Shown here piece by piece: positions 1 through 64,000 of a stretch of 64,000 nt of DNA. A program made the position numbers and the translations under genes. This stretch comes from Prevotella melaninogenica (GTDB lineage Bacteria > Bacteroidota > Bacteroidia > Bacteroidales > Bacteroidaceae): NCBI RefSeq assembly GCF_018127925.1, contig NZ_CP072347.1:622501-686500 (forward strand), read 5' to 3'. Within the stretch, counting starts at the first letter, position 1. Every line of letters starts with the position of its first letter. The notes beneath the pieces were generated by a model that was not told the DNA's origin, made no database searches, and saw only the letters and a program-made list of their open reading frames with translations.

Positions 1-227
1 GGGATGATACCATCGCTCTTGTAGCCGATGTTAACAACTACTTCCTTCTTGTCAACTGAAATAACAGTACCTTCAACTACCTGGTGCTCCTGGATCTTGT
101 TAAGAGTTTCGTCATAAGCCTTAGTAAGATCGCTCTTACTTGCCTCAGCGTGTGCGCCGTTCTCGAACTCATCCCAGTTGAAGTCAGCTAAAGGCTGTAC
201 ATTCTGGACGTCTTTGAAATTTGTCAT
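1..227 (-). CDS. rpsA: 30S ribosomal protein S1, N-terminal fragment
   Basis: The first 75 residues are visible before the gene runs off the left edge of the window. The protein begins MTNFKDVQNVQPLADFNWDE and reaches the start of the first S1 RNA-binding domain (VVEGTVISVDKKEVVVNIGY), the usual arrangement for Bacteroidetes S1. S1 binds mRNA on the 30S subunit and assists initiation, which matters in a phylum whose genes mostly lack strong Shine-Dalgarno sites. The ATG at 227-225 is the only sensible start. A TAACTTTG -7 box lies about 85 nt upstream on the same strand. The leader contains a short hairpin (284-289 with 295-300). Confidence 0.93.
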   Translation of the reverse strand, partial: MTNFKDVQNVQPLADFNWDEFENGAHAEASKSDLTKAYDETLNKIQEHQVVEGTVISVDKKEVVVNIGYKSDGII

Positions 228-309
228 AAAGTGTTTAAAAAATAATTTAATTAATAAAGTTCGACTTTATATTACCTGTAATATGGGCGTAGTTCGCCCA
301 AATCGGGTG

Positions 310-317
310 CAAAGTTA
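310..317 (-). promoter_or_regulatory. Bacteroidetes-type -7 box for rpsA
   Basis: TAACTTTG on the minus strand matches TAnnTTTG. It sits in the 108-nt gap between the tamB stop and the rpsA start. No clear -33 TTTG is seen. The G/C hairpin at 284-300 (TGGGCG/CGCCCA) would fall near the 5' end of the transcript. Confidence 0.5.
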
Positions 318-335
318 CGAATAATATTCTGTATA

Positions 336-3300
336 TTAGTGCTTTTGCTTCTGTTTTTTTGTTTTTTTCTTTCTACTTCCGAAAATATCAGTCAATCTGT
401 TGAAGTCTTTCTTCAGAATCAAACCTATACCCTGAGTTGTCAGAGAGTTACGTGTGAAGTAACGGTCGTTGGTTTGGTTATAGACACGGAAGGCTACGTT
501 ACCGCTTGGGAGGAGGAGGTAACGGATGTCGAAGTCGCCTATGAAGGACGATTTATCCTTGGCTACATTGTCTCGATAACCAAACTGTCCGTTGAAGAGC
601 AGACGGTTGTTAAGCATGCTTCCTGAGAGTAGTCCTTCGTATTCTGCATTGTCGAAACCTTCATTACCTGTCGCAATATTGGCACCGAAGTTCCAGTTGT
701 TATCCTTCACAACATTGGACAATACGGTGTTGATTTGTTGTGAAATTGTACCAGAGAGTAGACTCTGCATAGCAAGAGATGCACGACTTGGCGATTCACT
801 GTCTCGTGCTGGATTGTTATTCTTGCTCTGTGGGTAAAAGCGTCCGACTGCTAAAAGGTAGAGTACTTGCTGGTTAAGTTCTTGCTCAGAGTTGAGGATA
901 GAGCGTATCATCTGTTGTGCATCAGGCGAGAGCGTTGGGAGGTCGAGACCGAAAGAGACAATCGGTGCACCTGGTGTTCCTTCGATATTCAGCAAGCAGT
1001 TAACCTTTGTGTTATTGGATGTGAAGGACTTACCCATTCCAAGGTCGCCCAAAGGAACAGAATTGATGATATAGTTAGCTTTTAGATTCAATGCAGCATT
1101 GAACGGATCGCCACCGAAGGCAATCGTTGAACCCGGCTGGAAGATAAATTGCTTCTTGATAATATTCTGAATCGTGAGGTTATACTGTCCGTAGTCTACG
1201 TTATAGTTTCCAAAGAGTTGGAAGGCTCCCTTATTATAATAGGACGCACGAATCATTCCCGAACCATTCAGACGGATATTGTCGCCAGTGGCATCATCAA
1301 GTAAGACGCCAAGCGTAAGATTCGGATTTGAATGTACGAGGAAGTTGATGTGTAGGTCGCTCGGTATGTCTCTGAATTTGACGATATCCGATACCTTCTT
1401 TGGAGCTGGTTTTGCCGCAAAACTGAGTGTGTCCGCAGCCTCAGGGATTAAAACTCCAGTGCTATCCTTTGGTACGTTAATCCAGCGAATGAAGTTACTT
1501 GTACTTGCATCATTGGTTGAAGAGGCATCATAAGTAATATAGGTGTTCTTTTCCGGTTCCATATCAATGTTCATTGTTGTTGAACCCGGTTCACCTTTTA
1601 TATTACATTTACCAGTGCCGTACACCACACCCCAGAACGAGTCTTTCCCTTGTTTCTTAGGGAAGTTATAAGCTAAGAGGTTTCGTGCGAGGATATTGAT
1701 GTCGAAAGTGAGGTGGGTAAGATTCTTGTGATGTAATCCACCTGTAACGATACCGATATGTCCTTGTGGGTCAGTAATAGTGTCGTTTCCAAAGATAATT
1801 TCGTTTGGAATGATGCGAACACGTGCGTCGCGCATCTTATAGGTAACACCTGTTGGCTTTACATATACGCTTCCATGCACTTGCATGTCACCTTCAAGAT
1901 TGATGGCACTAAGGGGTCCGACGACTTTACACCAGCCGTTTCCTTGCACTTGAATCTTGTCCATGAAAGAGCCACAGAAGCTCTTTAGGAAGTAGAGATG
2001 TGTGTTATTGGCAAAGATAGGAAGGTTGATATAGCTTTTCTTAATGTCTACATAGCCTTGGATGTCTGTTCGTGTGCCATCACCTGGGTCAGCATAGGCG
2101 TCAATATTAATCTTACCTTCTTTGTCATTATAGTTTGCCTCCGCAAAGAGCGTACCCATATCTCCATCTTCAAATTGGAAGTCTTGCACCTCAAGTTTCG
2201 CTTGCATCTGTGGATGATGGAAGAACGATTTGATAGAAGCTGTACCAGAAGCCGTACCAGCAAACTTAACGCTTTGGAAGTCAACAAGGTTAAGAATATA
2301 TGGAACGTTGATATCCTTGAATCTTACAAGGATAGAATCGCTTTGATTTCCAGACGTCTGACCATTAGCAATGATATGCTGGTTGTGGTTGGAAAGCTCA
2401 AAGTGGTCGATGGTCAGATTGTTCCGATGATAAGAGATATCGGAAGGTTGCACTTGTAACGCAATGGAATCGAAGTTGATTTCTGATGGGTTGAGGTGCA
2501 AGCGAGTCTCTAAGTCGCCATGACGACGAGAGAAAGAGGCAATGCTGTTGACATTTCCGTATATAGGAGAAAGTCCCGGTATACGAAAAGAAATGTTGGA
2601 AGTAACGGTATTGTTTGCAATCAATCCCTGTGCGTTGATAAGGACATGTGCTCCAGTTTCTCCCTTTCGTTCACCAGAAATAGTGGTCTGCAAGCCTTGT
2701 GGCTCACTCTTAATGTTCAAGATGAGATTCTTAATCTGCTGTCCTGAGTAGGTTACGTCGGGCGCATTGACGTGTAAGTCTATTTCGTTCTGGCGTTCTC
2801 TTACAAGTCCTGCGAGCCTTATAGCATGTGAAGAAACAATATTAGTATTCAGCAGACTATTGATAAACTTCGTGTCATTTAGGCGCAAAGTGAAGGCATA
2901 GCTTGCCTTGCCAATTCCCATGTTAAAGCGTGGAGGTGGTGAGAAAAGACTTGGGATATAATGTCCTAAGATACGTCTTATGCTTTGTGGCAATTGATTA
3001 TAATCATACTGTCCAGCAAGGTGTAGCTCACCAAAGTCAGTCTCTGCGTCAAGCGACTTACCTAAGAGTCCGTTGTTAGTCTTGATACTTACCTGGTTAA
3101 GGATAATGTTCTGACCTTCCCCAATCATAGCAAAGTTGTTGACATCGAGATTTCCTATGATATCATTCAAGCTCGCACCCTGTCCTTTAATCTTAGAAGT
3201 AAAGGAGATTGTTCTGTTACCTAACGCCTCTGTTAGCTGAAGTTTGTGTAAGTTGACGGCATCAGCAATGATTGAGATGTCGGTAGATAGTTTTTCTTTG

Positions 3301-4808
3301 TGTTGCATGAAAGCCATTATGTTGGCAGCTTTTCCGTCGATATTCAGCTTTCCATTAGGGTCGTTTATCGCTGCTTTACCTATGAAAATGTCGTTCTTAT
3401 AGATTCCATCAAGGTGAATATTCTTATAAGTATAGCCCTTATAATAGAAAGAGGAAACGTCACCCTTTGCGGCGATATAGGATAGGTTGGTGTTGCCTTC
3501 CACCTTGATATTCGTGCTTAACTTACCAAAGTCGTTGTTGTCAAGTACTTTCGCAAGATTCAATTCGGTAGTACTAACCGTTCCTTGGATGTTCTTTCCG
3601 TGAATAACAGTAGCTAACTGAACGTTACCAGCATCTGTGTTTAGCAGTCCCTTTGCTGTATATTTCCCCATGTTATGGGCGAAAGTACCACGATAGTAGA
3701 TACTACCAATGTTATTCAATGGTTTAGGGAGGGGTTTGTGCGTAACTTTTGTGATGGATTGAAGGGTGTTCTTGCTAACCTTCAGTGGGCTGAAAGTGAA
3801 GTCCCAAATAGGACTCTTTTGGATGTTTCTTACCCATCCTTTCACCTTAATTTGAGTCGAAAGAGTCTGATCAGAGACGTTAAGATGTTTTACCAATACA
3901 GACTGACTTGTACCTTCTGCATCAACTGTAGCTGTATAGCTGGTCGTCAATGGCTTTAAATCGGGTAGGATAGGGGTAAAGTCGGAAGGCTTTATTGCAG
4001 CTTTGAAGCCCTTGATGGTGTAATGTAAAGTATTGAAATCCAACTTCTTGTTATTGAACTTGTAAGTTGTAAGTAACTCCTTTAGCGCAATCTTGCTGTT
4101 AGTTCCATCGAAGATAAAGTCATGTAATGCGGCTTGCTGTTGATTAGCTTTTAATTCAAAAGCCAACTGCTTCACCTCTAAACCTGATGCTTCTTTGAAA
4201 GCCAATGCCCTAAGATCAGCCCACACACTCGTGTCATCCAACTTGTTAAGAATGAGGTAAGACGAGATGTCACTTACGTTGATATGGTTCAGATTCAGTT
4301 TGTTAGGCGTGGTAGGTGCATCTAAACAATCGTATTTAATGTTGCCATGTCGAATCACAAGACTATTAATGGACAAGTGTAAAGGAGTGTGACTTGTTGT
4401 GTCCTTAGATGCCAATGAATCCAATACAAATTGGAAGTTAGGTTTGGCATCTTTACTCTTTTTGTATAGTTCTGCCCGTAAACCAAAAAGCTGTGCAGAG
4501 GAAATATTAATCTCACCTGTACGTAAGAGATGCCAGATGTCGACCCTTGCTCCTACTCGTGATGCCGATAACATCTTCTTATGACTTTGGTCATAGATGA
4601 GAATGTCGTCTAATACGAAACGATTGATAAAGCCTAAATCAATACGTCCTACGTGTACTTCTGTACCCAATTTATTGCCCGCTACGTCGCCTACTTTTTG
4701 GGCAAGAAAACCCTGTACTGCTGGTATGTGTAGCAGTACGATTGTGGTTATGTAAAGACCCGCTATGGTCCATATAACCCATCGTATAATTGTTCTAAGT
4801 TTCTTCAA
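336..4808 (-). CDS. tamB: TamB-like (DUF490) translocation/assembly protein
   Basis: A 1490-residue protein with one N-terminal membrane anchor (about residues 8-30), then a very long beta-rich, low-cysteine body and a conserved C-terminal TamB/DUF490 region (about residues 1100-1490, with GNYNVDYGQYNLTI and GQFGYRDNVAKD). TamB proteins span the periplasm as a hydrophobic groove and help insert beta-barrels or move phospholipids to the outer membrane. Size and layout fit Bacteroidetes TamB. The reading frame begins with TTG at 4808; no in-frame ATG lies upstream or before residue 79, and the anchor would be lost with a later start, so the TTG start is the best available. Downstream on the same strand is rpsA. 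Confidence 0.85.
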   Translation of the reverse strand: MKKLRTIIRWVIWTIAGLYITTIVLLHIPAVQGFLAQKVGDVAGNKLGTEVHVGRIDLGFINRFVLDDILIYDQSHKKMLSASRVGARVDIWHLLRTGEINISSAQLFGLRAELYKKSKDAKPNFQFVLDSLASKDTTSHTPLHLSINSLVIRHGNIKYDCLDAPTTPNKLNLNHINVSDISSYLILNKLDDTSVWADLRALAFKEASGLEVKQLAFELKANQQQAALHDFIFDGTNSKIALKELLTTYKFNNKKLDFNTLHYTIKGFKAAIKPSDFTPILPDLKPLTTSYTATVDAEGTSQSVLVKHLNVSDQTLSTQIKVKGWVRNIQKSPIWDFTFSPLKVSKNTLQSITKVTHKPLPKPLNNIGSIYYRGTFAHNMGKYTAKGLLNTDAGNVQLATVIHGKNIQGTVSTTELNLAKVLDNNDFGKLSTNIKVEGNTNLSYIAAKGDVSSFYYKGYTYKNIHLDGIYKNDIFIGKAAINDPNGKLNIDGKAANIMAFMQHKEKLSTDISIIADAVNLHKLQLTEALGNRTISFTSKIKGQGASLNDIIGNLDVNNFAMIGEGQNIILNQVSIKTNNGLLGKSLDAETDFGELHLAGQYDYNQLPQSIRRILGHYIPSLFSPPPRFNMGIGKASYAFTLRLNDTKFINSLLNTNIVSSHAIRLAGLVRERQNEIDLHVNAPDVTYSGQQIKNLILNIKSEPQGLQTTISGERKGETGAHVLINAQGLIANNTVTSNISFRIPGLSPIYGNVNSIASFSRRHGDLETRLHLNPSEINFDSIALQVQPSDISYHRNNLTIDHFELSNHNQHIIANGQTSGNQSDSILVRFKDINVPYILNLVDFQSVKFAGTASGTASIKSFFHHPQMQAKLEVQDFQFEDGDMGTLFAEANYNDKEGKINIDAYADPGDGTRTDIQGYVDIKKSYINLPIFANNTHLYFLKSFCGSFMDKIQVQGNGWCKVVGPLSAINLEGDMQVHGSVYVKPTGVTYKMRDARVRIIPNEIIFGNDTITDPQGHIGIVTGGLHHKNLTHLTFDINILARNLLAYNFPKKQGKDSFWGVVYGTGKCNIKGEPGSTTMNIDMEPEKNTYITYDASSTNDASTSNFIRWINVPKDSTGVLIPEAADTLSFAAKPAPKKVSDIVKFRDIPSDLHINFLVHSNPNLTLGVLLDDATGDNIRLNGSGMIRASYYNKGAFQLFGNYNVDYGQYNLTIQNIIKKQFIFQPGSTIAFGGDPFNAALNLKANYIINSVPLGDLGMGKSFTSNNTKVNCLLNIEGTPGAPIVSFGLDLPTLSPDAQQMIRSILNSEQELNQQVLYLLAVGRFYPQSKNNNPARDSESPSRASLAMQSLLSGTISQQINTVLSNVVKDNNWNFGANIATGNEGFDNAEYEGLLSGSMLNNRLLFNGQFGYRDNVAKDKSSFIGDFDIRYLLLPSGNVAFRVYNQTNDRYFTRNSLTTQGIGLILKKDFNRLTDIFGSRKKKTKKQKQKH

Positions 4809-4887
4809 TGCGTCTACAAAACTACAAAAAAACCATTTTATACTGAAATTATTATATCTAAATGTGCCAAATCTGCTTAAAATTTGC

Positions 4888-4895
4888 TACATTTG
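4888..4895 (+). promoter_or_regulatory. -7 box for the nqr operon
   Basis: TACATTTG matches TAnnTTTG about 115 nt upstream of nqrA. No good -33 TTTG is found at the proper spacing. The leader that follows has a 9-bp inverted repeat (AAATAAGCT at 4900-4908, AGCTTATTT at 4950-4958) and no clear ribosome binding site before nqrA. Confidence 0.45.
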
Positions 4896-5009
4896 CAGAA
4901 AATAAGCTACGCTCGGCAAGCAAAGGATTGTTTATCTTATGTTTTGTGAAGCTTATTTAGGGTTGAAAATATTAAGATGAAATAATATAAAAATCGCTTT
5001 ATCATTGTT

Positions 5010-6359
5010 ATGGCAAATGTAATTAAGTTACGAAAGGGCTTAGACATTAACCTTACAGGACGCGCGCAGGAACAGATGTTACCTGTGAAATCATCTACGG
5101 AATACGCTTTGGTTCCAGATGACTTCCCAGGATTGACACCTAAGGTGACCGTTCGTGAAGGTGATCATGTCCGAGCTGGTGACCCATTGTTTGTTGACAA
5201 AGGGTGCACTGAAGTTAGCTTCGCTTCTCCTGTGAGCGGTACCGTCACAGCTGTTGAGCGCGGAGAAAGACGTAAGGTGTTGCGTGTGAAGATTGCTGCC
5301 GATGCGCAGCAGGAGTATGCTGACTTCGGCGTGAAGGACGTGGCGGGCTTATCCGCTGATGATGTCAAGGCTTCATTGCTGCAGGCGGGATTGTTTGGTT
5401 ATATCAATCAACTGCCTTATGCTGTTGCTACACGTCCAGACACAGAACCAAAGGCAATTTTCGTGTCTGCACTTCGTGATAAACCTTTGCAGAATGACTT
5501 CGAGTTTGAGTTGAATGGTCAGGAGAAAGACTTCCAGACTGGTTTGACAGCTCTCGCTAAGATTGCAAAGGTTTATTTGGGTATTGGTGCAAAGCAGTCG
5601 GCTTCAGCGTTGACTGGAGCAAAGGATGTTGAGGTAACTGTTTTCGATGGTCCTTGCCCAGCAGGTAATGTTGGTGTACAGGTAAATCACATCGACCCAG
5701 TTAATAAGGGCGAAGTGGTATGGACTGTTGAGCCAACAGCCGTTATCTTCTTTGGTCGCTTGTTTAACACCGGTAAGGTAAACCTCACTCGTCGTGTAGC
5801 CATTGCAGGTAGTATGGTAAAGCAGACTGGTTATGTAGATGCCCTCGTTGGTACTCCATTGAAGCAGATTCTTGTAGACAACATCGCTGATGGCTGTCAT
5901 GTTCGCATCCTCAACGGTAATCCTCTCACTGGTGTCATCGCTAATGAAGAATCAGTGCTTGGTGCACATACTTCAGAGATAACATTGATTCCAGAGGGTG
6001 ATGACGTACACGAAATCTTCGGTTGGATGCTCCCTCGTTTCAATGACTTCTCTACTTCTCACAGCTACTTCACTTGGTTGCAGGGCAAGAAGGCGTACAA
6101 TCTCGATGCACGTGTCAAGGGTGGAGAGCGTCACATGATTATGAGTGGCGAGTACGACAGAGTGTTACCAATGGATATCTACAGTGAGTACCTCATCAAG
6201 TCAATTATCTCTGGCAATATTGACAGCCAAGAGCAGTTGGGTATCTATGAGGTAAGTCCAGAAGACTTTGCACTCGCTGAGTTCGTTGATAGTTCTAAGT
6301 TACCTTTGCAGAAGATTGTGCGTGAGGGCTTGGATATCCTTAGAAAAGAGAATGCATAG
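5010..6359 (+). CDS. nqrA: Na+-translocating NADH:quinone reductase subunit A
   Basis: A 449-residue soluble-type NqrA, the cytoplasmic subunit of the Na+-NQR complex. That complex oxidises NADH, reduces quinone and exports Na+. The N-terminal MANVIKLRKGLDINLTGRA and the PDDFPGLTPKVTVREGDHV stretch are hallmarks of the family, as are the FGWMLPRFNDFSTSHSYF and RHMIMSGEYDRVLPMDIYSE stretches near the C-terminus. It is the first gene of a six-gene nqr operon in canonical order. The gap to nqrB is unusually long (259 nt) and contains 22-nt direct repeats. Confidence 0.97.
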   Translation: MANVIKLRKGLDINLTGRAQEQMLPVKSSTEYALVPDDFPGLTPKVTVREGDHVRAGDPLFVDKGCTEVSFASPVSGTVTAVERGERRKVLRVKIAADAQQEYADFGVKDVAGLSADDVKASLLQAGLFGYINQLPYAVATRPDTEPKAIFVSALRDKPLQNDFEFELNGQEKDFQTGLTALAKIAKVYLGIGAKQSASALTGAKDVEVTVFDGPCPAGNVGVQVNHIDPVNKGEVVWTVEPTAVIFFGRLFNTGKVNLTRRVAIAGSMVKQTGYVDALVGTPLKQILVDNIADGCHVRILNGNPLTGVIANEESVLGAHTSEITLIPEGDDVHEIFGWMLPRFNDFSTSHSYFTWLQGKKAYNLDARVKGGERHMIMSGEYDRVLPMDIYSEYLIKSIISGNIDSQEQLGIYEVSPEDFALAEFVDSSKLPLQKIVREGLDILRKENA

Positions 6360-6505
6360 GGGTCTTATGAGCCCACAATGACTTTAACTTCAGTTTCAGT
6401 TCAGTTTTCTCAGAATGTTATCCGTCAGCAGTCAGCCAGTAGTCATTGACGTAACGGAAAGTTCTCGTTGGCAGAGAATGATGTTGGCAGAGCTTAGTAA
6501 GATGA

Positions 6506-6571
6506 TTACAAACGGCTTGTACAGATATTACAAACGGCTTGTACAAACATTACAAACGTTTGGTAACAATT
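6506..6571 (+). repeat. Three 22-nt direct repeats between nqrA and nqrB
   Basis: Units begin at 6506, 6528 and 6550, each starting TTACAAACG. The first two match over 18 bases and contain the short palindrome TACAA-acggc-TTGTA; the third has diverged after TTACAAACG. The rest of the 6360-6618 gap shows no gene. Short reading frames there have no family resemblance. Confidence 0.8.
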
Positions 6572-6618
6572 CAAGAAACAGAAACTTTGGACTTTAAGAA
6601 CCCTATAATAAAAGTAAT

Positions 6619-7770
6619 ATGAGTTTAAGAAATTATCTCGATAAGATACGCCCAAACTTTGAAGAGGGCGGAAAGCTTCACGCTTTCAAGAGTGTCTACG
6701 ATGGTTTCGAGACGTTCCTTTATGTTCCTAACGAGACATCAAAGAGCGGAACTTCTATCCATGACGCTATTGACTCGAAGCGAATTATGAGTTTGGTGGT
6801 ACTTTCATTAGTACCAGCTATGCTCTTCGGTATGTACAATATCGGCTATCAGAACGCTTTAGCAGCTGGTAAGTTGGCTGATGCTACCTGCTGGGGAATG
6901 TTCCTCTATGGTATGCTTGCCCTGTTGCCAAAGATTCTTGTGTCTTACATTGTCGGCTTAGGTATTGAGTTTGCTTGGGCACAGTGGAAGGGTGAGGAGA
7001 TTCAGGAAGGTTATCTTGTATCAGGTATTCTGATTCCATTGATTATTCCTGTGACCACACCACTTTGGATTCTTGTGCTTGCAGTAGCCTTTGCTGTCAT
7101 CTTCACGAAGGAAATCTTCGGTGGAACAGGTATGAATATCTTTAACGTTGCCTTGGCTGCACGTGCCTTCCTCTTCTTCTCTTATCCAAGTAAGATGACG
7201 GGTGATAGCATCTGGGTAGCAAAGGATTCTATCTTAGGTCTCGGCTATACCTTGCCAGACGGTTTCACAATGGCAACCCCATTGGGTGAGATTGCACAGG
7301 GAACAAGTGTGAACGCATCTGTATGTGATATGGTATTAGGTCTTATCCCAGGTTCTGTGGGTGAGACATCTGTTATCGCTATCGCTATCGGTGCTGTAAT
7401 CCTTCTTTGGACAAACATCGCCAGCTGGAAGACAATGTTGAGCGTATTCCTCGGTGGTACTGTGATGGGACTTATCTTCCATTCAACTGGTGCAACACCA
7501 ATTCAGTGGTATGAACACCTTGTTTTAGGTGGTTTCTGCTTCGGTGCAGTCTTCATGGCAACCGACCCAGTAACCTCAGCACGTACAGAGACAGGTAAGT
7601 GGGTATATGGTTTCTTCATTGGTGCGATGGCTATCATCATCCGTGTATTGAACCCAGGTTATCCAGAGGGTATGATGCTTGCTATCCTCTTTGGTAATAT
7701 GTTCGCCCCACTCATCGACTACTGTGTAGTTCAGTCAAACATCAGCAAGCGCGCAAAGCGTGCTAAATAA
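6619..7770 (+). CDS. nqrB: Na+-translocating NADH:quinone reductase subunit B
   Basis: A 383-residue integral membrane subunit of Na+-NQR with about ten hydrophobic helices. It carries a covalently bound FMN and forms part of the Na+ and quinone path. The expected FMN attachment threonine is T220 in DGFTMATPL (residues 214-222); many NqrB proteins have SGAT there, so the residues before the threonine differ slightly. GGTGMNIFNVALAARAF and TDPVTSARTETGKW are typical conserved segments. It is followed after 17 nt by nqrC. Confidence 0.97.
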   Translation: MSLRNYLDKIRPNFEEGGKLHAFKSVYDGFETFLYVPNETSKSGTSIHDAIDSKRIMSLVVLSLVPAMLFGMYNIGYQNALAAGKLADATCWGMFLYGMLALLPKILVSYIVGLGIEFAWAQWKGEEIQEGYLVSGILIPLIIPVTTPLWILVLAVAFAVIFTKEIFGGTGMNIFNVALAARAFLFFSYPSKMTGDSIWVAKDSILGLGYTLPDGFTMATPLGEIAQGTSVNASVCDMVLGLIPGSVGETSVIAIAIGAVILLWTNIASWKTMLSVFLGGTVMGLIFHSTGATPIQWYEHLVLGGFCFGAVFMATDPVTSARTETGKWVYGFFIGAMAIIIRVLNPGYPEGMMLAILFGNMFAPLIDYCVVQSNISKRAKRAK

Positions 7771-7772
7771 AT

Positions 7773-7780
7773 AAGGAGGA
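7773..7780 (+). promoter_or_regulatory. Strong Shine-Dalgarno site for nqrC
   Basis: AAGGAGGA, 7 nt before the nqrC ATG at 7788. This is unusual in a window where most genes have no recognisable ribosome binding site, and it fixes the nqrC start. Confidence 0.8.
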
Positions 7781-7787
7781 CGAAGAA

Positions 7788-8501
7788 ATGAAAACAAATA
7801 GTAATTCTTATACAATTATCTATTCTGCCATCCTCGTGCTGATTGTAGCCTTTTTGCTTGCTTTCGTATTCCAAGCATTGAAGCCAATGCAGGATGCTAA
7901 TGTACAGCTTGATCAGCAGAAGCAGATTCTCTTTGCACTCAATCAGAATCGTGATATGAGCAATGAGGAGGCTGTTAAGCTTTGGAAGCAGATTATCATA
8001 GCAGATGATATCATCAATGCAGATGGTAAGGTCGTTGAGGCTGGAAAGCAGGGTGGCGTTGATGCCGGCTTTAAGTTGAATAGTAAGGATGCCAAGGAAG
8101 GCAAACTCGCTTTGTTCCGTTGTAAGGTAAACGGTGAAGATAAGTATGTTATCCCTGTTTATGGTAATGGTCTTTGGGGACCTATCAATGGCTTCATCGC
8201 TATCAATGGTGATAAGAGAACCGTCTTTGGTGCTTACTTCAACCACGAGAGTGAGACTGCTGGTCTCGGTGCTGAAATCAAAGACAACAAGGCATGGCAG
8301 GATTTGTTCAAGGGTAAGCATCTCTTTAGTGGAAACGATACTCAGAAGATAGCACTTGCTGTTGAAAAGAAAATCGAAGACCCATCTACGCAGGTAGATG
8401 CCGTAACAGGTGCAACGCTTACCAGTAATGGTGTAACAGAGATGTTCCATGCAGACAAGGGTGGACTTCAGCCTTACGTTAAATTCCTGAACAGCAAATA
8501 A
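7788..8501 (+). CDS. nqrC: Na+-translocating NADH:quinone reductase subunit C
   Basis: A 237-residue subunit with one N-terminal membrane helix (about residues 9-29) and a periplasmic FMN-binding domain. The covalent FMN site is T210 in DAVTGATLTS (residues 204-213). The GLWGPINGFIAI and GLGAEI segments are typical of NqrC/RnfG FMN domains. It relays electrons between the cytoplasmic and membrane flavins in Na+-NQR. An AAGGAGGA site precedes the ATG. Confidence 0.96.
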   Translation: MKTNSNSYTIIYSAILVLIVAFLLAFVFQALKPMQDANVQLDQQKQILFALNQNRDMSNEEAVKLWKQIIIADDIINADGKVVEAGKQGGVDAGFKLNSKDAKEGKLALFRCKVNGEDKYVIPVYGNGLWGPINGFIAINGDKRTVFGAYFNHESETAGLGAEIKDNKAWQDLFKGKHLFSGNDTQKIALAVEKKIEDPSTQVDAVTGATLTSNGVTEMFHADKGGLQPYVKFLNSK

Positions 8502-8528
8502 TATTCTAATCTTTAGAACAATAAGAAT

Positions 8529-9158
8529 ATGGATTTATTCTCAAAACAAAATAGAGAGGTGTTCAGCAATCCGCTGAATCTGGACAATCCAATTATGGTC
8601 CAGGTGCTCGGTATCTGTTCTGCCCTTGCCGTAACTTCACAGCTGAAGCCGGCAATAGTTATGGGACTTGCCGTTACCATTATTACGGCATTCTCTAATG
8701 TTATTATTTCACTTATCCGTAACACAATCCCTAACCGTATTCGTATTATCGTGCAGTTGGTGGTTGTTGCAGCTCTGGTAACGATTGTTAGTCAGATTCT
8801 TAAGGCTGTGGCTTACGATGTGAGTGTAGAGCTTTCAGTTTATGTTGGACTTATCATTACCAACTGTATCCTTATGGGACGTCTTGAGGCTTTTGCTATG
8901 ACAAACAAGCCTTGGCCAAGTTTCCTTGATGGTGTCGGCAACGGTTTAGGTTACGCTATGATACTTGTTGTTGTAGGTGCTGTTCGTGAGTTCTTTGGTC
9001 GTGGCTCATTGCTCGGTTTCAAGATTCTCCCACAAAGCCTCTATGATGCAGGTTATATGGACAACGGAATGATGTCAATGCCAGCAATGGCACTCATCCT
9101 TCTCGGTTGTGTTATTTGGGTTCATCGTGCATATTTCTATAAAGAAGACAAGAAGTAA
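8529..9158 (+). CDS. nqrD: Na+-translocating NADH:quinone reductase subunit D
   Basis: A 209-residue hydrophobic protein with six predicted membrane helices, homologous to NqrE and RnfE. The [20 protein letters not shown] and [15 protein letters not shown] segments match the family; the conserved cysteines (CS near the N-terminus and NC in TNCILMGR) belong to the intramembrane iron-sulfur site shared with NqrE. Spacing to nqrE is only 2 nt, which suggests translational coupling. Confidence 0.96.
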
Positions 9159-9160
9159 TT

Positions 9161-9787
9161 ATGGAACATCTTATTAGTTTATTCTTCCGGTCCATCTTTG
9201 TGGACAATATGATATTTGCGTTCTTCCTCGGTATGTGTTCATACCTTGCGGTATCTAAGAGCGTAAAGACTTCATTGGGTCTTGGTGTGGCCGTAACATT
9301 CGTGTTGCTTGTTACCACACCAATCAACTATCTTTTGCTGACTAAGGTCCTCGGTCCAGACTGTCTTGCAGAGGGTGTTGACCTTACTTATCTTAGTTTC
9401 ATTCTCTTTATCGCTGTCATCGCTGGTATCGTACAGATTGTGGAGATGGCTGTTGAGAAGTTCTCACCTTCACTTTATGGTGCGTTGGGTATCTTCCTTC
9501 CGCTGATTGCCGTTAACTGTGCTATCATGGGTGCTTCACTCTTTATGCAGCAGCGTATCGGTCTTGACCCAGCAAGCACACAGTATATTGGTACTGTATG
9601 GGACGCACTTGTCTATGGTACAGGTTCTGGTCTTGGCTGGACATTGGCTATCGTGGCAATGGGTGCTATTCGTGAGAAGATGGAATATTCTGATGTACCA
9701 AAGCCTTTGCAGGGTCTTGGCATCACATTTATTACAGTAGGACTGATGGCAATGGCAATGATGTGCTTCTCAGGTCTTAAAATCTAA
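9161..9787 (+). CDS. nqrE: Na+-translocating NADH:quinone reductase subunit E
   Basis: A 208-residue six-helix membrane protein of the NqrD/NqrE family, inserted in opposite topology to Nqr[19 protein letters not shown] and [13 protein letters not shown] carry the conserved cysteines that, with those in NqrD, bind the intramembrane iron-sulfur centre. It starts 2 nt after the nqrD stop and is followed after 7 nt by nqrF. Confidence 0.96.
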
Positions 9788-9794
9788 GTAAACA

Positions 9795-11063
9795 ATGGGA
9801 CAATTCATAACAATAAGTATTGTGGTATTCCTTATCACCATCCTTGTGTTGGTGATTCTTCTGCTTGTGTCTAAGAAGTATCTCAGTCCAAGCGGAAAGG
9901 TAAAGATAACAATTAACGGTGATAAGGAGATGACCGTTGATCAGGGTAGCTCAGTTCTGTCTACGCTGAATGAGAACGGTGTGTTCCTCCCTTCTGCTTG
10001 TGGTGGTAAGGGTAGCTGTGGCCAGTGTAAGTTGCAGGTAGTAGAAGGTGGCGGTGAGATTCTCGATTCAGAACGTCCTCACTTTAGCCGTAAGGATGTT
10101 AAAGATCATTGGCGTCTCGGATGTCAATGTAAGGTGAAGGGTGATATGTCACTCAAGGTTCCTGAGTCTGTCATGGGCGTTAAGGAGTGGGAGTGTACCG
10201 TTATCTCTAACAAGAACGTGTCAAGCTTTATCAAGGAGTTCAAGGTTGCCTTGCCTCCTGGTGAGCACATGGACTTCGTTCCAGGTTCTTACGCACAGAT
10301 TTCTATTCCTGCTTACGACTGCATTGACTATGATAAGGACTTCGATAAGAACGATATCGGTGAGGAATACCTTGGTCCTTGGAAGCAATTTAACCTCCTT
10401 TCTCTGAAGGGAAAGAATCCAGAGCCAACTGTTCGTGCTTACTCTATGGCGAACTATCCAGCTGAGGGTGACATCATCACACTGACTGTTCGTATTGCAA
10501 CACCTCCATTCCTGCCACGTCCGCAGGTTGGTTTCCAGAACGTACCAACTGGTATTGGTTCTACTTACATCTTCTCTCTTAAGGAGGGTGATAAGGTGAT
10601 GATGAGTGGACCTTATGGCGACTTCCATCCTAACTTCACTTCTGGTAAGGAGATGATTTGGATTGGTGGTGGTGCTGGTATGGCTCCTTTGCGTGCGCAG
10701 ATTATGCACATGACAAAGACCCTCCACACTCGTGATCGTGAGATGCACTTCTTCTATGGTGCGCGTTCACTCAGTGAGGCATTCTTCTTGGAAGACTTCT
10801 GGGAACTTGAGAAGGAATATCCTAACTTCCATTTCCACCTCTCTCTCGACCGTCAAGACCCTAAGGCTGATGAGGCTGGCGTGAAGTATTACACTGGTTT
10901 TGCAGTAAACTGTATCCGTGATGAGTATCTAAAGGATCACGAGGCACCAGAGGATTGTGAGTACTACCTCTGTGGACCTCCAATGCTTATCAAGACTGTT
11001 ACAGACTATCTTGACAGCATCGGTGTTGATCAGGATGCAATCATGTACGATAACTTCGGATAA
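9795..11063 (+). CDS. nqrF: Na+-translocating NADH:quinone reductase subunit F
   Basis: A 422-residue NADH-input subunit. Order of parts: one membrane helix (about 5-25); a 2Fe-2S ferredoxin domain with C69, C75, C78 and C110 ([12 protein letters not shown] and RLGCQC); an FAD domain with the RAYSMANYP flavin motif; and an NAD(H) domain with [10 protein letters not shown] and YLCGPPML. It takes hydride from NADH and passes electrons via FAD and 2Fe-2S into NqrD/E. It is the last gene of the operon and a strong terminator follows 20 nt after the stop. Confidence 0.97.
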
Positions 11064-11082
11064 ATCAATATCCTATTCATAT

Positions 11083-11117
11083 AAAGCGAGGAACCTTATT
11101 GGGCTCCTCGCTTTTTT
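11083..11117 (+). terminator. Intrinsic terminator of the nqr operon
   Basis: A perfect 10-bp stem, AAAGCGAGGA (11083-11092) with TCCTCGCTTT (11105-11114), runs into a T-tract. It ends the nqrA-F transcript. Confidence 0.92.
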
Positions 11118-11173
11118 GTTACCTTGTCTTTTCTCGCTTATTTTGTCTAATTTATACATTTCTTCTAGATTTC

Positions 11174-11205
11174 CTTGCCAATTCTAAAAAGATGTCTTAT
11201 CTTTG
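11174..11205 (+). promoter_or_regulatory. Promoter of a small transcription unit
   Basis: CTTG at 11174-11177, a 20-nt spacer and TATCTTTG at 11198-11205 fit the Bacteroidetes -33/-7 pattern. It reads into the short frame with the AC microsatellite. Just upstream (about 11117-11150) is a low-complexity TTACCTTGTC-like stretch resembling that at 49.7 kb. Confidence 0.55.
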
Positions 11206-11225
11206 CAGCCGTGAAACAATTAGCA

Positions 11226-11375
<150 letters not shown>

Positions 11376-11430
11376 TCATACTTTTTTTCTTCCATCCTAC
11401 GCGCGCGCGAAGCGTGGCGTAACCCTTGTA

Positions 11431-11467
11431 AACAAAGGACTTCTAGGAGTTTCCTTTGTTCGCTTTT
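11431..11467 (+). terminator. Intrinsic terminator after the microsatellite unit
   Basis: AACAAAGGA (11431-11439) pairs with TCCTTTGTT (11452-11460), followed by CGCTTTTTT. It closes a small unit that begins with the promoter near 11174. Confidence 0.8.
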
Positions 11468-11739
11468 TTGTGCCCGTTTGCGAGCTATCAAGAAAGCAAA
11501 ATAAGGACGTTTTAAGTACTGATTTTATCACAAAAGATAATTGTAATTCTCTGATAATAGTTTGTTTTCTCTCGTTGATTTCTCGGGCAGGCAGCAGTGA
11601 TATGCTGTCTGCCTGTAGAGAGGAGAGGGCAAGCGGTTAAGAAGAATAGATAATGAATTCATCAGGATGTATATAATAAAAGGTGAGCGACAAAGCCACA
11701 TAGAGAGTAAATAACAACTATTTTAATCAAATCAAAAAG
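11468..11739 (+). other. Leader/intergenic region before the fimbrillin-like operon
   Basis: No gene is seen. It contains an 11-bp stem-loop, GGCAGGCAGCA (11586-11596) with TGCTGTCTGCC (11603-11613, one G-T pair), and a purine-rich stretch after it. No convincing -7 box was found, so the promoter of the next two genes is not located. Confidence 0.5.
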
Positions 11740-11949
11740 ATGATGAAAACAAAAGAACGAAAAGTCTATCTCGTGCCACAGTGCCAGATAGCACACATGA
11801 ATGAAGAAAGTAACCTTATGGCTACCTCTTTTCCTAGCCAGCACAACCCAGGCCATCACGCTTCTGGCCCATCAAGTGCTAAAGCTGTAGCTGAATGGGA
11901 GGATTTAGAAGAGAGTAGTAAGGGAACTTCTTCATCATGGGAAGACTAA
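11740..11949 (+). CDS. Short acidic-tailed protein upstream of a fimbrillin-like gene
   Basis: A 69-residue protein with a basic start (MMKTKERKVYLVPQ), a middle ESNLMATSFPSQ stretch, and a His/Gly/Ser-rich region ending in an acidic, Trp-containing tail (AEWEDLEESS, SSSWED). It has no signal peptide or membrane helix. The general pattern (short, YxxP near the N-terminus, LLA/LMA-S motif, acidic aromatic end) resembles small unnamed proteins that often precede fimbrillin-like lipoproteins in Bacteroidales; that is from memory and no function is known. ATG at 11740 or 11743 could be used. The lipoprotein gene starts 46 nt downstream, so co-transcription is likely. Confidence 0.65.
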   Translation: MMKTKERKVYLVPQCQIAHMNEESNLMATSFPSQHNPGHHASGPSSAKAVAEWEDLEESSKGTSSSWED

Positions 11950-11995
11950 ATGAGAGTTATTAAACAGAATTAAAATCACAAAGAAAAGACAGACA

Positions 11996-13609
11996 ATGAA
12001 AAAGAAATTATTTAAGACACGCCTGTTATCGTTTGCCGCTTTCTGCGGCCTTGCGTTGGCGTTCGTATCGTGCGCTAATGAAGACGTAGCACAAGGCACA
12101 ACAGGCACAGAGATTGATAACGATAAGAATCTAACAACTTTCGTTGCAGGCGATGAGGCTAAGACCCGTACCTCAATGGACTACACCAGTGGTAATTTCT
12201 ATTGGGAAGCAGGCGACTATATTTATGTAAAGGACGACGACGGCACATGGCAGAAGAGTAGCAATGCCCCAACAGGCAAGGTTGCTTCTTTTAAATTTAA
12301 GGTACCAGGAAAGTTCAAGAATCATACAACTTATAAGGTTTACTATCCTGGCAAGAATGGTAGCAATGATCAGGTAACCATTCCAGCAGCTCAAAGCCAA
12401 TCAGAGCCAAACAGCACCGCTCACTTTGGCGTGTCAGGCGACTGCGGAACAGCCACAGCAACAGGAACCGTAGGTGGTGGTTCATTCTCTTTTGCGCTTG
12501 ATCATCAAGCAGCGATCCTTGTTCTCCAGCCTTATAACCCAAACGCAACCTTAAATGATTGCTACCTTACAAAAGTTGAAGTAACTTCCGACAATAACAT
12601 CACAGGAACTTACACGCTTGACCCATCAAGTGGCGAGCTTACTGGTACAGGTACAGGCAAACAGATTGTTGTTACAACAGCCGGAAGTAGCGTTTCTCCT
12701 AACGGTTTCCCAATAAAGAAAGTAGCCAGCGTAACAGATAACAGTGCCTATGTACTCATCAAGCCGGGTACACATACGCTCACGGTAAAATACACCTTAA
12801 AAGATATTGCCACCAACGTAGAGGGAACTATCACCAAGACCCTAAGTGCTTTCAATTACGACAAGAACACCTATTACGATATGACAGCTAACCTTGACAT
12901 AAAGGATTACGATGGTGACCATTACTACATGTGGGATGCGCAGGAGCAATACTGGAAAGGATTCGAATGGACACATAAGAATCCGCTTTGGCAGCCAACA
13001 CTCAGTAGTTACCTATCTGGTGCTACAACTTCTACCTTCTATCCGCAGAGTAAGGCTACAGATCCTACCCGATGGTATAATGATAGTTACCTTGGAAGTG
13101 GTGTAAGAAATGATGCACAGACCTCCTATTTCAAGACACTTCCTAATGCTAATGAGTTGAGTTGGTATGTTGTGTACGGTGATCCTCGTTGGGATGCCGA
13201 TAGGCTTTGGACAACTATGGGACACTTATATAAAGGTGGAGCGTGGTTTAAGAAGAAATCAGTACTGATTGCAGAAGGTCATTATAATACAGAGAAGTCT
13301 GCAGATAATATAACGGATCTACGTATAATGCCAAGTAGCTATAGTAATACCAGTTGGACTCCAGGCTTGCCTACGGCAGCTGATGCTAATAAATACTTCT
13401 ACCTACCTGCGTTGGGCTACTCTATCCTTGGTCAGCAATCTCAGGTTGGTTCTTACGGTGGTTACTGGTCATCTAGTGCTAGTGCTGGGAGTAGCAACAA
13501 CCAGGCGAACTCAATTAACTTTTCTAATGGTTATATGACTATGGGAGGGGCTATGGGGCGCCACTTTGGCTTCAGAGCGCAGCCATTTTCAGATTTTGGG
13601 AATAATTAA
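11996..13609 (+). CDS. Fimbrillin-family-like surface lipoprotein
   Basis: A 537-residue exported lipoprotein. The signal peptide ends at LAFVSC with the lipidated cysteine near residue 26, followed by an acidic stretch typical of surface-exposed Bacteroidetes lipoproteins. Residues of about 45-130 (FVAGDEAKTRTSM, GNFYWEAGDYIYV) match the N-terminal pattern of fimbrillin-like proteins. The C-terminal region (YFYLPALGYSILG, GYWSSSASAGSSNNQA, HFGFRAQPF) resembles a domain found at the end of many Prevotella surface proteins with alternating Ser/Asn/Gly. It may be a minor fimbrial subunit or an adhesin; no minor-fimbria partners lie nearby. It shares an operon with the 69-residue protein upstream. 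Confidence 0.75.
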   Translation: MKKKLFKTRLLSFAAFCGLALAFVSCANEDVAQGTTGTEIDNDKNLTTFVAGDEAKTRTSMDYTSGNFYWEAGDYIYVKDDDGTWQKSSNAPTGKVASFKFKVPGKFKNHTTYKVYYPGKNGSNDQVTIPAAQSQSEPNSTAHFGVSGDCGTATATGTVGGGSFSFALDHQAAILVLQPYNPNATLNDCYLTKVEVTSDNNITGTYTLDPSSGELTGTGTGKQIVVTTAGSSVSPNGFPIKKVASVTDNSAYVLIKPGTHTLTVKYTLKDIATNVEGTITKTLSAFNYDKNTYYDMTANLDIKDYDGDHYYMWDAQEQYWKGFEWTHKNPLWQPTLSSYLSGATTSTFYPQSKATDPTRWYNDSYLGSGVRNDAQTSYFKTLPNANELSWYVVYGDPRWDADRLWTTMGHLYKGGAWFKKKSVLIAEGHYNTEKSADNITDLRIMPSSYSNTSWTPGLPTAADANKYFYLPALGYSILGQQSQVGSYGGYWSSSASAGSSNNQANSINFSNGYMTMGGAMGRHFGFRAQPFSDFGNN

Positions 13610-13621
13610 TGCGAAAAATAT

Positions 13622-13655
13622 TTACAAACATAAGAGTGTTTATGCTCTTTTGTAA
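13622..13655 (+). terminator. Weak hairpin after the fimbrillin-like gene
   Basis: TTACAA (13622-13627) with TTGTAA (13650-13655), and AGAG (13633-13636) with CTCT (13645-13648), followed by AT-rich sequence 13 nt after the stop codon. Plausible but weak terminator. Confidence 0.35.
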
Positions 13656-13687
13656 TATATTGACTATCAATGCATTGTAAAATAGAC

Positions 13688-13754
13688 TATCTCGGTATAG
13701 GACTAAGGGTACCTCGGTCCTATACTGAGATACCCTTAGTCCTATACCGAGGTA
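13688..13754 (+). repeat. Near-perfect 27-bp stem-loop
   Basis: The 21-base arm at 13691-13711 (starting CTCGGTATAGGACTAAGG) is the exact reverse complement of 13731-13751. Pairing continues inward (CTCGG/CTGAG, one mismatch and one G-T) to a 7-nt loop at 13718-13724, and outward by about 3 bp. It has no T-tract, so it is not a standard terminator. It lies between the fimbrillin-like gene and the HU-like gene. Direct copies of AGACTATCT flank it at 13684 and 13773. Confidence 0.9.
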
Positions 13755-13834
13755 CCCTGAGAATAGGGGTGAGACTATCTTAATTAAGAAAATAATTTAC
13801 AAATTATATTTATCAACTTTAAAGTATTAATATT

Positions 13835-14299
13835 ATGGCATTTTTCAAAAAAGTAAAGAAAAAGATTACAGGCCTGTGGTATCCACAGGTAGTGACGGTT
13901 GGAAAACCAGTAACAACAGACCAGGTAGCAGACCGCTTGGCATTGATTTCGACGGTGAGTCGTGGTGACACGTATGCTGTATTGAAGGATCTTGGCGGTG
14001 TGATGGCTTCCTTTATGGGCGAGGGGCGCACGGTGAAACTGGAGGGTGTGGGTACATTCTACTATACCATCAATGCTGATAAGGGTATCGCGAAGCCTGA
14101 AGAAGTGACAGCAAAGCAGATTAAGGGCGTGCGTGTTCGCTTTATCCCTGAATCATCGCGCACGCAGAGCAATAAGGTTGCTACTCGCTCGCTGGTGTCT
14201 GAAACTATCTACTGGGAGGAGTGGAAGGATGAGAAAGAGAAGGAGGAAAAGAAAGAGAAAGGAAAGAAAGAAGGTGGCGGTGGCCCTGTAGCTGGATAA
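13835..14299 (+). CDS. HU-family DNA-binding protein (HU-HIG type)
   Basis: A 154-residue protein of the Bacteroidetes HU-related family with an extended tail. Residues of about 1-125 form the HU-like fold (YPQVVTVGKPVTTDQVADRL, GDTYAVLKDLGGVMASFM, VKLEGVGTFYYTI, KGVRVRFIPE). The last 30 residues are a Lys/Glu-rich run ending in a glycine-rich tip, the glycine-rich variety of this family. It should bind DNA with little sequence specificity; some members lie beside surface polysaccharide or fimbrial loci. It is preceded by a long stem-loop and followed by a strong terminator, so it is probably its own unit. Confidence 0.85.
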   Translation: MAFFKKVKKKITGLWYPQVVTVGKPVTTDQVADRLALISTVSRGDTYAVLKDLGGVMASFMGEGRTVKLEGVGTFYYTINADKGIAKPEEVTAKQIKGVRVRFIPESSRTQSNKVATRSLVSETIYWEEWKDEKEKEEKKEKGKKEGGGGPVAG

Positions 14300-14361
14300 A
14301 CCCTTTCTTAGTCTCTTCCTGAAAAGAGAGGAGCCTAGCGATGTATAGGCTAGAATGTAGA

Positions 14362-14398
14362 AGAGGATGTGCCAATAATGACGGCACATCCTCTTTTT
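14362..14398 (+). terminator. Intrinsic terminator after the HU-like gene
   Basis: AGAGGATGTGCC (14362-14373) pairs perfectly with GGCACATCCTCT (14383-14394), followed by TTTT. It may also slow transcription arriving from the convergent fbp operon. Confidence 0.9.
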
Positions 14399-14510
14399 GT
14401 ATTATAAAGATTTACGTACTTTAAGAACGAGAAACGCTGATAACAATACTATCCTTGATGTAACGTTTATGTACGTGGAGAAGGACAAGATGATGTTAGG
14501 CTAGTCTAGA

Positions 14511-16523
14511 TTATGCTTTTGGCGGAGTCTTACGTTCATGCTCGGTGAGGAAACCGCAGCGGTAAGCATAGAGGAGTTCTTTGAGTGCTTCAATCTGTAG
14601 ACGGAGTTCTGTACCCTTGTCGGTGTCTTCCACGCGTAGGCGCTGTTGGTTCATCTCAACAATCTGAATGGTTGAAACAATGTCTGTTCCTCGCTTGATG
14701 GCATCTTCTGTTGATGTGAAAGGCTCGTGTTGTACGAGCTGGAAACCGCGTGAGTGATAAACGAGGGTGTAACCAGCAATACCTGTTTCCTTGTGGTAGG
14801 CTTGTGAGAAACCACCATCAATCACCATCAGTTTACCGTTTGCCTTGATAGGATTCTCACCCTTGACAACATGAACTGGGACGTGACCATTGATGATGTG
14901 ACGGTTAGACTGTGGCACATCAAACTCATCTAAAATCATATCGGCAATCTCCTCATTGTCGCGCATACTGAAATAGTAACCTTTCTCTTCATGGTGCGTA
15001 TCCTTGTCTGCAATGAAGTAGCGTTCGAAAGTAGCCATCTTTGCTTTATCGAAGAGCGGACTATCAGGTCCACACCATAGGAAGAGGAAGAAGTCGATAG
15101 CATCTTGACGTTCTTCTTCTGTCTGCATTTCATTGTTTGTCTGGAAGGCTGAACGAATCTTCATACCAGTCTGATAAAGCAATTCCTTACCCTTCAACTT
15201 CATACCTGGACCAATCTCAACCTCTTTTAGTTTGCCCTCTTTCGTGAGTGGGATAGAGGCATGATAAAGGAGATTGTGGTTGAAGACGTTATACATACAG
15301 CCATGACGGAGCAGAGAACGAATATGACTGCGCAACTTCTCACTGCCGGTAAACGACTGATGAAGACGATCGATGAGTGCCTGCTCAGCCTCAGTAAGCT
15401 GTTCTGGATTCTTTGGGTCGATGGTTGGGAAGTTGCATGAACACATCTTATATTCCTTACCATCAAGGGTAATCGTACCCTTCTTATAGTCGATAGCCTT
15501 GAGCAAACGACGGTCGTCCATCTTCCAAAGCGGATGACGACTGATCATCTGTGACTCAATCTTAAACTGAAGGATACTGATAGCCTTGTGCATCTGTGCT
15601 GTCAGCGTCTTGCTACGTTCGTCGAGTGGATTGTCTTTCGATATCTTTGGCATGAACTCCTCGCATGGATCATCACCATATACGTCCATTGCAAAGGTAG
15701 CCAACTGAATAAGGTTGATACCATATCCATCCTCAATGGTAGCCATATTCGCATAACGCAGGGCTATGCGAATAACATTACAGATACAAGCATCGTTACC
15801 AGCACACGCACCCATCCACAAGATATCATGGTTTCCCCATGTGATATCCCAGTTATGATAGTTCTTTAAAGTGTCCATAACGATGTGAGCACCTGGTCCA
15901 CGGTCGTACACGTCACCTAAGATATGCAGTTGGTCGATGACTAATCGTTGGATAACCTCACAGATAGCAATGATGAAGTCATCAGCTCGTCCAGTAGAGA
16001 TAATCGTTTTGATAATAGCACTCACATAGTCGGTCTTATCTTTGTCGTCTGCATGTTCGTGCAGTAACTCTTGGATGATATAAGAGAAATCATCCGGCAA
16101 AGACTTCCGAACCTTTGAGCGTGTATATTTGCTGGATACATCACGACAAACCTCTATCAAGCGGTGTATGGTGATATGATACCAGTCTTTGATATCCTTT
16201 TCCTCTTTCTTAACGAGTTCAAGTTTCTGTTCTGGATAATAAATCAGAGTACAAAGTTCTTGCTTTTCAATGTTTCTTAGTCTTTCACCAAAGAGCTCAT
16301 TAACCTTTCTCTTAATGTTACCAGAGGCATTTTTAAGCACGTGTTGGAACGCTTGATACTCGCCATGAATGTCGGCAAGGAAGTGTTCAGTACCTTTTGG
16401 TAGGTGTGCGATAGCCTCAAGGTTTATAATCTCAGTTGTAGCGTCAGCAATATTTGGGAACGATGTTGCTAATAGTCGTAGATATCGTTCATCCTTTTTT
16501 AAATCGTATTTCTTCTGTGTCAT
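14511..16523 (-). CDS. fbp: Fructose-1,6-bisphosphatase, class III
   Basis: A 670-residue class III FBPase, which dephosphorylates fructose 1,6-bisphosphate in gluconeogenesis. The calcineurin-like metal site is seen in DIHGEY (51-56), GDVYDRG (203-209), WGNHD (229-233) and NGHVPVHVVKGE near residue 540. Length fits the class (640-670). It starts 3 nt after the upstream glycosyltransferase stop and is the last gene of a lysA-GT-GT-fbp run. Confidence 0.96.
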   Translation of the reverse strand: MTQKKYDLKKDERYLRLLATSFPNIADATTEIINLEAIAHLPKGTEHFLADIHGEYQAFQHVLKNASGNIKRKVNELFGERLRNIEKQELCTLIYYPEQKLELVKKEEKDIKDWYHITIHRLIEVCRDVSSKYTRSKVRKSLPDDFSYIIQELLHEHADDKDKTDYVSAIIKTIISTGRADDFIIAICEVIQRLVIDQLHILGDVYDRGPGAHIVMDTLKNYHNWDITWGNHDILWMGACAGNDACICNVIRIALRYANMATIEDGYGINLIQLATFAMDVYGDDPCEEFMPKISKDNPLDERSKTLTAQMHKAISILQFKIESQMISRHPLWKMDDRRLLKAIDYKKGTITLDGKEYKMCSCNFPTIDPKNPEQLTEAEQALIDRLHQSFTGSEKLRSHIRSLLRHGCMYNVFNHNLLYHASIPLTKEGKLKEVEIGPGMKLKGKELLYQTGMKIRSAFQTNNEMQTEEERQDAIDFFLFLWCGPDSPLFDKAKMATFERYFIADKDTHHEEKGYYFSMRDNEEIADMILDEFDVPQSNRHIINGHVPVHVVKGENPIKANGKLMVIDGGFSQAYHKETGIAGYTLVYHSRGFQLVQHEPFTSTEDAIKRGTDIVSTIQIVEMNQQRLRVEDTDKGTELRLQIEALKELLYAYRCGFLTEHERKTPPKA

Positions 16524-16526
16524 GCG

Positions 16527-17684
16527 TTAATGTCTTTGTACGAAATTATTTCTTTTGATGCCCTTTGTTTTCCTGTCATCTCGTGGAGGGATAGGCATGA
16601 ATCCCTCTTTAAGTAGCACCTTCTCGGCAAGGAGCTGTATGATACGGCGTGAATAACGGTAGAGGCGGAGGTGGCGGAGCACATCTGCAAGTCGGTCTTC
16701 GTCGTAATCATTATACTTTATAACTGTATATAAATCAGCCAACAGACGTAGGGAAAGTTTTTTCTTTCGCTCTATCTGTCGTGTGTTTGCAATGATGGTT
16801 GCTATCTTCTTGATGATAGCATCTTCCTCATTGGAGTAGTCACTGAGTCGCTGTCGCGTCATGGGCTGGTTTCCTATCAGCTTATCTGTGTCAACCGAGG
16901 TTGTTTCCTTTGGTGACAAAAGTGGGAATCGCTGTATGGCAGCAGTGTCAATCGTGGGTGCATTGAGTTGTAGACGGCTGATACAGTTGTCTACAATCTC
17001 TCTTATTCCCTCGTCATCAGCATAGAGGAAGATTCTTCGCCATTGTTCTGGATTCAGACTTCGGAGGTTTAGAAGTTGGTCGCTGGGCAAGAGGTTGTGG
17101 GTTGTCTCTTGTGCTAAACCAACGTGAAGCAGACTTGGAACAGCATCTTTCTCCATTGCTGTCATGGCGAATTGATAGCGTGTGTCAAGTACTTTACGAT
17201 AGAAAAAAATCGTTTGCTGCGCCATTTCGTCGTCACTCAACGAACTATTAAGAACGCTGTTCTGAACGATATCAATGCGTTTGGTCCAGCCTAACTTTAG
17301 AATGTCTTGCCTTTCTTGCTCGCTACTCACAAGGAGCGCATCCATTCTTCTCACCATCTCCGCTTGATAGAGAAGTGTCTTCACCTTCTTAGTAGACTTC
17401 TGCTCTGTCGTTCTTGCTCTCTCATCGAGTTCCCAATGCGGTGAGAACACTACTGCACAATGCTTCTTAGCAGCCCAATTAGCATGTTGGGCGGCTTGAT
17501 GTTCCCAACAGGTATGAATATGAACGATGTCAGGTTGGAAGTCAGCAAGGAGCTTTTTGAAGTCCCCTTGTTGTGTAATCGTCTTGACATCAGCATATTC
17601 TTTCTGCGCTGTGGTGAGTCGTAGAAGGTAATCAGAAAGCAGATTGCCTGCCTTTATGTTGTCTATGTAATGGAGGATGCGCAT
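16527..17684 (-). CDS. Glycosyltransferase, GT4-like
   Basis: A 385-residue protein that starts MRILHYIDNIKAGNLLSDYL, the usual N-terminal Rossmann opening of GT-B (family 4-like) glycosyltransferases. FQPDIVHIHTCWEHQAA and VVFSPHWELDERAR (about residues 70-110) match the acceptor domain. The second half is atypical: the usual donor-site EPFG-like motif is missing, and residues 220-370 are rich in Arg/Lys and helices. The activity may be altered or lost. It abuts the upstream GT2 gene (0 nt gap) and fbp (3 nt). Confidence 0.7.
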   Translation of the reverse strand: MRILHYIDNIKAGNLLSDYLLRLTTAQKEYADVKTITQQGDFKKLLADFQPDIVHIHTCWEHQAAQHANWAAKKHCAVVFSPHWELDERARTTEQKSTKKVKTLLYQAEMVRRMDALLVSSEQERQDILKLGWTKRIDIVQNSVLNSSLSDDEMAQQTIFFYRKVLDTRYQFAMTAMEKDAVPSLLHVGLAQETTHNLLPSDQLLNLRSLNPEQWRRIFLYADDEGIREIVDNCISRLQLNAPTIDTAAIQRFPLLSPKETTSVDTDKLIGNQPMTRQRLSDYSNEEDAIIKKIATIIANTRQIERKKKLSLRLLADLYTVIKYNDYDEDRLADVLRHLRLYRYSRRIIQLLAEKVLLKEGFMPIPPRDDRKTKGIKRNNFVQRH

Positions 17685-18923
17685 TTATAGTTTGTGAGAT
17701 ATGAAGTCATACTTGTCTGCACGATGGTATTTTAGCTTATAACCAAGGTGCTTCCATACGATAGCAATCTCGTATGGGATAATCTTCCATGCTGGAATAT
17801 CTATATCGAAACGTCTTAGTGCTTTCTTACCAATAACTAAGCGTAGAATGATAGAGATGATAAGGGATAATCCTGCAGCAACAGAAATGGTCCACATACC
17901 CAATAGGAGAGAGACCGCAAGTGCAATACACTGCAAGAAGTAATTACCATGTAGTGCCGTTTGGTCAACATACGGGAGGAAACGATGCTGTGATGTACGT
18001 TCCAAGTGTTGGCGATTCTCCATATAGAAAAGGTGTGTGCCGAGCCAAACCTTCTCTGTTGGAGCCTCTTCTATGAGTGTTCCCTCAAACGAGTTTTCAA
18101 ACACAAGGTTGTTACCACTTGCATATTTATTTACCATGAAGTCGTATTCTCCACGTATATACTTGAGGTTTCCGCGGAATCCTTCCTGACTTAAGAAACG
18201 ACTTTTGCGGAAAGCTAAAGCATTAAACGGACACGCATAGGACTTATTATGCTGATATTCACGCATAAAATAGCGTGCCAAATAATGTCTTTCGAAGTGT
18301 CGATAAGCAGGCGTTTCGTCCTCATAACGAGTGTAGCCTACCACGAGATCTTTCCCATCTTTACAGTTTCGGGCTATAGCTTGCAGCCAATTGTCACCCG
18401 TTGGATAGCAACAGATGTCTGCCATTATCACCCAATCGTACTTCGCTGCCTTCACACCAAGCGTAATGGCAAGCTTCTTCTTGCTCATATAACGTGATGA
18501 TTCAGGGATGAAGGTGGTGTATAGATGTGAGTTAGATGCAAAGCGTTTCAATACATCACTCGTCTCATGATCATTCTGTGGTGCCACAACAATCACTTGA
18601 AAGTCTGCTGGATAGTCCTGATTCAGATAGAGTGGGAGGTTCTTTGCAAGCTCCTGTGCATTGTCATGGGGCGTGAAGATAATCGTGATAGGGGGGTAAG
18701 TAGGGAGTTGCTCTTCAGTGATAACTGGCTCCGTTATTGTTTCCTTCTCCTCCTCTACAGGCTCATCTTCATTACTTATTTCTTCACTTTCGGCTGTGGA
18801 AGTTGGAAGACCATACTCTGCAATCCTCACTTTTCGGAAGAAAGGATTGAGAAAAGAGGTCAGCAATGCTACTAAAAGCAACACTACTGAGATGATGATG
18901 GTCGTATTATCAAAAGTGAACAT
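17685..18923 (-). CDS. Membrane-anchored glycosyltransferase, family 2
   Basis: A 412-residue protein with an N-terminal membrane helix (about 7-27), an acidic linker (ESEEISNEDEPVEEEKE), and a GT-A domain (PPITIIFTPHDNAQELAKNL, LPLYLNQDYPADFQVIVV). The acidic metal-binding stretch is WVIMADICCYP. Two C-terminal helices (about 325-370) follow. It probably adds sugars to a cell-surface glycan, but the substrate cannot be told. It ends exactly where the next glycosyltransferase begins, which suggests translational coupling, and starts 19 nt after lysA. Confidence 0.8.
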   Translation of the reverse strand: MFTFDNTTIIISVVLLLVALLTSFLNPFFRKVRIAEYGLPTSTAESEEISNEDEPVEEEKETITEPVITEEQLPTYPPITIIFTPHDNAQELAKNLPLYLNQDYPADFQVIVVAPQNDHETSDVLKRFASNSHLYTTFIPESSRYMSKKKLAITLGVKAAKYDWVIMADICCYPTGDNWLQAIARNCKDGKDLVVGYTRYEDETPAYRHFERHYLARYFMREYQHNKSYACPFNALAFRKSRFLSQEGFRGNLKYIRGEYDFMVNKYASGNNLVFENSFEGTLIEEAPTEKVWLGTHLFYMENRQHLERTSQHRFLPYVDQTALHGNYFLQCIALAVSLLLGMWTISVAAGLSLIISIILRLVIGKKALRRFDIDIPAWKIIPYEIAIVWKHLGYKLKYHRADKYDFISHKL

Positions 18924-18942
18924 TTATTCGTTACGTTATGGA

Positions 18943-20100
18943 TTATAGTTCGTCTGAGGTATAGCCTATCGGTAGTTTTCTACAGTTATATTGCGAAGCC
19001 ATGATTTCTCCGTATGCTCCAGCAGAACGCATCGCAATCAAGTCGCCTCGATGAACGGTGTTAAGTTCGATTCCTTTTGCAAAGACATCACTCGATTCGC
19101 AAATCGGTCCTACTACATCATAAGCGTGTAAAGGCTCCTCACTCGATAGATTTTCTATCTTATGGCTTGCCTGGTAGAGAGCAGGACGAATCAAATCGGT
19201 CATTCCTGCATCGACAATCGCAAACTGTTTTGCTGTTCCTTGCTTCACATAAAGGGTGCGAGTGATGAGACTTCCCATCTGTCCTACTACTGCACGACCT
19301 AACTCAAAGTGGAGTTTCTGTCCTTCTCTTAGATTCAGATAGCGTGCAAAAGTATAGAAATAAGACTTGAAATCAGGGATTGGATGGTTGTCAGGATTGT
19401 CGTAATCGATACCCAATCCACCACCAACATTGATGTTCTTAATCTTTATATTCTCCTGCTCTAAACCGTCTTGTATCTCGTTGATACGGCTGCAGAGGTG
19501 ACGGAAATCAGTCATTTCGAGCAGCTGTGAACCGATGTGGAAGTGCAAACCGATAAAGTGAATGTTCGGCATCTTACTTGCTTCAAGGATGGTAGGTAGC
19601 ATGTCTTGCATGGCAATACCAAACTTATTCTCAGCCAGTCCGGTGGTAATCTTCTCATGAGTATGTGCTCCCACGTCAGGGTTGATACGGAAACATACGT
19701 TTGCCGTCTTACCCTTTTTCGCAGCTAACTCATTGATAACCTCCAACTCCGCCACGCTCTCTACGTTAAAGCAGAAGATGTTATGGTCTAATCCGAGGTT
19801 GATTTCCCAGTCTGACTTACCCACACCTGCATAGACAATCTTGTCTGCTGGGAAGCCACAGTCTAAGCAACGCTGTATCTCACCACCACTCACACAGTCA
19901 GCTCCCATACCTGTCTGCTGGATAACATTCAGCACCTTTGCGTTCGCATTGGCTTTAATAGCATAGTGGACGATGAAGTTTTCATACTTTTTCAACTCTT
20001 TATTAATCGCCTGTAGTGTCTCTCTCAAGAGATTACAGTCATAATAATAAAACGGAGTTTCAATCTTCTTGAACTTATCTATAGGGAATTTCTGTACCAT
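18943..20100 (-). CDS. lysA: Diaminopimelate decarboxylase
   Basis: A 385-residue PLP enzyme that converts meso-diaminopimelate to lysine. The PLP lysine is K49 in HYAIKANAN; the phosphate loop is NVGGGLGIDYDNP; CESSDVFAKG holds the catalytic cysteine of the dimer interface, and AGAYGEIMASQYN closes the active site. Length is slightly short of the usual 400-420 but the domains are complete. It sits 145 nt after the aspartate kinase gene, with which it forms the lysine/DAP branch. An AGGAG site lies 9 nt before the ATG. Confidence 0.95.
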   Translation of the reverse strand: MVQKFPIDKFKKIETPFYYYDCNLLRETLQAINKELKKYENFIVHYAIKANANAKVLNVIQQTGMGADCVSGGEIQRCLDCGFPADKIVYAGVGKSDWEINLGLDHNIFCFNVESVAELEVINELAAKKGKTANVCFRINPDVGAHTHEKITTGLAENKFGIAMQDMLPTILEASKMPNIHFIGLHFHIGSQLLEMTDFRHLCSRINEIQDGLEQENIKIKNINVGGGLGIDYDNPDNHPIPDFKSYFYTFARYLNLREGQKLHFELGRAVVGQMGSLITRTLYVKQGTAKQFAIVDAGMTDLIRPALYQASHKIENLSSEEPLHAYDVVGPICESSDVFAKGIELNTVHRGDLIAMRSAGAYGEIMASQYNCRKLPIGYTSDEL

Positions 20101-20109
20101 GTGTTTTGT

Positions 20110-20114
20110 CTCCT
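20110..20114 (-). promoter_or_regulatory. Shine-Dalgarno site for lysA
   Basis: AGGAG on the minus strand, 9 nt upstream of the lysA ATG. It supports the start at 20100. Confidence 0.65.
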
Positions 20115-20150
20115 GAAGTGGTGTTTATCTGAGTTGTAGAGGAAATCTAC

Positions 20151-20198
20151 GCCCTCGCCTATCCAATTGTCTGCTCCCAGTGATGAACAGGCGAGGGC
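20151..20198 (-). promoter_or_regulatory. 10-bp GC-rich stem-loop between aspartate kinase and lysA
   Basis: GCCCTCGCCT (20151-20160) pairs perfectly with AGGCGAGGGC (20189-20198) around a 28-nt loop. No T-tract follows on the minus strand, so it is not an ordinary terminator. It could be a processing or stability element or a weak attenuator inside the lysC-lysA transcript. It lacks the multi-helix layout expected of a lysine riboswitch. Confidence 0.55.
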
Positions 20199-20245
20199 AT
20201 TTGTGCCTACAATAAATACTTATTGTTAATTTATCAGTTCTTTCT

Positions 20246-21565
20246 TTAGTTAAAGAGGACGGTTGACAATGACTGTAAGGCACGCTTCTTATCCTCCTCG
20301 CGAATCAAGAAAGAAATATTAAAGTTGCTTCCGCCGTAGCTAATCATACGTACAGGGATGTCCTTCATTGCGTCAGTTGCCAATGTCTCAAAGCCAACGT
20401 TGCTCCAATCAAGGTCGCCGACAACGCAGACAATACACATCTCTGTGTCAACGGTTACGGTGCCATACTTCTTCAACTCATCAACAATCTCAGCCAAATG
20501 GCTATTGTTCTCGATGGTCATTGACACACCCACCTCACTGGTAGTAATCATGTCGATAGACGTCTGATAGCTCTCGAAGATTTCAAATACCTTACGCAAG
20601 AAGCCCGATGCACCTAACATACGACTTGACTTAATCTTGATAGCTGTGATATTGTCTTTGGCTGCAACAGCCTTAATCTTCCTTCTCACCAATGTGTTGT
20701 CGATGATTGTACCCTCTGCATCTGGGTCCATCGTGTTCTTTAAACGAACAGGAATACCAGCATACTTAGCAGGTTGAACGCAAGTAGGGTGGAGAATCTT
20801 TGCACCAAAGTAAGCCAACTCAGATGCCTCTTCAAAGTTCAGCTGGCGTACAGCCTCGGTCTTCTCAACGACACGTGGGTCATTGTTGTGCATTCCGTCG
20901 ATATCTGTCCATATCTGAATCTCCTCTGCGTTGATAGCTGCACCCACAAGTGAAGCAGTATAGTCAGAACCACCACGCTGCAAGTTGTCCACCTCACCGT
21001 AAGCATTACGGCAGATGAAGCCCTGTGTGATATAAATCTGATAGCCCTGATTCTCATCCATAATCGCTGTCAGATGCTCTTTGATATACTGTCCGTCAGG
21101 CTCTGCATTCTTGTCGGTGCGCATGAAGTCGAGTGCAGAAAGTAATGTTGCTTTGATTCCCTGCTCCTGCAGATAATTCACAACCATGTTGGTTGAGAGG
21201 ATTTCACCCTGTGCAACGATGCTCTTCTCTTCAAATGAAGTGAACAAATCCTTTGTGAAGGTGCGCAAGTAGTTGAACTCTTCTGTCAAGAACTGGCGTG
21301 TCTTCTGCTTGTATTCCTCAGTAGAGTAAAGTTCCTCAACGTGCCCAAGATATTTCTGTTCGAGGTTGTTGATAAGTTCGTTTGCTCCCTCTGGATTCTT
21401 GCGATAGAGGTAATCAGATATTTCTATCAGTGTGTTTGTCGTTCCACTCATTGCGGAGAGCACGATAAATGTAGGTTCTCCTGACTTTGTTATCAAGGAA
21501 GCTACACCCTTCATACGTTCTGGTGAACCAACGGATGTACCTCCGAATTTCATTACTTTCATCAT
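20246..21565 (-). CDS. lysC: Aspartate kinase
   Basis: A monofunctional aspartokinase of about 439 residues that phosphorylates aspartate as the first step to lysine, DAP, threonine and methionine. The start MMKVMKFGGTSVGSPERM carries the KFGGTS nucleotide motif; FICRNAYGEVDNLQRGGSDY is the substrate region; two ACT domains fill the C-terminal 140 residues (AIKIKSSRMLGASGFLRKVF, EMCIVCVVGDL), implying amino-acid feedback. The open frame runs 23 codons further upstream but only from a TTG that overlaps ftsE; the ATG pair at 21565/21562 matches the family start. No homoserine dehydrogenase domain is present. Confidence 0.93.
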   Translation of the reverse strand: MMKVMKFGGTSVGSPERMKGVASLITKSGEPTFIVLSAMSGTTNTLIEISDYLYRKNPEGANELINNLEQKYLGHVEELYSTEEYKQKTRQFLTEEFNYLRTFTKDLFTSFEEKSIVAQGEILSTNMVVNYLQEQGIKATLLSALDFMRTDKNAEPDGQYIKEHLTAIMDENQGYQIYITQGFICRNAYGEVDNLQRGGSDYTASLVGAAINAEEIQIWTDIDGMHNNDPRVVEKTEAVRQLNFEEASELAYFGAKILHPTCVQPAKYAGIPVRLKNTMDPDAEGTIIDNTLVRRKIKAVAAKDNITAIKIKSSRMLGASGFLRKVFEIFESYQTSIDMITTSEVGVSMTIENNSHLAEIVDELKKYGTVTVDTEMCIVCVVGDLDWSNVGFETLATDAMKDIPVRMISYGGSNFNISFLIREEDKKRALQSLSTVLFN

Positions 21566-21608
21566 CTTCAATCTTTCTAAATGTGGATTTATGCTGAGTT
21601 CTATGCGC

Positions 21609-22355
21609 TTAATCGTTTTGTTCTGGCTCGTCAATCGTCTCTACGGGAGCCGTCTCTTCTGCTAATTCGCAAACTTCTTTCTTGTCAGTGAGTTGATGGA
21701 GTTCGCCCTCATGACAGCGATAAACCTTACCAGGGAACTGGTCAATAAGGTTGATGTTATGGGTAGACATGATAACCGTCGTACCCCGCTCGCACGAGTC
21801 TTTAAGTATGCTAACAATGTTCTCAGCTGTCTCTGGGTCAAGATTACCCGTAGGCTCATCGGCAATGATAATCTTTGGATTGTTCAGCAAAGCACGTGCA
21901 ATGACAATACGCTGCTGTTCACCACCAGAGAGTTCACTTGGCATCTTGTTCTTCTTGTCGGTCATACCCACCTGAGCCAACACTTCTTCAATGCGGCGGT
22001 CAATCTTTTGACTGTTGTTCCAGCCCGTTGCTTGCAAGACAAACTTGAGGTTCTTTGCTACAGAGCGGTCATGTAAGAGTTGGAAGTCTTGGAAGATAAT
22101 ACCCATCTGCTTGCGGAGTGCAGGGATACGACTACGCTTGATGTTAGGCATACTCTCGTCGAGAACGACTGCCTTTTCAGCATCTTCGCTATCAATATCC
22201 AATTCGCCATAGATGGTTTTCAATAGTGAACTTTTACCCGAACCAACACGACCGATGAGATAGATAAACTCTCCTTTTTCTGCCTGAAAGTCAACATCTT
22301 TCAGAATTAGGTGTTCATCTTGATATATGTTTACCTTCTTGTAGTCTATTAACAT
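21609..22355 (-). CDS. ftsE: FtsE-type ABC transporter ATPase
   Basis: A 248-residue ABC ATPase. The start [19 protein letters not shown], Walker [10 protein letters not shown] (residues 35-43), ELSGGEQQR signature, Walker [13 protein letters not shown] and switch histidine STHN are all present. The overall pattern matches FtsE, which works with FtsX to control cell-wall hydrolases at the division site. FtsX is not adjacent. The frame continues upstream to a TTG at 22430, but a TACCTTTG -7 box overlaps that point, so the ATG at 22355 is chosen. The stop lies 43 nt before the aspartate kinase start. Confidence 0.88.
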
Positions 22356-22427
22356 GATTATCTCTGTATGATTTATTATTGTCAATTGATACTTATGTCC
22401 ATTGCCTATTGGCAAGGATTCATTCTG

Positions 22428-22435
22428 CAAAGGTA
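22428..22435 (-). promoter_or_regulatory. -7 box for ftsE-lysC
   Basis: TACCTTTG on the minus strand, about 73 nt upstream of the chosen ftsE ATG. It supports that start because a longer frame would begin upstream of the transcript. Confidence 0.6.
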
Positions 22436-22612
22436 CTAAAAAACACTGTAATAGATGCAGGAAATAAGAGGTTTAACGCATTTACACTTTATTATGATTG
22501 TGCAAGGACAACTTTCACAAACTAATATGGCTGTGAAAGCTGATAGAACCCCTACTGTTAGAGGCTCTAAATCGCTGAATACTTTCTCATCAGAAAATTT
22601 TAGGTAACGGTG

Positions 22613-23347
22613 TTACTTACCTTTGATTGGTTGGCGATATACGGCTCTCAGCTTATTAGGGAAGTCAACTGACAGAGCTGAATCTTTGAAGTTAATGTAG
22701 ATGTCTTCGTTATTCTTTGTCTTGATATGCGTCACATTCGTATCGTCTGAATGTAAGTATAATAGCACATCCTGCCCTTCTTCGGTCTTGAAATGACCCA
22801 CATTAATTTCGCCAAGTGACATTCCGTTTGTTCTCATCTCTATGTCTGGCACCGTTGCGTTGCTGTCTACTTGTGTAATACTTGCTATCGGTATTTCCTT
22901 AGCGTATAACCCTTCAATAAACAACGTGTCATTTCTAATCACTGTGTTGTTGTCGTTCCCAGTGATTGGGAGGGCTGCAATGAGGGGAATCATACCTAAT
23001 ATCACAATGATAGAGAGCATGAGCACGAGCAAACCCTTCCCCTTCCTCTCTATCTTGTACAGCTGTAACAGCATGTAGATGATAGCTACTATCTCAGGGA
23101 TGAGTATAACGACAAGTTGATAATCTTCCCAATGAAAGGCAAGACAAGCGAAACCACCGACAAGGATGAAGCTACCTGCCAATATTAGTGCTATCTTTAT
23201 TCTTCTCAATCGTTTAAGCCCTTCCTCGCTTTTAAGTTTCGCTTTCGGTATTCTTGACCCAAAATTGATAGAAGAATCTGGTCCGATAGTGCTTCCAAGA
23301 ACAATCAGCGGTAAACTCATCAGTAGTATTATAATGATGTCTATCAT
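22613..23347 (-). CDS. Membrane protein with a probable PH-like C-terminal domain
   Basis: A 244-residue protein with a helix at residues 2-20, two helices at about 50-90, and one at about 105-127. The C-terminal 110 residues are beta-rich and soluble (DTLFIEGLYAKEIPIASITQVD, MRTNGMSLGEINVGHFKTEEGQDVLLYLHS). This layout, with a short beta domain following a membrane pair, resembles bacterial PH-domain proteins. I cannot name a family with certainty. It stands alone, 49 nt downstream of a beta-barrel gene on the same strand. Confidence 0.6.
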   Translation of the reverse strand: MIDIIIILLMSLPLIVLGSTIGPDSSINFGSRIPKAKLKSEEGLKRLRRIKIALILAGSFILVGGFACLAFHWEDYQLVVILIPEIVAIIYMLLQLYKIERKGKGLLVLMLSIIVILGMIPLIAALPITGNDNNTVIRNDTLFIEGLYAKEIPIASITQVDSNATVPDIEMRTNGMSLGEINVGHFKTEEGQDVLLYLHSDDTNVTHIKTKNNEDIYINFKDSALSVDFPNKLRAVYRQPIKGK

Positions 23348-23396
23348 ATCTCAACTTGTTTTAAATTTATTTATGTAGTATCAATCAACTTAGTTA

Positions 23397-25949
23397 TCAA
23401 GGCTTATAATAGAAACTAAGCATCAGCTCTCTACCTCTAATGTCTTGATTGCTAAAGCTACTTGAAAGCGTATTGTTAAGCCCATAGCTATAGTTTTTAT
23501 TATTAAAGACATTGTTCCAAGCAAGACTTAAGTCAAAGTGTTTGGCTTTAAATATCAAAGTAAAGTCTTGAAAGAACATATCTTTAAACATCTTCTTCGC
23601 AACTTCGTTATGATAGTATTCCGTCAAAGTTTCTAAACTCAAAACCTTACAAAGAGGTATTCTAAGGCTTCCCTCATGCTTCCAACTATTTAGATTAGAC
23701 GTCTTCCCAAAAGCAGGCATCTTCATCTGGTGAAAGCCATAAGTAAGTTTATAAGCTAAATCGACACCCTTTATTAAACCAATATCAAGGTTAGAGGTTA
23801 TATTTAAGTTCTTTGTGTCGTAAGGCATTCGTTGGCTATTCTGAACCATATAACTATTCATGGCATTATATAAAGCCTTTACATTTAGTTTCCCTTTTAA
23901 AAAGCCTATGCCTTGCGAACCCATTAGGAACATATTCCAGCTATTGTACTTCGTGTCTCCTTGTGTCAGTGATTCTACGATATAGTTGCCCACATAATCT
24001 TGGGTTGATGTATAAGGAGAGATTCCAAACGACCTTGTTATGCGTAATCGTATAGAGGTTCCTTTCAGAGCATCGCTATAAACAACTCCTATTCCTACGC
24101 TTTTCTCTTTGTTTAGGTTATAGCCTGCCAGACCTTTATTCATATATTGATAATCTTGCAGTACCAAAGTTGGATAAAATTGGGCAGCATTTATCTGCAT
24201 TGTATTAATAGATGCATCAGCCGAGAAAGTCCATGATGCTGTGGCTTTCCATCTTATACGGAGGTTAGGAGATAGTAAGAATTTAGACTGACCATTATCT
24301 AAACTATACTTATAATGGTTGTACGACATATCGCCAGATAATGTGAAGTCAAAGTCCTTCACCATATATTCAATGCTCGGATTGGCATATAACCTTGCAA
24401 ATGTAAAGCTGCTTTTACCCATCAGCAGTCCGATACTATCTGGAACTCCCACTAAATCAGAAGTGAAGCGGTGTTCTCCAGCATTTACTCCTACTTGTCC
24501 TGATAGAATAAATCTACCTATTCTGAAACTTCCTCTTACGTCCGTATTCGTTTCATAGTAATGTTGATTAATAGATTGCACCAGCGAATCGACATATAGT
24601 TGTTGCGGACGTATATCGATTATATTCTTTGATTGCAGAGTAACAAGGCGTTTCCCATACTTCTTCATGATACTAAAGTTGTCCTTTAGCGTATAAACAG
24701 GCAAGTTCCCCATCATCGTGTGCGGATTTGTCCCCTGTTCATTCAGCCATTGTTTGTTCCAAGAAAAGTCACCAGAAAGCTCATTTTTAAGATAATGATT
24801 TTTAGCGTTATTCTCGTATTTTATCTTTGCAAAGAGGTCATTACTTTTCTCCAAATACTGTTTTCTGTTTTCTATTGTCTTTATACCGCTATTCGTATAA
24901 AAGTCTGAATGGCGCAAAGAGGTAGTCTCATTACGGTCATTGGCAAATGTAATCTGTACGCTTACCTGAGAATTTTCATCTATACGCTGTAGCGCATTCA
25001 AACTAACAGCATGTGAGCGGTTAAATAATGAACGCCCCTTGAGCAATAAAGGCGATGGAGAAGGAAGGGCGAGCATAGCTGATAAAGGACTTTGTAACTC
25101 ATCAAAACTTAAAAGTTTGTCCGTCTCTCTTCTTATATTCTTACCTATATTATTTGTCTTATAAGTGAGAATTGTCTGAAAAGAAGGCTTCAGGCGCATG
25201 GCAAAGGTTTCATAATTCCACAATCCTCCATGACTCTTTAGTCCTATACCACCGCTATAGGTCGTCATCCAGCGTGCCTTAGCTCCTTGTTTCATCTTAA
25301 TATTGATAGCGTTATCGTCAGAATAAGTAAAATCATCTAACACACGGATAGGTTGATGATGCTTCATTACTTCTACAGTTGCTACATCCTCTTGGGGCAG
25401 TGACTTTGTTGCCAAGCCATATTTCCCTCCCATTAGATTCATACCTTCTATATAGAAGTTGCTGATAGATTTACCTTCGTATTGTATCTCGCCATTCTCT
25501 TTATTCACATCAAAGCCAGGGACACGTGCAAGAACGTCAGCTAATATTCGGTCTCCTTCTTTTTTATAGGTTGTGAGTAGATATTGAATCGTATCGCCTT
25601 TTATCTTAATTGGTTTTGCTTTTACAGTTATCTCCGATAACGTTTTCGTATCTTCCTCTAATGTGATATGCTGTGCAGGCATATTCATTGAAACCTTTAG
25701 TTCCTGCTTCTTATAGCTTATTGCTGAAATAGATAGGATATTACCTTCTTGTGCTGTAATGGTAAACTTCCCCTTTGTATCTGTCTGACAGAAATGTAAT
25801 GTCTTTTTTGTGGTTGCATCTACAGTCTTGATAATAGCTGCAGACACAGGGTGTCCTCCTACATCAGTAACGACACCTTCCACAATCCTCTGTGCACTTA
25901 TTGATTGTACAAGTAGGATAAGCAAACATAAGATAATATATTTCTTCAT
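23397..25949 (-). CDS. Outer membrane beta-barrel protein with CarbopepD_reg-like domain
   Basis: An 850-residue exported protein. Signal peptide MKKYIILCLLILLVQSISAQ; a carboxypeptidase-regulatory-like domain (about 20-105, VEGVVTDVGGHPVSAAII); a plug-like region (LADVLARVPGFDVNKENGEI, NFYIEGMNLMGGKYG); then a 600-residue barrel ending in SFYYKP. This is the TonB-receptor-related outer membrane barrel layout of Bacteroidetes (OMP_b-brl type). It is 10 nt downstream of a GLPGLI gene, a common pairing. Substrate unknown; no SusD partner is present. Confidence 0.85.
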   Translation of the reverse strand: MKKYIILCLLILLVQSISAQRIVEGVVTDVGGHPVSAAIIKTVDATTKKTLHFCQTDTKGKFTITAQEGNILSISAISYKKQELKVSMNMPAQHITLEEDTKTLSEITVKAKPIKIKGDTIQYLLTTYKKEGDRILADVLARVPGFDVNKENGEIQYEGKSISNFYIEGMNLMGGKYGLATKSLPQEDVATVEVMKHHQPIRVLDDFTYSDDNAINIKMKQGAKARWMTTYSGGIGLKSHGGLWNYETFAMRLKPSFQTILTYKTNNIGKNIRRETDKLLSFDELQSPLSAMLALPSPSPLLLKGRSLFNRSHAVSLNALQRIDENSQVSVQITFANDRNETTSLRHSDFYTNSGIKTIENRKQYLEKSNDLFAKIKYENNAKNHYLKNELSGDFSWNKQWLNEQGTNPHTMMGNLPVYTLKDNFSIMKKYGKRLVTLQSKNIIDIRPQQLYVDSLVQSINQHYYETNTDVRGSFRIGRFILSGQVGVNAGEHRFTSDLVGVPDSIGLLMGKSSFTFARLYANPSIEYMVKDFDFTLSGDMSYNHYKYSLDNGQSKFLLSPNLRIRWKATASWTFSADASINTMQINAAQFYPTLVLQDYQYMNKGLAGYNLNKEKSVGIGVVYSDALKGTSIRLRITRSFGISPYTSTQDYVGNYIVESLTQGDTKYNSWNMFLMGSQGIGFLKGKLNVKALYNAMNSYMVQNSQRMPYDTKNLNITSNLDIGLIKGVDLAYKLTYGFHQMKMPAFGKTSNLNSWKHEGSLRIPLCKVLSLETLTEYYHNEVAKKMFKDMFFQDFTLIFKAKHFDLSLAWNNVFNNKNYSYGLNNTLSSSFSNQDIRGRELMLSFYYKP

Positions 25950-25959
25950 TAGTAATATC

Positions 25960-26721
25960 TTATTCTAACTCCATTTTGGGAATCTTGGTTGTATTCTTTG
26001 GGTAGATCGTAGGGTCTGAAGCCTTTTTTAAATAAGAGAGTCGGTCTATATCCTTATACTTTTTCTCCCAGAAATTATAAAACTTGACAGGTGACAACTG
26101 TTCTCTTTTAATGTTACTTGCAGTTATGTCTAAATAGCCATCGCAATGTGCAGCTAAGATTAAACCGGGTAGTCCACCTAATTTCCACGGACCGAGCGGT
26201 AAAGGAATCTCCTCACTGAACCACACCTTCCAGTCTCGTCCACGGAAATGTGTGGTCGCCATCGTGCAATTAAAGCCTATGACATTTCGTGTACTGTCTT
26301 CGTGAATAACCCATTCCGGTGTGGGTATGTCCTCTGTTATCTTATAATAAGAGTCCCAGACCTGTGTGTAAGTTGTCATTTTTCCTTCTTCAAGATTTCT
26401 GTAAAGATAATCACGACTATTAGGACTTTCTACCTTATGGGTAGTCTTATTATTATTGCGAGCAGCTTTTATCTTTTCATTAATTATTGCCAAAGCTGTC
26501 TCAGGGTTGCTCCCTAAGGAATCGAATCGTAAAGTATGATAGCTAAAGTATTCACTTACATTTTTCCCTATCCTAAGTGCATAGTCATCATAACTGTTAA
26601 GATACTTTGTGTGATAACAGATTTCGAGTATGCTCGGTTCGATGATATGTGTCTCTTGTCCAAAGCAACTAAGCAGTGACAACATAAATGTGATACAGAA
26701 AGCGTATAATTTCATAATCAT
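25960..26721 (-). CDS. GLPGLI family protein
   Basis: A 253-residue exported protein with a signal peptide (MKLYAFCITFMLSLLSCFGQ). The family signature is seen in PWKLGGLPGLILAAHCDG (about residue 180), preceded by the DSTRNVIGFNCTMATTHFRGRDWKVWFSEEIP stretch typical of GLPGLI proteins (cysteine and Trp/Phe pattern), here given in part only for orientation. Function is unknown, but members are usually next to CarbopepD_reg/TonB-type barrels, as here. ATG at 26721 or 26715 (the latter gives MKLYAF). The C-terminus is short and ends TKIPKMELE. Confidence 0.88.
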   Translation of the reverse strand: MIMKLYAFCITFMLSLLSCFGQETHIIEPSILEICYHTKYLNSYDDYALRIGKNVSEYFSYHTLRFDSLGSNPETALAIINEKIKAARNNNKTTHKVESPNSRDYLYRNLEEGKMTTYTQVWDSYYKITEDIPTPEWVIHEDSTRNVIGFNCTMATTHFRGRDWKVWFSEEIPLPLGPWKLGGLPGLILAAHCDGYLDITASNIKREQLSPVKFYNFWEKKYKDIDRLSYLKKASDPTIYPKNTTKIPKMELE

Positions 26722-26811
26722 TATTTTTGATTAACGTGTTTAGAGATAATCCTCTGTGCATTAGTCTCTTTTCTTTATAGGTCTCATTGATTAAGATATC
26801 GCAAATATATA

Positions 26812-26819
26812 ATAATATT
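26812..26819 (-). promoter_or_regulatory. -7 box for the GLPGLI-barrel operon
   Basis: TATATTTG on the minus strand matches TAnnTTTG, about 90 nt upstream of the GLPGLI ATG. No -33 box is clear. Confidence 0.4.
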
Positions 26820-26936
26820 CAATACGGCGCAACTATTTGAATAAATATATTGCAAAGTTTTATTAGAACTGAGTTATAAGAATTATAGTTTTTGTGGTTA
26901 ATGTAAAATAAATTCACAACAAGCTTTTTAAATGAT

Positions 26937-27107
26937 ACTCATTTGGCTTCTTAAAGACGCCTAATTGGCTTGCAAAAGGTGCCCTTTTGAGGTCTTACTA
27001 ACGCCCTTTTGGAGTCCAATTAAGCACCTTTTGTTTTCACGTTTTGCAAGTGTTTGATTCTCTGCGGGTTACAAAGGTGTCGAAAAGAGGCGTTTTGGAG
27101 CTTTTTT
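26937..27107 (+). repeat. Dispersed 22-nt-phased repeat, copy A
   Basis: Units start at 26937, 26959, 26981 and 27003, with a final GCACCTTTTG at 27024. Spacings are 22, 22, 22 and 21 nt. The 27042-27107 tail has TTTTGCAA, TTACAAAGG and TTTTGGAGC. It fills much of the 612-nt gap between the fumarase end and the GLPGLI start; the rest of that gap holds the GLPGLI promoter and the fumarase terminator. Confidence 0.88.
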
Positions 27108-27174
27108 AGAGAGTTTTCTAATGATTTTGTGTCAATATTTTTCACAACCAGTGAGGCTTTGTTTTTAGAAAAGA

Positions 27175-27228
27175 AGCAAAAGAAAAAGCGGTATAATGAC
27201 GTCGCAAAAGTTCGTCTTATACCGCTTT
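27175..27228 (-). terminator. Intrinsic terminator of the fumarase gene
   Basis: On the minus strand AAAGCGGTATAA (27228-27217) pairs with TTATACCGCTTT (27196-27185), extended by GACG/CGTC inside, and runs into a T-rich tract (to about 27175). It lies about 105 nt after the fumarase stop. Confidence 0.85.
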
Positions 27229-27333
27229 GTAAGATGAGGCTATACCAATGTCTCGTTAGGAAAAGGGATATCCTTTCCTGCGATTTACGCTTGATAGCAT
27301 CGTTGATATAGCTGATTTATGTGCTGGGAGAGC

Positions 27334-28980
27334 TTACTTCTCGCAGCTGCAGCCAGTCCAAGGCTTTAGCTCTTTGAAGAAGTCATGACCCTTATCGTCA
27401 ACAAGGATGAAGGCAGGGAAGTCCTCAACGGTAATCTTCCAAACGGCTTCCATACCGAGTTCTGGATATTCTACGCACTCAATGCTCTTGATGCTGCTCT
27501 GTGAGAGAACGGCAGCCACACCACCGATAGTACCGAGGTAGAAACCACCATGCTTCTGGCAGGCATCTGTCACAGCCTGTGTACGGTTACCCTTAGCAAT
27601 CATCACGAGTGAACCACCATGCTCTTGGAACTCGTCAACGTATGGGTCCATACGGTTGGCAGTGGTAGGTCCCATTGAACCACATGGGTAGCCCTCTGGA
27701 GTCTTGGCTGGTCCTGCATAGAGGACAGGGTAATTCTTGATGTAATCAGGCAGGTCCTCGCCAGCATCCAAACGTGCCTTGAGCTTAGCGTGAGCAATGT
27801 CACGTGCCACGATGATAGTACCCTTGAGGTTAACACGTGTTGAAACAGGATACTTTGTCAGTTCAGTACGAACAGCATCCATACCCTTATCGAGGTCAAT
27901 CTCGATACCCTTCGCACCTTCTCCTGGCTTGCGGTACTCCTCTGGAATCAACTCGCTTGGGTTAGTGTCCATCTTCTCCAACCAAATACCGTCCTTATTG
28001 ATCTTCGCTTTGATGTTACGGTCAGCAGAACAGCTAACACCCATACCGATAGGGCAGCTTGCACCGTGACGTGGCAGACGGATGATGCGGATGTCGTGAG
28101 CAAGATACTTACCACCAAACTGTGCACCAAGACCAATCTTGTGAGCCTCTTTGAGAATCTTCTTCTCGAGGTCGATGTCGCGGAAAGCACGTCCTGTCTC
28201 GTCGCCAGTAGTAGGAAGATTGTCGTAATACTTGATACTTCCGAGCTTAACGGTGAGGAGGTTCTTCTCTGCAGAAGTACCACCAATCACGAAACAGATG
28301 TGATAAGGAGGACAAGCAGCAGTGCCAAGGCTCTTCATTTTCTCAACGAGGAAAGGAATGAGCGTACCCTCATTCTGTATAGTAGCTTTGGTCATTGGGT
28401 AGAAGTAGGTCTTATTAGCAGAGCCACCACCCTTTGCTACCATTACGAAACGATATTCTGCGCCCTCAACAGCCTCGATGTCAATCTGTGCAGGGAGGTT
28501 ACACTTGGTATTCACCTCATCGTACATATTGAGTGGAGCGTTCTGTGAGTAGCGGAGATTCTCTTGTGTAAAGGTGTTGAACACACCACGAGAGAGTGCC
28601 TCTTCGTCCTCGAAACCTGTCCATACCTGCTGACCCTTTTCACCGTGAATGATAGCAGTACCAGTGTCTTGGCAGAAAGGTAGTACGCCTTTCACAGCTG
28701 TCTCAGCATTGCGGAGGAACTGGAGTGCTACGTACTTGTCGTTCTCTGATGCCTCTGGGTCGGTCAGAATCTTTGCAACTTGCTCGTTGTGTGCGCGACG
28801 GAGCATGAACTCACAATCGTGGAAAGCCTCCTGTGCTAATAAAGTAAGTGCTTCTTTGCTTACCTTCAGAATCTCTTTACCTTCAAACTCACCAACGCTG
28901 ATACCTTCCTTTGATACCAGACGATACTCGGTGTCATCTTTGCCCAATTGGAACATTGGTGCATACTTGAATTCTGCCAT
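27334..28980 (-). CDS. fumB: Fumarate hydratase, class I (4Fe-4S)
   Basis: A 548-residue oxygen-sensitive class I fumarase that interconverts fumarate and malate. The cluster cysteines are predicted as C103 (PFCQDTGTA), C223 ([10 protein letters not shown]) and C317 ([10 protein letters not shown]), close to positions 105, 224 and 318 of E. coli FumA. The C-terminal beta domain ([33 protein letters not shown]) is complete. It fits the malate-fumarate-succinate route of Prevotella. Transcribed after the M16 protease gene with a stem-loop between them; a terminator follows. Confidence 0.95.
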
Positions 28981-28993
28981 AATGTTTTGTTTA

Positions 28994-29025
28994 CCTGTCT
29001 GCCCTTTATTGGTAGGGCAGACAGG
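28994..29025. terminator. 12-bp hairpin between the M16 protease and fumarase genes
   Basis: CCTGTCTGCCCT (28994-29005) pairs perfectly with AGGGCAGACAGG (29014-29025). The T-tract (GCTTTTTCT) follows on the plus strand, opposite to the flanking genes. On the minus strand it would be a structured fumarase leader or a T-poor terminator of the protease gene. Confidence 0.55.
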
Positions 29026-29076
29026 GCTTTTTCTATTTGTTTATAATATGTTTTTGTATTCTTTTCTTACTGTTTA

Positions 29077-32007
29077 TTAATAGCCGAAGATTTCTTCTGT
29101 TGTCAGTCTCTTGATAGGTGCAATCTTTTCTAATGCCTTGAGGTCAAGTTCTTTCTCGTTACCAAGGATGATATACTTGAAGGTCTTGTTAGCAATGTAC
29201 TCCTTCTCGAAGTTAATAACATCCTGCAGTTGCAGACTTGGAAGAGCGTTGTAAATCTTTTCACTCAATGAGGTGTCGAGACCTAAACGCTGTGCTGCAA
29301 GATAAGAGGTGAGGATAGAGTACTTAGTTGTACGAGCGGAAGCAAGGCTCTTCATCAAGCTTTGCTTGGCAAGGTCAAAGCCACTCTGGCGTACAGGTAC
29401 GTTGTTGAGAAGTTTGTTGAACTCTGTTACACAGTCCATCATCTTATCGTTCTGTGTGATGATGTAGGTGTAGAAGCTCTCATTACCTCCTAAACGATAA
29501 GGAGATGCATAGACAGCTGAAGCTGAATAAGCCAAACCACGTGCCTCACGTAACTCTTGGAAGACGATGGCATTCATACCACCTCCGAAGTATTCATTGA
29601 AGAGGGCGATGATAGGGGCACGGTCGGCAGACCACTTCTGGTTCTGATTGTGGAGCTGAACCATGTAGATATTCTTTGCGTCGTAAGGTGCAATGAGAAC
29701 CTCGTTCTTTGGTGTTGTCTCCTCGGTATAACGCTTGATAGCAGGCACTGCAGCGAACTTCTTTGGTGTCTGGATAGTCTTGCTGACAAGCTGGTCAACC
29801 TCTTTCAGGCTTGAAGGACCGTAGTAAAGCACTGTCAACTTATAGTTCTTCAAGTTCTTCAAAAGGTTAAGCAGTACCTGTGGGTTGATTGACTTCAACT
29901 CCTGTTCACTTGGAACGTTGCGAGTAGGGTTGTACTCTCCGTAGGTAGCATAGTCTCTGAGGGCAGCGAAGTTAGCGTTCTGGTTAGCCTTGTTGTCGCT
30001 GCGTGACTTTAGAATCTGCTCTACATAGAGGTCGTAAGCCTCCTTGTCAACCTTTGCATTACTGAGTAAATTGTTCAACAGAGCAAGTGCCTGAGGCAGG
30101 TTAGAGTTGAGACCACTTAACGTAATGTACGAAACCTCGTTTCTTTCAGAGAGGTTATAGTCGCAAGCTAACTTATAGAACTGCTGCTTAATCTGCTCGT
30201 TGGTGAGCTTATTGGTACCTAAGTAATCAAGATAACCAGCTGCATAGCTGAGCATTGGGTTATGTTCGTCACCGTAAGGTACTACGAAGCAAAGTGTAAA
30301 GAGGTCGTTTGTCTTGTCCTGCTTATAGAGAACAGGAAGACCCTTCTGTGTTGTTGCCTTGGTAAGGTCGCGCTTGTAGTTAACAAACTGTGGCTGGATA
30401 GGAGTTGTCTTGGTGTTTACAATCTCCTTAAGGAAGTCACTCTGCTTGTCGTTGTTGGTTGGGATTGGAGTGATTGTAGGTTTCTCTACCTTCTTAATAG
30501 TAGTATCGTTGCCCTGCTCCTTGTAGACACAAGCGAAGTCGTTGTGGAAGAATTCATTAGCAAATCTAACAACTTCAGCCTTTGTTAACTTTGAAATGCG
30601 ATTGAGTTTATCCACTTCCTGCTTCCAGTCTTTATGGTTGATGAAGGCATCCACATACTGCTTTGCACGGAACTGGTTATCATCTAACTGCGTATAATAG
30701 TAACGCTTGTAGTTGTTAACGATAGATGGCAAGAGATCATCAGAGAAGTTACCCTTCTTGAGTTTCTCTATTTCAGACAAAGCAAGGCTGCGAACCTCCT
30801 GCAAAGTCTGTCCACTCTTTGGCTGTCCATAGACATAGAATACCGAATATTCGTCCATATCGGTCACTCCAGCCTCTATCTCTTGTACTTTTAGCTTCTG
30901 ACTGAGGTCGAGATCGAAGAGTCCTGCTTGTCCGTTAGACAAGAGTTGTGCTACAATCTCTAATGTATCTATCTGTAAAGACTTACTTGCATCAGCGCGC
31001 CAGCCCATGAAGAGCATAGGAGCTTCCTTACCAACAACAGTCGTATCGACAGGTGCTGTGAGTGTTGGTTGAGCTGGGAACTGTGGTATGTCGATGTGTG
31101 CACTTGGCTTCCAATCGCCAAAATACTTCTCAATCGAAGCTACCGTCTTGTCTGGGTCGAGGTCGCCTGAAAGACAGATAGCGATGTTGTTTGGTACGTA
31201 GTATTTGTTAAAATAGTTCTTGATATTGGTGATTGAAGGATTCTTCAGGTGCTCACCAAGTCCGATAGTGGTCTGTGTTCCGTATGGGTGAGTAGGGAAA
31301 AGCTTTGCAAAGAGTGCTGCATAAACCTTACGCCAGTCACTTGAAAGACCGATGTTATACTCCTCATACACCGCTTCTAACTCTGTATGGAAGCCACGGA
31401 TAACCATATTCTGGAAACGATCGCCCTGAACTCTTGCCCAAGTGTCAATCTCATTGGATGGAATATTCTCTACATAGCAAGTTACGTCATTAGAAGTATA
31501 AGCGTTTGTACCCTCACTACCGATGGCAGTCATCATCTTATCGTACTCGTTTGGAATGTTATAACGAGCTGCAAGTTGTGAGATAGAGTCAATCTGGTGG
31601 TACCATTGCTTGCGTGCAGCTGGGTCAGTGATACGACGATACTGCTCGAAGCGAGCCTCAATTGAGTCGAGATAAGGGTGTTCAGCCTCCACATTAGACG
31701 AACCAAAGTGGGTAGTACCCTTAAACATAAGGTGCTCTAAGTAGTGTGCAAGACCTGTTGTCTCCTTTGGGTCATTGCGAGAACCTGTGCGCACAGCGAT
31801 ATATGTCTGTACACGTGGCTTCTCTTTGTTGACAGAAAGATAGATTTTCAGACCGTTTTTCAGTGTGTAGATACGTGTCTGCATCGGGTCATTCGGTATG
31901 CTTTCATAGCTGTAACGCTGCGCATAAGCTGCCACAGATGCAAATAGGAACAATAGTCCTAAGCTTAGCCCCTGTATGAGGGTACTGTTAAGGAAATGTT
32001 TTTTCAT
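29077..32007 (-). CDS. M16 family metallopeptidase (insulinase-like)
   Basis: A 976-residue exported zinc peptidase. A signal peptide or anchor occupies residues 1-30. The inverted zinc motif HYLEH is at 88-92, with VYEEYN downstream supplying the second glutamate ligand. Four repeated M16 domains are expected; the third and fourth lack HxxEH, as is normal. It probably degrades peptides in the periplasm or at the cell surface. It lies upstream of the fumarase gene and 47 nt downstream of the DUF4954 gene. Confidence 0.93.
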   Translation of the reverse strand: MKKHFLNSTLIQGLSLGLLFLFASVAAYAQRYSYESIPNDPMQTRIYTLKNGLKIYLSVNKEKPRVQTYIAVRTGSRNDPKETTGLAHYLEHLMFKGTTHFGSSNVEAEHPYLDSIEARFEQYRRITDPAARKQWYHQIDSISQLAARYNIPNEYDKMMTAIGSEGTNAYTSNDVTCYVENIPSNEIDTWARVQGDRFQNMVIRGFHTELEAVYEEYNIGLSSDWRKVYAALFAKLFPTHPYGTQTTIGLGEHLKNPSITNIKNYFNKYYVPNNIAICLSGDLDPDKTVASIEKYFGDWKPSAHIDIPQFPAQPTLTAPVDTTVVGKEAPMLFMGWRADASKSLQIDTLEIVAQLLSNGQAGLFDLDLSQKLKVQEIEAGVTDMDEYSVFYVYGQPKSGQTLQEVRSLALSEIEKLKKGNFSDDLLPSIVNNYKRYYYTQLDDNQFRAKQYVDAFINHKDWKQEVDKLNRISKLTKAEVVRFANEFFHNDFACVYKEQGNDTTIKKVEKPTITPIPTNNDKQSDFLKEIVNTKTTPIQPQFVNYKRDLTKATTQKGLPVLYKQDKTNDLFTLCFVVPYGDEHNPMLSYAAGYLDYLGTNKLTNEQIKQQFYKLACDYNLSERNEVSYITLSGLNSNLPQALALLNNLLSNAKVDKEAYDLYVEQILKSRSDNKANQNANFAALRDYATYGEYNPTRNVPSEQELKSINPQVLLNLLKNLKNYKLTVLYYGPSSLKEVDQLVSKTIQTPKKFAAVPAIKRYTEETTPKNEVLIAPYDAKNIYMVQLHNQNQKWSADRAPIIALFNEYFGGGMNAIVFQELREARGLAYSASAVYASPYRLGGNESFYTYIITQNDKMMDCVTEFNKLLNNVPVRQSGFDLAKQSLMKSLASARTTKYSILTSYLAAQRLGLDTSLSEKIYNALPSLQLQDVINFEKEYIANKTFKYIILGNEKELDLKALEKIAPIKRLTTEEIFGY

Positions 32008-32054
32008 ACAATCAGTATTTGTTTATTGTTATAATTGGGTAGAGAATGTAATGA

Positions 32055-33908
32055 TTAATTCTCAAAATCAACTTCATGATCAAGGCTATTAACGAACGAT
32101 TCAAAGACCTCTCTGTCTACATCGCCCATCTCAAACTCCTTCTCGGCATCCTTTTTTATCTCTGCAATCCATGCACGGCGTGCCTCGATATAATCTCGTT
32201 TGATGCGTGCATCGTCCTCGGGAGAAATCTCATTAATGCCGTAGTATTCTAAAATCATGCGATAGGTCCATGCCCATTGATAGATACGATAGTTCTCGTT
32301 AATCTCTCGGAAGCGGTTAACCACCTCTTCTATCGTTTCAAGACTACCGCTCTTGATATCCTCAATGAGGCGTCGCTCTTCTGATACTGGGAGCAGAAGA
32401 CCAGAAAGGTCGTCCCATCGTCCGAGTCCTACTTCGGTCTGTGGCTTACCAAAGAAGCCCCATTTGTGGGCACGTTTCAGTACTGCTCCCATGTAGATAC
32501 GCAGTGCGATGTCATAATATTTGATACCTTTTCTTAGACTGGTAGCATTGATAACGTATTCATGATAGTTATAAGATGAAACATTGTCACCACTTGCCTG
32601 GCGCAGATTCTCAAGTATCTTCTTTCCCTGCAGAATCTCTCCAACAGAGTAAGGTGATAGCCAATCGAAGTTGACAATACTCTTCTGCGTCTGCTGTGGA
32701 CGCATATCACGCTTTGGCCACTTGCGTATATCACGATAAAGACCAACTGTTGTGATGTTGCGACCGGGCACGAGATACATCTTGTCAGCCTCAGCAATGA
32801 GGTAAGAGAAGGGTAGGGCAGTCGTGTTAGGGTGGTGCATCAGCTTACCGAAACATACGGAGAACGTACCGATTGTTGCTGGCATGAGTAGATAACTACC
32901 GCTTGCCGTCTTTGTTCCACGCTCCAAGATGCCCCAGTGCATTGGTCCCATCTTATAGGCATGGTTAGAGAAGTTGGTCCCAGAACCTGCATTATAGAAA
33001 GAGAACATACCACCAATGAGCAGTGAACTCTTATGATGTGAGGCACAGAACGGACCGCAGAAAGCAGCGCACGCCTCACCGTTTGACATAAAGGAATTGG
33101 CGAAGAAGACACTCTGTGAGGCTGTAAAGCCATTGCTTATCTGACAGGCTTCACCCACGAAGCAGTCTTGCATCTTCACACTGTTCACGATACTTGACCC
33201 ATCTGATATGATAGAGTTCTCGCAGATGACCCCTGTACCGATGTAAACACTGGCATATTCAGAGCTGAGAATGGTACAATCGCTCAAACGACTTGCACCA
33301 GATATCTCGCAATCGTCCTGAATGACGGTGTTGGTAATCTCCTTTGTATTGACAATCTTCACTTTATTGCCAATCGTTCCACGTTCAGGATTGGTGCGAG
33401 CAATCTCCTCTTTCACTAATCTTCGGATAGCATTCTTGAGGTCTTTGTCGTTGAAATGCTTCACCATAAAGGCTGCAAACTGGCTATTGAGGTCGTGGAA
33501 GAAGATTACATTGCCGTCGCCCACCTCATTCAATACCGAGATAAGGTTACCTTCTCCATAGGTAGCTCCTTCCGTAGTCTCCATGACAGAGATGTTAGAG
33601 ATGAGGCAGTCGTCACCGATTGTATAGTTATTAATATAATTCCCCACCTTCTCAATAAGGCAGTCGTTACCAACGGTAACATTGCGTAGGGTAGCATCAT
33701 TGATACCAGAATGCTTGACGAAGCCCTTTGTTATCTCGACTTCTTTCTGGACACTTCCCAACTGTACGTCACCATAGAACATGACACGGTGGAAGAATTT
33801 CGCTTGAAATCCGTCCTCCGCAACCTCTACTCGACTCCAATCTTCTGCCCAGCAGCTATTGCTCTCGAGTATCTCAATCTCTTCAAAGGTAAGGGAACGA
33901 TATTGCAT
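32055..33908 (-). CDS. DUF4954 family protein
   Basis: A 617-residue cytoplasmic protein matching DUF4954, a Bacteroidetes-centred family. Residues of about 70-330 show repeated hexapeptide-like turns (IGDDCLISNISV, IQDDCEISGASRLSD, MQDCFVGEACQISNG), suggesting a left-handed beta helix related to sugar-nucleotide or acyl transferases. The C-terminal 200 residues are helical (KIRP-like RYDIALRIYMGAVLKRAHKWG pattern, shown here in part). No catalytic function is established. A 111-nt gap with AT-rich inverted repeats separates it from hflX upstream. Confidence 0.85.
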   Translation of the reverse strand: MQYRSLTFEEIEILESNSCWAEDWSRVEVAEDGFQAKFFHRVMFYGDVQLGSVQKEVEITKGFVKHSGINDATLRNVTVGNDCLIEKVGNYINNYTIGDDCLISNISVMETTEGATYGEGNLISVLNEVGDGNVIFFHDLNSQFAAFMVKHFNDKDLKNAIRRLVKEEIARTNPERGTIGNKVKIVNTKEITNTVIQDDCEISGASRLSDCTILSSEYASVYIGTGVICENSIISDGSSIVNSVKMQDCFVGEACQISNGFTASQSVFFANSFMSNGEACAAFCGPFCASHHKSSLLIGGMFSFYNAGSGTNFSNHAYKMGPMHWGILERGTKTASGSYLLMPATIGTFSVCFGKLMHHPNTTALPFSYLIAEADKMYLVPGRNITTVGLYRDIRKWPKRDMRPQQTQKSIVNFDWLSPYSVGEILQGKKILENLRQASGDNVSSYNYHEYVINATSLRKGIKYYDIALRIYMGAVLKRAHKWGFFGKPQTEVGLGRWDDLSGLLLPVSEERRLIEDIKSGSLETIEEVVNRFREINENYRIYQWAWTYRMILEYYGINEISPEDDARIKRDYIEARRAWIAEIKKDAEKEFEMGDVDREVFESFVNSLDHEVDFEN

Positions 33909-33930
33909 AAACTTTTCTTTTAGTTGTTTT

Positions 33931-34015
33931 TATTAGCCTTATTAGCCTTATTGGGCATATTAGCCCTATTAGCCTAATTGGGCAAATAAGCCCAATAAGG
34001 CAAATATGCCCAATA
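33931..34015. repeat. Overlapping AT-rich inverted repeats between hflX and the DUF4954 gene
   Basis: GCCTTATTGGGC (33945-33956) is the exact reverse complement of 33990-34001, and ATTGGGCATATT (33950-33961) of 34003-34014. TATTAGCC is repeated several times in between. The two pairings share bases, so they are mutually exclusive. Confidence 0.9.
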
Positions 34016-34019
34016 GTCT

Positions 34020-35270
34020 TTATTCCTCTTCGATATTGTAAAGGAAGTCATTGTAAGGATACTTCTGCACGTGCAGTTCGCGTACTTTCTTGTAAAGCAC
34101 CTCTCTGAACTCGTCGATATTCTCCTTTTCCTTGGCTGAAATAAAGAGACAGTTGTCATGCTCCTTAGCCATCCATGTCTTCTTCAGTTCGTCCAAGGTG
34201 ATATTCTCTTTGGTTGCTGGTGTGAGGTCGTCTTCCTCTTTCTCCACCCAATGATAGTTATCAATCTTGTTGAAGATAATCATCGATGGCTTATCAGCAC
34301 AACCAAGTTCAGACAAAGTCTGGTTGACTACCTGTATCTGTTCCTCAAAGTCAGGATGTGAGATGTCCACAACGTGCAAGAGAAGGTCGGCTTCGCGCAC
34401 CTCATCGAGTGTTGACTTAAAAGAATCAACCAAGTCGGTTGGCAACTTACGGATAAATCCAACGGTGTCAGCTAACAGGAAAGGAAGATTGTCTACAACG
34501 ACCTTGCGCACAGTTGTGTCGAGTGTTGCGAAGAGTTTGTTCTCTGCAAATACCTCGCTCTTAGCCAAGAGGTTCATGGTGGTTGACTTACCCACGTTCG
34601 TGTAACCCACCAAGGCAACACGAATCATACGCCCACGGTTCTTGCGCTGTGTGACCTTCTGTTTATCAATCTCAGCAAGTCTTTGCTTTAAGAGGGTCAT
34701 ACGCTGCAAGATGATACGGCGGTCCATCTCTAACTGGGTCTCACCAGGACCACGCAGACCTACCGAACCTTTACCGCCACCAGAGCCTGAACCACCGCCC
34801 TGACGCTCCAAGTGAGTCCACAGACGCTGCAGACGTGGGAGCATATAGCGGTACTGTGCCAACTCTACCTGTGTCTTTGCATTGGCTGTCTGGGCGCGCA
34901 TAGCAAAGATGTCGAGGATGAGAGAGGTACGGTCTAATATCTTCACACCGAGTTCCTGTTCGATATTACGCATCTGCTTTGCCGACAATTCATCGTCGAA
35001 GATGACCATACCGATAGGCTCCTCCTCGTCCTCCATCATCTTGATGTAATCTCTTATCTCTTCAAGTTTACCCTTGCCAACATAGGTAACAGCACTTGGA
35101 CCTGTCACCCTCTGTGTGAATCGCTTCACCGTGACAGCACCAGCTGTGTCAGCGAGGAACTCTAATTCGTCAAGATATTCCTTCGTCTTCTCCTCGTTCT
35201 GGTCCTTTGTAATAAGACCTACAAGGATGGCAGTTTCCGCCTTGACGTCAGATATGATAAATTCTTTCAT
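34020..35270 (-). CDS. hflX: Ribosome-associated GTPase HflX
   Basis: A 416-residue GTPase that binds the 50S subunit and can split stalled ribosomes. The N-terminal HflX domain (about 1-195) includes GLRGPGETQLEMDRR. The G domain has GYTNVGKST (G1), DTVGFIRKLP (G3) and NKID (G4). The last 30 residues (VRELHVQKYPYNDFLYNIEEE, in part) are usual. The frame is followed by overlapping inverted repeats and the DUF4954 gene. Confidence 0.95.
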   Translation of the reverse strand: MKEFIISDVKAETAILVGLITKDQNEEKTKEYLDELEFLADTAGAVTVKRFTQRVTGPSAVTYVGKGKLEEIRDYIKMMEDEEEPIGMVIFDDELSAKQMRNIEQELGVKILDRTSLILDIFAMRAQTANAKTQVELAQYRYMLPRLQRLWTHLERQGGGSGSGGGKGSVGLRGPGETQLEMDRRIILQRMTLLKQRLAEIDKQKVTQRKNRGRMIRVALVGYTNVGKSTTMNLLAKSEVFAENKLFATLDTTVRKVVVDNLPFLLADTVGFIRKLPTDLVDSFKSTLDEVREADLLLHVVDISHPDFEEQIQVVNQTLSELGCADKPSMIIFNKIDNYHWVEKEEDDLTPATKENITLDELKKTWMAKEHDNCLFISAKEKENIDEFREVLYKKVRELHVQKYPYNDFLYNIEEE

Positions 35271-35351
35271 TCAGTAATTTCTATTATTGCTTATTTTTGT
35301 GTTGAAAAGTGTACTTCCCTATCGTTCGAACTGGTATACACTGGCACATGG

Positions 35352-35359
35352 CAAAGTTA
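35352..35359 (-). promoter_or_regulatory. -7 box for hflX
   Basis: TAACTTTG on the minus strand, about 82 nt upstream of the ATG. No clear -33 box. Confidence 0.45.
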
Positions 35360-35642
35360 CTCATAAAATCTGAAAAATACTAATGAAAAACTCTGTTTTT
35401 ATGTCCTTTAACCCAAATCTCATGCCCCCACAATATGTATAATTCTGCTTCTTCTGAAATATGGAGTGATAAAAAGCTATTATAATAAGGCACACAGTGC
35501 AACTCTAAGTTTGCAGCAAGAAACATAGATTTGCTCTGTGAGATATTTCTAATGTCCTAAACACAAAAGACAGAGCTTGTCAATCCAAACTTCTGAAGAA
35601 TACTTTTTGTCTGAATTTTTCACATATCGATTTTTTAAAGAC

Positions 35643-35792
35643 TACCAAATTGCTTGCAATTAACGCCCTTTTAGCTTGCAAAAGATGCCCTTTTGAGGTC
35701 TAACTAACGCCCTTTTGAACCCTTATTAAGCACCTTTTGGATTTCCTTTCTGCAACTATTTGAAAACGAGTAACTTACATAGGTGTTAAAAT
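35643..35792 (+). repeat. Dispersed 22-nt-phased repeat, copy B
   Basis: Units start at 35643, 35665, 35687 and 35709, with a final GCACCTTTTGG at 35730; spacings 22, 22, 22 and 21. The tail has CTGCAACTATTTGA and ACTTACATAGG. It lies in the 803-nt gap between the MBL hydrolase end and the hflX start. The 35360-35640 part of that gap is AT-rich with no gene seen. Confidence 0.88.
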
Positions 35793-35937
35793 ATCTCATG
35801 TTTACCCCATTTTTCTACCTCTTCTTCGAATATTTTGTCAATAAATTTCTTTGCCTTTGAGTATATCTTACTCAGGGGCACACTAATTACTGATTTGGGT
35901 TTTGGCTGAGGGGAGAGAAAAAGATATTAAAGTTTAC

Positions 35938-36025
35938 GTTTCCTGTCACTGTTGTCACTCCTTTTAGATGTATAAGACGCTATCATACAGAGATATAGCC
36001 TTAAATGTTAAAAGTGACAGGAAAC
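35938..36025. repeat. 88-bp element bounded by 13-bp inverted repeats
   Basis: GTTTCCTGTCACT (35938-35950) and AGTGACAGGAAAC (36013-36025) are exact reverse complements with 62 nt between. It lies 49 nt past the stop of the MBL hydrolase gene. No reading frame of note is inside. Confidence 0.75.
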
Positions 36026-36073
36026 TAAAAACAAACTTGTTTTGTAGTTATAGGTTTATTTCACTGTCTGCGC

Positions 36074-36904
36074 TTAAAAATGAATCTTCAAACCATCGTA
36101 TGCAAAGAAAACATCATTTGGGAGAAGTTTTTGTGCCTCTTCATGTAAGCCAATCTTATGGGTGAGATGGGTTAAATAAGTGCGTTTTGCTCCTATCTTT
36201 CGACTGAAATCAATGGCTTCAGATATCAACTGATGGGAGTGGTGCTCACGTTCCCAGCGCAAAGCGTTTACAACCAAGGTTTCAACACCTTCAAGATAAG
36301 GGAGTTCCTCATCTTTAATAGTTTTCATATCTGTTATGTAGGCAAGCTTTCCAAAGCGATAACCGAGGATGGGTAGTTCGCCATGCATCACAGAGATAGG
36401 CATCACTTCGATGTCGCCAATCATAAATGGGGTATGCGGTTGAATACTATGAAGGTTCAGTTTTGGAACTCCTGGATAGGGATTGTCCGTGAAACAATAA
36501 GGGAAATTATGGCGTAAACCATTGCAAGTGTTTTCGTTGGCATATACCTCAATATCCCCCAATGCACAATAAGGGCGTACATCATCAATCCCTCCTACAT
36601 GATCATAGTGGATATGCGTTATCAATAAACCATCAATCTTACGGAAAGGTTGTGGTAACATCTGTTGGCGAAAGTCAGGACCGCTGTCAATGACAATACG
36701 TGTCTTTGCCGTTTCCAATAAAGCAGAGGTACGCAATCGGTTGTCGCGTGGGTCCTTACTCTTACAAACATCGCAGCTACAGCCAAGTACAGGGACGCCA
36801 TTGGAGGTGCCAGTGCCGAGGAAGGTGAAGCCTCCCCCGACCCCTCCGAAGGGAGGGGAGCCCTTTATCGGTCGTTCGTTGCTTATATGTTCTTCTTGCT
36901 TCAA
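36074..36904 (-). CDS. MBL-fold metallohydrolase (PhnP-like) with disrupted start region
   Basis: A beta-lactamase-fold hydrolase. FTFLGTGTSNGVPVLGC near the N-terminus, CDVCKSKDPRDNRLRTSALLE (in part) and THIHYDHVGG (HxHxDH metal ligands) identify the PhnP-like phosphodiesterase branch. Homologues normally start a few residues before FLGTGTSNG. Here the frame carries a GC-rich repeat coding for SPPFGGVGGG just before that point, and upstream of it there is only TTG (36904) and no ATG before the next stop. So the gene either uses a non-ATG start with a 27-residue extension or is poorly translated. Active-site residues are intact. Confidence 0.8.
   Translation of the reverse strand: MKQEEHISNERPIKGSPPFGGVGGGFTFLGTGTSNGVPVLGCSCDVCKSKDPRDNRLRTSALLETAKTRIVIDSGPDFRQQMLPQPFRKIDGLLITHIHYDHVGGIDDVRPYCALGDIEVYANENTCNGLRHNFPYCFTDNPYPGVPKLNLHSIQPHTPFMIGDIEVMPISVMHGELPILGYRFGKLAYITDMKTIKDEELPYLEGVETLVVNALRWEREHHSHQLISEAIDFSRKIGAKRTYLTHLTHKIGLHEEAQKLLPNDVFFAYDGLKIHF
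36829..36866 (-). repeat. GC-rich interspersed repeat inside the MBL gene
   Basis: On the minus strand the sequence GGGCTCCCCTCCCTTCGGAG (and on to GGGGGAGGCTTC) matches the two copies at 37052-37143. Here it is in frame at the 5' end of the MBL gene and codes SPPFGGVGGG. Confidence 0.85.
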
Positions 36905-37051
36905 CGGATATGTTCTTAAAAGTTGGTTTGATGCTTTATAAGCATTTCTTAATTAAAAGCTTATTTATAACGAGTGTTTATGGTTGGATGTCGCAGTTGT
37001 TAGGATAAGTATTAATATTAAACCATACCACAACCTAAAGAAGTAGCTACT

Positions 37052-37143
37052 TTTGTTTAGCACTCCCCTCCCTTCGGAGGGGCTGGGGGGAGGCTTCGTT
37101 TGTTTAGCACTCCCCTCCCTTCGGAGGGGTTGGGGGAGGCTTC
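37052..37143 (+). repeat. Two tandem copies of the GC-rich repeat
   Basis: Two 47-nt direct copies (GTTTAG at 37055 and 37102), each with CACTCCCCTCCCTTCGGAGG and GGGGGAGGCTTC. CCCCTCC-CTTC-GGAGGGG forms a 7-bp hairpin in each. They lie right after the murB stop (minus strand) and could act as its terminator. Bacteroidetes genomes commonly carry such repeats. Confidence 0.9.
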
Positions 37144-37147
37144 TGCT

Positions 37148-38158
37148 TTAATTTGGAAAGGTATTCACCTCTGGATGTATCTCAATTCCAAACTTCTCCT
37201 TTACATCATGCTGAATCGTCTGATAGAGTCTGACTACGTCAGCACCTGTTGCACCACCAAGGTTTACCAAAACCAAAGCCTGCTTGTCATAAACACCTGC
37301 AGGACCTAACGCCTTACCCTTCCAACCGCATTGTTCAATCATCCAACCAGCTGGAATCTTCTCATGGTCAGCATCAATAGTATAGTGGGGCATCCGTTCA
37401 TATTGCGCTGCCAACTCCTCGTATTTAGCCTTAGGAACGATAGGATTCATAAAGAAACTACCCGCATTACCAATCTTCTTTGGGTCAGGAAGTTTCGCAT
37501 TACGGATGTCAGTAATCGTCTGACGAAGTTCTGCTGCAGTAGGATTCTCTATGCCTTGTTCAGCCAATGCCGCACGAATATTACCATAATCGAGCTTAGG
37601 TTGATAAGTCTTAGAAAGGCGATAGGTCACCGATGTGATAAGATACTTATTGCGCCATTCATGCTTAAACTTACTCTGTCGATAGCTGTATTCGCAATCA
37701 GCATTCTTGAAATGATGCACTTCGCCAGTGGCAATCTCCACCGCTTCAACCTCATCAATCAGGTCTTTAGCTTCCACACCATATGCTCCGATATTCTGTA
37801 CAGCACTCGCACCACACTCACCCGGAATGATAGAAAGGTTTTCTGCACCATAGAGATCATGAGAAACACAATAGTCTACAAAGTCATCCCATACGTAAGC
37901 AGACCCACAACGTACACGTTCTTCGTCGATTTGCTCGATAAAAGAGATGCCAGAGTGGAGTACGGTTCCCTTGAAATCACCAGTGAGTAGAAGGTTACTA
38001 CCCCCACCGAGAATCAGTAGTGGATAGTCGTCTTCCTTCAACGAGCGCACAAGTTCCTGTGCTTCCTCTACTGATTCGTATTCGACAAAACGCTGACATT
38101 TAGCGTCAATGCCGAAGGTATTATGCTTTAGTAGACTATAGTTAAACTCTATTTTCAT
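37148..38158 (-). CDS. murB: UDP-N-acetylenolpyruvoylglucosamine reductase
   Basis: A 336-residue FAD enzyme that reduces UDP-GlcNAc-enolpyruvate to UDP-MurNAc. HNTFGIDAKC opens the FAD domain, LLILGGGSNLLL is the FAD-phosphate loop, IPGECGASAVQNIGAYG lies around the active site, and YRQSKFK marks the E. coli-like type I enzyme. The catalytic serine is in KIGNAGSFFMNP. It ends 4 nt before the GC-rich repeats. The upstream sugar acetyltransferase starts a 52-nt gap away and is on the same strand. Confidence 0.95.
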   Translation of the reverse strand: MKIEFNYSLLKHNTFGIDAKCQRFVEYESVEEAQELVRSLKEDDYPLLILGGGSNLLLTGDFKGTVLHSGISFIEQIDEERVRCGSAYVWDDFVDYCVSHDLYGAENLSIIPGECGASAVQNIGAYGVEAKDLIDEVEAVEIATGEVHHFKNADCEYSYRQSKFKHEWRNKYLITSVTYRLSKTYQPKLDYGNIRAALAEQGIENPTAAELRQTITDIRNAKLPDPKKIGNAGSFFMNPIVPKAKYEELAAQYERMPHYTIDADHEKIPAGWMIEQCGWKGKALGPAGVYDKQALVLVNLGGATGADVVRLYQTIQHDVKEKFGIEIHPEVNTFPN

Positions 38159-38210
38159 TTTAACTTATATCGTTTTTGTGTTTTCCTTTGTTTCTGTTTA
38201 TAACAAGGAT

Positions 38211-38783
38211 TTATTCTTCCTGATATCTGAGAACCTTTGCAGGACTGCCGACAGCAACAGCATTGGCAGGAACGTCCTTTGTTACAACTGCTCCTGCGCC
38301 TATTACAGCATTACGACCTATCGTCACACCGGGTAGGATAATTGCTCCTCCACCAATCCACACGCCATCTTCTATCTTGACAGGTTGGGCATAGATATTC
38401 CATCCTCCACCAGGAATCATTCGTTCCTTGGCAGTGACAGGATGCGCTGCTGTATAGATTTTCACGTCTGAAGCGATTAGAACATGATTGCCTATATCAA
38501 TACGGTTATTGTCTACAAACGTACAGTTCATATTGATAACAACCCAGTTCCCCATGTGGATATTGACACCATACTCACAATGAAAATCCACATCGATATG
38601 AATCTGCTCACCGACAGAGCCAAACAACTGCTCAAAAATCCTGTGCTTGCTTTCGTGGTCAGCATAGTCGCAATCGTTCAACTTGCGCAATAAGCGTTTT
38701 GTACGTAATATTATCTGCTGCAATTCTGGGTCAACAGCATTAAAAAACTCACCATCTAAGGCTTTCTGACGTTCACTTTTCAT
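38211..38783 (-). CDS. maa: Sugar O-acetyltransferase (maltose acetyltransferase type)
   Basis: A 190-residue hexapeptide-repeat acetyltransferase that uses acetyl-CoA. MKSERQKALDGEFFNAVDPEL is the Mac-type N-terminal domain; VLIASDVKIYTAAHPVT carries the catalytic histidine; VWIGGGAIILPGVTIGRNAVIGAGAVV is the left-handed helix. The frame opens two codons earlier at a TTG; the ATG at 38783 is taken as the start. Which sugar is acetylated cannot be told. Confidence 0.9.
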   Translation of the reverse strand: MKSERQKALDGEFFNAVDPELQQIILRTKRLLRKLNDCDYADHESKHRIFEQLFGSVGEQIHIDVDFHCEYGVNIHMGNWVVINMNCTFVDNNRIDIGNHVLIASDVKIYTAAHPVTAKERMIPGGGWNIYAQPVKIEDGVWIGGGAIILPGVTIGRNAVIGAGAVVTKDVPANAVAVGSPAKVLRYQEE

Positions 38784-38858
38784 AAGCAAAAGGTTTTAAA
38801 TTGTTGAGTATATTGCTTAAAGAAAGACCCACTACCAAGGTAGGCAGGGGTCTGTTCG

Positions 38859-39716
38859 TTAATAAGCTACAACCTTCTCTAAGCGCCAACTCTTACCATT
38901 CTGCTTAAAGATGAGCTGCGTTTCTGCGCCATTAGACAACCCACGGAAGGTAACAATCCTGCGATCAGTGTCTGAATACTTCTGGCCATAAAGGATGTTA
39001 TAAATCATTTCGTGTGGAAGTTCTGGTAAGAATGATGACCATTCGCTGGCAGGGATAGTGGTGTTGACCACATTTGTCTCTTCACCATTGGGATCTGGAC
39101 CAGTATAAGCTAATGGACTCTTCACAGCCCCTTTGCCACCATTTGCGAAGAAGTGTGACAAGAAGGTATAGAAAGATGCGTTATAACTATCCTTGAATGT
39201 GATGTTACGAATCTGATTCAACTTCCAGCTTCCATCCTGATGATCGAACCAATACTGCTCTATCGTACCTCTCTTTAAATGTATCTTCTCAACGATGACA
39301 CTATCCAAGTCGGTAGACTTAGAGAACTTCATCTGTTTCTCATTATCAAAGATAAGCGTATAATAGCCCTGTTTGCGGAAGAAATAATCCATCTTCCAGT
39401 TTCCACGAGTCAGCTCCGTAGTCTTTGTACCATTGACTACAGGCAGTGGGAACTTAATACGATTCATCTGCAACTTCTTATTAGCAATAAAGTTGAAGAA
39501 GAAGTCGTCAAACAATTGGTCTGCTGCCTTTGGCATAGGAGTAGCAGCAATCACCTCCGTGGCAGAGTCAACGCTATCTACAGTGTCAGTGTCTTCTGAT
39601 GCTGTAGAATCAGTAGTTGTACTGTCATCGCCATCAACTTTCTTGCTTGTGCAACCTGTAGTAACAGCTACCATAGCTACACAAACACACACAATAACTA
39701 AAAAAGCTTTTTTCAT
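38859..39716 (-). CDS. DUF4348 lipoprotein
   Basis: A 285-residue lipoprotein. The signal peptide ends at VTTGC (cysteine 22), followed by a Thr/Ser/Asp-rich linker (DGDDSTTTDSTASEDTDTVDS, in part, residues 28-55) and a globular DUF4348 domain (ADQLFDDFFFNFIANKKLQM through SWRLEKVVAY). The function of DUF4348 is unknown. It is divergent from pheS, and a TACATTTG -7 box lies about 30 nt upstream. Confidence 0.85.
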   Translation of the reverse strand: MKKAFLVIVCVCVAMVAVTTGCTSKKVDGDDSTTTDSTASEDTDTVDSVDSATEVIAATPMPKAADQLFDDFFFNFIANKKLQMNRIKFPLPVVNGTKTTELTRGNWKMDYFFRKQGYYTLIFDNEKQMKFSKSTDLDSVIVEKIHLKRGTIEQYWFDHQDGSWKLNQIRNITFKDSYNASFYTFLSHFFANGGKGAVKSPLAYTGPDPNGEETNVVNTTIPASEWSSFLPELPHEMIYNILYGQKYSDTDRRIVTFRGLSNGAETQLIFKQNGKSWRLEKVVAY

Positions 39717-39746
39717 ACTCTCTTTTTATTCATCTCAAATTTCCTG

Positions 39747-39754
39747 CAAATGTA
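39747..39754 (-). promoter_or_regulatory. -7 box for the DUF4348 lipoprotein
   Basis: TACATTTG on the minus strand, about 30 nt upstream of the ATG. The pheS promoter lies back-to-back with it. Confidence 0.5.
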
Positions 39755-39805
39755 CAATATTTATTTCTAATAAGATAGGATTTTTATAAATTTATATTAG
39801 GGTAA

Positions 39806-39837
39806 TTTCTCCGTTACGATTATAAATTGTACCTTTG
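39806..39837 (+). promoter_or_regulatory. pheS promoter
   Basis: TTTC at 39806-39809, a 20-nt spacer and TACCTTTG at 39830-39837, about 20 nt before the pheS ATG. The TACCTTTG is a full -7 match. Confidence 0.6.
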
Positions 39838-39857
39838 CAGGAAAATAATCAAGAACT

Positions 39858-40895
39858 ATGTTATTAGACAAGATAGAAGAACTTCTCAAGGAAGTGAGCG
39901 CACTCACGGCTAAGAGTGCTGATGATGTGGAGCAACTCCGTCTGAAATACCTTAGTAAGAAGGGCGAAATCAATGCGTTGATGGGCGAGTTCCGTAATGT
40001 GGCAGCCGACCAGAAGAAGGTTGTCGGCATGAAGATTAATGAACTTAAGCAGAGTGCACAGGACAAGATTAACGAACTCAAGGACCAGCTTGAAACAAGC
40101 GAGGCACAGAGTGATGATATCGACTTGACTCGTACTGCTTATCCTATTAACCTTGGTACACGTCATCCGTTGACACTTGTAAAGAACGAGATTATTGATA
40201 TCTTTGCTCGTATGGGTTTTACTCTCTATCAAGGTCCTGAGATTGATGACGACCAGCACGTGTTTACAATGTTGAACTTTGCTGCTGATCATCCTGCACG
40301 TGATATGCAAGATACCTTCTTCATTGAGCGCAGTAGTACGATGGACGTTACGAGGAACGTTCTTCTCCGTAGTCATACTTCTAATGATGAGGCACACTAT
40401 ATGTCTACACACGAACCTCCAATCCGTGTGCTTTGCCCAGGTCGTGTATATCGTAATGAGGCTATCTCGGCTCGTGCACACTGCTTCTTCCATCAGGTAG
40501 AGGGTCTTTATGTTGATAAGAATGTTAGCTTTACCGACCTAAAGCAGGTGCTTCTCACCTTTGCTCGTGAGATGTTTGGTGCAGATACAAAGATTCGTCT
40601 TCGTCCAAGCTACTTCCCATTCACTGAGCCAAGTGCAGAGATGGATATCAGCTGTAACATCTGTGGCGGTGAAGGTTGTGGTTTCTGTAAGCACACTGGA
40701 TGGGTTGAGATTCTTGGTTGTGGTATGGTTGATCCACACGACCTTGAGGCTTGTGGTATCGATTCAAGCGTATATACAGGTTATGCCTTCGGTATGGGTG
40801 TTGAGCGTATAGCCAACCTCAAGTACCGTGTAAGCGATCTCCGCCTCTTCTCTGAGAACGATACCCGCTTCCTTCGCGAGTTTGAGGGTGCGTAG
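39858..40895 (+). CDS. pheS: Phenylalanine-tRNA ligase, alpha subunit
   Basis: A 345-residue class II aminoacyl-tRNA synthetase alpha chain. Residues 1-90 form the coiled-coil tRNA-binding arm; the catalytic core has NYxxL-type TRHPLTLVKNEI, CFFHQVEGLYVD (motif 2), and FTEPSAEMDISC plus GFGMGVERI-like AFGMGVERIANL (motif 3). CNICGGEGCGFCKHTGW contains four cysteines that may bind zinc. The partner pheT is not in the window, as is common in Bacteroidetes. It is divergent from the DUF4348 gene. Confidence 0.97.
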   Translation: MLLDKIEELLKEVSALTAKSADDVEQLRLKYLSKKGEINALMGEFRNVAADQKKVVGMKINELKQSAQDKINELKDQLETSEAQSDDIDLTRTAYPINLGTRHPLTLVKNEIIDIFARMGFTLYQGPEIDDDQHVFTMLNFAADHPARDMQDTFFIERSSTMDVTRNVLLRSHTSNDEAHYMSTHEPPIRVLCPGRVYRNEAISARAHCFFHQVEGLYVDKNVSFTDLKQVLLTFAREMFGADTKIRLRPSYFPFTEPSAEMDISCNICGGEGCGFCKHTGWVEILGCGMVDPHDLEACGIDSSVYTGYAFGMGVERIANLKYRVSDLRLFSENDTRFLREFEGA

Positions 40896-40896
40896 T

Positions 40897-41049
40897 GTTT
40901 AGGTGAAAGGTGTTAAGTGTTAGGTGTTGAGGGGCACTTAGGTGATGGGTGATGAATAATGGGTGTTGATGAATTGTCCTTTTACTAACGAAATTCCTCT
41001 GCTATACACTACATTTACTAAAGATTTTTGTTGAGTTTGAGTGATAAAT
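40897..41049. repeat. GTGATGGGTGTTAGGTG-type low-complexity repeat after pheS
   Basis: The first 75 nt after the pheS stop are made of AGGTGTTAGGTGTTGAGG- and GGGTGATGAATAATGGGTG-like units. Reverse-complement relatives lie at 41690-41775 and 54600-54668. Confidence 0.75.
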
Positions 41050-41092
41050 AATGGGTGTTGATGAAGCTTTATGCTATTCATCAACACCCATT
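41050..41092. terminator. 16-bp hairpin in the pheS-exonuclease gap
   Basis: AATGGGTGTTGATGAA (41050-41065) pairs perfectly with TTCATCAACACCCATT (41077-41092). It has no long T-tract; it may serve as a terminator for both convergent genes. A second AATGGGTGTTGATGAA lies at about 40957. Nearby at 41161-41198 CGTTAAA/TTTAACG encloses an AAAAGTG/CACTTTT hairpin. Confidence 0.6.
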
Positions 41093-41433
41093 CTCGTTTC
41101 TATATCTTCTGCTTAACGAGTAGTTTCAGATATTGTATAAACTCTAATTAGGGGTTCTTGCGTTAAAAGTGTGAACACTTTTTCGTATAGCTTTAACGGA
41201 AGAAACGAGCTTATGTATTAAACAAAACACAGTTAAGACAGACTTAGCAGTCTGTTTTATTCATCCTTTGACAGAGATAATCTTTTCATACTAACGCTTC
41301 GAAAATTGGCAGACAATACGTTGAAAAATCATGACATAAATTCGTGTAAAACATCTACAAATAAGGACAAGAATGTGTCTAAAAAGGCAGGCTTGCAATC
41401 ATCAGGAAATCAATTGGTTATGGGTTCGTTCAT

Positions 41434-41530
41434 AAAAAGGTGCTTAATTGGACTTCAAAAGGGCGTTAATAAGACCTCAAAAGGGCATCTTTTGCAAGCT
41501 AATTGAGCGTCTTTTCAAAGTCTAAAGAGC
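41434..41530 (-). repeat. Dispersed 22-nt-phased repeat, copy C
   Basis: Reverse orientation to copies A and B. CAAAAAGGTGC lies at the left; unit boundaries are at 41444, 41465, 41487 and 41509, with spacings of 21, 22, 22 and 22 from the left. The tail conserved in A, D, E and F is poorly preserved. The 885-nt gap between pheS and the exonuclease gene holds this copy, two low-complexity stretches and a hairpin; no gene was seen. Confidence 0.88.
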
Positions 41531-41689
41531 ATGTGTTGGTTTTGAGTAGCATAAAAATATTTTACGAACATGGATGAGTATGGGAATCTGTTGTTTGTAG
41601 GAAAAGGAAAGACATGGTAATGGGTTGACCTTGCATTTAATGCTGACTAACCTTTGTGAACCCTACTATCATGGTCACCACCAGTATTT

Positions 41690-41775
41690 CTCACGTAACA
41701 TATCATCATCACCCAATATCTATCATTCATCACCTATCACATCATCACCACCTAACATCCATCACTTATCACCCA
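41690..41775. repeat. CATCACCC/ATCACCTAACATCC low-complexity repeat
   Basis: Repeated CATCATCACCC, TCATCACCTATCAC and ACATCCATCACTTATCACCC units run up to the end of the exonuclease gene. It is the same family as the stretches at 40897 and 54600, in opposite orientation to the first. Confidence 0.7.
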
Positions 41776-41780
41776 ACATC

Positions 41781-42272
41781 CTACAATATCTCACGTGCTA
41801 TCCACGCACAAGCTTCCGCATCAGCGAGGGCGTGATGGTGGTCGGTTAGCTCATAGCCACAGGCAGAAGAAACCGTATGTAACTGATGGTTGGGAAGGTG
41901 AGGGAGCAGCTGACGTGCAGCCTTCAGCGTATCAAAGAATTCATAATCAGGATAATCCATTTGGTAGGTATAGAAAGAAGCCTTCAAACAACCTTTGTCA
42001 AATGGTGTATTATGGGCTACAAGTGGTAGACCTTCTATCATGGGTTCTATCTGCTTCCACACCTCACAGAATACGGGTGCACCGTCAGTATCTGCACATG
42101 TCAACCCATGCACCTGCGTACACCGCCAATGATAATAATTCGGTTCGGGCTGTATAAGGGAATAGAAGTTATCGACTATCTCTCCTCCCCTTACTACTAT
42201 CACGCCCACCGAGCATACACTACACCGCTCAAAATTCGCTGTTTCAAAGTCAATCGCTGCAAAGTCCTGCAT
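41781..42272 (-). CDS. DnaQ-like 3'-5' exonuclease domain protein
   Basis: A 163-residue stand-alone DEDDh exonuclease. Exo I is AIDFETANF (Asp8, Glu10), Exo II is VAHNTPFDKGCL, and Exo III is HHALADAEACA. Such proteins remove 3' nucleotides from DNA or RNA; the substrate is not clear. The upstream reading GVIVVRGGEIVDNFYSLIQP is typical of the DnaQ/PolC-epsilon fold. It is convergent with pheS and has no operon partner. Confidence 0.9.
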   Translation of the reverse strand: MQDFAAIDFETANFERCSVCSVGVIVVRGGEIVDNFYSLIQPEPNYYHWRCTQVHGLTCADTDGAPVFCEVWKQIEPMIEGLPLVAHNTPFDKGCLKASFYTYQMDYPDYEFFDTLKAARQLLPHLPNHQLHTVSSACGYELTDHHHALADAEACAWIAREIL

Positions 42273-42357
42273 AATATCTTTATAAATTTGTTAGTCGTCT
42301 ACTATATCTTCATTTTATAGATGAGGCTTTATGTTTGTTTAGACAAAGTCTCTTTGT

Positions 42358-42879
42358 TCACTCTTGACGACCATAATAGTCATAGTACATATCCCATAAG
42401 GTATCAGAAAATCCCCAACCACATTGTGTTGAATTAAGCATACTTTCAATTCTCTGTCTGAAATGTTCCTCAAGGTTATGGTCGGAAATATGCTTCAGAG
42501 CTTTCTCAAAATTCGTTTCTAATGTAGTATAATACTGTTCCCACATATCACCGAAGGTCATTGTGTATTCACATCCCAACTCTATATAGTAAAGCATCAA
42601 ATCGCCAAGACTGATAGCGTCAGCCTTCAACTTCTTGAAATCAGAGATTGCCTTCCGACAAGTTGCAAATGACGGCTTATCAGAAAAGCCTCGAGCGGGG
42701 AAAAATTCGTTGCGGATAATCTTCTTGTATCTTTCCAACGCTGCACTATAATCAGGTGTAAGATACATTTCCAGATACACCTTCGCATCCTTGTTTGCAT
42801 CATACAAATCCAGTACAAGTCTTATTACGTCTTCCTTTGGCAATGTGTCAAGATGCTTCTTTAGTTTTAATTTGGTCAT
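42358..42879 (-). CDS. DUF6155 family protein
   Basis: A 173-residue helical cytoplasmic protein that matches the DUF6155 pattern (TKLKLKKHLDTLPKEDVI, YDANKDAKVYLEMYL, KYKKIIRNEFFPARGF-like YKKIIRNEFFP). Function unknown. A TATCTTTG -7 box lies about 55 nt upstream. It is a single gene. Confidence 0.8.
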   Translation of the reverse strand: MTKLKLKKHLDTLPKEDVIRLVLDLYDANKDAKVYLEMYLTPDYSAALERYKKIIRNEFFPARGFSDKPSFATCRKAISDFKKLKADAISLGDLMLYYIELGCEYTMTFGDMWEQYYTTLETNFEKALKHISDHNLEEHFRQRIESMLNSTQCGWGFSDTLWDMYYDYYGRQE

Positions 42880-42932
42880 AATAAGCTCTTTCCCATATTA
42901 AGTAATTATAAGTATTATAAAGTTCTTATGTG

Positions 42933-42940
42933 CAAAGATA
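42933..42940 (-). promoter_or_regulatory. -7 box for the DUF6155 gene
   Basis: TATCTTTG on the minus strand, about 54 nt upstream of the ATG. Confidence 0.45.
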
Positions 42941-42999
42941 TAACTTTTCAACGAGAAATAAGGATTTGACTTAAAATACTTTCTTGATTAATTCAAACG

Positions 43000-44013
43000 T
43001 TACTTCAAAAAAGCAACACGCTGGATAACTGCCTTAGAAAGATAGCTGATTGGAAGTGAAACAACGTAACTAATTACTATCAGAATAATATAAATGACTA
43101 ACGGATACTTGAAACCGTAAATAAAATCATGGAATATATGATAACAGAAGAAAGAGTGAGTTAGCCACATAACCATAGACTGTTTACCCATTGCCATAAG
43201 AAATTGTTTCGTAATACCATTAAAACTTAAGTGCAATAGCAGGAATATATAAGAAAATTCAAATATATACGCAGTAGCTGCACTTGAAATGAAACAGTTT
43301 ATTACTACTAAAGTAATTAAAATAGCAAAAGTAACTATCTTGTGTGTATGTAAGAATGAAATATAGCCTTTTCCTTTTTCAACTTGTCGATGGAATACAG
43401 CTCCAATAACAAAAGAGAATAATACATTAAAGTATGTGATGACGTAGGCGTACCATTCTGTATATAATTTGTTTACGGCTATATATCTACTGGTTATATA
43501 GCAGCTTATCATATATAAAACCCACGTAATAATAATGCTTTTTACACAGCCTAATTTGTCTATACACCTGAAAATCCATACAGATGTAAGCGAAAGTAAT
43601 GCATAAGGAAATAAGAACCAAGTTTCAGAGTTATAGCTATTACTTATACTCATAAAATTCAATATTATATTCGAAAAACTTCCAGGATACTTTTCAGGTC
43701 TAACGAAAGTACCTATACTGACAAATATTAGTAGAATAATCCAATAATGAATGTAGAGTTTTAAAAGTCTATGCTCTTGTCCTTTAAAAGATAATTTGCC
43801 TCGATAGTAAGTATAGCTTAGTCCGTAACCGCTCAGCATTAAGAATATACCCACAGGGTTACATGCTTTGCTGATAATATGAACAAGGGGAGTGTTGCCA
43901 ATGAAAAGCAAAGGCTCACAAACTTCAGTCAGGTTAGAACCATTAAATAAGTGAAGGAATAACATCATTAGGATAGCTACACCTTTTAAAATGGTCGTCT
44001 GTTCTTTTGTCAT
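43000..44013 (-). CDS. Acyltransferase family 3 membrane protein
   Basis: A 337-residue protein with about ten membrane helices. MTKEQTTILKGVAILMMLFL and LFIGNTPLVHIISKACNPVGIFLMLSGYG (in part) match the AT3 family (OafA/Acyl_transf_3), which transfers acetyl or other acyl groups to cell-surface sugars. The target is unknown. AT content is higher than in neighbouring genes, which may point to a different origin. A perfect 20-bp palindrome ends 1 nt before the ATG. Confidence 0.82.
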   Translation of the reverse strand: MTKEQTTILKGVAILMMLFLHLFNGSNLTEVCEPLLFIGNTPLVHIISKACNPVGIFLMLSGYGLSYTYYRGKLSFKGQEHRLLKLYIHYWIILLIFVSIGTFVRPEKYPGSFSNIILNFMSISNSYNSETWFLFPYALLSLTSVWIFRCIDKLGCVKSIIITWVLYMISCYITSRYIAVNKLYTEWYAYVITYFNVLFSFVIGAVFHRQVEKGKGYISFLHTHKIVTFAILITLVVINCFISSAATAYIFEFSYIFLLLHLSFNGITKQFLMAMGKQSMVMWLTHSFFCYHIFHDFIYGFKYPLVIYIILIVISYVVSLPISYLSKAVIQRVAFLK

Positions 44014-44014
44014 T

Positions 44015-44034
44015 GCATTAAAACGTTTTAATGC
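44015..44034. repeat. Perfect 20-bp palindrome at the acyltransferase start
   Basis: GCATTAAAACGTTTTAATGC is its own reverse complement and ends one base before the acyltransferase ATG. It occupies the place of a ribosome binding site. It could be an operator or a hairpin that limits translation. Confidence 0.9.
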
Positions 44035-44065
44035 GATGCTTTATACTCAAATTACGAAAGTTATA

Positions 44066-44211
44066 GCCAAGTACCTACATGAGAAACGTGGACGTATTCA
44101 TCCACGTTCAGAGGTACTTGGCGGAAACCTACAACAAGAGATGAGAAACGCCCACGCTATCGTGGACGTTCACTTATTCATCCATTCTTGTTGTTCATTC
44201 TACCGCCAAGT
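44066..44211. repeat. Two overlapping palindromic structures with alternative pairing
   Basis: Structure 1: GCCAAGTACCT (44066-44076) with AGGTACTTGGC (44112-44122), enclosing ACGTGGA/TCCACGT (44086-44092, 44101-44107). Structure 2: ACTTGGCGG (44116-44124) with CCGCCAAGT (44203-44211), enclosing ACAACAAG/CTTGTTGT (44131-44138, 44187-44194) and CCACG/CGTGG. They share 44116-44122, so only one can form. ATGAGAAACG is repeated at 44079 and 44141. The rest of the 393-nt gap is AT-rich with the helicase promoter. Confidence 0.85.
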
Positions 44212-44362
44212 TTCCTGAACGTTATTGAATAAATAGCAAACGCTAAATTATTAAACCACAAAATGGGACTGGGTACACACCTGTACACCAAGTCCGACTA
44301 CAAAGTTACAACTTTATTTTTATTCTTTTAGGTTGATAACGAGTTATTTCCAATCTTTTTCT

Positions 44363-44370
44363 TACTTTTG
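44363..44370 (+). promoter_or_regulatory. -7 box for the UvrD-type helicase gene
   Basis: TACTTTTG matches TAnnTTTG, about 37 nt before the ATG. No -33 TTTG at the right spacing. Confidence 0.5.
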
Positions 44371-44406
44371 CAGAAGGAGCATCTACTGCTATAAAAAATA
44401 CTTTCT

Positions 44407-47097
44407 ATGGAAGCAAATAATTACACACCAAGTTTAGATAAATATCAGATTCCTGTCGTTGAGGCAAGTCAGGGACATCATCTTGTATTGGCATCGCCGG
44501 GTTGTGGTAAGACACATATCCTCGTAGAGAGGATAAGATACGCACGAGAAAGGGGTGTGAAGTATGAAGATATGCTCTGTCTTACGTTCACAAACCGTGC
44601 TGCAAGAGAGATGACCAACCGTATTCAAAAGGTGGTGGGAGGTGATTTCTCTGAACTGATGGTGGGTAATGTGCATCGTTTTTGTTCTAAATTCCTCTTT
44701 GAACAGGGACGTATACCAGCCGATTCTGCCATTATTGACGACGAAGAGGCGGTGAGTATTATCGCTGATTACCGCAATGAAGATGAAGAAGGAGTAACAA
44801 GAGACTTCAACCGATACAAAGGTTATCAGACGATTATCTTCTTTCAGCATTTCATCTATCAGATGGAACACCAGCATCCATGGAAGTATTATCTTCATCC
44901 AGAGAGTTTCACGGATGATGATCGAGAAGCTGTAAAGCATATTTGTGCCTCACAAAAGATTGAATATGACGAGCAGGCGGTAGTGAATATCTATCACCAT
45001 GCACAGGAATATATGGACGAGGCGAATGCGCCAGGGCTTGATGGGAAGACAGCAGATAGGATTCGTGTACTCCTTTGGAAGATGTATTACGCTAATTGTT
45101 ATGCCCGATATAAGGAGGAGAATCACCTCTTTGACTTTGAAGACTTGCTCCTCTATACATACGATATCTATCGTTCTGACCCTACCTGCAAGCGTTATCC
45201 ATGGATACAGGTCGATGAAGTGCAGGATCTTAACGGTATGCAGCTTGCTATCATCGACCTACTGACAGCAGAAGACAACCCAATGGTGATGTACTTAGGC
45301 GACGAACAGCAGGCTATCTTCTCTTTTATGGGTGCGAAAGTGGAGACACTAACCCTCTTGAAGATGCGCTGTAAGGGTAATATACATCATCTGCAGCGTA
45401 ACCACCGTTCACCAAAATACTTGCTCGATGTCTTCAATGACTATGCAGAAAAGCAACTGAAGATAGACCGCGAACTGCTTCCTCTTTCCGATAATGACAC
45501 TAAGGCTACGTCGGGAGACTTGAGAATCATACATAGTAGTACGATAGAAGCTGAACACAAGGATATTACCACTGAGGCTCTCTGCCTTTATGAGCAAAAT
45601 AAGGAAGAGCGTACAGCCGTCATCGTTAGTGCTAATTCGGATGCTGACCGTATCAGTGAAGCTATGACGGAAGCAGGGCTGACCCACTTTAAGGTGTCTG
45701 GTCGCGACCTCTTCGATACACCAGATGTCAAGCTGTTATTGGCACATTTGAGTGTACTCTCCAATGAACATAACTCTATAGCGTGGACACGTATTATGAA
45801 AGGGGTGCGTGCCTTCCCTTCTCATGCCCTTGCTCGCCGATTTAATTGGAAGCTAAAGCAGTTGGCACTGTCACCATCCGATTTCCTTCTCTACCCCGAA
45901 AGCTGTTATACGGCAGAGTTTCTTCGTGCGTATGATGAGGAGGAAATCATTGTTTTCGATACAGAAACAACTGGCTTAGACGTGTTCAATGACGACATTA
46001 TTGAGATTGCTGCCATCCGAATTAAGGGTGGGGAAGTGATTGGTGAACCGCTTGATCTATACATAGAAACCGATAAGCCGATTTCGCCAATGCTCGGTGA
46101 TAAGGAGAATCCGATGTATGCTATCTATCATAAGAAGATGGCTACTGGCGAACTACTTACCCCTGAAGATGCCTTACAATGTTTCCTAACATTCGTGGGT
46201 ACAAGTCCTATTCTCGGTCATAACGCTAACTATGATTATAACATATTGGACAACAATCTGCAACGTTACTGCAATGACACGATGCAAGCACACGAGAATC
46301 GTTGCTTTGATTCGCTCAAACTGATAAGACTATTGGCTCCGAGCCTTCATTCTTATAAGTTGGAAAGCCTGCTTGAAACCTTCCAGTTGGCGGGTGTTAA
46401 TAGTCATCAGGCGATTGATGATGTGAAGGCAACGGTCAGTCTTGTACGCCTCTGTGCTGAGAAAGCACGTGAGAAGCAAGCACAACAAGAGGCTTTTATC
46501 CACCATCCGAAGGTGAAACCATTTGCCAATGTGCTGCGTAGCAATTATGGCGAACGCTATCGAGAGGCTGTTAACCGACTTTATCAGCTATCAACCAACC
46601 ATGAACCCGCCCTTGTAAGTGAACTCTCTGCAGCTTATCATGCCTTTCGTTCAGATGGCTTAATCAACGACATCCCCCGATTAGACTATATTCTGCGTTA
46701 TCTCCGCATAGATATGCTGACGGATGAGACGGTAGCTAATGCCCTTGCACCACAGCTCTCGCAGTACGTAATGGATATTAATACGCTGAAAGAAGCCGAC
46801 TTCTGTAACAGTAAGAGTATTCTTGAGCGTATCTATGTGACGACTGTTCACAAGGCAAAGGGATTGGAGTTTGATAATGTTATCATCTTTGATGCAGCCG
46901 ATGGACGCTACCCGAACGCCTATAACAATGCGAAACAGCAAGACGAGGAAGATGCTCGTAAGTTCTATGTAGCTATGTCACGCGCTAAGCGTCGCCTGTT
47001 CATTGCTTATGCCTTGCAGATGGTCGACCGCCACGGAAGGGTTTTCAATCGTGATTTGACACCCCTAATGGATAGTATTCAAAAGTATTTTAATTAG
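44407..47097 (+). CDS. UvrD/Rep-type helicase with an internal DnaQ-like exonuclease domain
   Basis: An 896-residue superfamily 1 DNA helicase. Walker A ASPGCGKTH (29-37), motif Ia LTFTNRAAREM, Walker B region QVDEVQDLN (about 267-275) and motif V/VI VTTVHKAKGLEFDN and FYVAMSRAKRRLF (about 811 and 865) are all present. Between motifs IV and V an entire 3'-5' exonuclease fold is inserted (about 515-690): Exo I IVFDTETTGLD, Exo II LGHNANYDYNIL, Exo III SHQAIDDVKATV, with the DEDDh acidic residues intact. This couples unwinding with 3'-end trimming in one chain, probably for repair or recombination. It is a single gene with its own promoter. Confidence 0.93.
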   Translation: MEANNYTPSLDKYQIPVVEASQGHHLVLASPGCGKTHILVERIRYARERGVKYEDMLCLTFTNRAAREMTNRIQKVVGGDFSELMVGNVHRFCSKFLFEQGRIPADSAIIDDEEAVSIIADYRNEDEEGVTRDFNRYKGYQTIIFFQHFIYQMEHQHPWKYYLHPESFTDDDREAVKHICASQKIEYDEQAVVNIYHHAQEYMDEANAPGLDGKTADRIRVLLWKMYYANCYARYKEENHLFDFEDLLLYTYDIYRSDPTCKRYPWIQVDEVQDLNGMQLAIIDLLTAEDNPMVMYLGDEQQAIFSFMGAKVETLTLLKMRCKGNIHHLQRNHRSPKYLLDVFNDYAEKQLKIDRELLPLSDNDTKATSGDLRIIHSSTIEAEHKDITTEALCLYEQNKEERTAVIVSANSDADRISEAMTEAGLTHFKVSGRDLFDTPDVKLLLAHLSVLSNEHNSIAWTRIMKGVRAFPSHALARRFNWKLKQLALSPSDFLLYPESCYTAEFLRAYDEEEIIVFDTETTGLDVFNDDIIEIAAIRIKGGEVIGEPLDLYIETDKPISPMLGDKENPMYAIYHKKMATGELLTPEDALQCFLTFVGTSPILGHNANYDYNILDNNLQRYCNDTMQAHENRCFDSLKLIRLLAPSLHSYKLESLLETFQLAGVNSHQAIDDVKATVSLVRLCAEKAREKQAQQEAFIHHPKVKPFANVLRSNYGERYREAVNRLYQLSTNHEPALVSELSAAYHAFRSDGLINDIPRLDYILRYLRIDMLTDETVANALAPQLSQYVMDINTLKEADFCNSKSILERIYVTTVHKAKGLEFDNVIIFDAADGRYPNAYNNAKQQDEEDARKFYVAMSRAKRRLFIAYALQMVDRHGRVFNRDLTPLMDSIQKYFN

Positions 47098-47167
47098 GAT
47101 TCAGCTATATCAAATAACTGATATAAAATAAGAAAGTGGCAGATGAAACGATATATTTTGTCTATCA

Positions 47168-47199
47168 TTTGTTTTAAAAAGAAATAATTTGTACCTTTG
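47168..47199 (+). promoter_or_regulatory. SemiSWEET gene promoter (complete -33/-7)
   Basis: TTTG at 47168-47171, a 20-nt spacer and TACCTTTG at 47192-47199. This is the clearest full promoter in the window and lies about 88 nt before the ATG. Confidence 0.75.
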
Positions 47200-47286
47200 T
47201 AGCGTTAGAATGAAATATTAGATAGGTAAAGAAAAGATATAAACTAAATCTTTCTTGTATTCATAAACAAATAAAATCAGGATAAT

Positions 47287-47547
47287 ATGACAAAAGAAAA
47301 GTTCTTCACTTCTATGGGATGGATTGGTATGGTAACATCAGTGTTAATGTATGTTTTCTATTTTCCACAGATAGAAAACAACTTAGCAGGGCAGAAGGGA
47401 ACCTTCATTCAGCCATTTATGGCAGGTGTAAACTGCACCTTATGGGTCGCTTACGGATTGTTCAAAGAGAAGCGTGACTGGCCATTGGCGATTGCTAACA
47501 CACCGGGTATCATCTTTGGTTTTGTAGCAGCTTTTACTGCATTGTAA
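47287..47547 (+). CDS. SemiSWEET family sugar transporter
   Basis: An 86-residue protein with three membrane helices and the PQ motif FPQIENNL (around residue 26). SemiSWEETs dimerise to form a sugar uniporter. GQKGTFIQPFMAGVNCTLWVAYG contains the conserved Asn and Trp that line the pore. Complete start to finish. It has its own promoter and terminator. Confidence 0.88.
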   Translation: MTKEKFFTSMGWIGMVTSVLMYVFYFPQIENNLAGQKGTFIQPFMAGVNCTLWVAYGLFKEKRDWPLAIANTPGIIFGFVAAFTAL

Positions 47548-47570
47548 GTCAAAACAATATAAAATGTGCG

Positions 47571-47604
47571 TCCTCTTCATTCTTTCGGGTGAAGAGGATT
47601 TTTG
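47571..47604 (+). terminator. Intrinsic terminator of the SemiSWEET gene
   Basis: TCCTCTTCA (47571-47579) pairs with TGAAGAGGA (47590-47598), followed by TTTTTG. Confidence 0.85.
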
Positions 47605-47632
47605 TTTTATGGCTGAAAATCAGTAGAATTAC

Positions 47633-47663
47633 ATTGTCGTATGCAAAACTTTTATTATCTTTG
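47633..47663 (+). promoter_or_regulatory. Promoter of the 182-residue lipoprotein gene
   Basis: ATTG at 47633-47636, a 19-nt spacer and TATCTTTG at 47656-47663, about 48 nt before the ATG. Confidence 0.5.
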
Positions 47664-47711
47664 ACGTAGCTAATAGCACCTATTTTCGAACACTACAAAC
47701 GAACAATAACG

Positions 47712-48260
47712 ATGCGTATGAAACAATATCGAGTAGCCCTAACACTGCTCTTCCTCTCCTTTCTACTGACAGCCTGCATGACAAAAACAGCTGAAGTGCA
47801 GAAGGATTCAGGTGTGGCAGTAGGTCATTTCTCTGACCAGAGGGAACAGCTAAAGGCGTTCAAGGACGACATAGTCATCATGGAATGTGAAGATTACGAC
47901 TTCAACACAGCTCCAATAGGTATCGGAAATAAGTTCTTTACACTGTTGCGTGGATGGGTATATACCGATGGTGTCCTCTCGCATACCATAACAAGTGAGG
48001 GACTGACAGAGGGTATCTTGGTGCAAGACTTCCCCAACCATGAGGAATTAAAGGCGTCTGGCGGCTATGATGTATCAGACAAACCCTACATCAAAATGAA
48101 TCTTTATCGCACGAAGGATGCCGTTTGGTTTATGAATAAGCGGTATCCCATTAAGCGAGAAAATGGTGACAGTATCTTCTCACCTTTAATAAAAAGAGAA
48201 AACGGAAAGCGTCAATCTGTATGGATTTTTGTAGGGGATATTCCGTTGAAAAATAATTAA
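47712..48260 (+). CDS. Hypothetical lipoprotein
   Basis: A 182-residue lipoprotein with lipobox SFLLTAC (cysteine near residue 22). The mature part is beta-rich (DDIVIMECEDYDFNTAPIGIGNKFF, shortened here) with no recognised domain. Only one cysteine remains in the mature protein. ATG at 47712 or 47718 gives the same signal peptide. It is convergent with the next small lipoprotein gene, 25 nt away. Function unknown. Confidence 0.75.
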   Translation: MRMKQYRVALTLLFLSFLLTACMTKTAEVQKDSGVAVGHFSDQREQLKAFKDDIVIMECEDYDFNTAPIGIGNKFFTLLRGWVYTDGVLSHTITSEGLTEGILVQDFPNHEELKASGGYDVSDKPYIKMNLYRTKDAVWFMNKRYPIKRENGDSIFSPLIKRENGKRQSVWIFVGDIPLKNN

Positions 48261-48285
48261 TCGAAGCGTATGAAGACTATACTAC

Positions 48286-48654
48286 TTATCTTTTCTTATC
48301 TTTTTTTCGTACAAAGCTAACTGCTTTCTCCTCGTTCCATGGCAAGCCTTTGATAATCAGTATACTATCGTGTAACTCTATGACTTTACAACGGTTGGTA
48401 TCTTCTTCCTCATAGACTAAAAAAAGAGAGTCGTTCACAAAGTGATAACTATTAAACCACCTGCAAGTATCGCCTATGCCTGGGTCGTATGCAACGGTAG
48501 AATCCGTCACTTCAAGGATTGGATACATACCAATGTCTGTCTTTTCCACACCTGCCCAGTTCCCTATAAATTCTTTGGGATAAACTGGTCCATCGTTCCT
48601 GCTGCAAGCAACGAGCAAGAGTAACAAGAGAATAGAAAGTAAGTAGTATCTCAT
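48286..48654 (-). CDS. Hypothetical small lipoprotein
   Basis: A 122-residue lipoprotein. Signal peptide MRYYLLSILLLLLLVACS with the cysteine at 17. The mature part (GNWAGVEKTDIGMYPILEV, DSLFLVYEEEDTNRCKVIEL) resembles a small lipocalin-like or META-like beta barrel in pattern, but no family can be named. Convergent with the gene to its left. Confidence 0.7.
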   Translation of the reverse strand: MRYYLLSILLLLLLVACSRNDGPVYPKEFIGNWAGVEKTDIGMYPILEVTDSTVAYDPGIGDTCRWFNSYHFVNDSLFLVYEEEDTNRCKVIELHDSILIIKGLPWNEEKAVSFVRKKDKKR

Positions 48655-48858
48655 ACCTCACGAATTTACCAATATCAACAATCACGAATAAGTGCATATG
48701 TCCTAAAAGGCTGACCAAAACAGAATTTTAGTCTATACCCCTTTTATGTAATAAACGCCATTACCACCATAAAATTGCTTAGTAGAATGTTTTTTTTTGA
48801 TGATTACAAAAGTCGTAAAATACTCCTTTGATGTTTGAATTTTATTTACAAACCACAC

Positions 48859-49235
48859 GTGCTTTCGGACTTTAAAAGACGAAAAAACGATCTAAAAGAC
48901 TACCTTTGTAAGTTGCATAGAATCAGATAGTTGCAAAGTTACGTTTTAAAAGGTGCTTAGTAAGCCTTCAAAAGGGCGTTACTTAGAGCTCAAAAAGGCA
49001 TCTTTTGCAAGCCAAAAGGGCGTTAATTGGAAGCCAATTTACGCCCCTTTCGTTTGCTGTCTTAGAATTTTATTTATAAAACCCCTCGTTCTTACAAAAG
49101 CTATAGAGAATTTAAAAGGCAGAAGTATGCGAAAATCAATCGTTCTTCTGTTACTCTGTCTTTCTTTTCTCCAGCTTACAAGCAACTCGTTAACTTGTCT
49201 ACCAAGTAATCGTTCTTCTGCTTTGCACTCATGCA
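48859..49235 (-). repeat. Dispersed 22-nt-phased repeat, copy D, within a direct duplication
   Basis: Reverse orientation. Unit starts from the left at 48957 (21 nt), 48978 (22), 49000 (22) and 49022. The left tail 48859-48947 carries TACCTTTGTAAGTTGC, a -7-like box reading rightward into the array. The part to about 49235 is duplicated at 49372-49725. A signal-peptide-like frame near 49127 exists here, but the second copy has a stop at its second codon, so it is taken as chance. The 48655-49890 gap (1236 nt) has no credible gene. Confidence 0.9.
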
Positions 49236-49371
49236 CGCAAATGTACAGACACGATTCAACCCTGCAACAGGCGACATGGCTCCTTATTATCGCATCAAGG
49301 AGTCATATATCTATTTATGTAACTTATTGATAATCAATAATAGTTTATACACCTTATCGCTGAATAGTTAC

Positions 49372-49725
49372 CGTGTTTTCGGACTTTAAAAGGCGAAAAA
49401 ACGAGCTAAAAGACCGCCTTTGTAAGTTGCATAGAGTCAGATAGTTGCAAAGTTGTGTTTTAAAAGGTGCTTAGTAAGCCTTCAAAAGGGCATCTCTAGC
49501 AAGCCAGAAGGGCGTTAATTGGAAGCCAATCTACGCCATTTTCGTTTGCAGTCTTAGAATTTTATTTACACCCCCCCACGTTCTTACAAAAGCTATAGAG
49601 AATTTAAAAGGCAGAAGTATGTGAAAATCAATCGTTCTCCTGTTACCCTGTCGATAAGTAACTCGTCAACTTGTCATCTCGTTACCTTGTCTACCAAATA
49701 ATCGTTCTTCTACTTTGTCTTTATG
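49372..49725 (-). repeat. Dispersed 22-nt-phased repeat, copy E, second member of the duplication
   Basis: It matches copy D from CGTG(C/T)TTTCGGACTTTAAAAG onwards, but lacks exactly one 22-nt unit (the two copies are offset by 513 nt before the missing unit and 491 nt after it). Units start at 49471, 49492 and 49514. Confidence 0.9.
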
Positions 49726-49795
49726 CTTATTCTGTCTTGCATTATCCTGTCTTTTGTTCTCCAGTTACTTTGTCTTTTCATTATCCTGTCTCAAT
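49640..49795. repeat. Low-complexity TTACCTTGTCT/TTATCCTGTCT stretch
   Basis: Loose repeats of 10-14 nt with the core CTTGTCT, CCTGTCT or TTTGTCT recur at least eight times. A similar short stretch lies near 11117-11150. It fills the space just before the DUF4468 promoter. Confidence 0.7.
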
Positions 49796-49847
49796 AAAAA
49801 AAAGATAAAAACTTACTGAAAGGTTCGATAAAGCAAACAATAATTTG

Positions 49848-49855
49848 TATCTTTG
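49848..49855 (+). promoter_or_regulatory. -7 box for the DUF4468 gene
   Basis: TATCTTTG with a weak TTCG at -33 (49824-49827, 20-nt spacer), about 36 nt before the ATG. Confidence 0.5.
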
Positions 49856-49890
49856 CTTGTTAAATTGTCATTAGATAAAAGTTTGAACAT

Positions 49891-50850
49891 ATGAAGAAAT
49901 TTTTGATATTCTTGTTTATGTGCCTTCCAATGATGGCTGCGGCACAGACTACGCTGACTCCAGAACAGAAGTTGGAACAGGCACAACGCCAGTTAGAGGA
50001 GGCTAAGGCTGCCTTGGAACAGGCGAAGGCAAACGCTGCAAAAGCGAAGGCTGAGGCTGAAGCAAGAGCCAAGAAGGAAGCTGAGGATAAGGCGAAAGCA
50101 AAGGATATAGAAAAGAAGATTGCTGATATGAAGGCTGAGGCAGAACGATTGTCACGTGAGGCTGAGGCACTCAGTGAGGCTGCTAATAAAGCTCAGACGA
50201 CTACGGTAGCACCAGCAACAAAGGCTGCGGCAACCACTACAAAGGCTGTTAGCAACGCTTCATCAGATGCGTGGGTTGTTCCAACAACGCCAGCGACTGC
50301 AGCTGCACGTGCAAATAAGAATGTGAGTACAGACAATAAAGAAAAAAAAGACCTTTATCTTCAGAAGGGTATCATACCAGAGGTGAACGGTCAGGTGGTA
50401 TGGACTGAAACATTCAATGTACCAGGAGCAACTGCTGACGAACTCTATGACAAGGCGTTTGCTTATCTTACAGAACTTACACAGGGCGACAATCAGTTGA
50501 GTGGTAGTAAGGTTGCCTTGGTGAACAAGGGTGAGCATTGTATTGTGGCAACGGTACGTGAGAAGTTGATTTTCTCATCTTCGTTTCTCTCATTGGACTA
50601 TACGCAGTTTAACTATGTGCTTCAAGCAACTTGTCGTGATGGACAGGCAACATTGACAATGAACCGTTTGACTTATCGTTATGATGTTCAAGGCAATGTT
50701 TCTGACCTATTGGCAGAGCAGTGGATTACCGATAAGTATGCTGTCAATAAGAAGCAGACTCGTCTCTTGCCTGTATCTGGTAAGTTCCGTCGTGCTACTG
50801 TTGACCGTAAGAATAGTATCTTTGAAGGCTTCGCTCAGGCATTGAAGTAA
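49891..50850 (+). CDS. Exported DUF4468 protein with an N-terminal coiled coil
   Basis: A 319-residue exported protein. Signal peptide MKKFLIFLFMCLPMMAAAQ; a long Ala/Lys/Glu coiled coil (about 25-105, QAQRQLEEAKAALEQAKANA); a Thr/Ala-rich linker; and a DUF4468 domain (about 165-270, GQVVWTETFNVPGATADELYD) with TBP-like alternating strands. DUF4468 proteins are of unknown function. The coiled coil suggests it spans or lines the periplasm, or oligomerises. It stands before a small membrane gene and a porin, but has its own promoter. Confidence 0.85.
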   Translation: MKKFLIFLFMCLPMMAAAQTTLTPEQKLEQAQRQLEEAKAALEQAKANAAKAKAEAEARAKKEAEDKAKAKDIEKKIADMKAEAERLSREAEALSEAANKAQTTTVAPATKAAATTTKAVSNASSDAWVVPTTPATAAARANKNVSTDNKEKKDLYLQKGIIPEVNGQVVWTETFNVPGATADELYDKAFAYLTELTQGDNQLSGSKVALVNKGEHCIVATVREKLIFSSSFLSLDYTQFNYVLQATCRDGQATLTMNRLTYRYDVQGNVSDLLAEQWITDKYAVNKKQTRLLPVSGKFRRATVDRKNSIFEGFAQALK

Positions 50851-51002
50851 GACAAAGAAAGGATATACTTTTGGGTGTGTCAGTGGTGATGGGGTGGGAT
50901 AACAACCTTATGTAGGTTTGGTCTTTGCCTATTTTAATGCGCTGAATAAAGCGTTAAAGCAAAGCCGCTGGCAAACACTTTTAATACAATAAAGAAAAGA
51001 AA

Positions 51003-51233
51003 ATGGAACTACAGAATAGTACGGCACGTCGTCCAGAACGTCGTCGTCATAAACGTGAGACAGAAGATAGGTTTCTTCCTATCCGCCAATGGCTTAACAT
51101 TATCTTTATGTTAGGTGCGCTTGTTGGTGTGATTGTCTATTTCTTAACCGATAACACTACGACTGGTACAATTATTATTCTTGTTTCGATGGTCTTTAAG
51201 ATGGTCGAAAGTGTACTCCGTTTTATTCGTTAA
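51003..51233 (+). CDS. Small two-helix membrane protein
   Basis: A 76-residue protein with a strongly basic N-terminus (ARRPERRRHKRE) and two membrane helices (about 33-50 and 54-72). Its TAA is followed directly by the porin ATG (no gap), so the two are probably translationally coupled. No family recognised. Confidence 0.75.
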   Translation: MELQNSTARRPERRRHKRETEDRFLPIRQWLNIIFMLGALVGVIVYFLTDNTTTGTIIILVSMVFKMVESVLRFIR

Positions 51234-53630
51234 ATGAAGAAACTTACTATCTTATTTTCCCTTTTTGTGTTAGTGGCTAATGCTGCTATGGCACAGACAG
51301 ACGGCACCACTCCGTATGATGATGGTACGTTCACGGCTGATGGTTATAGAAACAATCGTAACATGGGACGTTCGGATTCTATACAAAGTGAGCACAAGGA
51401 GATACCACGTGGCTTGAAGGTGTGGACGATTGATGAGCGTTTCGGTGACCGCAAAGCTGCTGTTCCCGATACGTTGTCGTATATGTATATGAATTCTAAC
51501 CTCACTTATGGAAAGCGAGGGGAGTATAACACCTTGGGAAACTTGGGTTCTCCACGTCAGAATCGTATCTTTATTGATCGTCCTGCTACGTCAGAATTCT
51601 TCTTCCTCGACCCGTATGATATGTTTATCGTACAGCCAAACAATTTCCAGTTTACCTCAACCCTTTCGCCGATCACGGTTCTCTCTTATAATACCGCTGG
51701 TAACAGAAACAACGGAGAAGACCGATTTAAGGCAATCTTTGCGGTGAATGCGGGTAAGGAGTGGGGCTTTGGCTTTAAGTTTGATTACCTATACGGACGT
51801 GGATATTATAGCAATCAGAGTACTTCTCATTTCAACTATTCAATGTGGGGAAGCTATTTAGGTGAACGCTATCAGGCACATTTGCTTCTTTCTCTTAATC
51901 ATCAGAAGGTCGCTGAGAATGGTGGTATTGCCAATGATGCCTATATCACGCATCCAGAGTCGTTCCGTGATAGCTATAGCGAAGAAGAGATTCCAACCAT
52001 ATTGAAGCAGAATTGGAATAGAAATGACAATCAACATGTGTTCTTCAATCACCGTTATAGTCTCGGCTTCTTTCGTAAGGTGCCGATGACGGAAGAGGAG
52101 ATTAAGGCAAAGCAGTTTGCTCTTAAATCTCAGAAAGCACAAGAAGCACAGCAGGATAAAGACAAGGCTCGTCGCCGTGCAAAGGCAAAAGGCGAGAAGT
52201 TTGATGAGGAAGCTTACGATAAAGAGAAGCGTTCTGCAGGTCGACCTGACGATGCTGTCATTGCTGGAGATGCGTCACAAGTGAAGACAACAGCGGACAA
52301 TGCTAATGCCAATGAGCGTTTGACGGTCAATTTGGAGGACTCTATTCAGATGGCAAACCTCAAGAAACAGGATGCTTTGGCTAAGGACTCTACTCAGAAG
52401 TGGATGAAGGAAGAGTATGTTCCAGTGACGAGTTTCATTCATACAGTACGTTTCGATAATTACCGTCGTATCTATCAAGCATACGATACTCCGACTGATT
52501 TCTATGCACAGAACTACTTTAACTATGGTACTGCAGCCAATGATTCGATTTATGATACGACAAAGCACTGGTCCTTGAAGAATACCTTTGCTGTCGCTTT
52601 GCTTGAGGGATTCAACAAATGGGCGAAGGCTGGACTGAAAGCTTTCCTTTCCTATGAGTTGCGCCATTATGCTCTTCCTTCAATGATAACGCCAAGTGCG
52701 AGTACTGTTGCCTTCTATAATGGTGACAAGACATGGAACCAACATGACATTTCTGTCGGTGGTCAGCTGTTGAAGACACAGGGTAAGACGTTCCATTATG
52801 ATGTTAGTGCGGAGGCTTGGTTGGCTGGAAGTAGGGCAGGGCAGGTTCATGTTGATGGTCATGCTGACCTCGGTTTCCCTCTTTTGGGTGACACAGTTCA
52901 ACTCGCTGCAACAGCTTTCTTCCACCGTTCTGCTCCATCCTTCTATATGGGTCAGTACTATGGTAAGCATTATATGTGGGACAATAACCTCAATCAAGAG
53001 ATACATTCTCGCATCTTGGGTGAGTTCTCTTTGAAGAAGACACGCACTAAGTTGCGTGTTGGCTATGATGTTTTTAAGAACTATACCTACTTTGGTATAC
53101 AAAACGACCGCATCCAAAGCGGTGATAACTACCTCGTACAGCATAACAACTTGAATGTCCGTCAGTCCAGCAGTCCTATCAACTTGCTGACTTTACAGCT
53201 ACAACAAGACTTCCGTTTGGGCATCTTCAACTGGCAAAATGTGCTGACTTTCCAGAAATCAAGTAAGGCAGAAATACTCCCAGTACCGACATTCAACGCT
53301 TATAGTAACCTGTTTATACGATTCAAGATAGCACGTGTGTTGGATGTTGACCTTGGTGTTGACGGTCGTTACTTCACAAGTTATTATGCGCCAGAGTATA
53401 TACCTGGAATCGGTGCTTTTGGTATACAGGAGACCGATGCGAGCCGTACAAAGATTGGTAACTATCCACATTTGAATGCTTATGCTAACTTCCAGTTACA
53501 GCATACTCGCTTCTATGTAATGTTCACGCATGTAAACAGTGCTGATGGGGGTAAATATTTCTATACGCCTCACTACCCATTGAACCAGCGTGTATTGCAG
53601 TTTGGTATCAGCTGGAACTTCTTTAACTAA
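51234..53630 (+). CDS. Putative outer membrane porin (Porin_10-like)
   Basis: A 798-residue exported protein. Signal peptide MKKLTILFSLFVLVANAAMAQ; residues of about 75-130 (MYMNSNLTYGKRGEYNTLGN) and the barrel portion (GFGFKFDYLYGRGYY) match the putative porin family of Bacteroidetes. A charged insert rich in Lys/Ala/Glu/Asp (about 290-360) lies within the barrel. The protein ends with an aromatic residue-rich strand (QFGISWNFFN), as beta barrels do. Substrate unknown. It precedes menA by 20 nt. Confidence 0.85.
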   Translation: MKKLTILFSLFVLVANAAMAQTDGTTPYDDGTFTADGYRNNRNMGRSDSIQSEHKEIPRGLKVWTIDERFGDRKAAVPDTLSYMYMNSNLTYGKRGEYNTLGNLGSPRQNRIFIDRPATSEFFFLDPYDMFIVQPNNFQFTSTLSPITVLSYNTAGNRNNGEDRFKAIFAVNAGKEWGFGFKFDYLYGRGYYSNQSTSHFNYSMWGSYLGERYQAHLLLSLNHQKVAENGGIANDAYITHPESFRDSYSEEEIPTILKQNWNRNDNQHVFFNHRYSLGFFRKVPMTEEEIKAKQFALKSQKAQEAQQDKDKARRRAKAKGEKFDEEAYDKEKRSAGRPDDAVIAGDASQVKTTADNANANERLTVNLEDSIQMANLKKQDALAKDSTQKWMKEEYVPVTSFIHTVRFDNYRRIYQAYDTPTDFYAQNYFNYGTAANDSIYDTTKHWSLKNTFAVALLEGFNKWAKAGLKAFLSYELRHYALPSMITPSASTVAFYNGDKTWNQHDISVGGQLLKTQGKTFHYDVSAEAWLAGSRAGQVHVDGHADLGFPLLGDTVQLAATAFFHRSAPSFYMGQYYGKHYMWDNNLNQEIHSRILGEFSLKKTRTKLRVGYDVFKNYTYFGIQNDRIQSGDNYLVQHNNLNVRQSSSPINLLTLQLQQDFRLGIFNWQNVLTFQKSSKAEILPVPTFNAYSNLFIRFKIARVLDVDLGVDGRYFTSYYAPEYIPGIGAFGIQETDASRTKIGNYPHLNAYANFQLQHTRFYVMFTHVNSADGGKYFYTPHYPLNQRVLQFGISWNFFN

Positions 53631-53650
53631 TCGTTTAGACATACGAATAC

Positions 53651-54592
53651 GTGATTTCAGAGAATGATAAGATAAAGACCAACAGTCTTTCAGCATGGGT
53701 ACTTGCTGCGCGTCCGAAGACGCTCACAGGTGCAATGGTCCCCGTAATGATAGGAACTGCTTGGGCTTGGAAGCTAAGTGGCGGGGAGAACTTTCGGGTT
53801 GTGCCTGCCATTCTTTGTTTTCTCTTTGCCTTTCTGATGCAGATAGACTCGAACTTCATCAATGACTACTTCGATTGTTTGAAAGGTAATGATGATCGTG
53901 CCACTCGTTTAGGTCCGAAGCGGGCTTGTTCTGAAGGCTGGATAACCCTCCCTGTCATGCGCATAGGACTTGTTGTCAATTCTTTATTAGCCTCTCTTGT
54001 TGGTATTCCCCTCATCTTCTTCGGTGGTTGGGAAATGATACTCGTTGGTGTAGCCTGTGTTCTCTTTGCCTTTCTCTACACCACTTACTTCTCTTATCTT
54101 GGCTTAGGTGATGTCTTGGTGTTAGTATTCTTTGGTATTGTTCCCGTCGTTTTCACCACCTATGTCATCCTTCCTGACCATTCTCAAGCCCTGTGTTTTG
54201 AGGTAATTATGTCGGGCATTATCTGCGGTTTGGTGATAGACACCCTCCTTGTAGTCAATAACTATCGTGATAGAGAGAATGATAAACGTGACGGAAAGAT
54301 AACCCTCATTGTGAGAATAGGTGAGAAAAAGGCAGAAAGGCTGTACTTAGCATTAGGTCTTATGACCTATCTTCAGTTGCTTCTTCTTCTCTTTTCAGGT
54401 GAGAGAGACAGTCTCCTTTCCTTTATCTTCTTGTTTGTTATCTTCATCCCTTATGGTATCTTGCATTACAAAACAGCCATGCAAATGAAGCAAATAAAGA
54501 AAGGTAAGGAGCTAAATATCATCTTGGCGCAAACCGCTCGGAACATGCTAATCTATGGTATAGCAACTACGATTGCATTAGTTGGTTTATAA
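53651..54592 (+). CDS. menA: 1,4-dihydroxy-2-naphthoate polyprenyltransferase
   Basis: A 313-residue UbiA-family membrane enzyme that attaches the polyprenyl tail in menaquinone synthesis. Prenyl-diphosphate motifs are NDYFDCLKG (first Asp-rich site) and NNYRDRENDKRDGK (second). RPKTLTGAMVPVMIGTAWA is the typical opening. The start is GTG at 53651; no in-frame ATG lies nearby. It supplies the quinone used by Na+-NQR and fumarate reductase. Confidence 0.93.
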   Translation: MISENDKIKTNSLSAWVLAARPKTLTGAMVPVMIGTAWAWKLSGGENFRVVPAILCFLFAFLMQIDSNFINDYFDCLKGNDDRATRLGPKRACSEGWITLPVMRIGLVVNSLLASLVGIPLIFFGGWEMILVGVACVLFAFLYTTYFSYLGLGDVLVLVFFGIVPVVFTTYVILPDHSQALCFEVIMSGIICGLVIDTLLVVNNYRDRENDKRDGKITLIVRIGEKKAERLYLALGLMTYLQLLLLLFSGERDSLLSFIFLFVIFIPYGILHYKTAMQMKQIKKGKELNIILAQTARNMLIYGIATTIALVGL

Positions 54593-54599
54593 ACCCGCT

Positions 54600-54668
54600 T
54601 TTAATTCCCCTTCACCTAATCCCTCATTTCATCATCACCCAACATTTAACACCCATCACCCAACCCCT
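54600..54668 (+). repeat. CATCACCC-type low-complexity repeat before the HD gene
   Basis: CTTCACCTAATCCCTC, CATCATCACCC and ACACCCATCACCC units fill the gap between menA and the ATG at 54669. A longer open frame starts at a TTG in menA (54582) and would code through this repeat, which is why the later ATG is preferred. Confidence 0.75.
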
Positions 54669-55313
54669 ATGTCCCAGCCCAATCTCGAACTAATGAACTT
54701 TGTGGAGCGACAGATACTCCCACGTTATAATGACTTTGGAAAGAGCCATGGACTCGGACACGTGCAGCGTGTCATTAAGAGTTCACTTGCTTTGGCAGCC
54801 GTAACGGGTGCCGATGTGAATATGGTATATGTCATTGCCGCCTATCATGACCTTGGTATGGCGGGTCCACGAGCCATTCATCATATCACCAGTGGTAAGA
54901 TTCTCATTGCTGATGTACGACTCCGAAAATGGTTCTCTGCCGAACAGTTGAAGATTATGAAGGAGGCAGTCGAAGACCATCGGGCCAGTAGTTCACGTGT
55001 ACCACGCAGCATCTATGGTAAAATTGTTGCTGAGGCTGACCGTGACCTTGAGCCAGAAGTAGTCTTCTCACGTGCCATTCTCTATGGTATTGAGAACTAT
55101 CCAGAGAAGAATGATGAACAGATGTGGCAACGTTTCCGCGACCATATGAAAGAGAAATATGGGCGTTCTGGTTATCTGAAACTATGGATTCCAGGCTCAC
55201 CGAATGCAAAGAATCTTGAAATAATCCGCAAGACGATTGACAGTGAGGCGGAGTTGCGAAAGGTATTTGACCGCATCTATCAGCAGATACGTGAACAAGA
55301 CGAAAAGAACTAA
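54669..55313 (+). CDS. HD-domain metal-dependent phosphohydrolase
   Basis: A 214-residue HD-domain protein. Metal-binding motifs: SHGLGHVQRV (first His), AAYHDLGM (HD) and VAEADRDLEPE (last Asp, about residue 120). It belongs to the group of small HD hydrolases with uncertain nucleotide or phosphate-ester substrates. The start ATG at 54669 gives MSQPNLELMNFVERQILPRY. It starts 76 nt after menA and 15 nt before the guanine deaminase gene, so the three may be co-transcribed. Confidence 0.85.
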   Translation: MSQPNLELMNFVERQILPRYNDFGKSHGLGHVQRVIKSSLALAAVTGADVNMVYVIAAYHDLGMAGPRAIHHITSGKILIADVRLRKWFSAEQLKIMKEAVEDHRASSSRVPRSIYGKIVAEADRDLEPEVVFSRAILYGIENYPEKNDEQMWQRFRDHMKEKYGRSGYLKLWIPGSPNAKNLEIIRKTIDSEAELRKVFDRIYQQIREQDEKN

Positions 55314-55328
55314 CAAAATACAACTGAA

Positions 55329-55796
55329 ATGACGAAAGAAGAATTGATGCGAAGAGCTATTAAACTCTCTGCCGACAGTGTACGTAATGGGGGCGGTCCA
55401 TTTGGTGCTGTTATTGCCCGTAATGGCGAAATCATTGCCGAAGGAAGCAATGGTGTGACCATTTACAACGACCCTACAGCCCATGCGGAAGTCTCTACAA
55501 TCCGCAAAGCGTGTCAGAAATTGAATACCTTTGACCTCAGTGGTTGCGAAATCTATACCTCTTGCGAACCTTGTCCGATGTGCTTTGGCGCAATCTATTG
55601 GGCACATCTCGATAAGATCTACTATGCCAACGACCGCAAAGATGCTGCCGACATTGGTTTTGATGACGATTTCATCTACCAGGAGATAGCCGTACAACCG
55701 CAATATCGCAAGAAGCCTTCAGAAATCCTTTTGCACAATGAAGCGTTAGAAGTCTTTAAGCAGTGGACAGCAAAGACGGATAAAACAGAATATTGA
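55329..55796 (+). CDS. guaD: Guanine deaminase
   Basis: A 155-residue CDA-fold deaminase that converts guanine to xanthine. Zinc ligands and the catalytic Glu are in TAHAEVSTI and CEPCPMCFGA. NGGGPFGAVIARNGEIIAEG and the C-terminal segment (about 125-155) fit the domain-swapped GuaD of Bacillus. A tRNA- or cytidine-deaminase role is less likely. It is the last gene of a short run after menA. Confidence 0.88.
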   Translation: MTKEELMRRAIKLSADSVRNGGGPFGAVIARNGEIIAEGSNGVTIYNDPTAHAEVSTIRKACQKLNTFDLSGCEIYTSCEPCPMCFGAIYWAHLDKIYYANDRKDAADIGFDDDFIYQEIAVQPQYRKKPSEILLHNEALEVFKQWTAKTDKTEY

Positions 55797-55887
55797 TATC
55801 CTCTAACGATAAGTCAATGTAAGCACACTACTGTTTACATTGACTCTTTTGTTTATAAGATTCTTACTACGAACAAAGCTTTTGATT

Positions 55888-56358
55888 ATGAAGAAAGGAG
55901 TATGGAAAACGAGGAATAAAACACTTTTAATCACAGTATTCCTCTCAACGTTGGTGATAGAATTCATCTTAGTATTCCTAAATGGCTGTTCTGATGGCGA
56001 AGGTCTTGCTTTCGACATAGATAAACAAGCCTTCGTTGTGAAGCAAGGTTGTGTCTGCGGTGGTAGCTTATACATTAGCGGTGAAGATGCATCAGATGAG
56101 TTCGCTGTCATTTATAATAAGAATGTACACGCCTTTTGGTATAATAGTTACAATCCATCTGTCCTTGAAATCAACAACCTTCCTACTTGTTGTAGTATCG
56201 TTTCACATGGCGACACCTTGTCTCTTCGTCGCCTTCCCTTACGACCCAATATCTTCTATTCCGTTTACCGCATGTCAGGTTGCTGCAGAACTTCTCCCCT
56301 TACTATCAAGACCGACAAGCAGGGTAGGGTAGTCAGTGCAGGAAGAGGGCTACAATAA
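55888..56358 (+). CDS. Hypothetical lipoprotein or membrane-anchored protein
   Basis: A 156-residue protein whose N-terminal helix runs from about residue 12 to 32 (LLITVFLSTLVIEFILVFLNGC). A possible lipobox is FLNGC. The mature part has six cysteines in pairs (QGCVCGG, TCCSI, GCCRTS), which suggests disulfides in the periplasm. Family not recognised. The longer frame to 55840 begins with TTG and is not used. Confidence 0.7.
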   Translation: MKKGVWKTRNKTLLITVFLSTLVIEFILVFLNGCSDGEGLAFDIDKQAFVVKQGCVCGGSLYISGEDASDEFAVIYNKNVHAFWYNSYNPSVLEINNLPTCCSIVSHGDTLSLRRLPLRPNIFYSVYRMSGCCRTSPLTIKTDKQGRVVSAGRGLQ

Positions 56359-56770
56359 AATGATATTGATCGGTCAATAACTCCCACAAACCCCTGCCAT
56401 TCGTATCTAATAATGTCTGATTAAGTCCCGCTCTTAGTCTTTTTCCACGCTCATTTTTAGACGAGTAAAAGACTATGAGGAGTTGGGCAGCTGAGGGACG
56501 ATAACAAAAGAGGGATGCACAAGTTGATGTGTATCCCTCTTAAATTTCCTCTGTTTTGTAAATGAATCTAAAATACTGAAAAAGTCTATTACAATATATA
56601 TCTTTGTAAAATGATAATATAACAATATTTTGCTTTCATTATAAGCCCCACGGATATTTACCTTATTTAAACGAGACTATATTATTATAAATAGGGGGCT
56701 ACGTTATAAAAAAAAGAATTGGCTTACTCCCAATATGAAATGCTTCTAAATATTTATCTCCAATACATTC
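56359..56770 (+). other. Intergenic region with a terminator-like hairpin
   Basis: No gene is seen. It holds one stem-loop at 56508-56541; the remaining sequence is AT-rich without repeats of the dispersed families. Confidence 0.6.
56508..56541. terminator. 14-bp hairpin between convergent genes
   Basis: AAGAGGGATGCACA (56508-56521) pairs with TGTGTATCCCTCTT (56528-56541), with one G-T pair. A and T residues flank both ends, so it may end transcription from both sides. Confidence 0.6.
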
Positions 56771-57034
56771 TCAAAAGTTAGGATTTTCACGATGTTTAAC
56801 AATTTTAGTGAATTCTTGCTTATATATGTAAGTAAATTGATGCAACAAGTCTTCTAAAGTAGTTGCACGTGTTGTTGCCCCTGTATGAAAATCAAGTTGG
56901 CCAGCATTAAGAAGTTGTGGATTAGTTTCGTAAGAGTAGTAAGGTGTAGTACCCTCTTCTTCATTCTTGTATATTCTAAAATCTACAAGTTTGTCTGCTA
57001 ATGTAACTTTGCCTTCGAAAAGAATTTTTTTCAT
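56771..57034 (-). CDS. Hypothetical small protein
   Basis: An 87-residue acidic, soluble protein. It has no signal peptide or membrane helix. The pattern MKKILFEGKVTLADKLVDFR suggests a small beta-then-helix domain. It has no partner genes. Flanks are AT-rich and contain a 22-nt-phased repeat on one side. Family not recognised. Confidence 0.55.
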   Translation of the reverse strand: MKKILFEGKVTLADKLVDFRIYKNEEEGTTPYYSYETNPQLLNAGQLDFHTGATTRATTLEDLLHQFTYIYKQEFTKIVKHRENPNF

Positions 57035-57405
57035 AGTTCTAATTTAATATTAAAAGTTAAGGGCAATATTACCCATAAAACTAAGTATGCAAAAATTGTT
57101 CCAAAAATCAAAAATGGAGGATGAATGATAAATGATGATATGAGAGTTCGTATTAAATGACATTTTGTCACATTTGCCTAAAATGTGGTGAAAATGGTAG
57201 AGAGATATATGAGAATCAGCATTTACATTTAATCAAATCAGTTTATTAGGGATGTTTTTTCAGTGATTTATGATGTTTTTGAATAATAACCATTCTTAAA
57301 CATCATTCTCTTATAGCCAGCTATTAGAAATTATTTTAGAATTACAACTTTAATAGCCTATGTATGACTAATTTGAGTAAATTACTTTCTTTTGTAAAGA
57401 AACCT

Positions 57406-57597
57406 CAAAGGCTGAAAATCAAAAGACGCTCTTTTGGCTTTCAATTAACGCCTAATTGGCTTCTAAAAGATGCCCTTTTGCAATGCTACTAACGCCCTTT
57501 TGAAGTCTTACTAAGCATCTTTTAAAATGCTGTTTTGCAACTCCTTGATAGCAAACGACTTACAAAGGCGATTTTAGAGCTTGTTTTTTACCCTTTT
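57406..57597 (+). repeat. Dispersed 22-nt-phased repeat, copy F
   Basis: The longest array: units start at 57406, 57428, 57450, 57472 and 57494, with a final GCATCTTTT at 57515; spacings 22, 22, 22, 22 and 21. The tail has GTTTTGCAACTCCTTGAT, GACTTACAAAGGCG and TTTTAGAGCTTG. The rest of the 669-nt gap (57035-57400) has no gene. A hairpin (GCAGC-TAATAA with TTATTA-GCTGC, 57644-57673) near the efflux operon end is a possible weak terminator. Confidence 0.9.
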
Positions 57598-57703
57598 TAA
57601 GCGTAAATATATAGAAGCAATGTAAAGAAAATTCAATCCTTCCGCAGCGTAATAAAACATCGTTATTAGCTGCAGAAAGTGGAATCCTTAGTCTTTCTTG
57701 GTG

Positions 57704-59125
57704 CTAAAAGAACGCACTATACATTTCTATAAGGGTTGAGAGCTGTTGTGACTTTGCGTCAATAAGTTCCATTTTACAGTCTAACTGTCCGCGCTCACTA
57801 TCTATCACCTCTAAATAAGTAGCTCTGTTATTGAGGTATAGTTTTTGAGCAGCAGAAACGGCTCTTACCAAAGCATCGTTCTGTTTCTGCTTAAATTGTT
57901 GGAGTAACTTAATGTTAGAAATCTTAGATTGCAGCGTACTTGTTTCTATAAAAGCAGTAAGCAATGTTTTGTCGTAATTATAAAGAGCCTCTATCTGCAA
58001 CGCATCAGCCTGAGCGAAGTTGGCTTGAATAGCCTTCTTATTGATGAGAGGAGCGGTAAGTCCACCTAAGGCATTAAACGCCAAAGACTCCGGTAGTTTG
58101 AATAAGTACTTAGGGTTAAAAGCATTTAATCCAATAGCCGCAGAGATATTAAATGAAGGGAGAAACTCTTTACGTGCAGTCTCCACATCCCATTTAGCAG
58201 CCTTTAGCTGGTGCTCAGCTTGTATGACATCAGGACGTTGTAATAGAAGTTGAGTAGATAAGGAATGTGCAGTTGTAGGCATTGGAAGCTGTAAGAAGTC
58301 AACCTTTGTGCGTTGTATGGTCTGAGGGAATCTACCTAAGAGAAGGTTTAGATTATTCTCCGTCTCAACGATAGACTGACGTAGAAGGTACTCATCAGCC
58401 TGTGCCTTAGCCAATTCAGCCTCGAACTTCTCAACAGCCAACTGCGTATCAGCATCAGCTTCTTTCTGAATACGAGCAATTCTCACTGCATCCTGCTGCA
58501 GCGAGATGTATTGTTGCATAACCGATAACTTGTAATCAAGAGCCAACAATAGATAATAGTTCTCTGCTACATCTGCCACTAACTGACTTTTGATAGCACG
58601 TTGTCCAGCTTCTGAAGCCAAATATCGCTCTACAGCAGCCTTTTTACCACTATTTAATTTGTTCCATAAATCTATGGTCCAGTCTACTTGTAGTGATGGA
58701 GAAAGGTCAGGAATAACAGTTGGAATCTTATGCCCAGGAGTCATCTCCGTACCAACATTACCTGCTCCCTCAGCTGTGTAGCGGCCAACTTTAGAAACTC
58801 CCGCACCAATATTTGCTGTAACAGAAGGTAGGAGAGCAGCTTGTTTAGCAGTAATCGCACTTCTCGCTATGGCCAACTCCTGCAATGTTATCTTGAGATC
58901 TTGATTGTTTTGTAAGGCAGTTTCAATCAGTTTCTGAAGCATTGGGTCTTGAAAAAACTCTCTCCATGCAGGCGATATGGTTACGCTACTATCCTTGGAT
59001 AAGGCTGGTAAAGAGTCCTTAAGCGTATCTTTGGGCATTGTAGCCTGCGGTGTTTTGCAGGCTACAATGCTCATAAGGATTACAAGAATAGTAATGACAT
59101 GATATAGTTTACTCTTTGTCGTCAT
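57704..59125 (-). CDS. RND efflux outer membrane lipoprotein (TolC/OprM family)
   Basis: A 473-residue outer-membrane channel lipoprotein. Lipobox SIVAC with the cysteine near residue 23. Two repeats of the outer membrane efflux domain are seen (LQNNQDLKITLQELAIARSA and the repeat near 290-460, DVIQAEHQLKAAKWDVETAR). It forms the exit duct of a tripartite pump. It overlaps the RND permease gene by 17 nt, so the genes are translationally coupled. Substrate unknown. Confidence 0.93.
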   Translation of the reverse strand: MTTKSKLYHVITILVILMSIVACKTPQATMPKDTLKDSLPALSKDSSVTISPAWREFFQDPMLQKLIETALQNNQDLKITLQELAIARSAITAKQAALLPSVTANIGAGVSKVGRYTAEGAGNVGTEMTPGHKIPTVIPDLSPSLQVDWTIDLWNKLNSGKKAAVERYLASEAGQRAIKSQLVADVAENYYLLLALDYKLSVMQQYISLQQDAVRIARIQKEADADTQLAVEKFEAELAKAQADEYLLRQSIVETENNLNLLLGRFPQTIQRTKVDFLQLPMPTTAHSLSTQLLLQRPDVIQAEHQLKAAKWDVETARKEFLPSFNISAAIGLNAFNPKYLFKLPESLAFNALGGLTAPLINKKAIQANFAQADALQIEALYNYDKTLLTAFIETSTLQSKISNIKLLQQFKQKQNDALVRAVSAAQKLYLNNRATYLEVIDSERGQLDCKMELIDAKSQQLSTLIEMYSAFF

Positions 59126-62100
59126 GAGTACTTTCTTTTAATTGTTTGTTCTTATAACGTTTATCTTTCTCTTCACTCAGTGGTTTCTCTTTCTGATAAT
59201 GTACCAATTTGTCTGTCATTCCAGCAAAGATATAGTAAAGACCAGGGATGAGTAACAAGCCGCCTAAGGTACCAATGACCATTCCTCCGACAGCAGCAGT
59301 ACCAATGGTACGGTTACCAATGGCACCAGCACCAGAGGCAAATACCAATGGAATCAAACCTGCTATAAAGGCTATACTCGTCATAAGGATAGGGCGGAAG
59401 CGTGCAACAGCGGCAGAGATGGCTGCTTGAGAAATTCGTTCGCCCGCATTCTTACGCTGAACAGCATACTCAACCATCAGTACGGCATTCTTTCCTAACA
59501 GACCGATGAGCATCACTAAGGCTATCTGGGCATAGATGTTGTTCTCTAATCCACAAGCCTTTAAGAAAAGGAATGCTCCGAATATACCCACTGGTAGGAA
59601 TATAATCACAGGTAATGGCAGTAGGAAATTCTCATATTGCGCTGCCAAAATAAGGTAGACAAATACGAGACAAACCACGAAGATGACGATAGCTGTATTA
59701 CCTTGTTCTGCTTCGTCTTTAGAGATACCAGCCCAGTCATAGTCATATCCTTTAGGGAGAGAGCGCTGTGCTACCTCTTGAATAGCCTGCAATGCCTGTC
59801 CGCTTGAGTATCCAGGTGCTTGTGCTCCTGTCACCTCTGAGGAGTTGTAAAGGTTATGACGAGTAATCTCACTCATACCATAAGTCTTTGAAAGCGACAT
59901 AAAGTCGGAATATGGAACCATCTGTCCATCTTCATTTTTACTATAAAGACTTAATAGATGATTAGGGAAATCACGATACTGTGGAGCAGCTTGTACAATT
60001 ACTTTATAAGGTTTTCCGAACAGAATAAATCCTGTTTGGTAATCCGAACCTACTAAGATAGACAAGTTGTTCAGTGCCTTTCCAGGCTTAACTCCCTTTT
60101 GTAAAGCTTTCTCGTCATCAACATGAAGCATGTACTGAGGGAAGCTCGCAGAGTAGAAAGTGAATGCGTTACCAATCTCGGGACGCTTGTTTAGGTCTTT
60201 AACGAACGCCTTGCTCACCCGCTCCATCTCATGATAATCGTTTTTACCAGTCTTATCTAAGAGACGTAGTTCGAATCCACTGGCAGCTCCATAGCCTGGA
60301 ATTGATGGCGGTTCAAAGAAGTCTATGTTTGCTTGTGTGATATTCTCACATTTCTGTTCCAAGTCACTAATAATCTCCTTTGCGGTACGTTTGCGATGTT
60401 TCCAGTCTTTGAGGTTAATCAAACAACTACCAGAATTGGCACTTGTTCCCTCAGAAAGAATCTCAAAACCAGCTAAAGAAGACACGCTTTCAACGTCCTC
60501 TTCTTTCTCTGCTATCTTAAGAAGCTGTTGCGCAACAGCGTTAGTTCGTTCGATAGTAGCCCCTGGAGGAGTCTCTATTACGGCATAAATCATACCCTGA
60601 TCTTCTTGTGGAATGAAGCCCGAAGGGAGTCCCATATTGATCCAATATGCCAATCCACAGAACACCAATATCAATATTATTGTTAAAGACTTCTTCTTTA
60701 CTGTATGTTGTATGAGGCGTTCATATTTACGGCTACCACTATCGAATTTAGCATTAAAGCGTTGCAGGACACGTCCAATAAACCCTAATTTAACATGGTT
60801 CTCCTGCTCTTTTGTCAAGATAAGGGCACACAATGCAGGGGTCAAAGTTAGGGCTACAAAGCCAGAGAAGAGGATACTTGACGCCATCGTGATTGAGAAC
60901 TGACGATAGAACATACCCTCTGGACCACCCATAAAGGCTACAGGAATGAATACAGAAGCCATAACTAAAGAGATTGCAATAATCGCTCCACTGATCTCTT
61001 TCATGGCTTTTTCCGTAGCTTCAACAGGTGAGAGTTTGTTGCGAGAGATTTCAACATTCACCGCTTCAATCACCACAATAGCATCGTCCACCACAATACC
61101 AATAGCCATGACTAAGGCAAAGAGGGATATCATATTGAGCGTTATGTTGAACAACATCATCGCAATGAAGCTGCCCAAAAGTGATATTGGCACAGCCATA
61201 ATCGGTATGATAGAGGCACGCCAATCGCCTAAGAAGATAAACACAACTATTGCTACTAAGATAAAAGCCTCAAACAAGGTGTGTATTACTTTCTCAATAC
61301 TTGCATCTAAGAAGCGGCTAACGTCATAGCTAATCTCATAGTGCATCCCCTTAGGCATATCTTTTTGCAGATGAGCCATAGCGTCCTTCACCTTAGTGAT
61401 AACGTTACGAGCATTACTACCATAAGCTTGTTTCAAGGTTACAGCAGCCGAAGGACGTCCATTGAAGGTTGAGTAGATATCGTATACCTCGCTACCTAAG
61501 TGTACATCAGCAATGTCTTTCAAGCGTACGATATTACCATTTTTATTGCTCTTGATGATGATATTCTTATATTCATCCTCTGTTGTGTAACGTCCTGGAT
61601 ACTTTAAGACATACTCTTTGACCTGTGGACGTAGTCCTCCACTCTCTCCCAACTTACCAGGAGAAACCTCTATATTCTGATCTTCAAGTGCATCACTGAC
61701 GTCATCTGTTGATAATCCATAGGCTATCATCTTGTCTGGATGGAGCCATACACGCATAGCATAATTACGTGTACCAAGGATATCAAGGTCGCCAACACCA
61801 TCTACACGCAACAACTCTGGAGAGATGTTTATATCAAAATAGTTGTAGAGGAAGCTTTGGTCAACCTTAGGGTCATCACTGTAAAGATTGATATACATAA
61901 GTATGTTTGGCTCTTCACGTGATATCTTTACACCCTCTCGAATAACCTCTGCAGGCAATTTATTGGTAGCCGATGACACACGGTTCTGAACATTTACCGC
62001 ATCAACATTTGGGTCGGTTCCCAACTTGAAGACGACATTTAACTCGGCTTCACCATCGTTTCCCGCATTACTTTCGATATATTTCATGCCAGGAATACCA

Positions 62101-62309
62101 TTCAAAGCCTGCTCCAATGGAATGATCACAGATTTTACCAACAACTCATTATTTGCTCCCGGGTAATTAGCAATCACGTTTACCTTAGGAGGAGAGATGG
62201 AAGGAAACTGCGTTATAGGTAGATTTGAAAGTGATAGAATTCCAATAAAGGCTATGACCAATGACACTACAATAGAGAGCACTGGCCTACGAATAAAGAT
62301 CTTAAACAT
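59109..62309 (-). CDS. RND multidrug efflux permease (HAE1/AcrB type)
   Basis: A 1066-residue inner-membrane pump with twelve helices and two periplasmic loops. FKIFIRRPVLSIVVSLVIA starts helix 1; the proton-relay Asp pair is in GIVVDDAIVVIEAVN (helix 4) and the lysine in LIGLLGKNAVLMVEYAVQ (helix 10). It exchanges protons for drugs and bile-salt- or detergent-like compounds. The C-terminal 30 residues are Lys-rich. It lies 2 nt after the adaptor gene and overlaps the channel gene. Confidence 0.95.
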   Translation of the reverse strand: MFKIFIRRPVLSIVVSLVIAFIGILSLSNLPITQFPSISPPKVNVIANYPGANNELLVKSVIIPLEQALNGIPGMKYIESNAGNDGEAELNVVFKLGTDPNVDAVNVQNRVSSATNKLPAEVIREGVKISREEPNILMYINLYSDDPKVDQSFLYNYFDINISPELLRVDGVGDLDILGTRNYAMRVWLHPDKMIAYGLSTDDVSDALEDQNIEVSPGKLGESGGLRPQVKEYVLKYPGRYTTEDEYKNIIIKSNKNGNIVRLKDIADVHLGSEVYDIYSTFNGRPSAAVTLKQAYGSNARNVITKVKDAMAHLQKDMPKGMHYEISYDVSRFLDASIEKVIHTLFEAFILVAIVVFIFLGDWRASIIPIMAVPISLLGSFIAMMLFNITLNMISLFALVMAIGIVVDDAIVVIEAVNVEISRNKLSPVEATEKAMKEISGAIIAISLVMASVFIPVAFMGGPEGMFYRQFSITMASSILFSGFVALTLTPALCALILTKEQENHVKLGFIGRVLQRFNAKFDSGSRKYERLIQHTVKKKSLTIILILVFCGLAYWINMGLPSGFIPQEDQGMIYAVIETPPGATIERTNAVAQQLLKIAEKEEDVESVSSLAGFEILSEGTSANSGSCLINLKDWKHRKRTAKEIISDLEQKCENITQANIDFFEPPSIPGYGAASGFELRLLDKTGKNDYHEMERVSKAFVKDLNKRPEIGNAFTFYSASFPQYMLHVDDEKALQKGVKPGKALNNLSILVGSDYQTGFILFGKPYKVIVQAAPQYRDFPNHLLSLYSKNEDGQMVPYSDFMSLSKTYGMSEITRHNLYNSSEVTGAQAPGYSSGQALQAIQEVAQRSLPKGYDYDWAGISKDEAEQGNTAIVIFVVCLVFVYLILAAQYENFLLPLPVIIFLPVGIFGAFLFLKACGLENNIYAQIALVMLIGLLGKNAVLMVEYAVQRKNAGERISQAAISAAVARFRPILMTSIAFIAGLIPLVFASGAGAIGNRTIGTAAVGGMVIGTLGGLLLIPGLYYIFAGMTDKLVHYQKEKPLSEEKDKRYKNKQLKESTHDDKE

Positions 62310-62311
62310 AC

Positions 62312-63391
62312 CTAATTAGCGTTTAACTTATCCAACTTCATTGATGCTTGTGGAGAAACCATAGACACACGTACCTTATCTCCATCATTTACTTTCTGTA
62401 TACCGTCAAGAAGATAACGGTCAGTAGGCTGTAAGCCTGAGGAAACAACGTATGCTCCTGTAAACTCAGCATCAATCTTGATAGCACGTTGGCGAGCAAT
62501 ATTATTCTTGTCAACCACAAATACATACTTCTTATCCTGAAGCTCATAGACAGCTTCTTGTGGTATCAATATTGCATTTTTCTTTTGTATAAAGAGTTTT
62601 ATCGTACCCGTCTGACCATTACGTAAAAGATTGTTGGCATTGCTAAAGACGGCACGAACAGCAATCGTACCTGTTGAACTATCAAACTGTCCTCCAATAT
62701 CTAATATCTTTCCGCTTGCAGGAAAGACATCGCCATTCGCCAAAACAAGCTGTAACGGAGTTTGTGAAAAGCGTTCTGGATGGAGGCGGAAATCTAAATA
62801 ATCTGTTTCTGAAATATTGAAATAGGCAAATACCTTACTATTATCTGATAAGCTGGTAAGTAGATCACTGGGATCTACTAAACTTCCTGCTTTATTAGGA
62901 ATGCGCCCTAAGATGCCTGAAAAAGGTGCACGGATAAGAGACAGACGCTTATGTAGTACAGCCAACTGATAGTCGGCTTCTGCTCCTTTCAACTTAGCCG
63001 TAGCCATGCGCTTCGCATTATTTGAGAGTACTTTGTTGTCCGTTAGCGTTGTTACATTCTGCAAGTCGATACTTGCCTGCTCTGCAGCTGCCTTCGCCTT
63101 GGCAATCTCTTCGTTAGCACCAACAATCGCAATGCGAAATAGCGGTTGACCAGCTTTCACAAACTGACCTTCACTAACATACACATCTTGCAAAATACCG
63201 GTTTGCTGAGAGTGAACTTCAATGTTACGTTGTGAGGCAATGTTTGCCACATAAGATTGTGGTAGGGAGATGCTTTCTACCAGTGGTGTCGTTGCAGTGT
63301 AAACTGGTTTTACTTGTGTTTCTTTCTTTGAATGACACGCACATAGAAGAAACATGATTGCAAGACAAGACAATTGAATTAAATTCTTCAT
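62312..63391 (-). CDS. RND efflux periplasmic adaptor lipoprotein
   Basis: A 359-residue membrane-fusion protein. Lipobox MFLLCAC with the cysteine near residue 19. Barrel-sandwich (lipoyl-like) halves are QTGILQDVYVSEGQFVKAGQ and SLIRAPFSGILGRIPNKAGS, separated by a coiled coil (about 100-145); the beta-barrel and MP domains follow. It bridges the RND pump and the outer channel. The frame begins earlier at a TTG (63421), but the ATG at 63391 gives a proper signal peptide. First gene of the operon. Confidence 0.93.
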   Translation of the reverse strand: MKNLIQLSCLAIMFLLCACHSKKETQVKPVYTATTPLVESISLPQSYVANIASQRNIEVHSQQTGILQDVYVSEGQFVKAGQPLFRIAIVGANEEIAKAKAAAEQASIDLQNVTTLTDNKVLSNNAKRMATAKLKGAEADYQLAVLHKRLSLIRAPFSGILGRIPNKAGSLVDPSDLLTSLSDNSKVFAYFNISETDYLDFRLHPERFSQTPLQLVLANGDVFPASGKILDIGGQFDSSTGTIAVRAVFSNANNLLRNGQTGTIKLFIQKKNAILIPQEAVYELQDKKYVFVVDKNNIARQRAIKIDAEFTGAYVVSSGLQPTDRYLLDGIQKVNDGDKVRVSMVSPQASMKLDKLNAN

Positions 63392-63421
63392 AAATTGGTC
63401 TTTTTGTTTTCGTAAAAACAA

Positions 63422-63639
63422 GTGAAAAGTTAACGCGTTAATCCAACACTTCCTGACTACTCCTTGTAGCCATATTTACTCATTCTGTTTTCTCTTTCCT
63501 ATCTATAATAATAGAAAACAGAGCTGTCGTTACATCTTTATGGAAACTTATTAAGAAAAGTGTTTCCTAAAATACCCTTCAGAATCATTGCTTTGCGATA
63601 TAGAAATGTATTCTTTACGTTACCTATTGATTATGCTCG
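63422..63639 (-). promoter_or_regulatory. Structured leader of the RND operon
   Basis: It contains a perfect 12-bp palindrome TTAACGCGTTAA (63430-63441) and a 10-bp stem-loop TCTGTTTTCT/AGAAAACAGA (63484-63493, 63513-63522). No gene is seen. The leader runs about 240 nt from the -7 box to the ATG. The palindrome is a candidate operator. Confidence 0.55.
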
Positions 63640-63671
63640 CAAAGGTACGTCGTTTTTGTGTAGTATGCAAG
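63640..63671 (-). promoter_or_regulatory. RND operon promoter
   Basis: TACCTTTG on the minus strand (63640-63647) with CTTG at 63668-63671 and a 20-nt spacer. Confidence 0.6.
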
Positions 63672-63774
63672 TAATTCTATAGTTAATTTTCTGCAAGTAC
63701 TGAATAGTTTTCTCTGAAGTTATTTTTGTGGTTCTTCTGAAATATGGTTGATAAACAAAAAGGCTTATGTAATA

Positions 63775-64000
63775 GGCACACGGAGTCACGGAGGTAAACG
63801 CAATGTCACGGAGGTGCCGACGGCATAAAGAGCGACGGAGGTGTAGCGTACAGATTCCTGATAAGTTCTGAGATAAATGCTTTGGGTATAGAGTCTCTAA
63901 TAAAACTGGTAAACTTCCTCCGCTGCTCCATGCACTGACGGTGCCTCCGTGACTTCCATTGCTTTGTTTTAAAAATCCTCCGTCCACTCCGTGCCTCTGT
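63775..64000. repeat. CACGGAG/CTCCGTG inverted repeat cluster
   Basis: Four CGGAG(G) units on the left (63781-63840) and four CTCCG(T) units on the right (63917-64000) form an inverted cluster; GTCACGGAGG (63805-63814) is the exact reverse complement of 63944-63953. It is more GC-rich than its surroundings and runs off the right edge. No gene is credible here. Confidence 0.8.

Follow-up and report, generated by a model that had tools for sequence, protein, structure and literature searches.

All six repeat copies found in the window (the whole stretch of 64,000 nucleotides of the Prevotella melaninogenica genome that was analysed) are members of one dispersed intergenic element family. The element is about 250 bp long and consists of five 22-nt units and a dyad tail, with a TGTAAA-type motif at both ends. 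The family appears to be a wider, so far unrecognised extension of PINSR, a related repeat already known from Prevotella intermedia, and not a form of BrickBuilt. The novelty seems to lie in the constant spacing, in unit dialects that differ from species to species, and in the occurrence of the same spacing in unrelated arrays of these bacteria. The units are tentatively read as predicted sites, set in phase, for a dimeric DNA-binding protein, a reading to which a probability of about 0.4 is given. The following features were assigned in the window.

6492..6558, no strand: array of another sequence type (TTACAAACGGCTTGTACAGATA), also with period 22
26900..27147, plus strand: c1, whole element, units from 26935, 26957, 26979, 27001 and 27023
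35438..35600 (ends approximate), plus strand: hairpin-rich module directly 5' of c2, also present at other class A copies
35605..35852, plus strand: c2, class A, units from 35641, 35663, 35685, 35707 and 35729
41153..41660 (left edge approximate), minus strand: MITE carrying c3, right TIR GGTTCTTGCGTTAAA at 41153-41167
41321..41569, minus strand: c3 core, class B, units from 41532, 41510, 41488, 41466 and 41444
48834..49082, minus strand: c4, units from 49045, 49023, 49001, 48979 and 48957
49377..49570, minus strand: c5, four units, one lost
57390..57637, plus strand: c6, units from 57426, 57448, 57470, 57492 and 57514

An ungapped core query of 54 nt scored 47-49/54 in five of the copies and 43 in the sixth, while 20 Markov-2 randomisations of the window, searched on both strands, reached 31 at most. 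The six arrays of the original prediction are thus real and lie where they had been placed; the whole elements are longer than the arrays given there. For the genome, about 244 copies (95% interval 163-350) were extrapolated from 29 copies in a sample of 20 stretches (400 kb). Scores were computed for 150 of the 1889 first-look candidates, and among the matches listed all had E<=1.8e-22. The alignment of 42 copies is gap-free over 159 columns, five units are present in 42 of the 43 aligned copies, and shared sequence drops away beyond the 250-bp core. The 43 copies lie between convergent genes in 19 cases, codirectional genes in 19 and divergent genes in five. A preference for convergent genes was not significant (13/32 versus 27/109 long intergenic regions, p=0.12).

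The 22-nt spacing was borne out. It had also been claimed that the final spacer is 21 nt in all six copies and that they therefore descend from one ancestor. However, the last spacing gives at least 9/14 identities at 22 nt in 39 of 43 copies and at 21 nt in none of the 43; the apparent 21-nt spacer arose from anchoring on 'GC' (CGCCC versus GCACC). Since the last spacing is 22, this argument for common descent fails, while common descent itself is supported by the gap-free alignment. The sequence is particular to each unit position and is kept across the 42 aligned copies. The family units are for this reason not made anew, which argues against the view that every array is a minisatellite made by slippage, with 22 nt as a mutational preference. 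Slippage is not known to favour 22 nt. Near-perfect arrays of another sequence type, like the one at L086:15678 (66/66 at lag 22), and the lack of exactly one unit in c5 would fit slippage, which as a general explanation is nevertheless highly improbable. Given its likeness to c4 and to the c4 flank, c5 is perhaps a local duplicate of c4.

Copies at the same sites are common to different species, which indicates that the element is old. The unit sequence of P. melaninogenica is shared by genome G056, while the same architecture with other units was identified in P. jejuni, P. histicola and P. veroralis. The proposed register of two helical turns is supported, as the 22-nt register was found in the related elements of these three species and of genomes G122 and G287. 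Where orthologous sites were compared, as the original prediction had suggested, c1, c4 and c6 were found to have counterparts in G056, with identities of 90%, 88% and 94%, respectively, in a best-match pairing in which two pairs of P. melaninogenica copies had a common G056 partner; no family element was found at the c2 site in G056. For c6, the element's 5' end is where the G056 alignment begins. At the c1 site, P. jejuni and P. histicola contain elements with their own unit dialects. The P. jejuni c1 site is broken up by rearrangement. At L072:10049-10294, one site holds, in one orientation, AAAAGGTGCCCTTTTG in P. melaninogenica and G056 versus AGAAGACGCCCTTC in P. jejuni.

The identities by region were redone with ten synteny-defined pairs of P. 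melaninogenica and G056 copies, which are preferred over the best-match pairing. Here, the array was 94.3% identical (783/830), the 5' end 91.7%, the tail 84.2% and the 3' end 84.7%; the comparison of the array with tail and 3' end gave p=3e-12, that with the 5' end p=0.06. Gene conversion could be a source of both the dialects and the higher array identity. In P. melaninogenica, 2.5 kb lie between two direct copies, while G056 lacks these 2.5 kb and has one copy only, from which we infer that dispersed copies also serve as rearrangement substrates.

PINSR has been described as an intergenic repeat of 188 bp without TIRs, present in 177-184 copies per genome of P. intermedia, a Prevotella with two chromosomes; about three quarters of the sites are common to two strains, some inversions or translocations occurred between copies, and one copy was reported downstream of tnaA (PMC4755523). 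In the two-chromosome genome G287, a repeat with the architecture of the P. melaninogenica element was identified downstream of tnaA, the gene being assigned there from subthreshold, nearly full-length matches to TIGR02617, a model with 0 matches above and 21 below the cut-off in 120 genomes of the genus. The repeat profiles of P. melaninogenica and G287 match reciprocally, with weak values for single copies (best E 5e-4 and 2e-4). By these matches and the like architecture, the P. melaninogenica element was shown to be homologous to the PINSR-like repeat of G287, whose putative identity with PINSR itself rests on its place downstream of tnaA and on its architecture. The reading as an extension of PINSR follows from this repeat in a two-chromosome genome together with the reciprocal profiles. 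Like PINSR, the P. melaninogenica element is intergenic, exceeds 100 copies per genome and is in most cases TIR-less, with no TIR-like sequence on both sides in 63 of 67 copies. However, PINSR was reported from PCR to occur only in the intermedia/nigrescens group, with negative results in other clades (PMC4755523), whereas the architecture described here extends beyond that group to P. melaninogenica, G056, P. jejuni, P. histicola and P. veroralis; the narrower range describes where PINSR was reported, not how it is built. The 22-nt register, the dialects and the MITE form are not mentioned for PINSR in the portion of that report drawn on here.

A parallel to the BrickBuilt MITEs of Porphyromonas gingivalis had also been suggested; PINSR, the nearest known element, had gone unmentioned there. 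BrickBuilt comprises 19 elements per genome, with 1 to 22.8 units of 23 nt per element and an IS5-like TIR such as GAGACCTTTGCA (PMC4596501). The parallel holds in form, both elements being intergenic with tandem units near two helical turns, a leader and a tail. It does not extend to unit length (22 nt in the P. melaninogenica core), unit number (nearly always five) or TIR, for which 67 copies with 500-nt flanks gave one match to GAGACCTTTGCA at up to one mismatch and the reversed control none.

REP-type palindromes, which carry GTAG or CGTC tags (PMC3733652), share with the family the extragenic location, copies in the hundreds, dyad units, tandem order and several sequence types per genome. 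However, the units described here are arranged head to tail, each 22 nt from the next, within a 250-bp body, and no RAYT was found. The domain of this tyrosine transposase (Y1_Tnp, PF01797) had 0 matches in the P. melaninogenica genome and was present in 5 of 14 control genomes. Spread by a RAYT is accordingly a most remote explanation, and such an origin was rejected for this genome.

A different link to transposition was identified for class B. From its sequence, c3 is placed inside an ISL3-type MITE with TIR GGTTCTTCCGTTAAA and 8-bp target-site duplications (TSDs); a left TIR of the c3 MITE was sought and not found. In P. jejuni, class B MITEs have the TIR GGTTCTTCCGTTAAATGTGTAGA and, by eye, exact 8-bp TSDs in 9 of 11 two-ended copies, with the terminal TIR base changed in three of these nine. 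One filled/empty site pair, with TSD GGATTTTT, was found for the class B MITE. The P. melaninogenica genome contains an IS, about 1306 bp long, that shares the class B TIR; at least seven TIR pairs were counted, one of them with DDE_Tnp_ISL3. The TIR, the 8-bp TSD and a parent IS in the same genome thus connect class B to the ISL3 family, from which it differs in that the MITE interior holds the 22-nt array element and most core copies have no TIRs. The earlier statement that no transposase is nearby stands for the ten ORFs that flank the copies or lie close by, in which Pfam revealed none, and is to be qualified for c3, which derives from an ISL3-family IS elsewhere in the genome.

These class B data would suit a purely selfish origin, in which every copy is a decayed ISL3-type MITE that carries the 22-nt array as passive cargo. 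However, a TIR-like sequence (up to three mismatches) on both sides was present in 4 of 67 P. melaninogenica copies, one of which has a different inner sequence, in a count that ends lying beyond 500 nt would escape. Furthermore, sequence sharing fades outside the 250-bp core, and the array is better conserved than the tail and the 3' end. Target-site duplications, proposed as a check, were found in class B MITEs; no empty site was found for core-only copies, and L074:5229 compared with P. jejuni gave no clean junction. A selfish origin of all copies is considered unlikely, while the MITE form appears to be one route by which arrays are copied within genomes.

For the preferred reading, a phased row of binding sites, the unit is taken as a dyad with two 5-nt arms, AAAAG-N5-CTTTT or its dialect variants; the arm centres lie 10 bp apart, or one helical turn. 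With units 22 bp apart, or two turns, a candidate dimeric DNA-binding protein could occupy neighbouring units on the same side of the helix. The specificity of the protein would shift from lineage to lineage and the units of the genome would follow, giving the dialects, while register and architecture stay. The role would probably be structural, as a gene-boundary or nucleoid-organising platform. In favour of the binding row, besides the register, the dialects and the higher array identity given above, boundary pairs of units 1 and 2 switch from AU to UA in 17-18 of 42 copies, so that the dyad is kept by exchange, and over the whole structure 53 two-sided cells were counted versus 39.8 in shuffles (3/500 as high). 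The exchange at units 1 and 2 does not represent many independent events, since it looks like two co-inherited states. Against the binding row, the left arm has lost its mirror match to the right in the most conserved P. melaninogenica units (CTAACGCCCTTTTG, TTAAGCACCTTTT). The short palindrome predicted for each junction (CAAAAG-ATGCC-CTTTTG) is clear at only one junction per copy in this species.

Pairing along the whole minus-strand array is possible in most copies, which also speaks against the binding row and suits equally a serious rival, in which arrays in 3' UTRs act as transcribed hairpins, either as bidirectional terminators or as mRNA stabilisers. Default RNAalifold gave 11 pairs on the minus strand (E -9.1 versus -0.3, sd 0.6, in 20 column shuffles), and RIBOSUM scoring gave 36 pairs, standard in 89.2% of cells versus 39-55% with partners slid by 1-3 columns. 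For one full copy, either strand folded more stably than its shuffles (z -2.3 and -2.7), and the gene settings given above would fit such a role. However, column shuffles destroy dyads as well, default RNAalifold found 0 pairs on the plus strand, and Rfam gave no match at the gathering score within 26000-58500. The minus-strand pairing may only mirror the conserved dyads, because covariation was not above shuffles (score 0.150 versus 0.149, 197/500 as high). Transcribed hairpins are held to be rather unlikely. The view that RNA pairing is unconserved was abandoned, as it applied only to the plus strand under default RNAalifold, whereas the minus strand shows conserved pairing; this made the hairpin reading more probable than before and the binding row less so.

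In 9 of the 15 Prevotella groups sampled, a model-free scan gave 22 as the most frequent tandem period of intergenic DNA, and the period-22 arrays include unrelated sequences; no array was found in five groups, nor in E. coli. Palindromes in 19 non-family arrays gave a combined p of 6.5e-7, with arrays that are not independent and several single values near 1. At orthologous gaps outside G056, sharing was not significant for lag-22 arrays (2/12 versus 4/36), while lag-21 arrays gave 3/12 versus 0/36 (p=0.013). It is conceivable, if doubtful, that Prevotella and some neighbouring genera possess one class of intergenic arrays set by a spacing of 22 (21-23) bp and not by sequence. Such a class would comprise short rows of mostly dyad units in many unrelated types per genome, at least some of them drifting as species dialects, with a common machinery that reads or makes the register.

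The element thus appears to be wider than one Prevotella group, with a sequence that varies between species and a constant geometry. At about 240 sites in each genome, it would rank among the main non-coding components of a genus that is abundant in the mouth, and it becomes a testable question which factor these genomes use to read two helical turns.

The original prediction of six repeat copies in the window (c1-c6) was confirmed in position, as was the 22-nt spacing of the units in their arrays. By a full-length profile, each copy belongs to an element of about 250 bp:

26900-27147, c1 element
35605-35852, c2 element
41321-41569, c3 element
48834-49082, c4 element
49377-49570, c5 element, with four units
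57390-57637, c6 element

An ungapped 54-nt query scored 47-49 in five window copies and 43 in the sixth, compared to at most 31 in randomised windows (n=20). A final spacer of 21 nt, which had been regarded as common to all copies, was not borne out: the last spacing fits 22 nt in 39 of 43 copies and 21 nt in none. Other tandem repeats in the window are the following:

6492-6558, period-22 array of TTACAAACGGCTTGTACAGATA, unrelated in sequence to the ~250-bp family; a similar unit also occurs in P. histicola (L104, L039)
11319-11357, AC simple repeat (x19.5)
33930-34015, short tandem of TTATTAGCC 9-mers
37052-37143, 47-nt unit, present twice
41691-41781, tandem CATCACC-type units

In the genome of the window (G000), the best 40 of 193 candidates were scored with c6 as query. 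For a family model of 159 columns, built from 42 copies, 150 of 1889 candidates were scored, and all matches listed have E<=1.8e-22. Twenty spaced 20-kb stretches contained 29 copies, corresponding to 244 per genome (163-350). In the consensus, TTTTGTAAAnnATTTTCA is followed after about 20 nt by five 22-nt units, which end in CTAACGCCCTTTTGAAGTCCAATTAAGCACCTTTT, the best conserved stretch of the element. The tail TTTGTAACTAnnTGATA...TTACAAAGG comes next and is separated by AT-rich sequence from TTTTGTAAATATATTTC; outside the two end motifs conservation drops. The genes flanking 43 copies are convergent in 19, codirectional in 19 and divergent in five cases, and the convergent excess is not significant compared to intergenic regions of at least 250 nt.

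Among the copies, a class A (like c2) and a class B (like c3) were distinguished, the latter being a MITE form. Class B copies of P. jejuni are about 590-630 bp long with terminal repeats (TIRs) GGTTCTTCCGTTAAATG.... Among 14 loci compared, junctions were examined for 12 and both ends in 11, and nine of these 11 have 8-bp target duplications exact by eye, three of the nine with a changed terminal TIR base. At L074, a 652-bp G000 copy is flanked by GGGATTTTT and GGATTTTTTTC, and the corresponding P. jejuni site has a single GGGATTTTTG. The TIR end (16 nt, at most one mismatch) occurs 74 times in G000 and its reversed control not at all; the ends include at least seven pairs spaced about 1306 bp, and the L013 pair surrounds an ISL3-family transposase interrupted by stops. 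This ISL3-family IS (L013:688-1993) adjoins a family element and has the 8-bp duplication CAATTTAT. For c3, the right TIR lies at 41153. The MITE is a carrier of the element and does not explain most copies, because TIR-like sequence is present at both flanks of only four of 67 G000 copies (from 38 loci picked by likeness to c6, plus samples and window), and one of these four has a different interior. In Hoylesella timonensis, a family element is split by ~1.6 kb (L048:4684-6524) starting with GGGTCTGCTA and ending with AGTAGACCC; with TAATTA repeated on either side, it resembles an IS insertion.

In the named genome collection, exact-pattern matches were found in 21 stretches of six species (P. 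histicola, P. jejuni, P. multiformis, P. corporis, P. veroralis and H. timonensis), those examined in P. jejuni being mostly of the MITE form. With strict filters and 14 candidates scored for each genome, a family-wide sample gave matches at E<=0.01 in 20 of 201 genomes, and at E<1e-25 only in G000, its relative G056, which shares the unit sequence, and G178, taken as P. jejuni. By weaker profile matches and a lag scan, elements of other dialects were recognised, in which the same architecture carries a species-specific unit: AAAAGRYGCYCTTTTGCATNGT in P. histicola, GAGAACAYGCCCTTCT... in P. jejuni, AAGAAACGCCCTCTT... in P. veroralis and AAAAGCAATGCTTTTACATTGT in genome G122.

Sites are shared between species. 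At L072:10049-10294, an element has identical place and orientation in G000, G056 and P. jejuni, in P. jejuni in its own dialect. At the c1 site, G056 carries a 90% identical copy, and P. jejuni and P. histicola carry elements of their own dialects. In G056, matches were found for c1, c4 and c6 and none for c2, c3 and c5; an element of a different subfamily lies near the c5 place, and the c2 and c3 sites have short arrays of a different type, with CACnnnnnGTG units by eye, scoring 29/44 at lag 22 and 34 at a different lag. Immediately 3' of the c1 ortholog, G056 has a ~350-bp sequence (L088:8233-8582) with inverted ends CTTCCGAAATCTGGAGTG / CACTCCAAAATCCTGAAG, absent from G000 and like a module beside class A copies. 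In G000, 2.5 kb (L072:12558-15316), a stretch of which has 95% identity with P. jejuni, are flanked by two direct copies; G056 lacks this segment and carries one copy there.

The one close relative found in the literature is PINSR, described as a 188-bp repeat without TIRs, with 177-184 intergenic copies in P. intermedia and also located downstream of tnaA (PMC4755523). The two-chromosome genome G287 has an element downstream of tnaA whose features are TGTAAATATTTTTCACA, units of 22 nt and a TGAT tail, and its profile identified 20 further copies over 140 kb, including two partial ones. Across the 464 kb of G000 covered by samples and window, of which the family makes up 1.9% of bases, the nine best matches of this profile all lie inside the family (best E 5e-4; shuffled best 1.3). 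Conversely, the 21 best matches of the G000 profile all lie inside G287 copies. Some cross-profile matches are on the opposite strand, which dyad units permit. From these matches, we take the G000 family and the G287/PINSR-type repeat to be one family, PINSR itself being compared by its published description. In the literature on Prevotella and Bacteroidetes repeats, mostly titles and abstract openings, no account of the 22-nt register was found.

The period was also sought by a model-free self-similarity scan outside ORFs, which required at least 42 identities per 66-nt window at lags of 12-40, on small samples, in part picked by synteny.

Places identified by the lag scan
G000, 400 kb: 22 at lag 22; next, 3 at lag 23
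G056, 174 kb: 10 at lag 22; next, 4 at lag 14
P. jejuni, 109 kb: 6 at lag 22; four other lags, 1 each
P. histicola: 7 at lag 22, 1 at lag 21
P. veroralis: 2 at lag 21, 2 at lag 22, 3 at lag 23
G287: 14 at lag 22
G122: 4 at lag 22
G005: 2 at lag 22
G136: 1 at lag 22
G214 with G220: 1 at lag 22
Other genera: g8, 2 at lag 22; g22, 1 at lag 22; g15, 1 at lag 21 and 1 at lag 22
No place: P. multiformis, G092, G192, G150, G264; genera g9, g13, g14, g10; E. coli K-12, 200 kb

In the ten groups listed from P. histicola to g15, no place was at lags 12-20 or 24-40. By these counts, lag 22 is therefore the commonest in nine of 15 Prevotella groups and present in three of seven other genera, the samples being small. 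Beyond the range or mask of the scan, lag 11 occurred once in G005 and lags 44-47 in G000; in P. veroralis, lags 31 and 42 occurred when ORFs were left unmasked. In 464 kb of G000 including the window, 15 lag-22 places are intergenic outside the family, ten are within it and two in ORFs. The non-family arrays have unrelated units, e.g., CACnnnnnGTG, TTTTCATGAAAATAAATATTT, TTACAAACGGCTTGTA and GTTCGCGAAC. Palindromes are more frequent in the units of these arrays than in shuffled units (combined p 6.5e-7 over 19 arrays, which are not independent). Period-22 arrays of TTTTCATGAAAA plus TAAATATTT lie at L086:15678, L078:335, L087:3588 and L124:4609; several start with AATTATTT and finish with AAATAATT, and a G287 variant contains TTTACACGTAAA (L187:13798).

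In ten synteny-defined G000-G056 copy pairs, the array is 94.3% identical (783/830), compared to 91.7% for the 5' end (p=0.06), and to 84.2% for the tail and 84.7% for the 3' end (p=3e-12 for both together). Default RNAalifold gave no pair on the plus strand and 11 on the minus strand, and RIBOSUM scoring gave 31 and 36, respectively; the default minus-strand and both RIBOSUM structures exceeded 20 column shuffles. The minus-strand structure has 89.2% of cells paired, with covariation no higher than in shuffles. On the plus strand, two-sided exchanges are present in the unit 1/2 helix, and the structure score is above all 500 shuffles, which related sequences without structure can also give.

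The elements form a large homologous family in which the register is fixed, sites are shared, units differ in dialect, one subclass has the MITE form and the array is well conserved. We infer that the units may serve as consecutive phased sites for a putative dimeric protein; against this reading, the best conserved units in G000 are not symmetric, and the pairing on the minus strand leaves room for a transcribed hairpin as an alternative. Gene conversion could alternatively be the source of the dialects. For phased protein sites, spacings of 10 bp between arms and 22 bp between units would match the geometry of a dimeric protein, and units drifting together with a changing protein would match the dialects.
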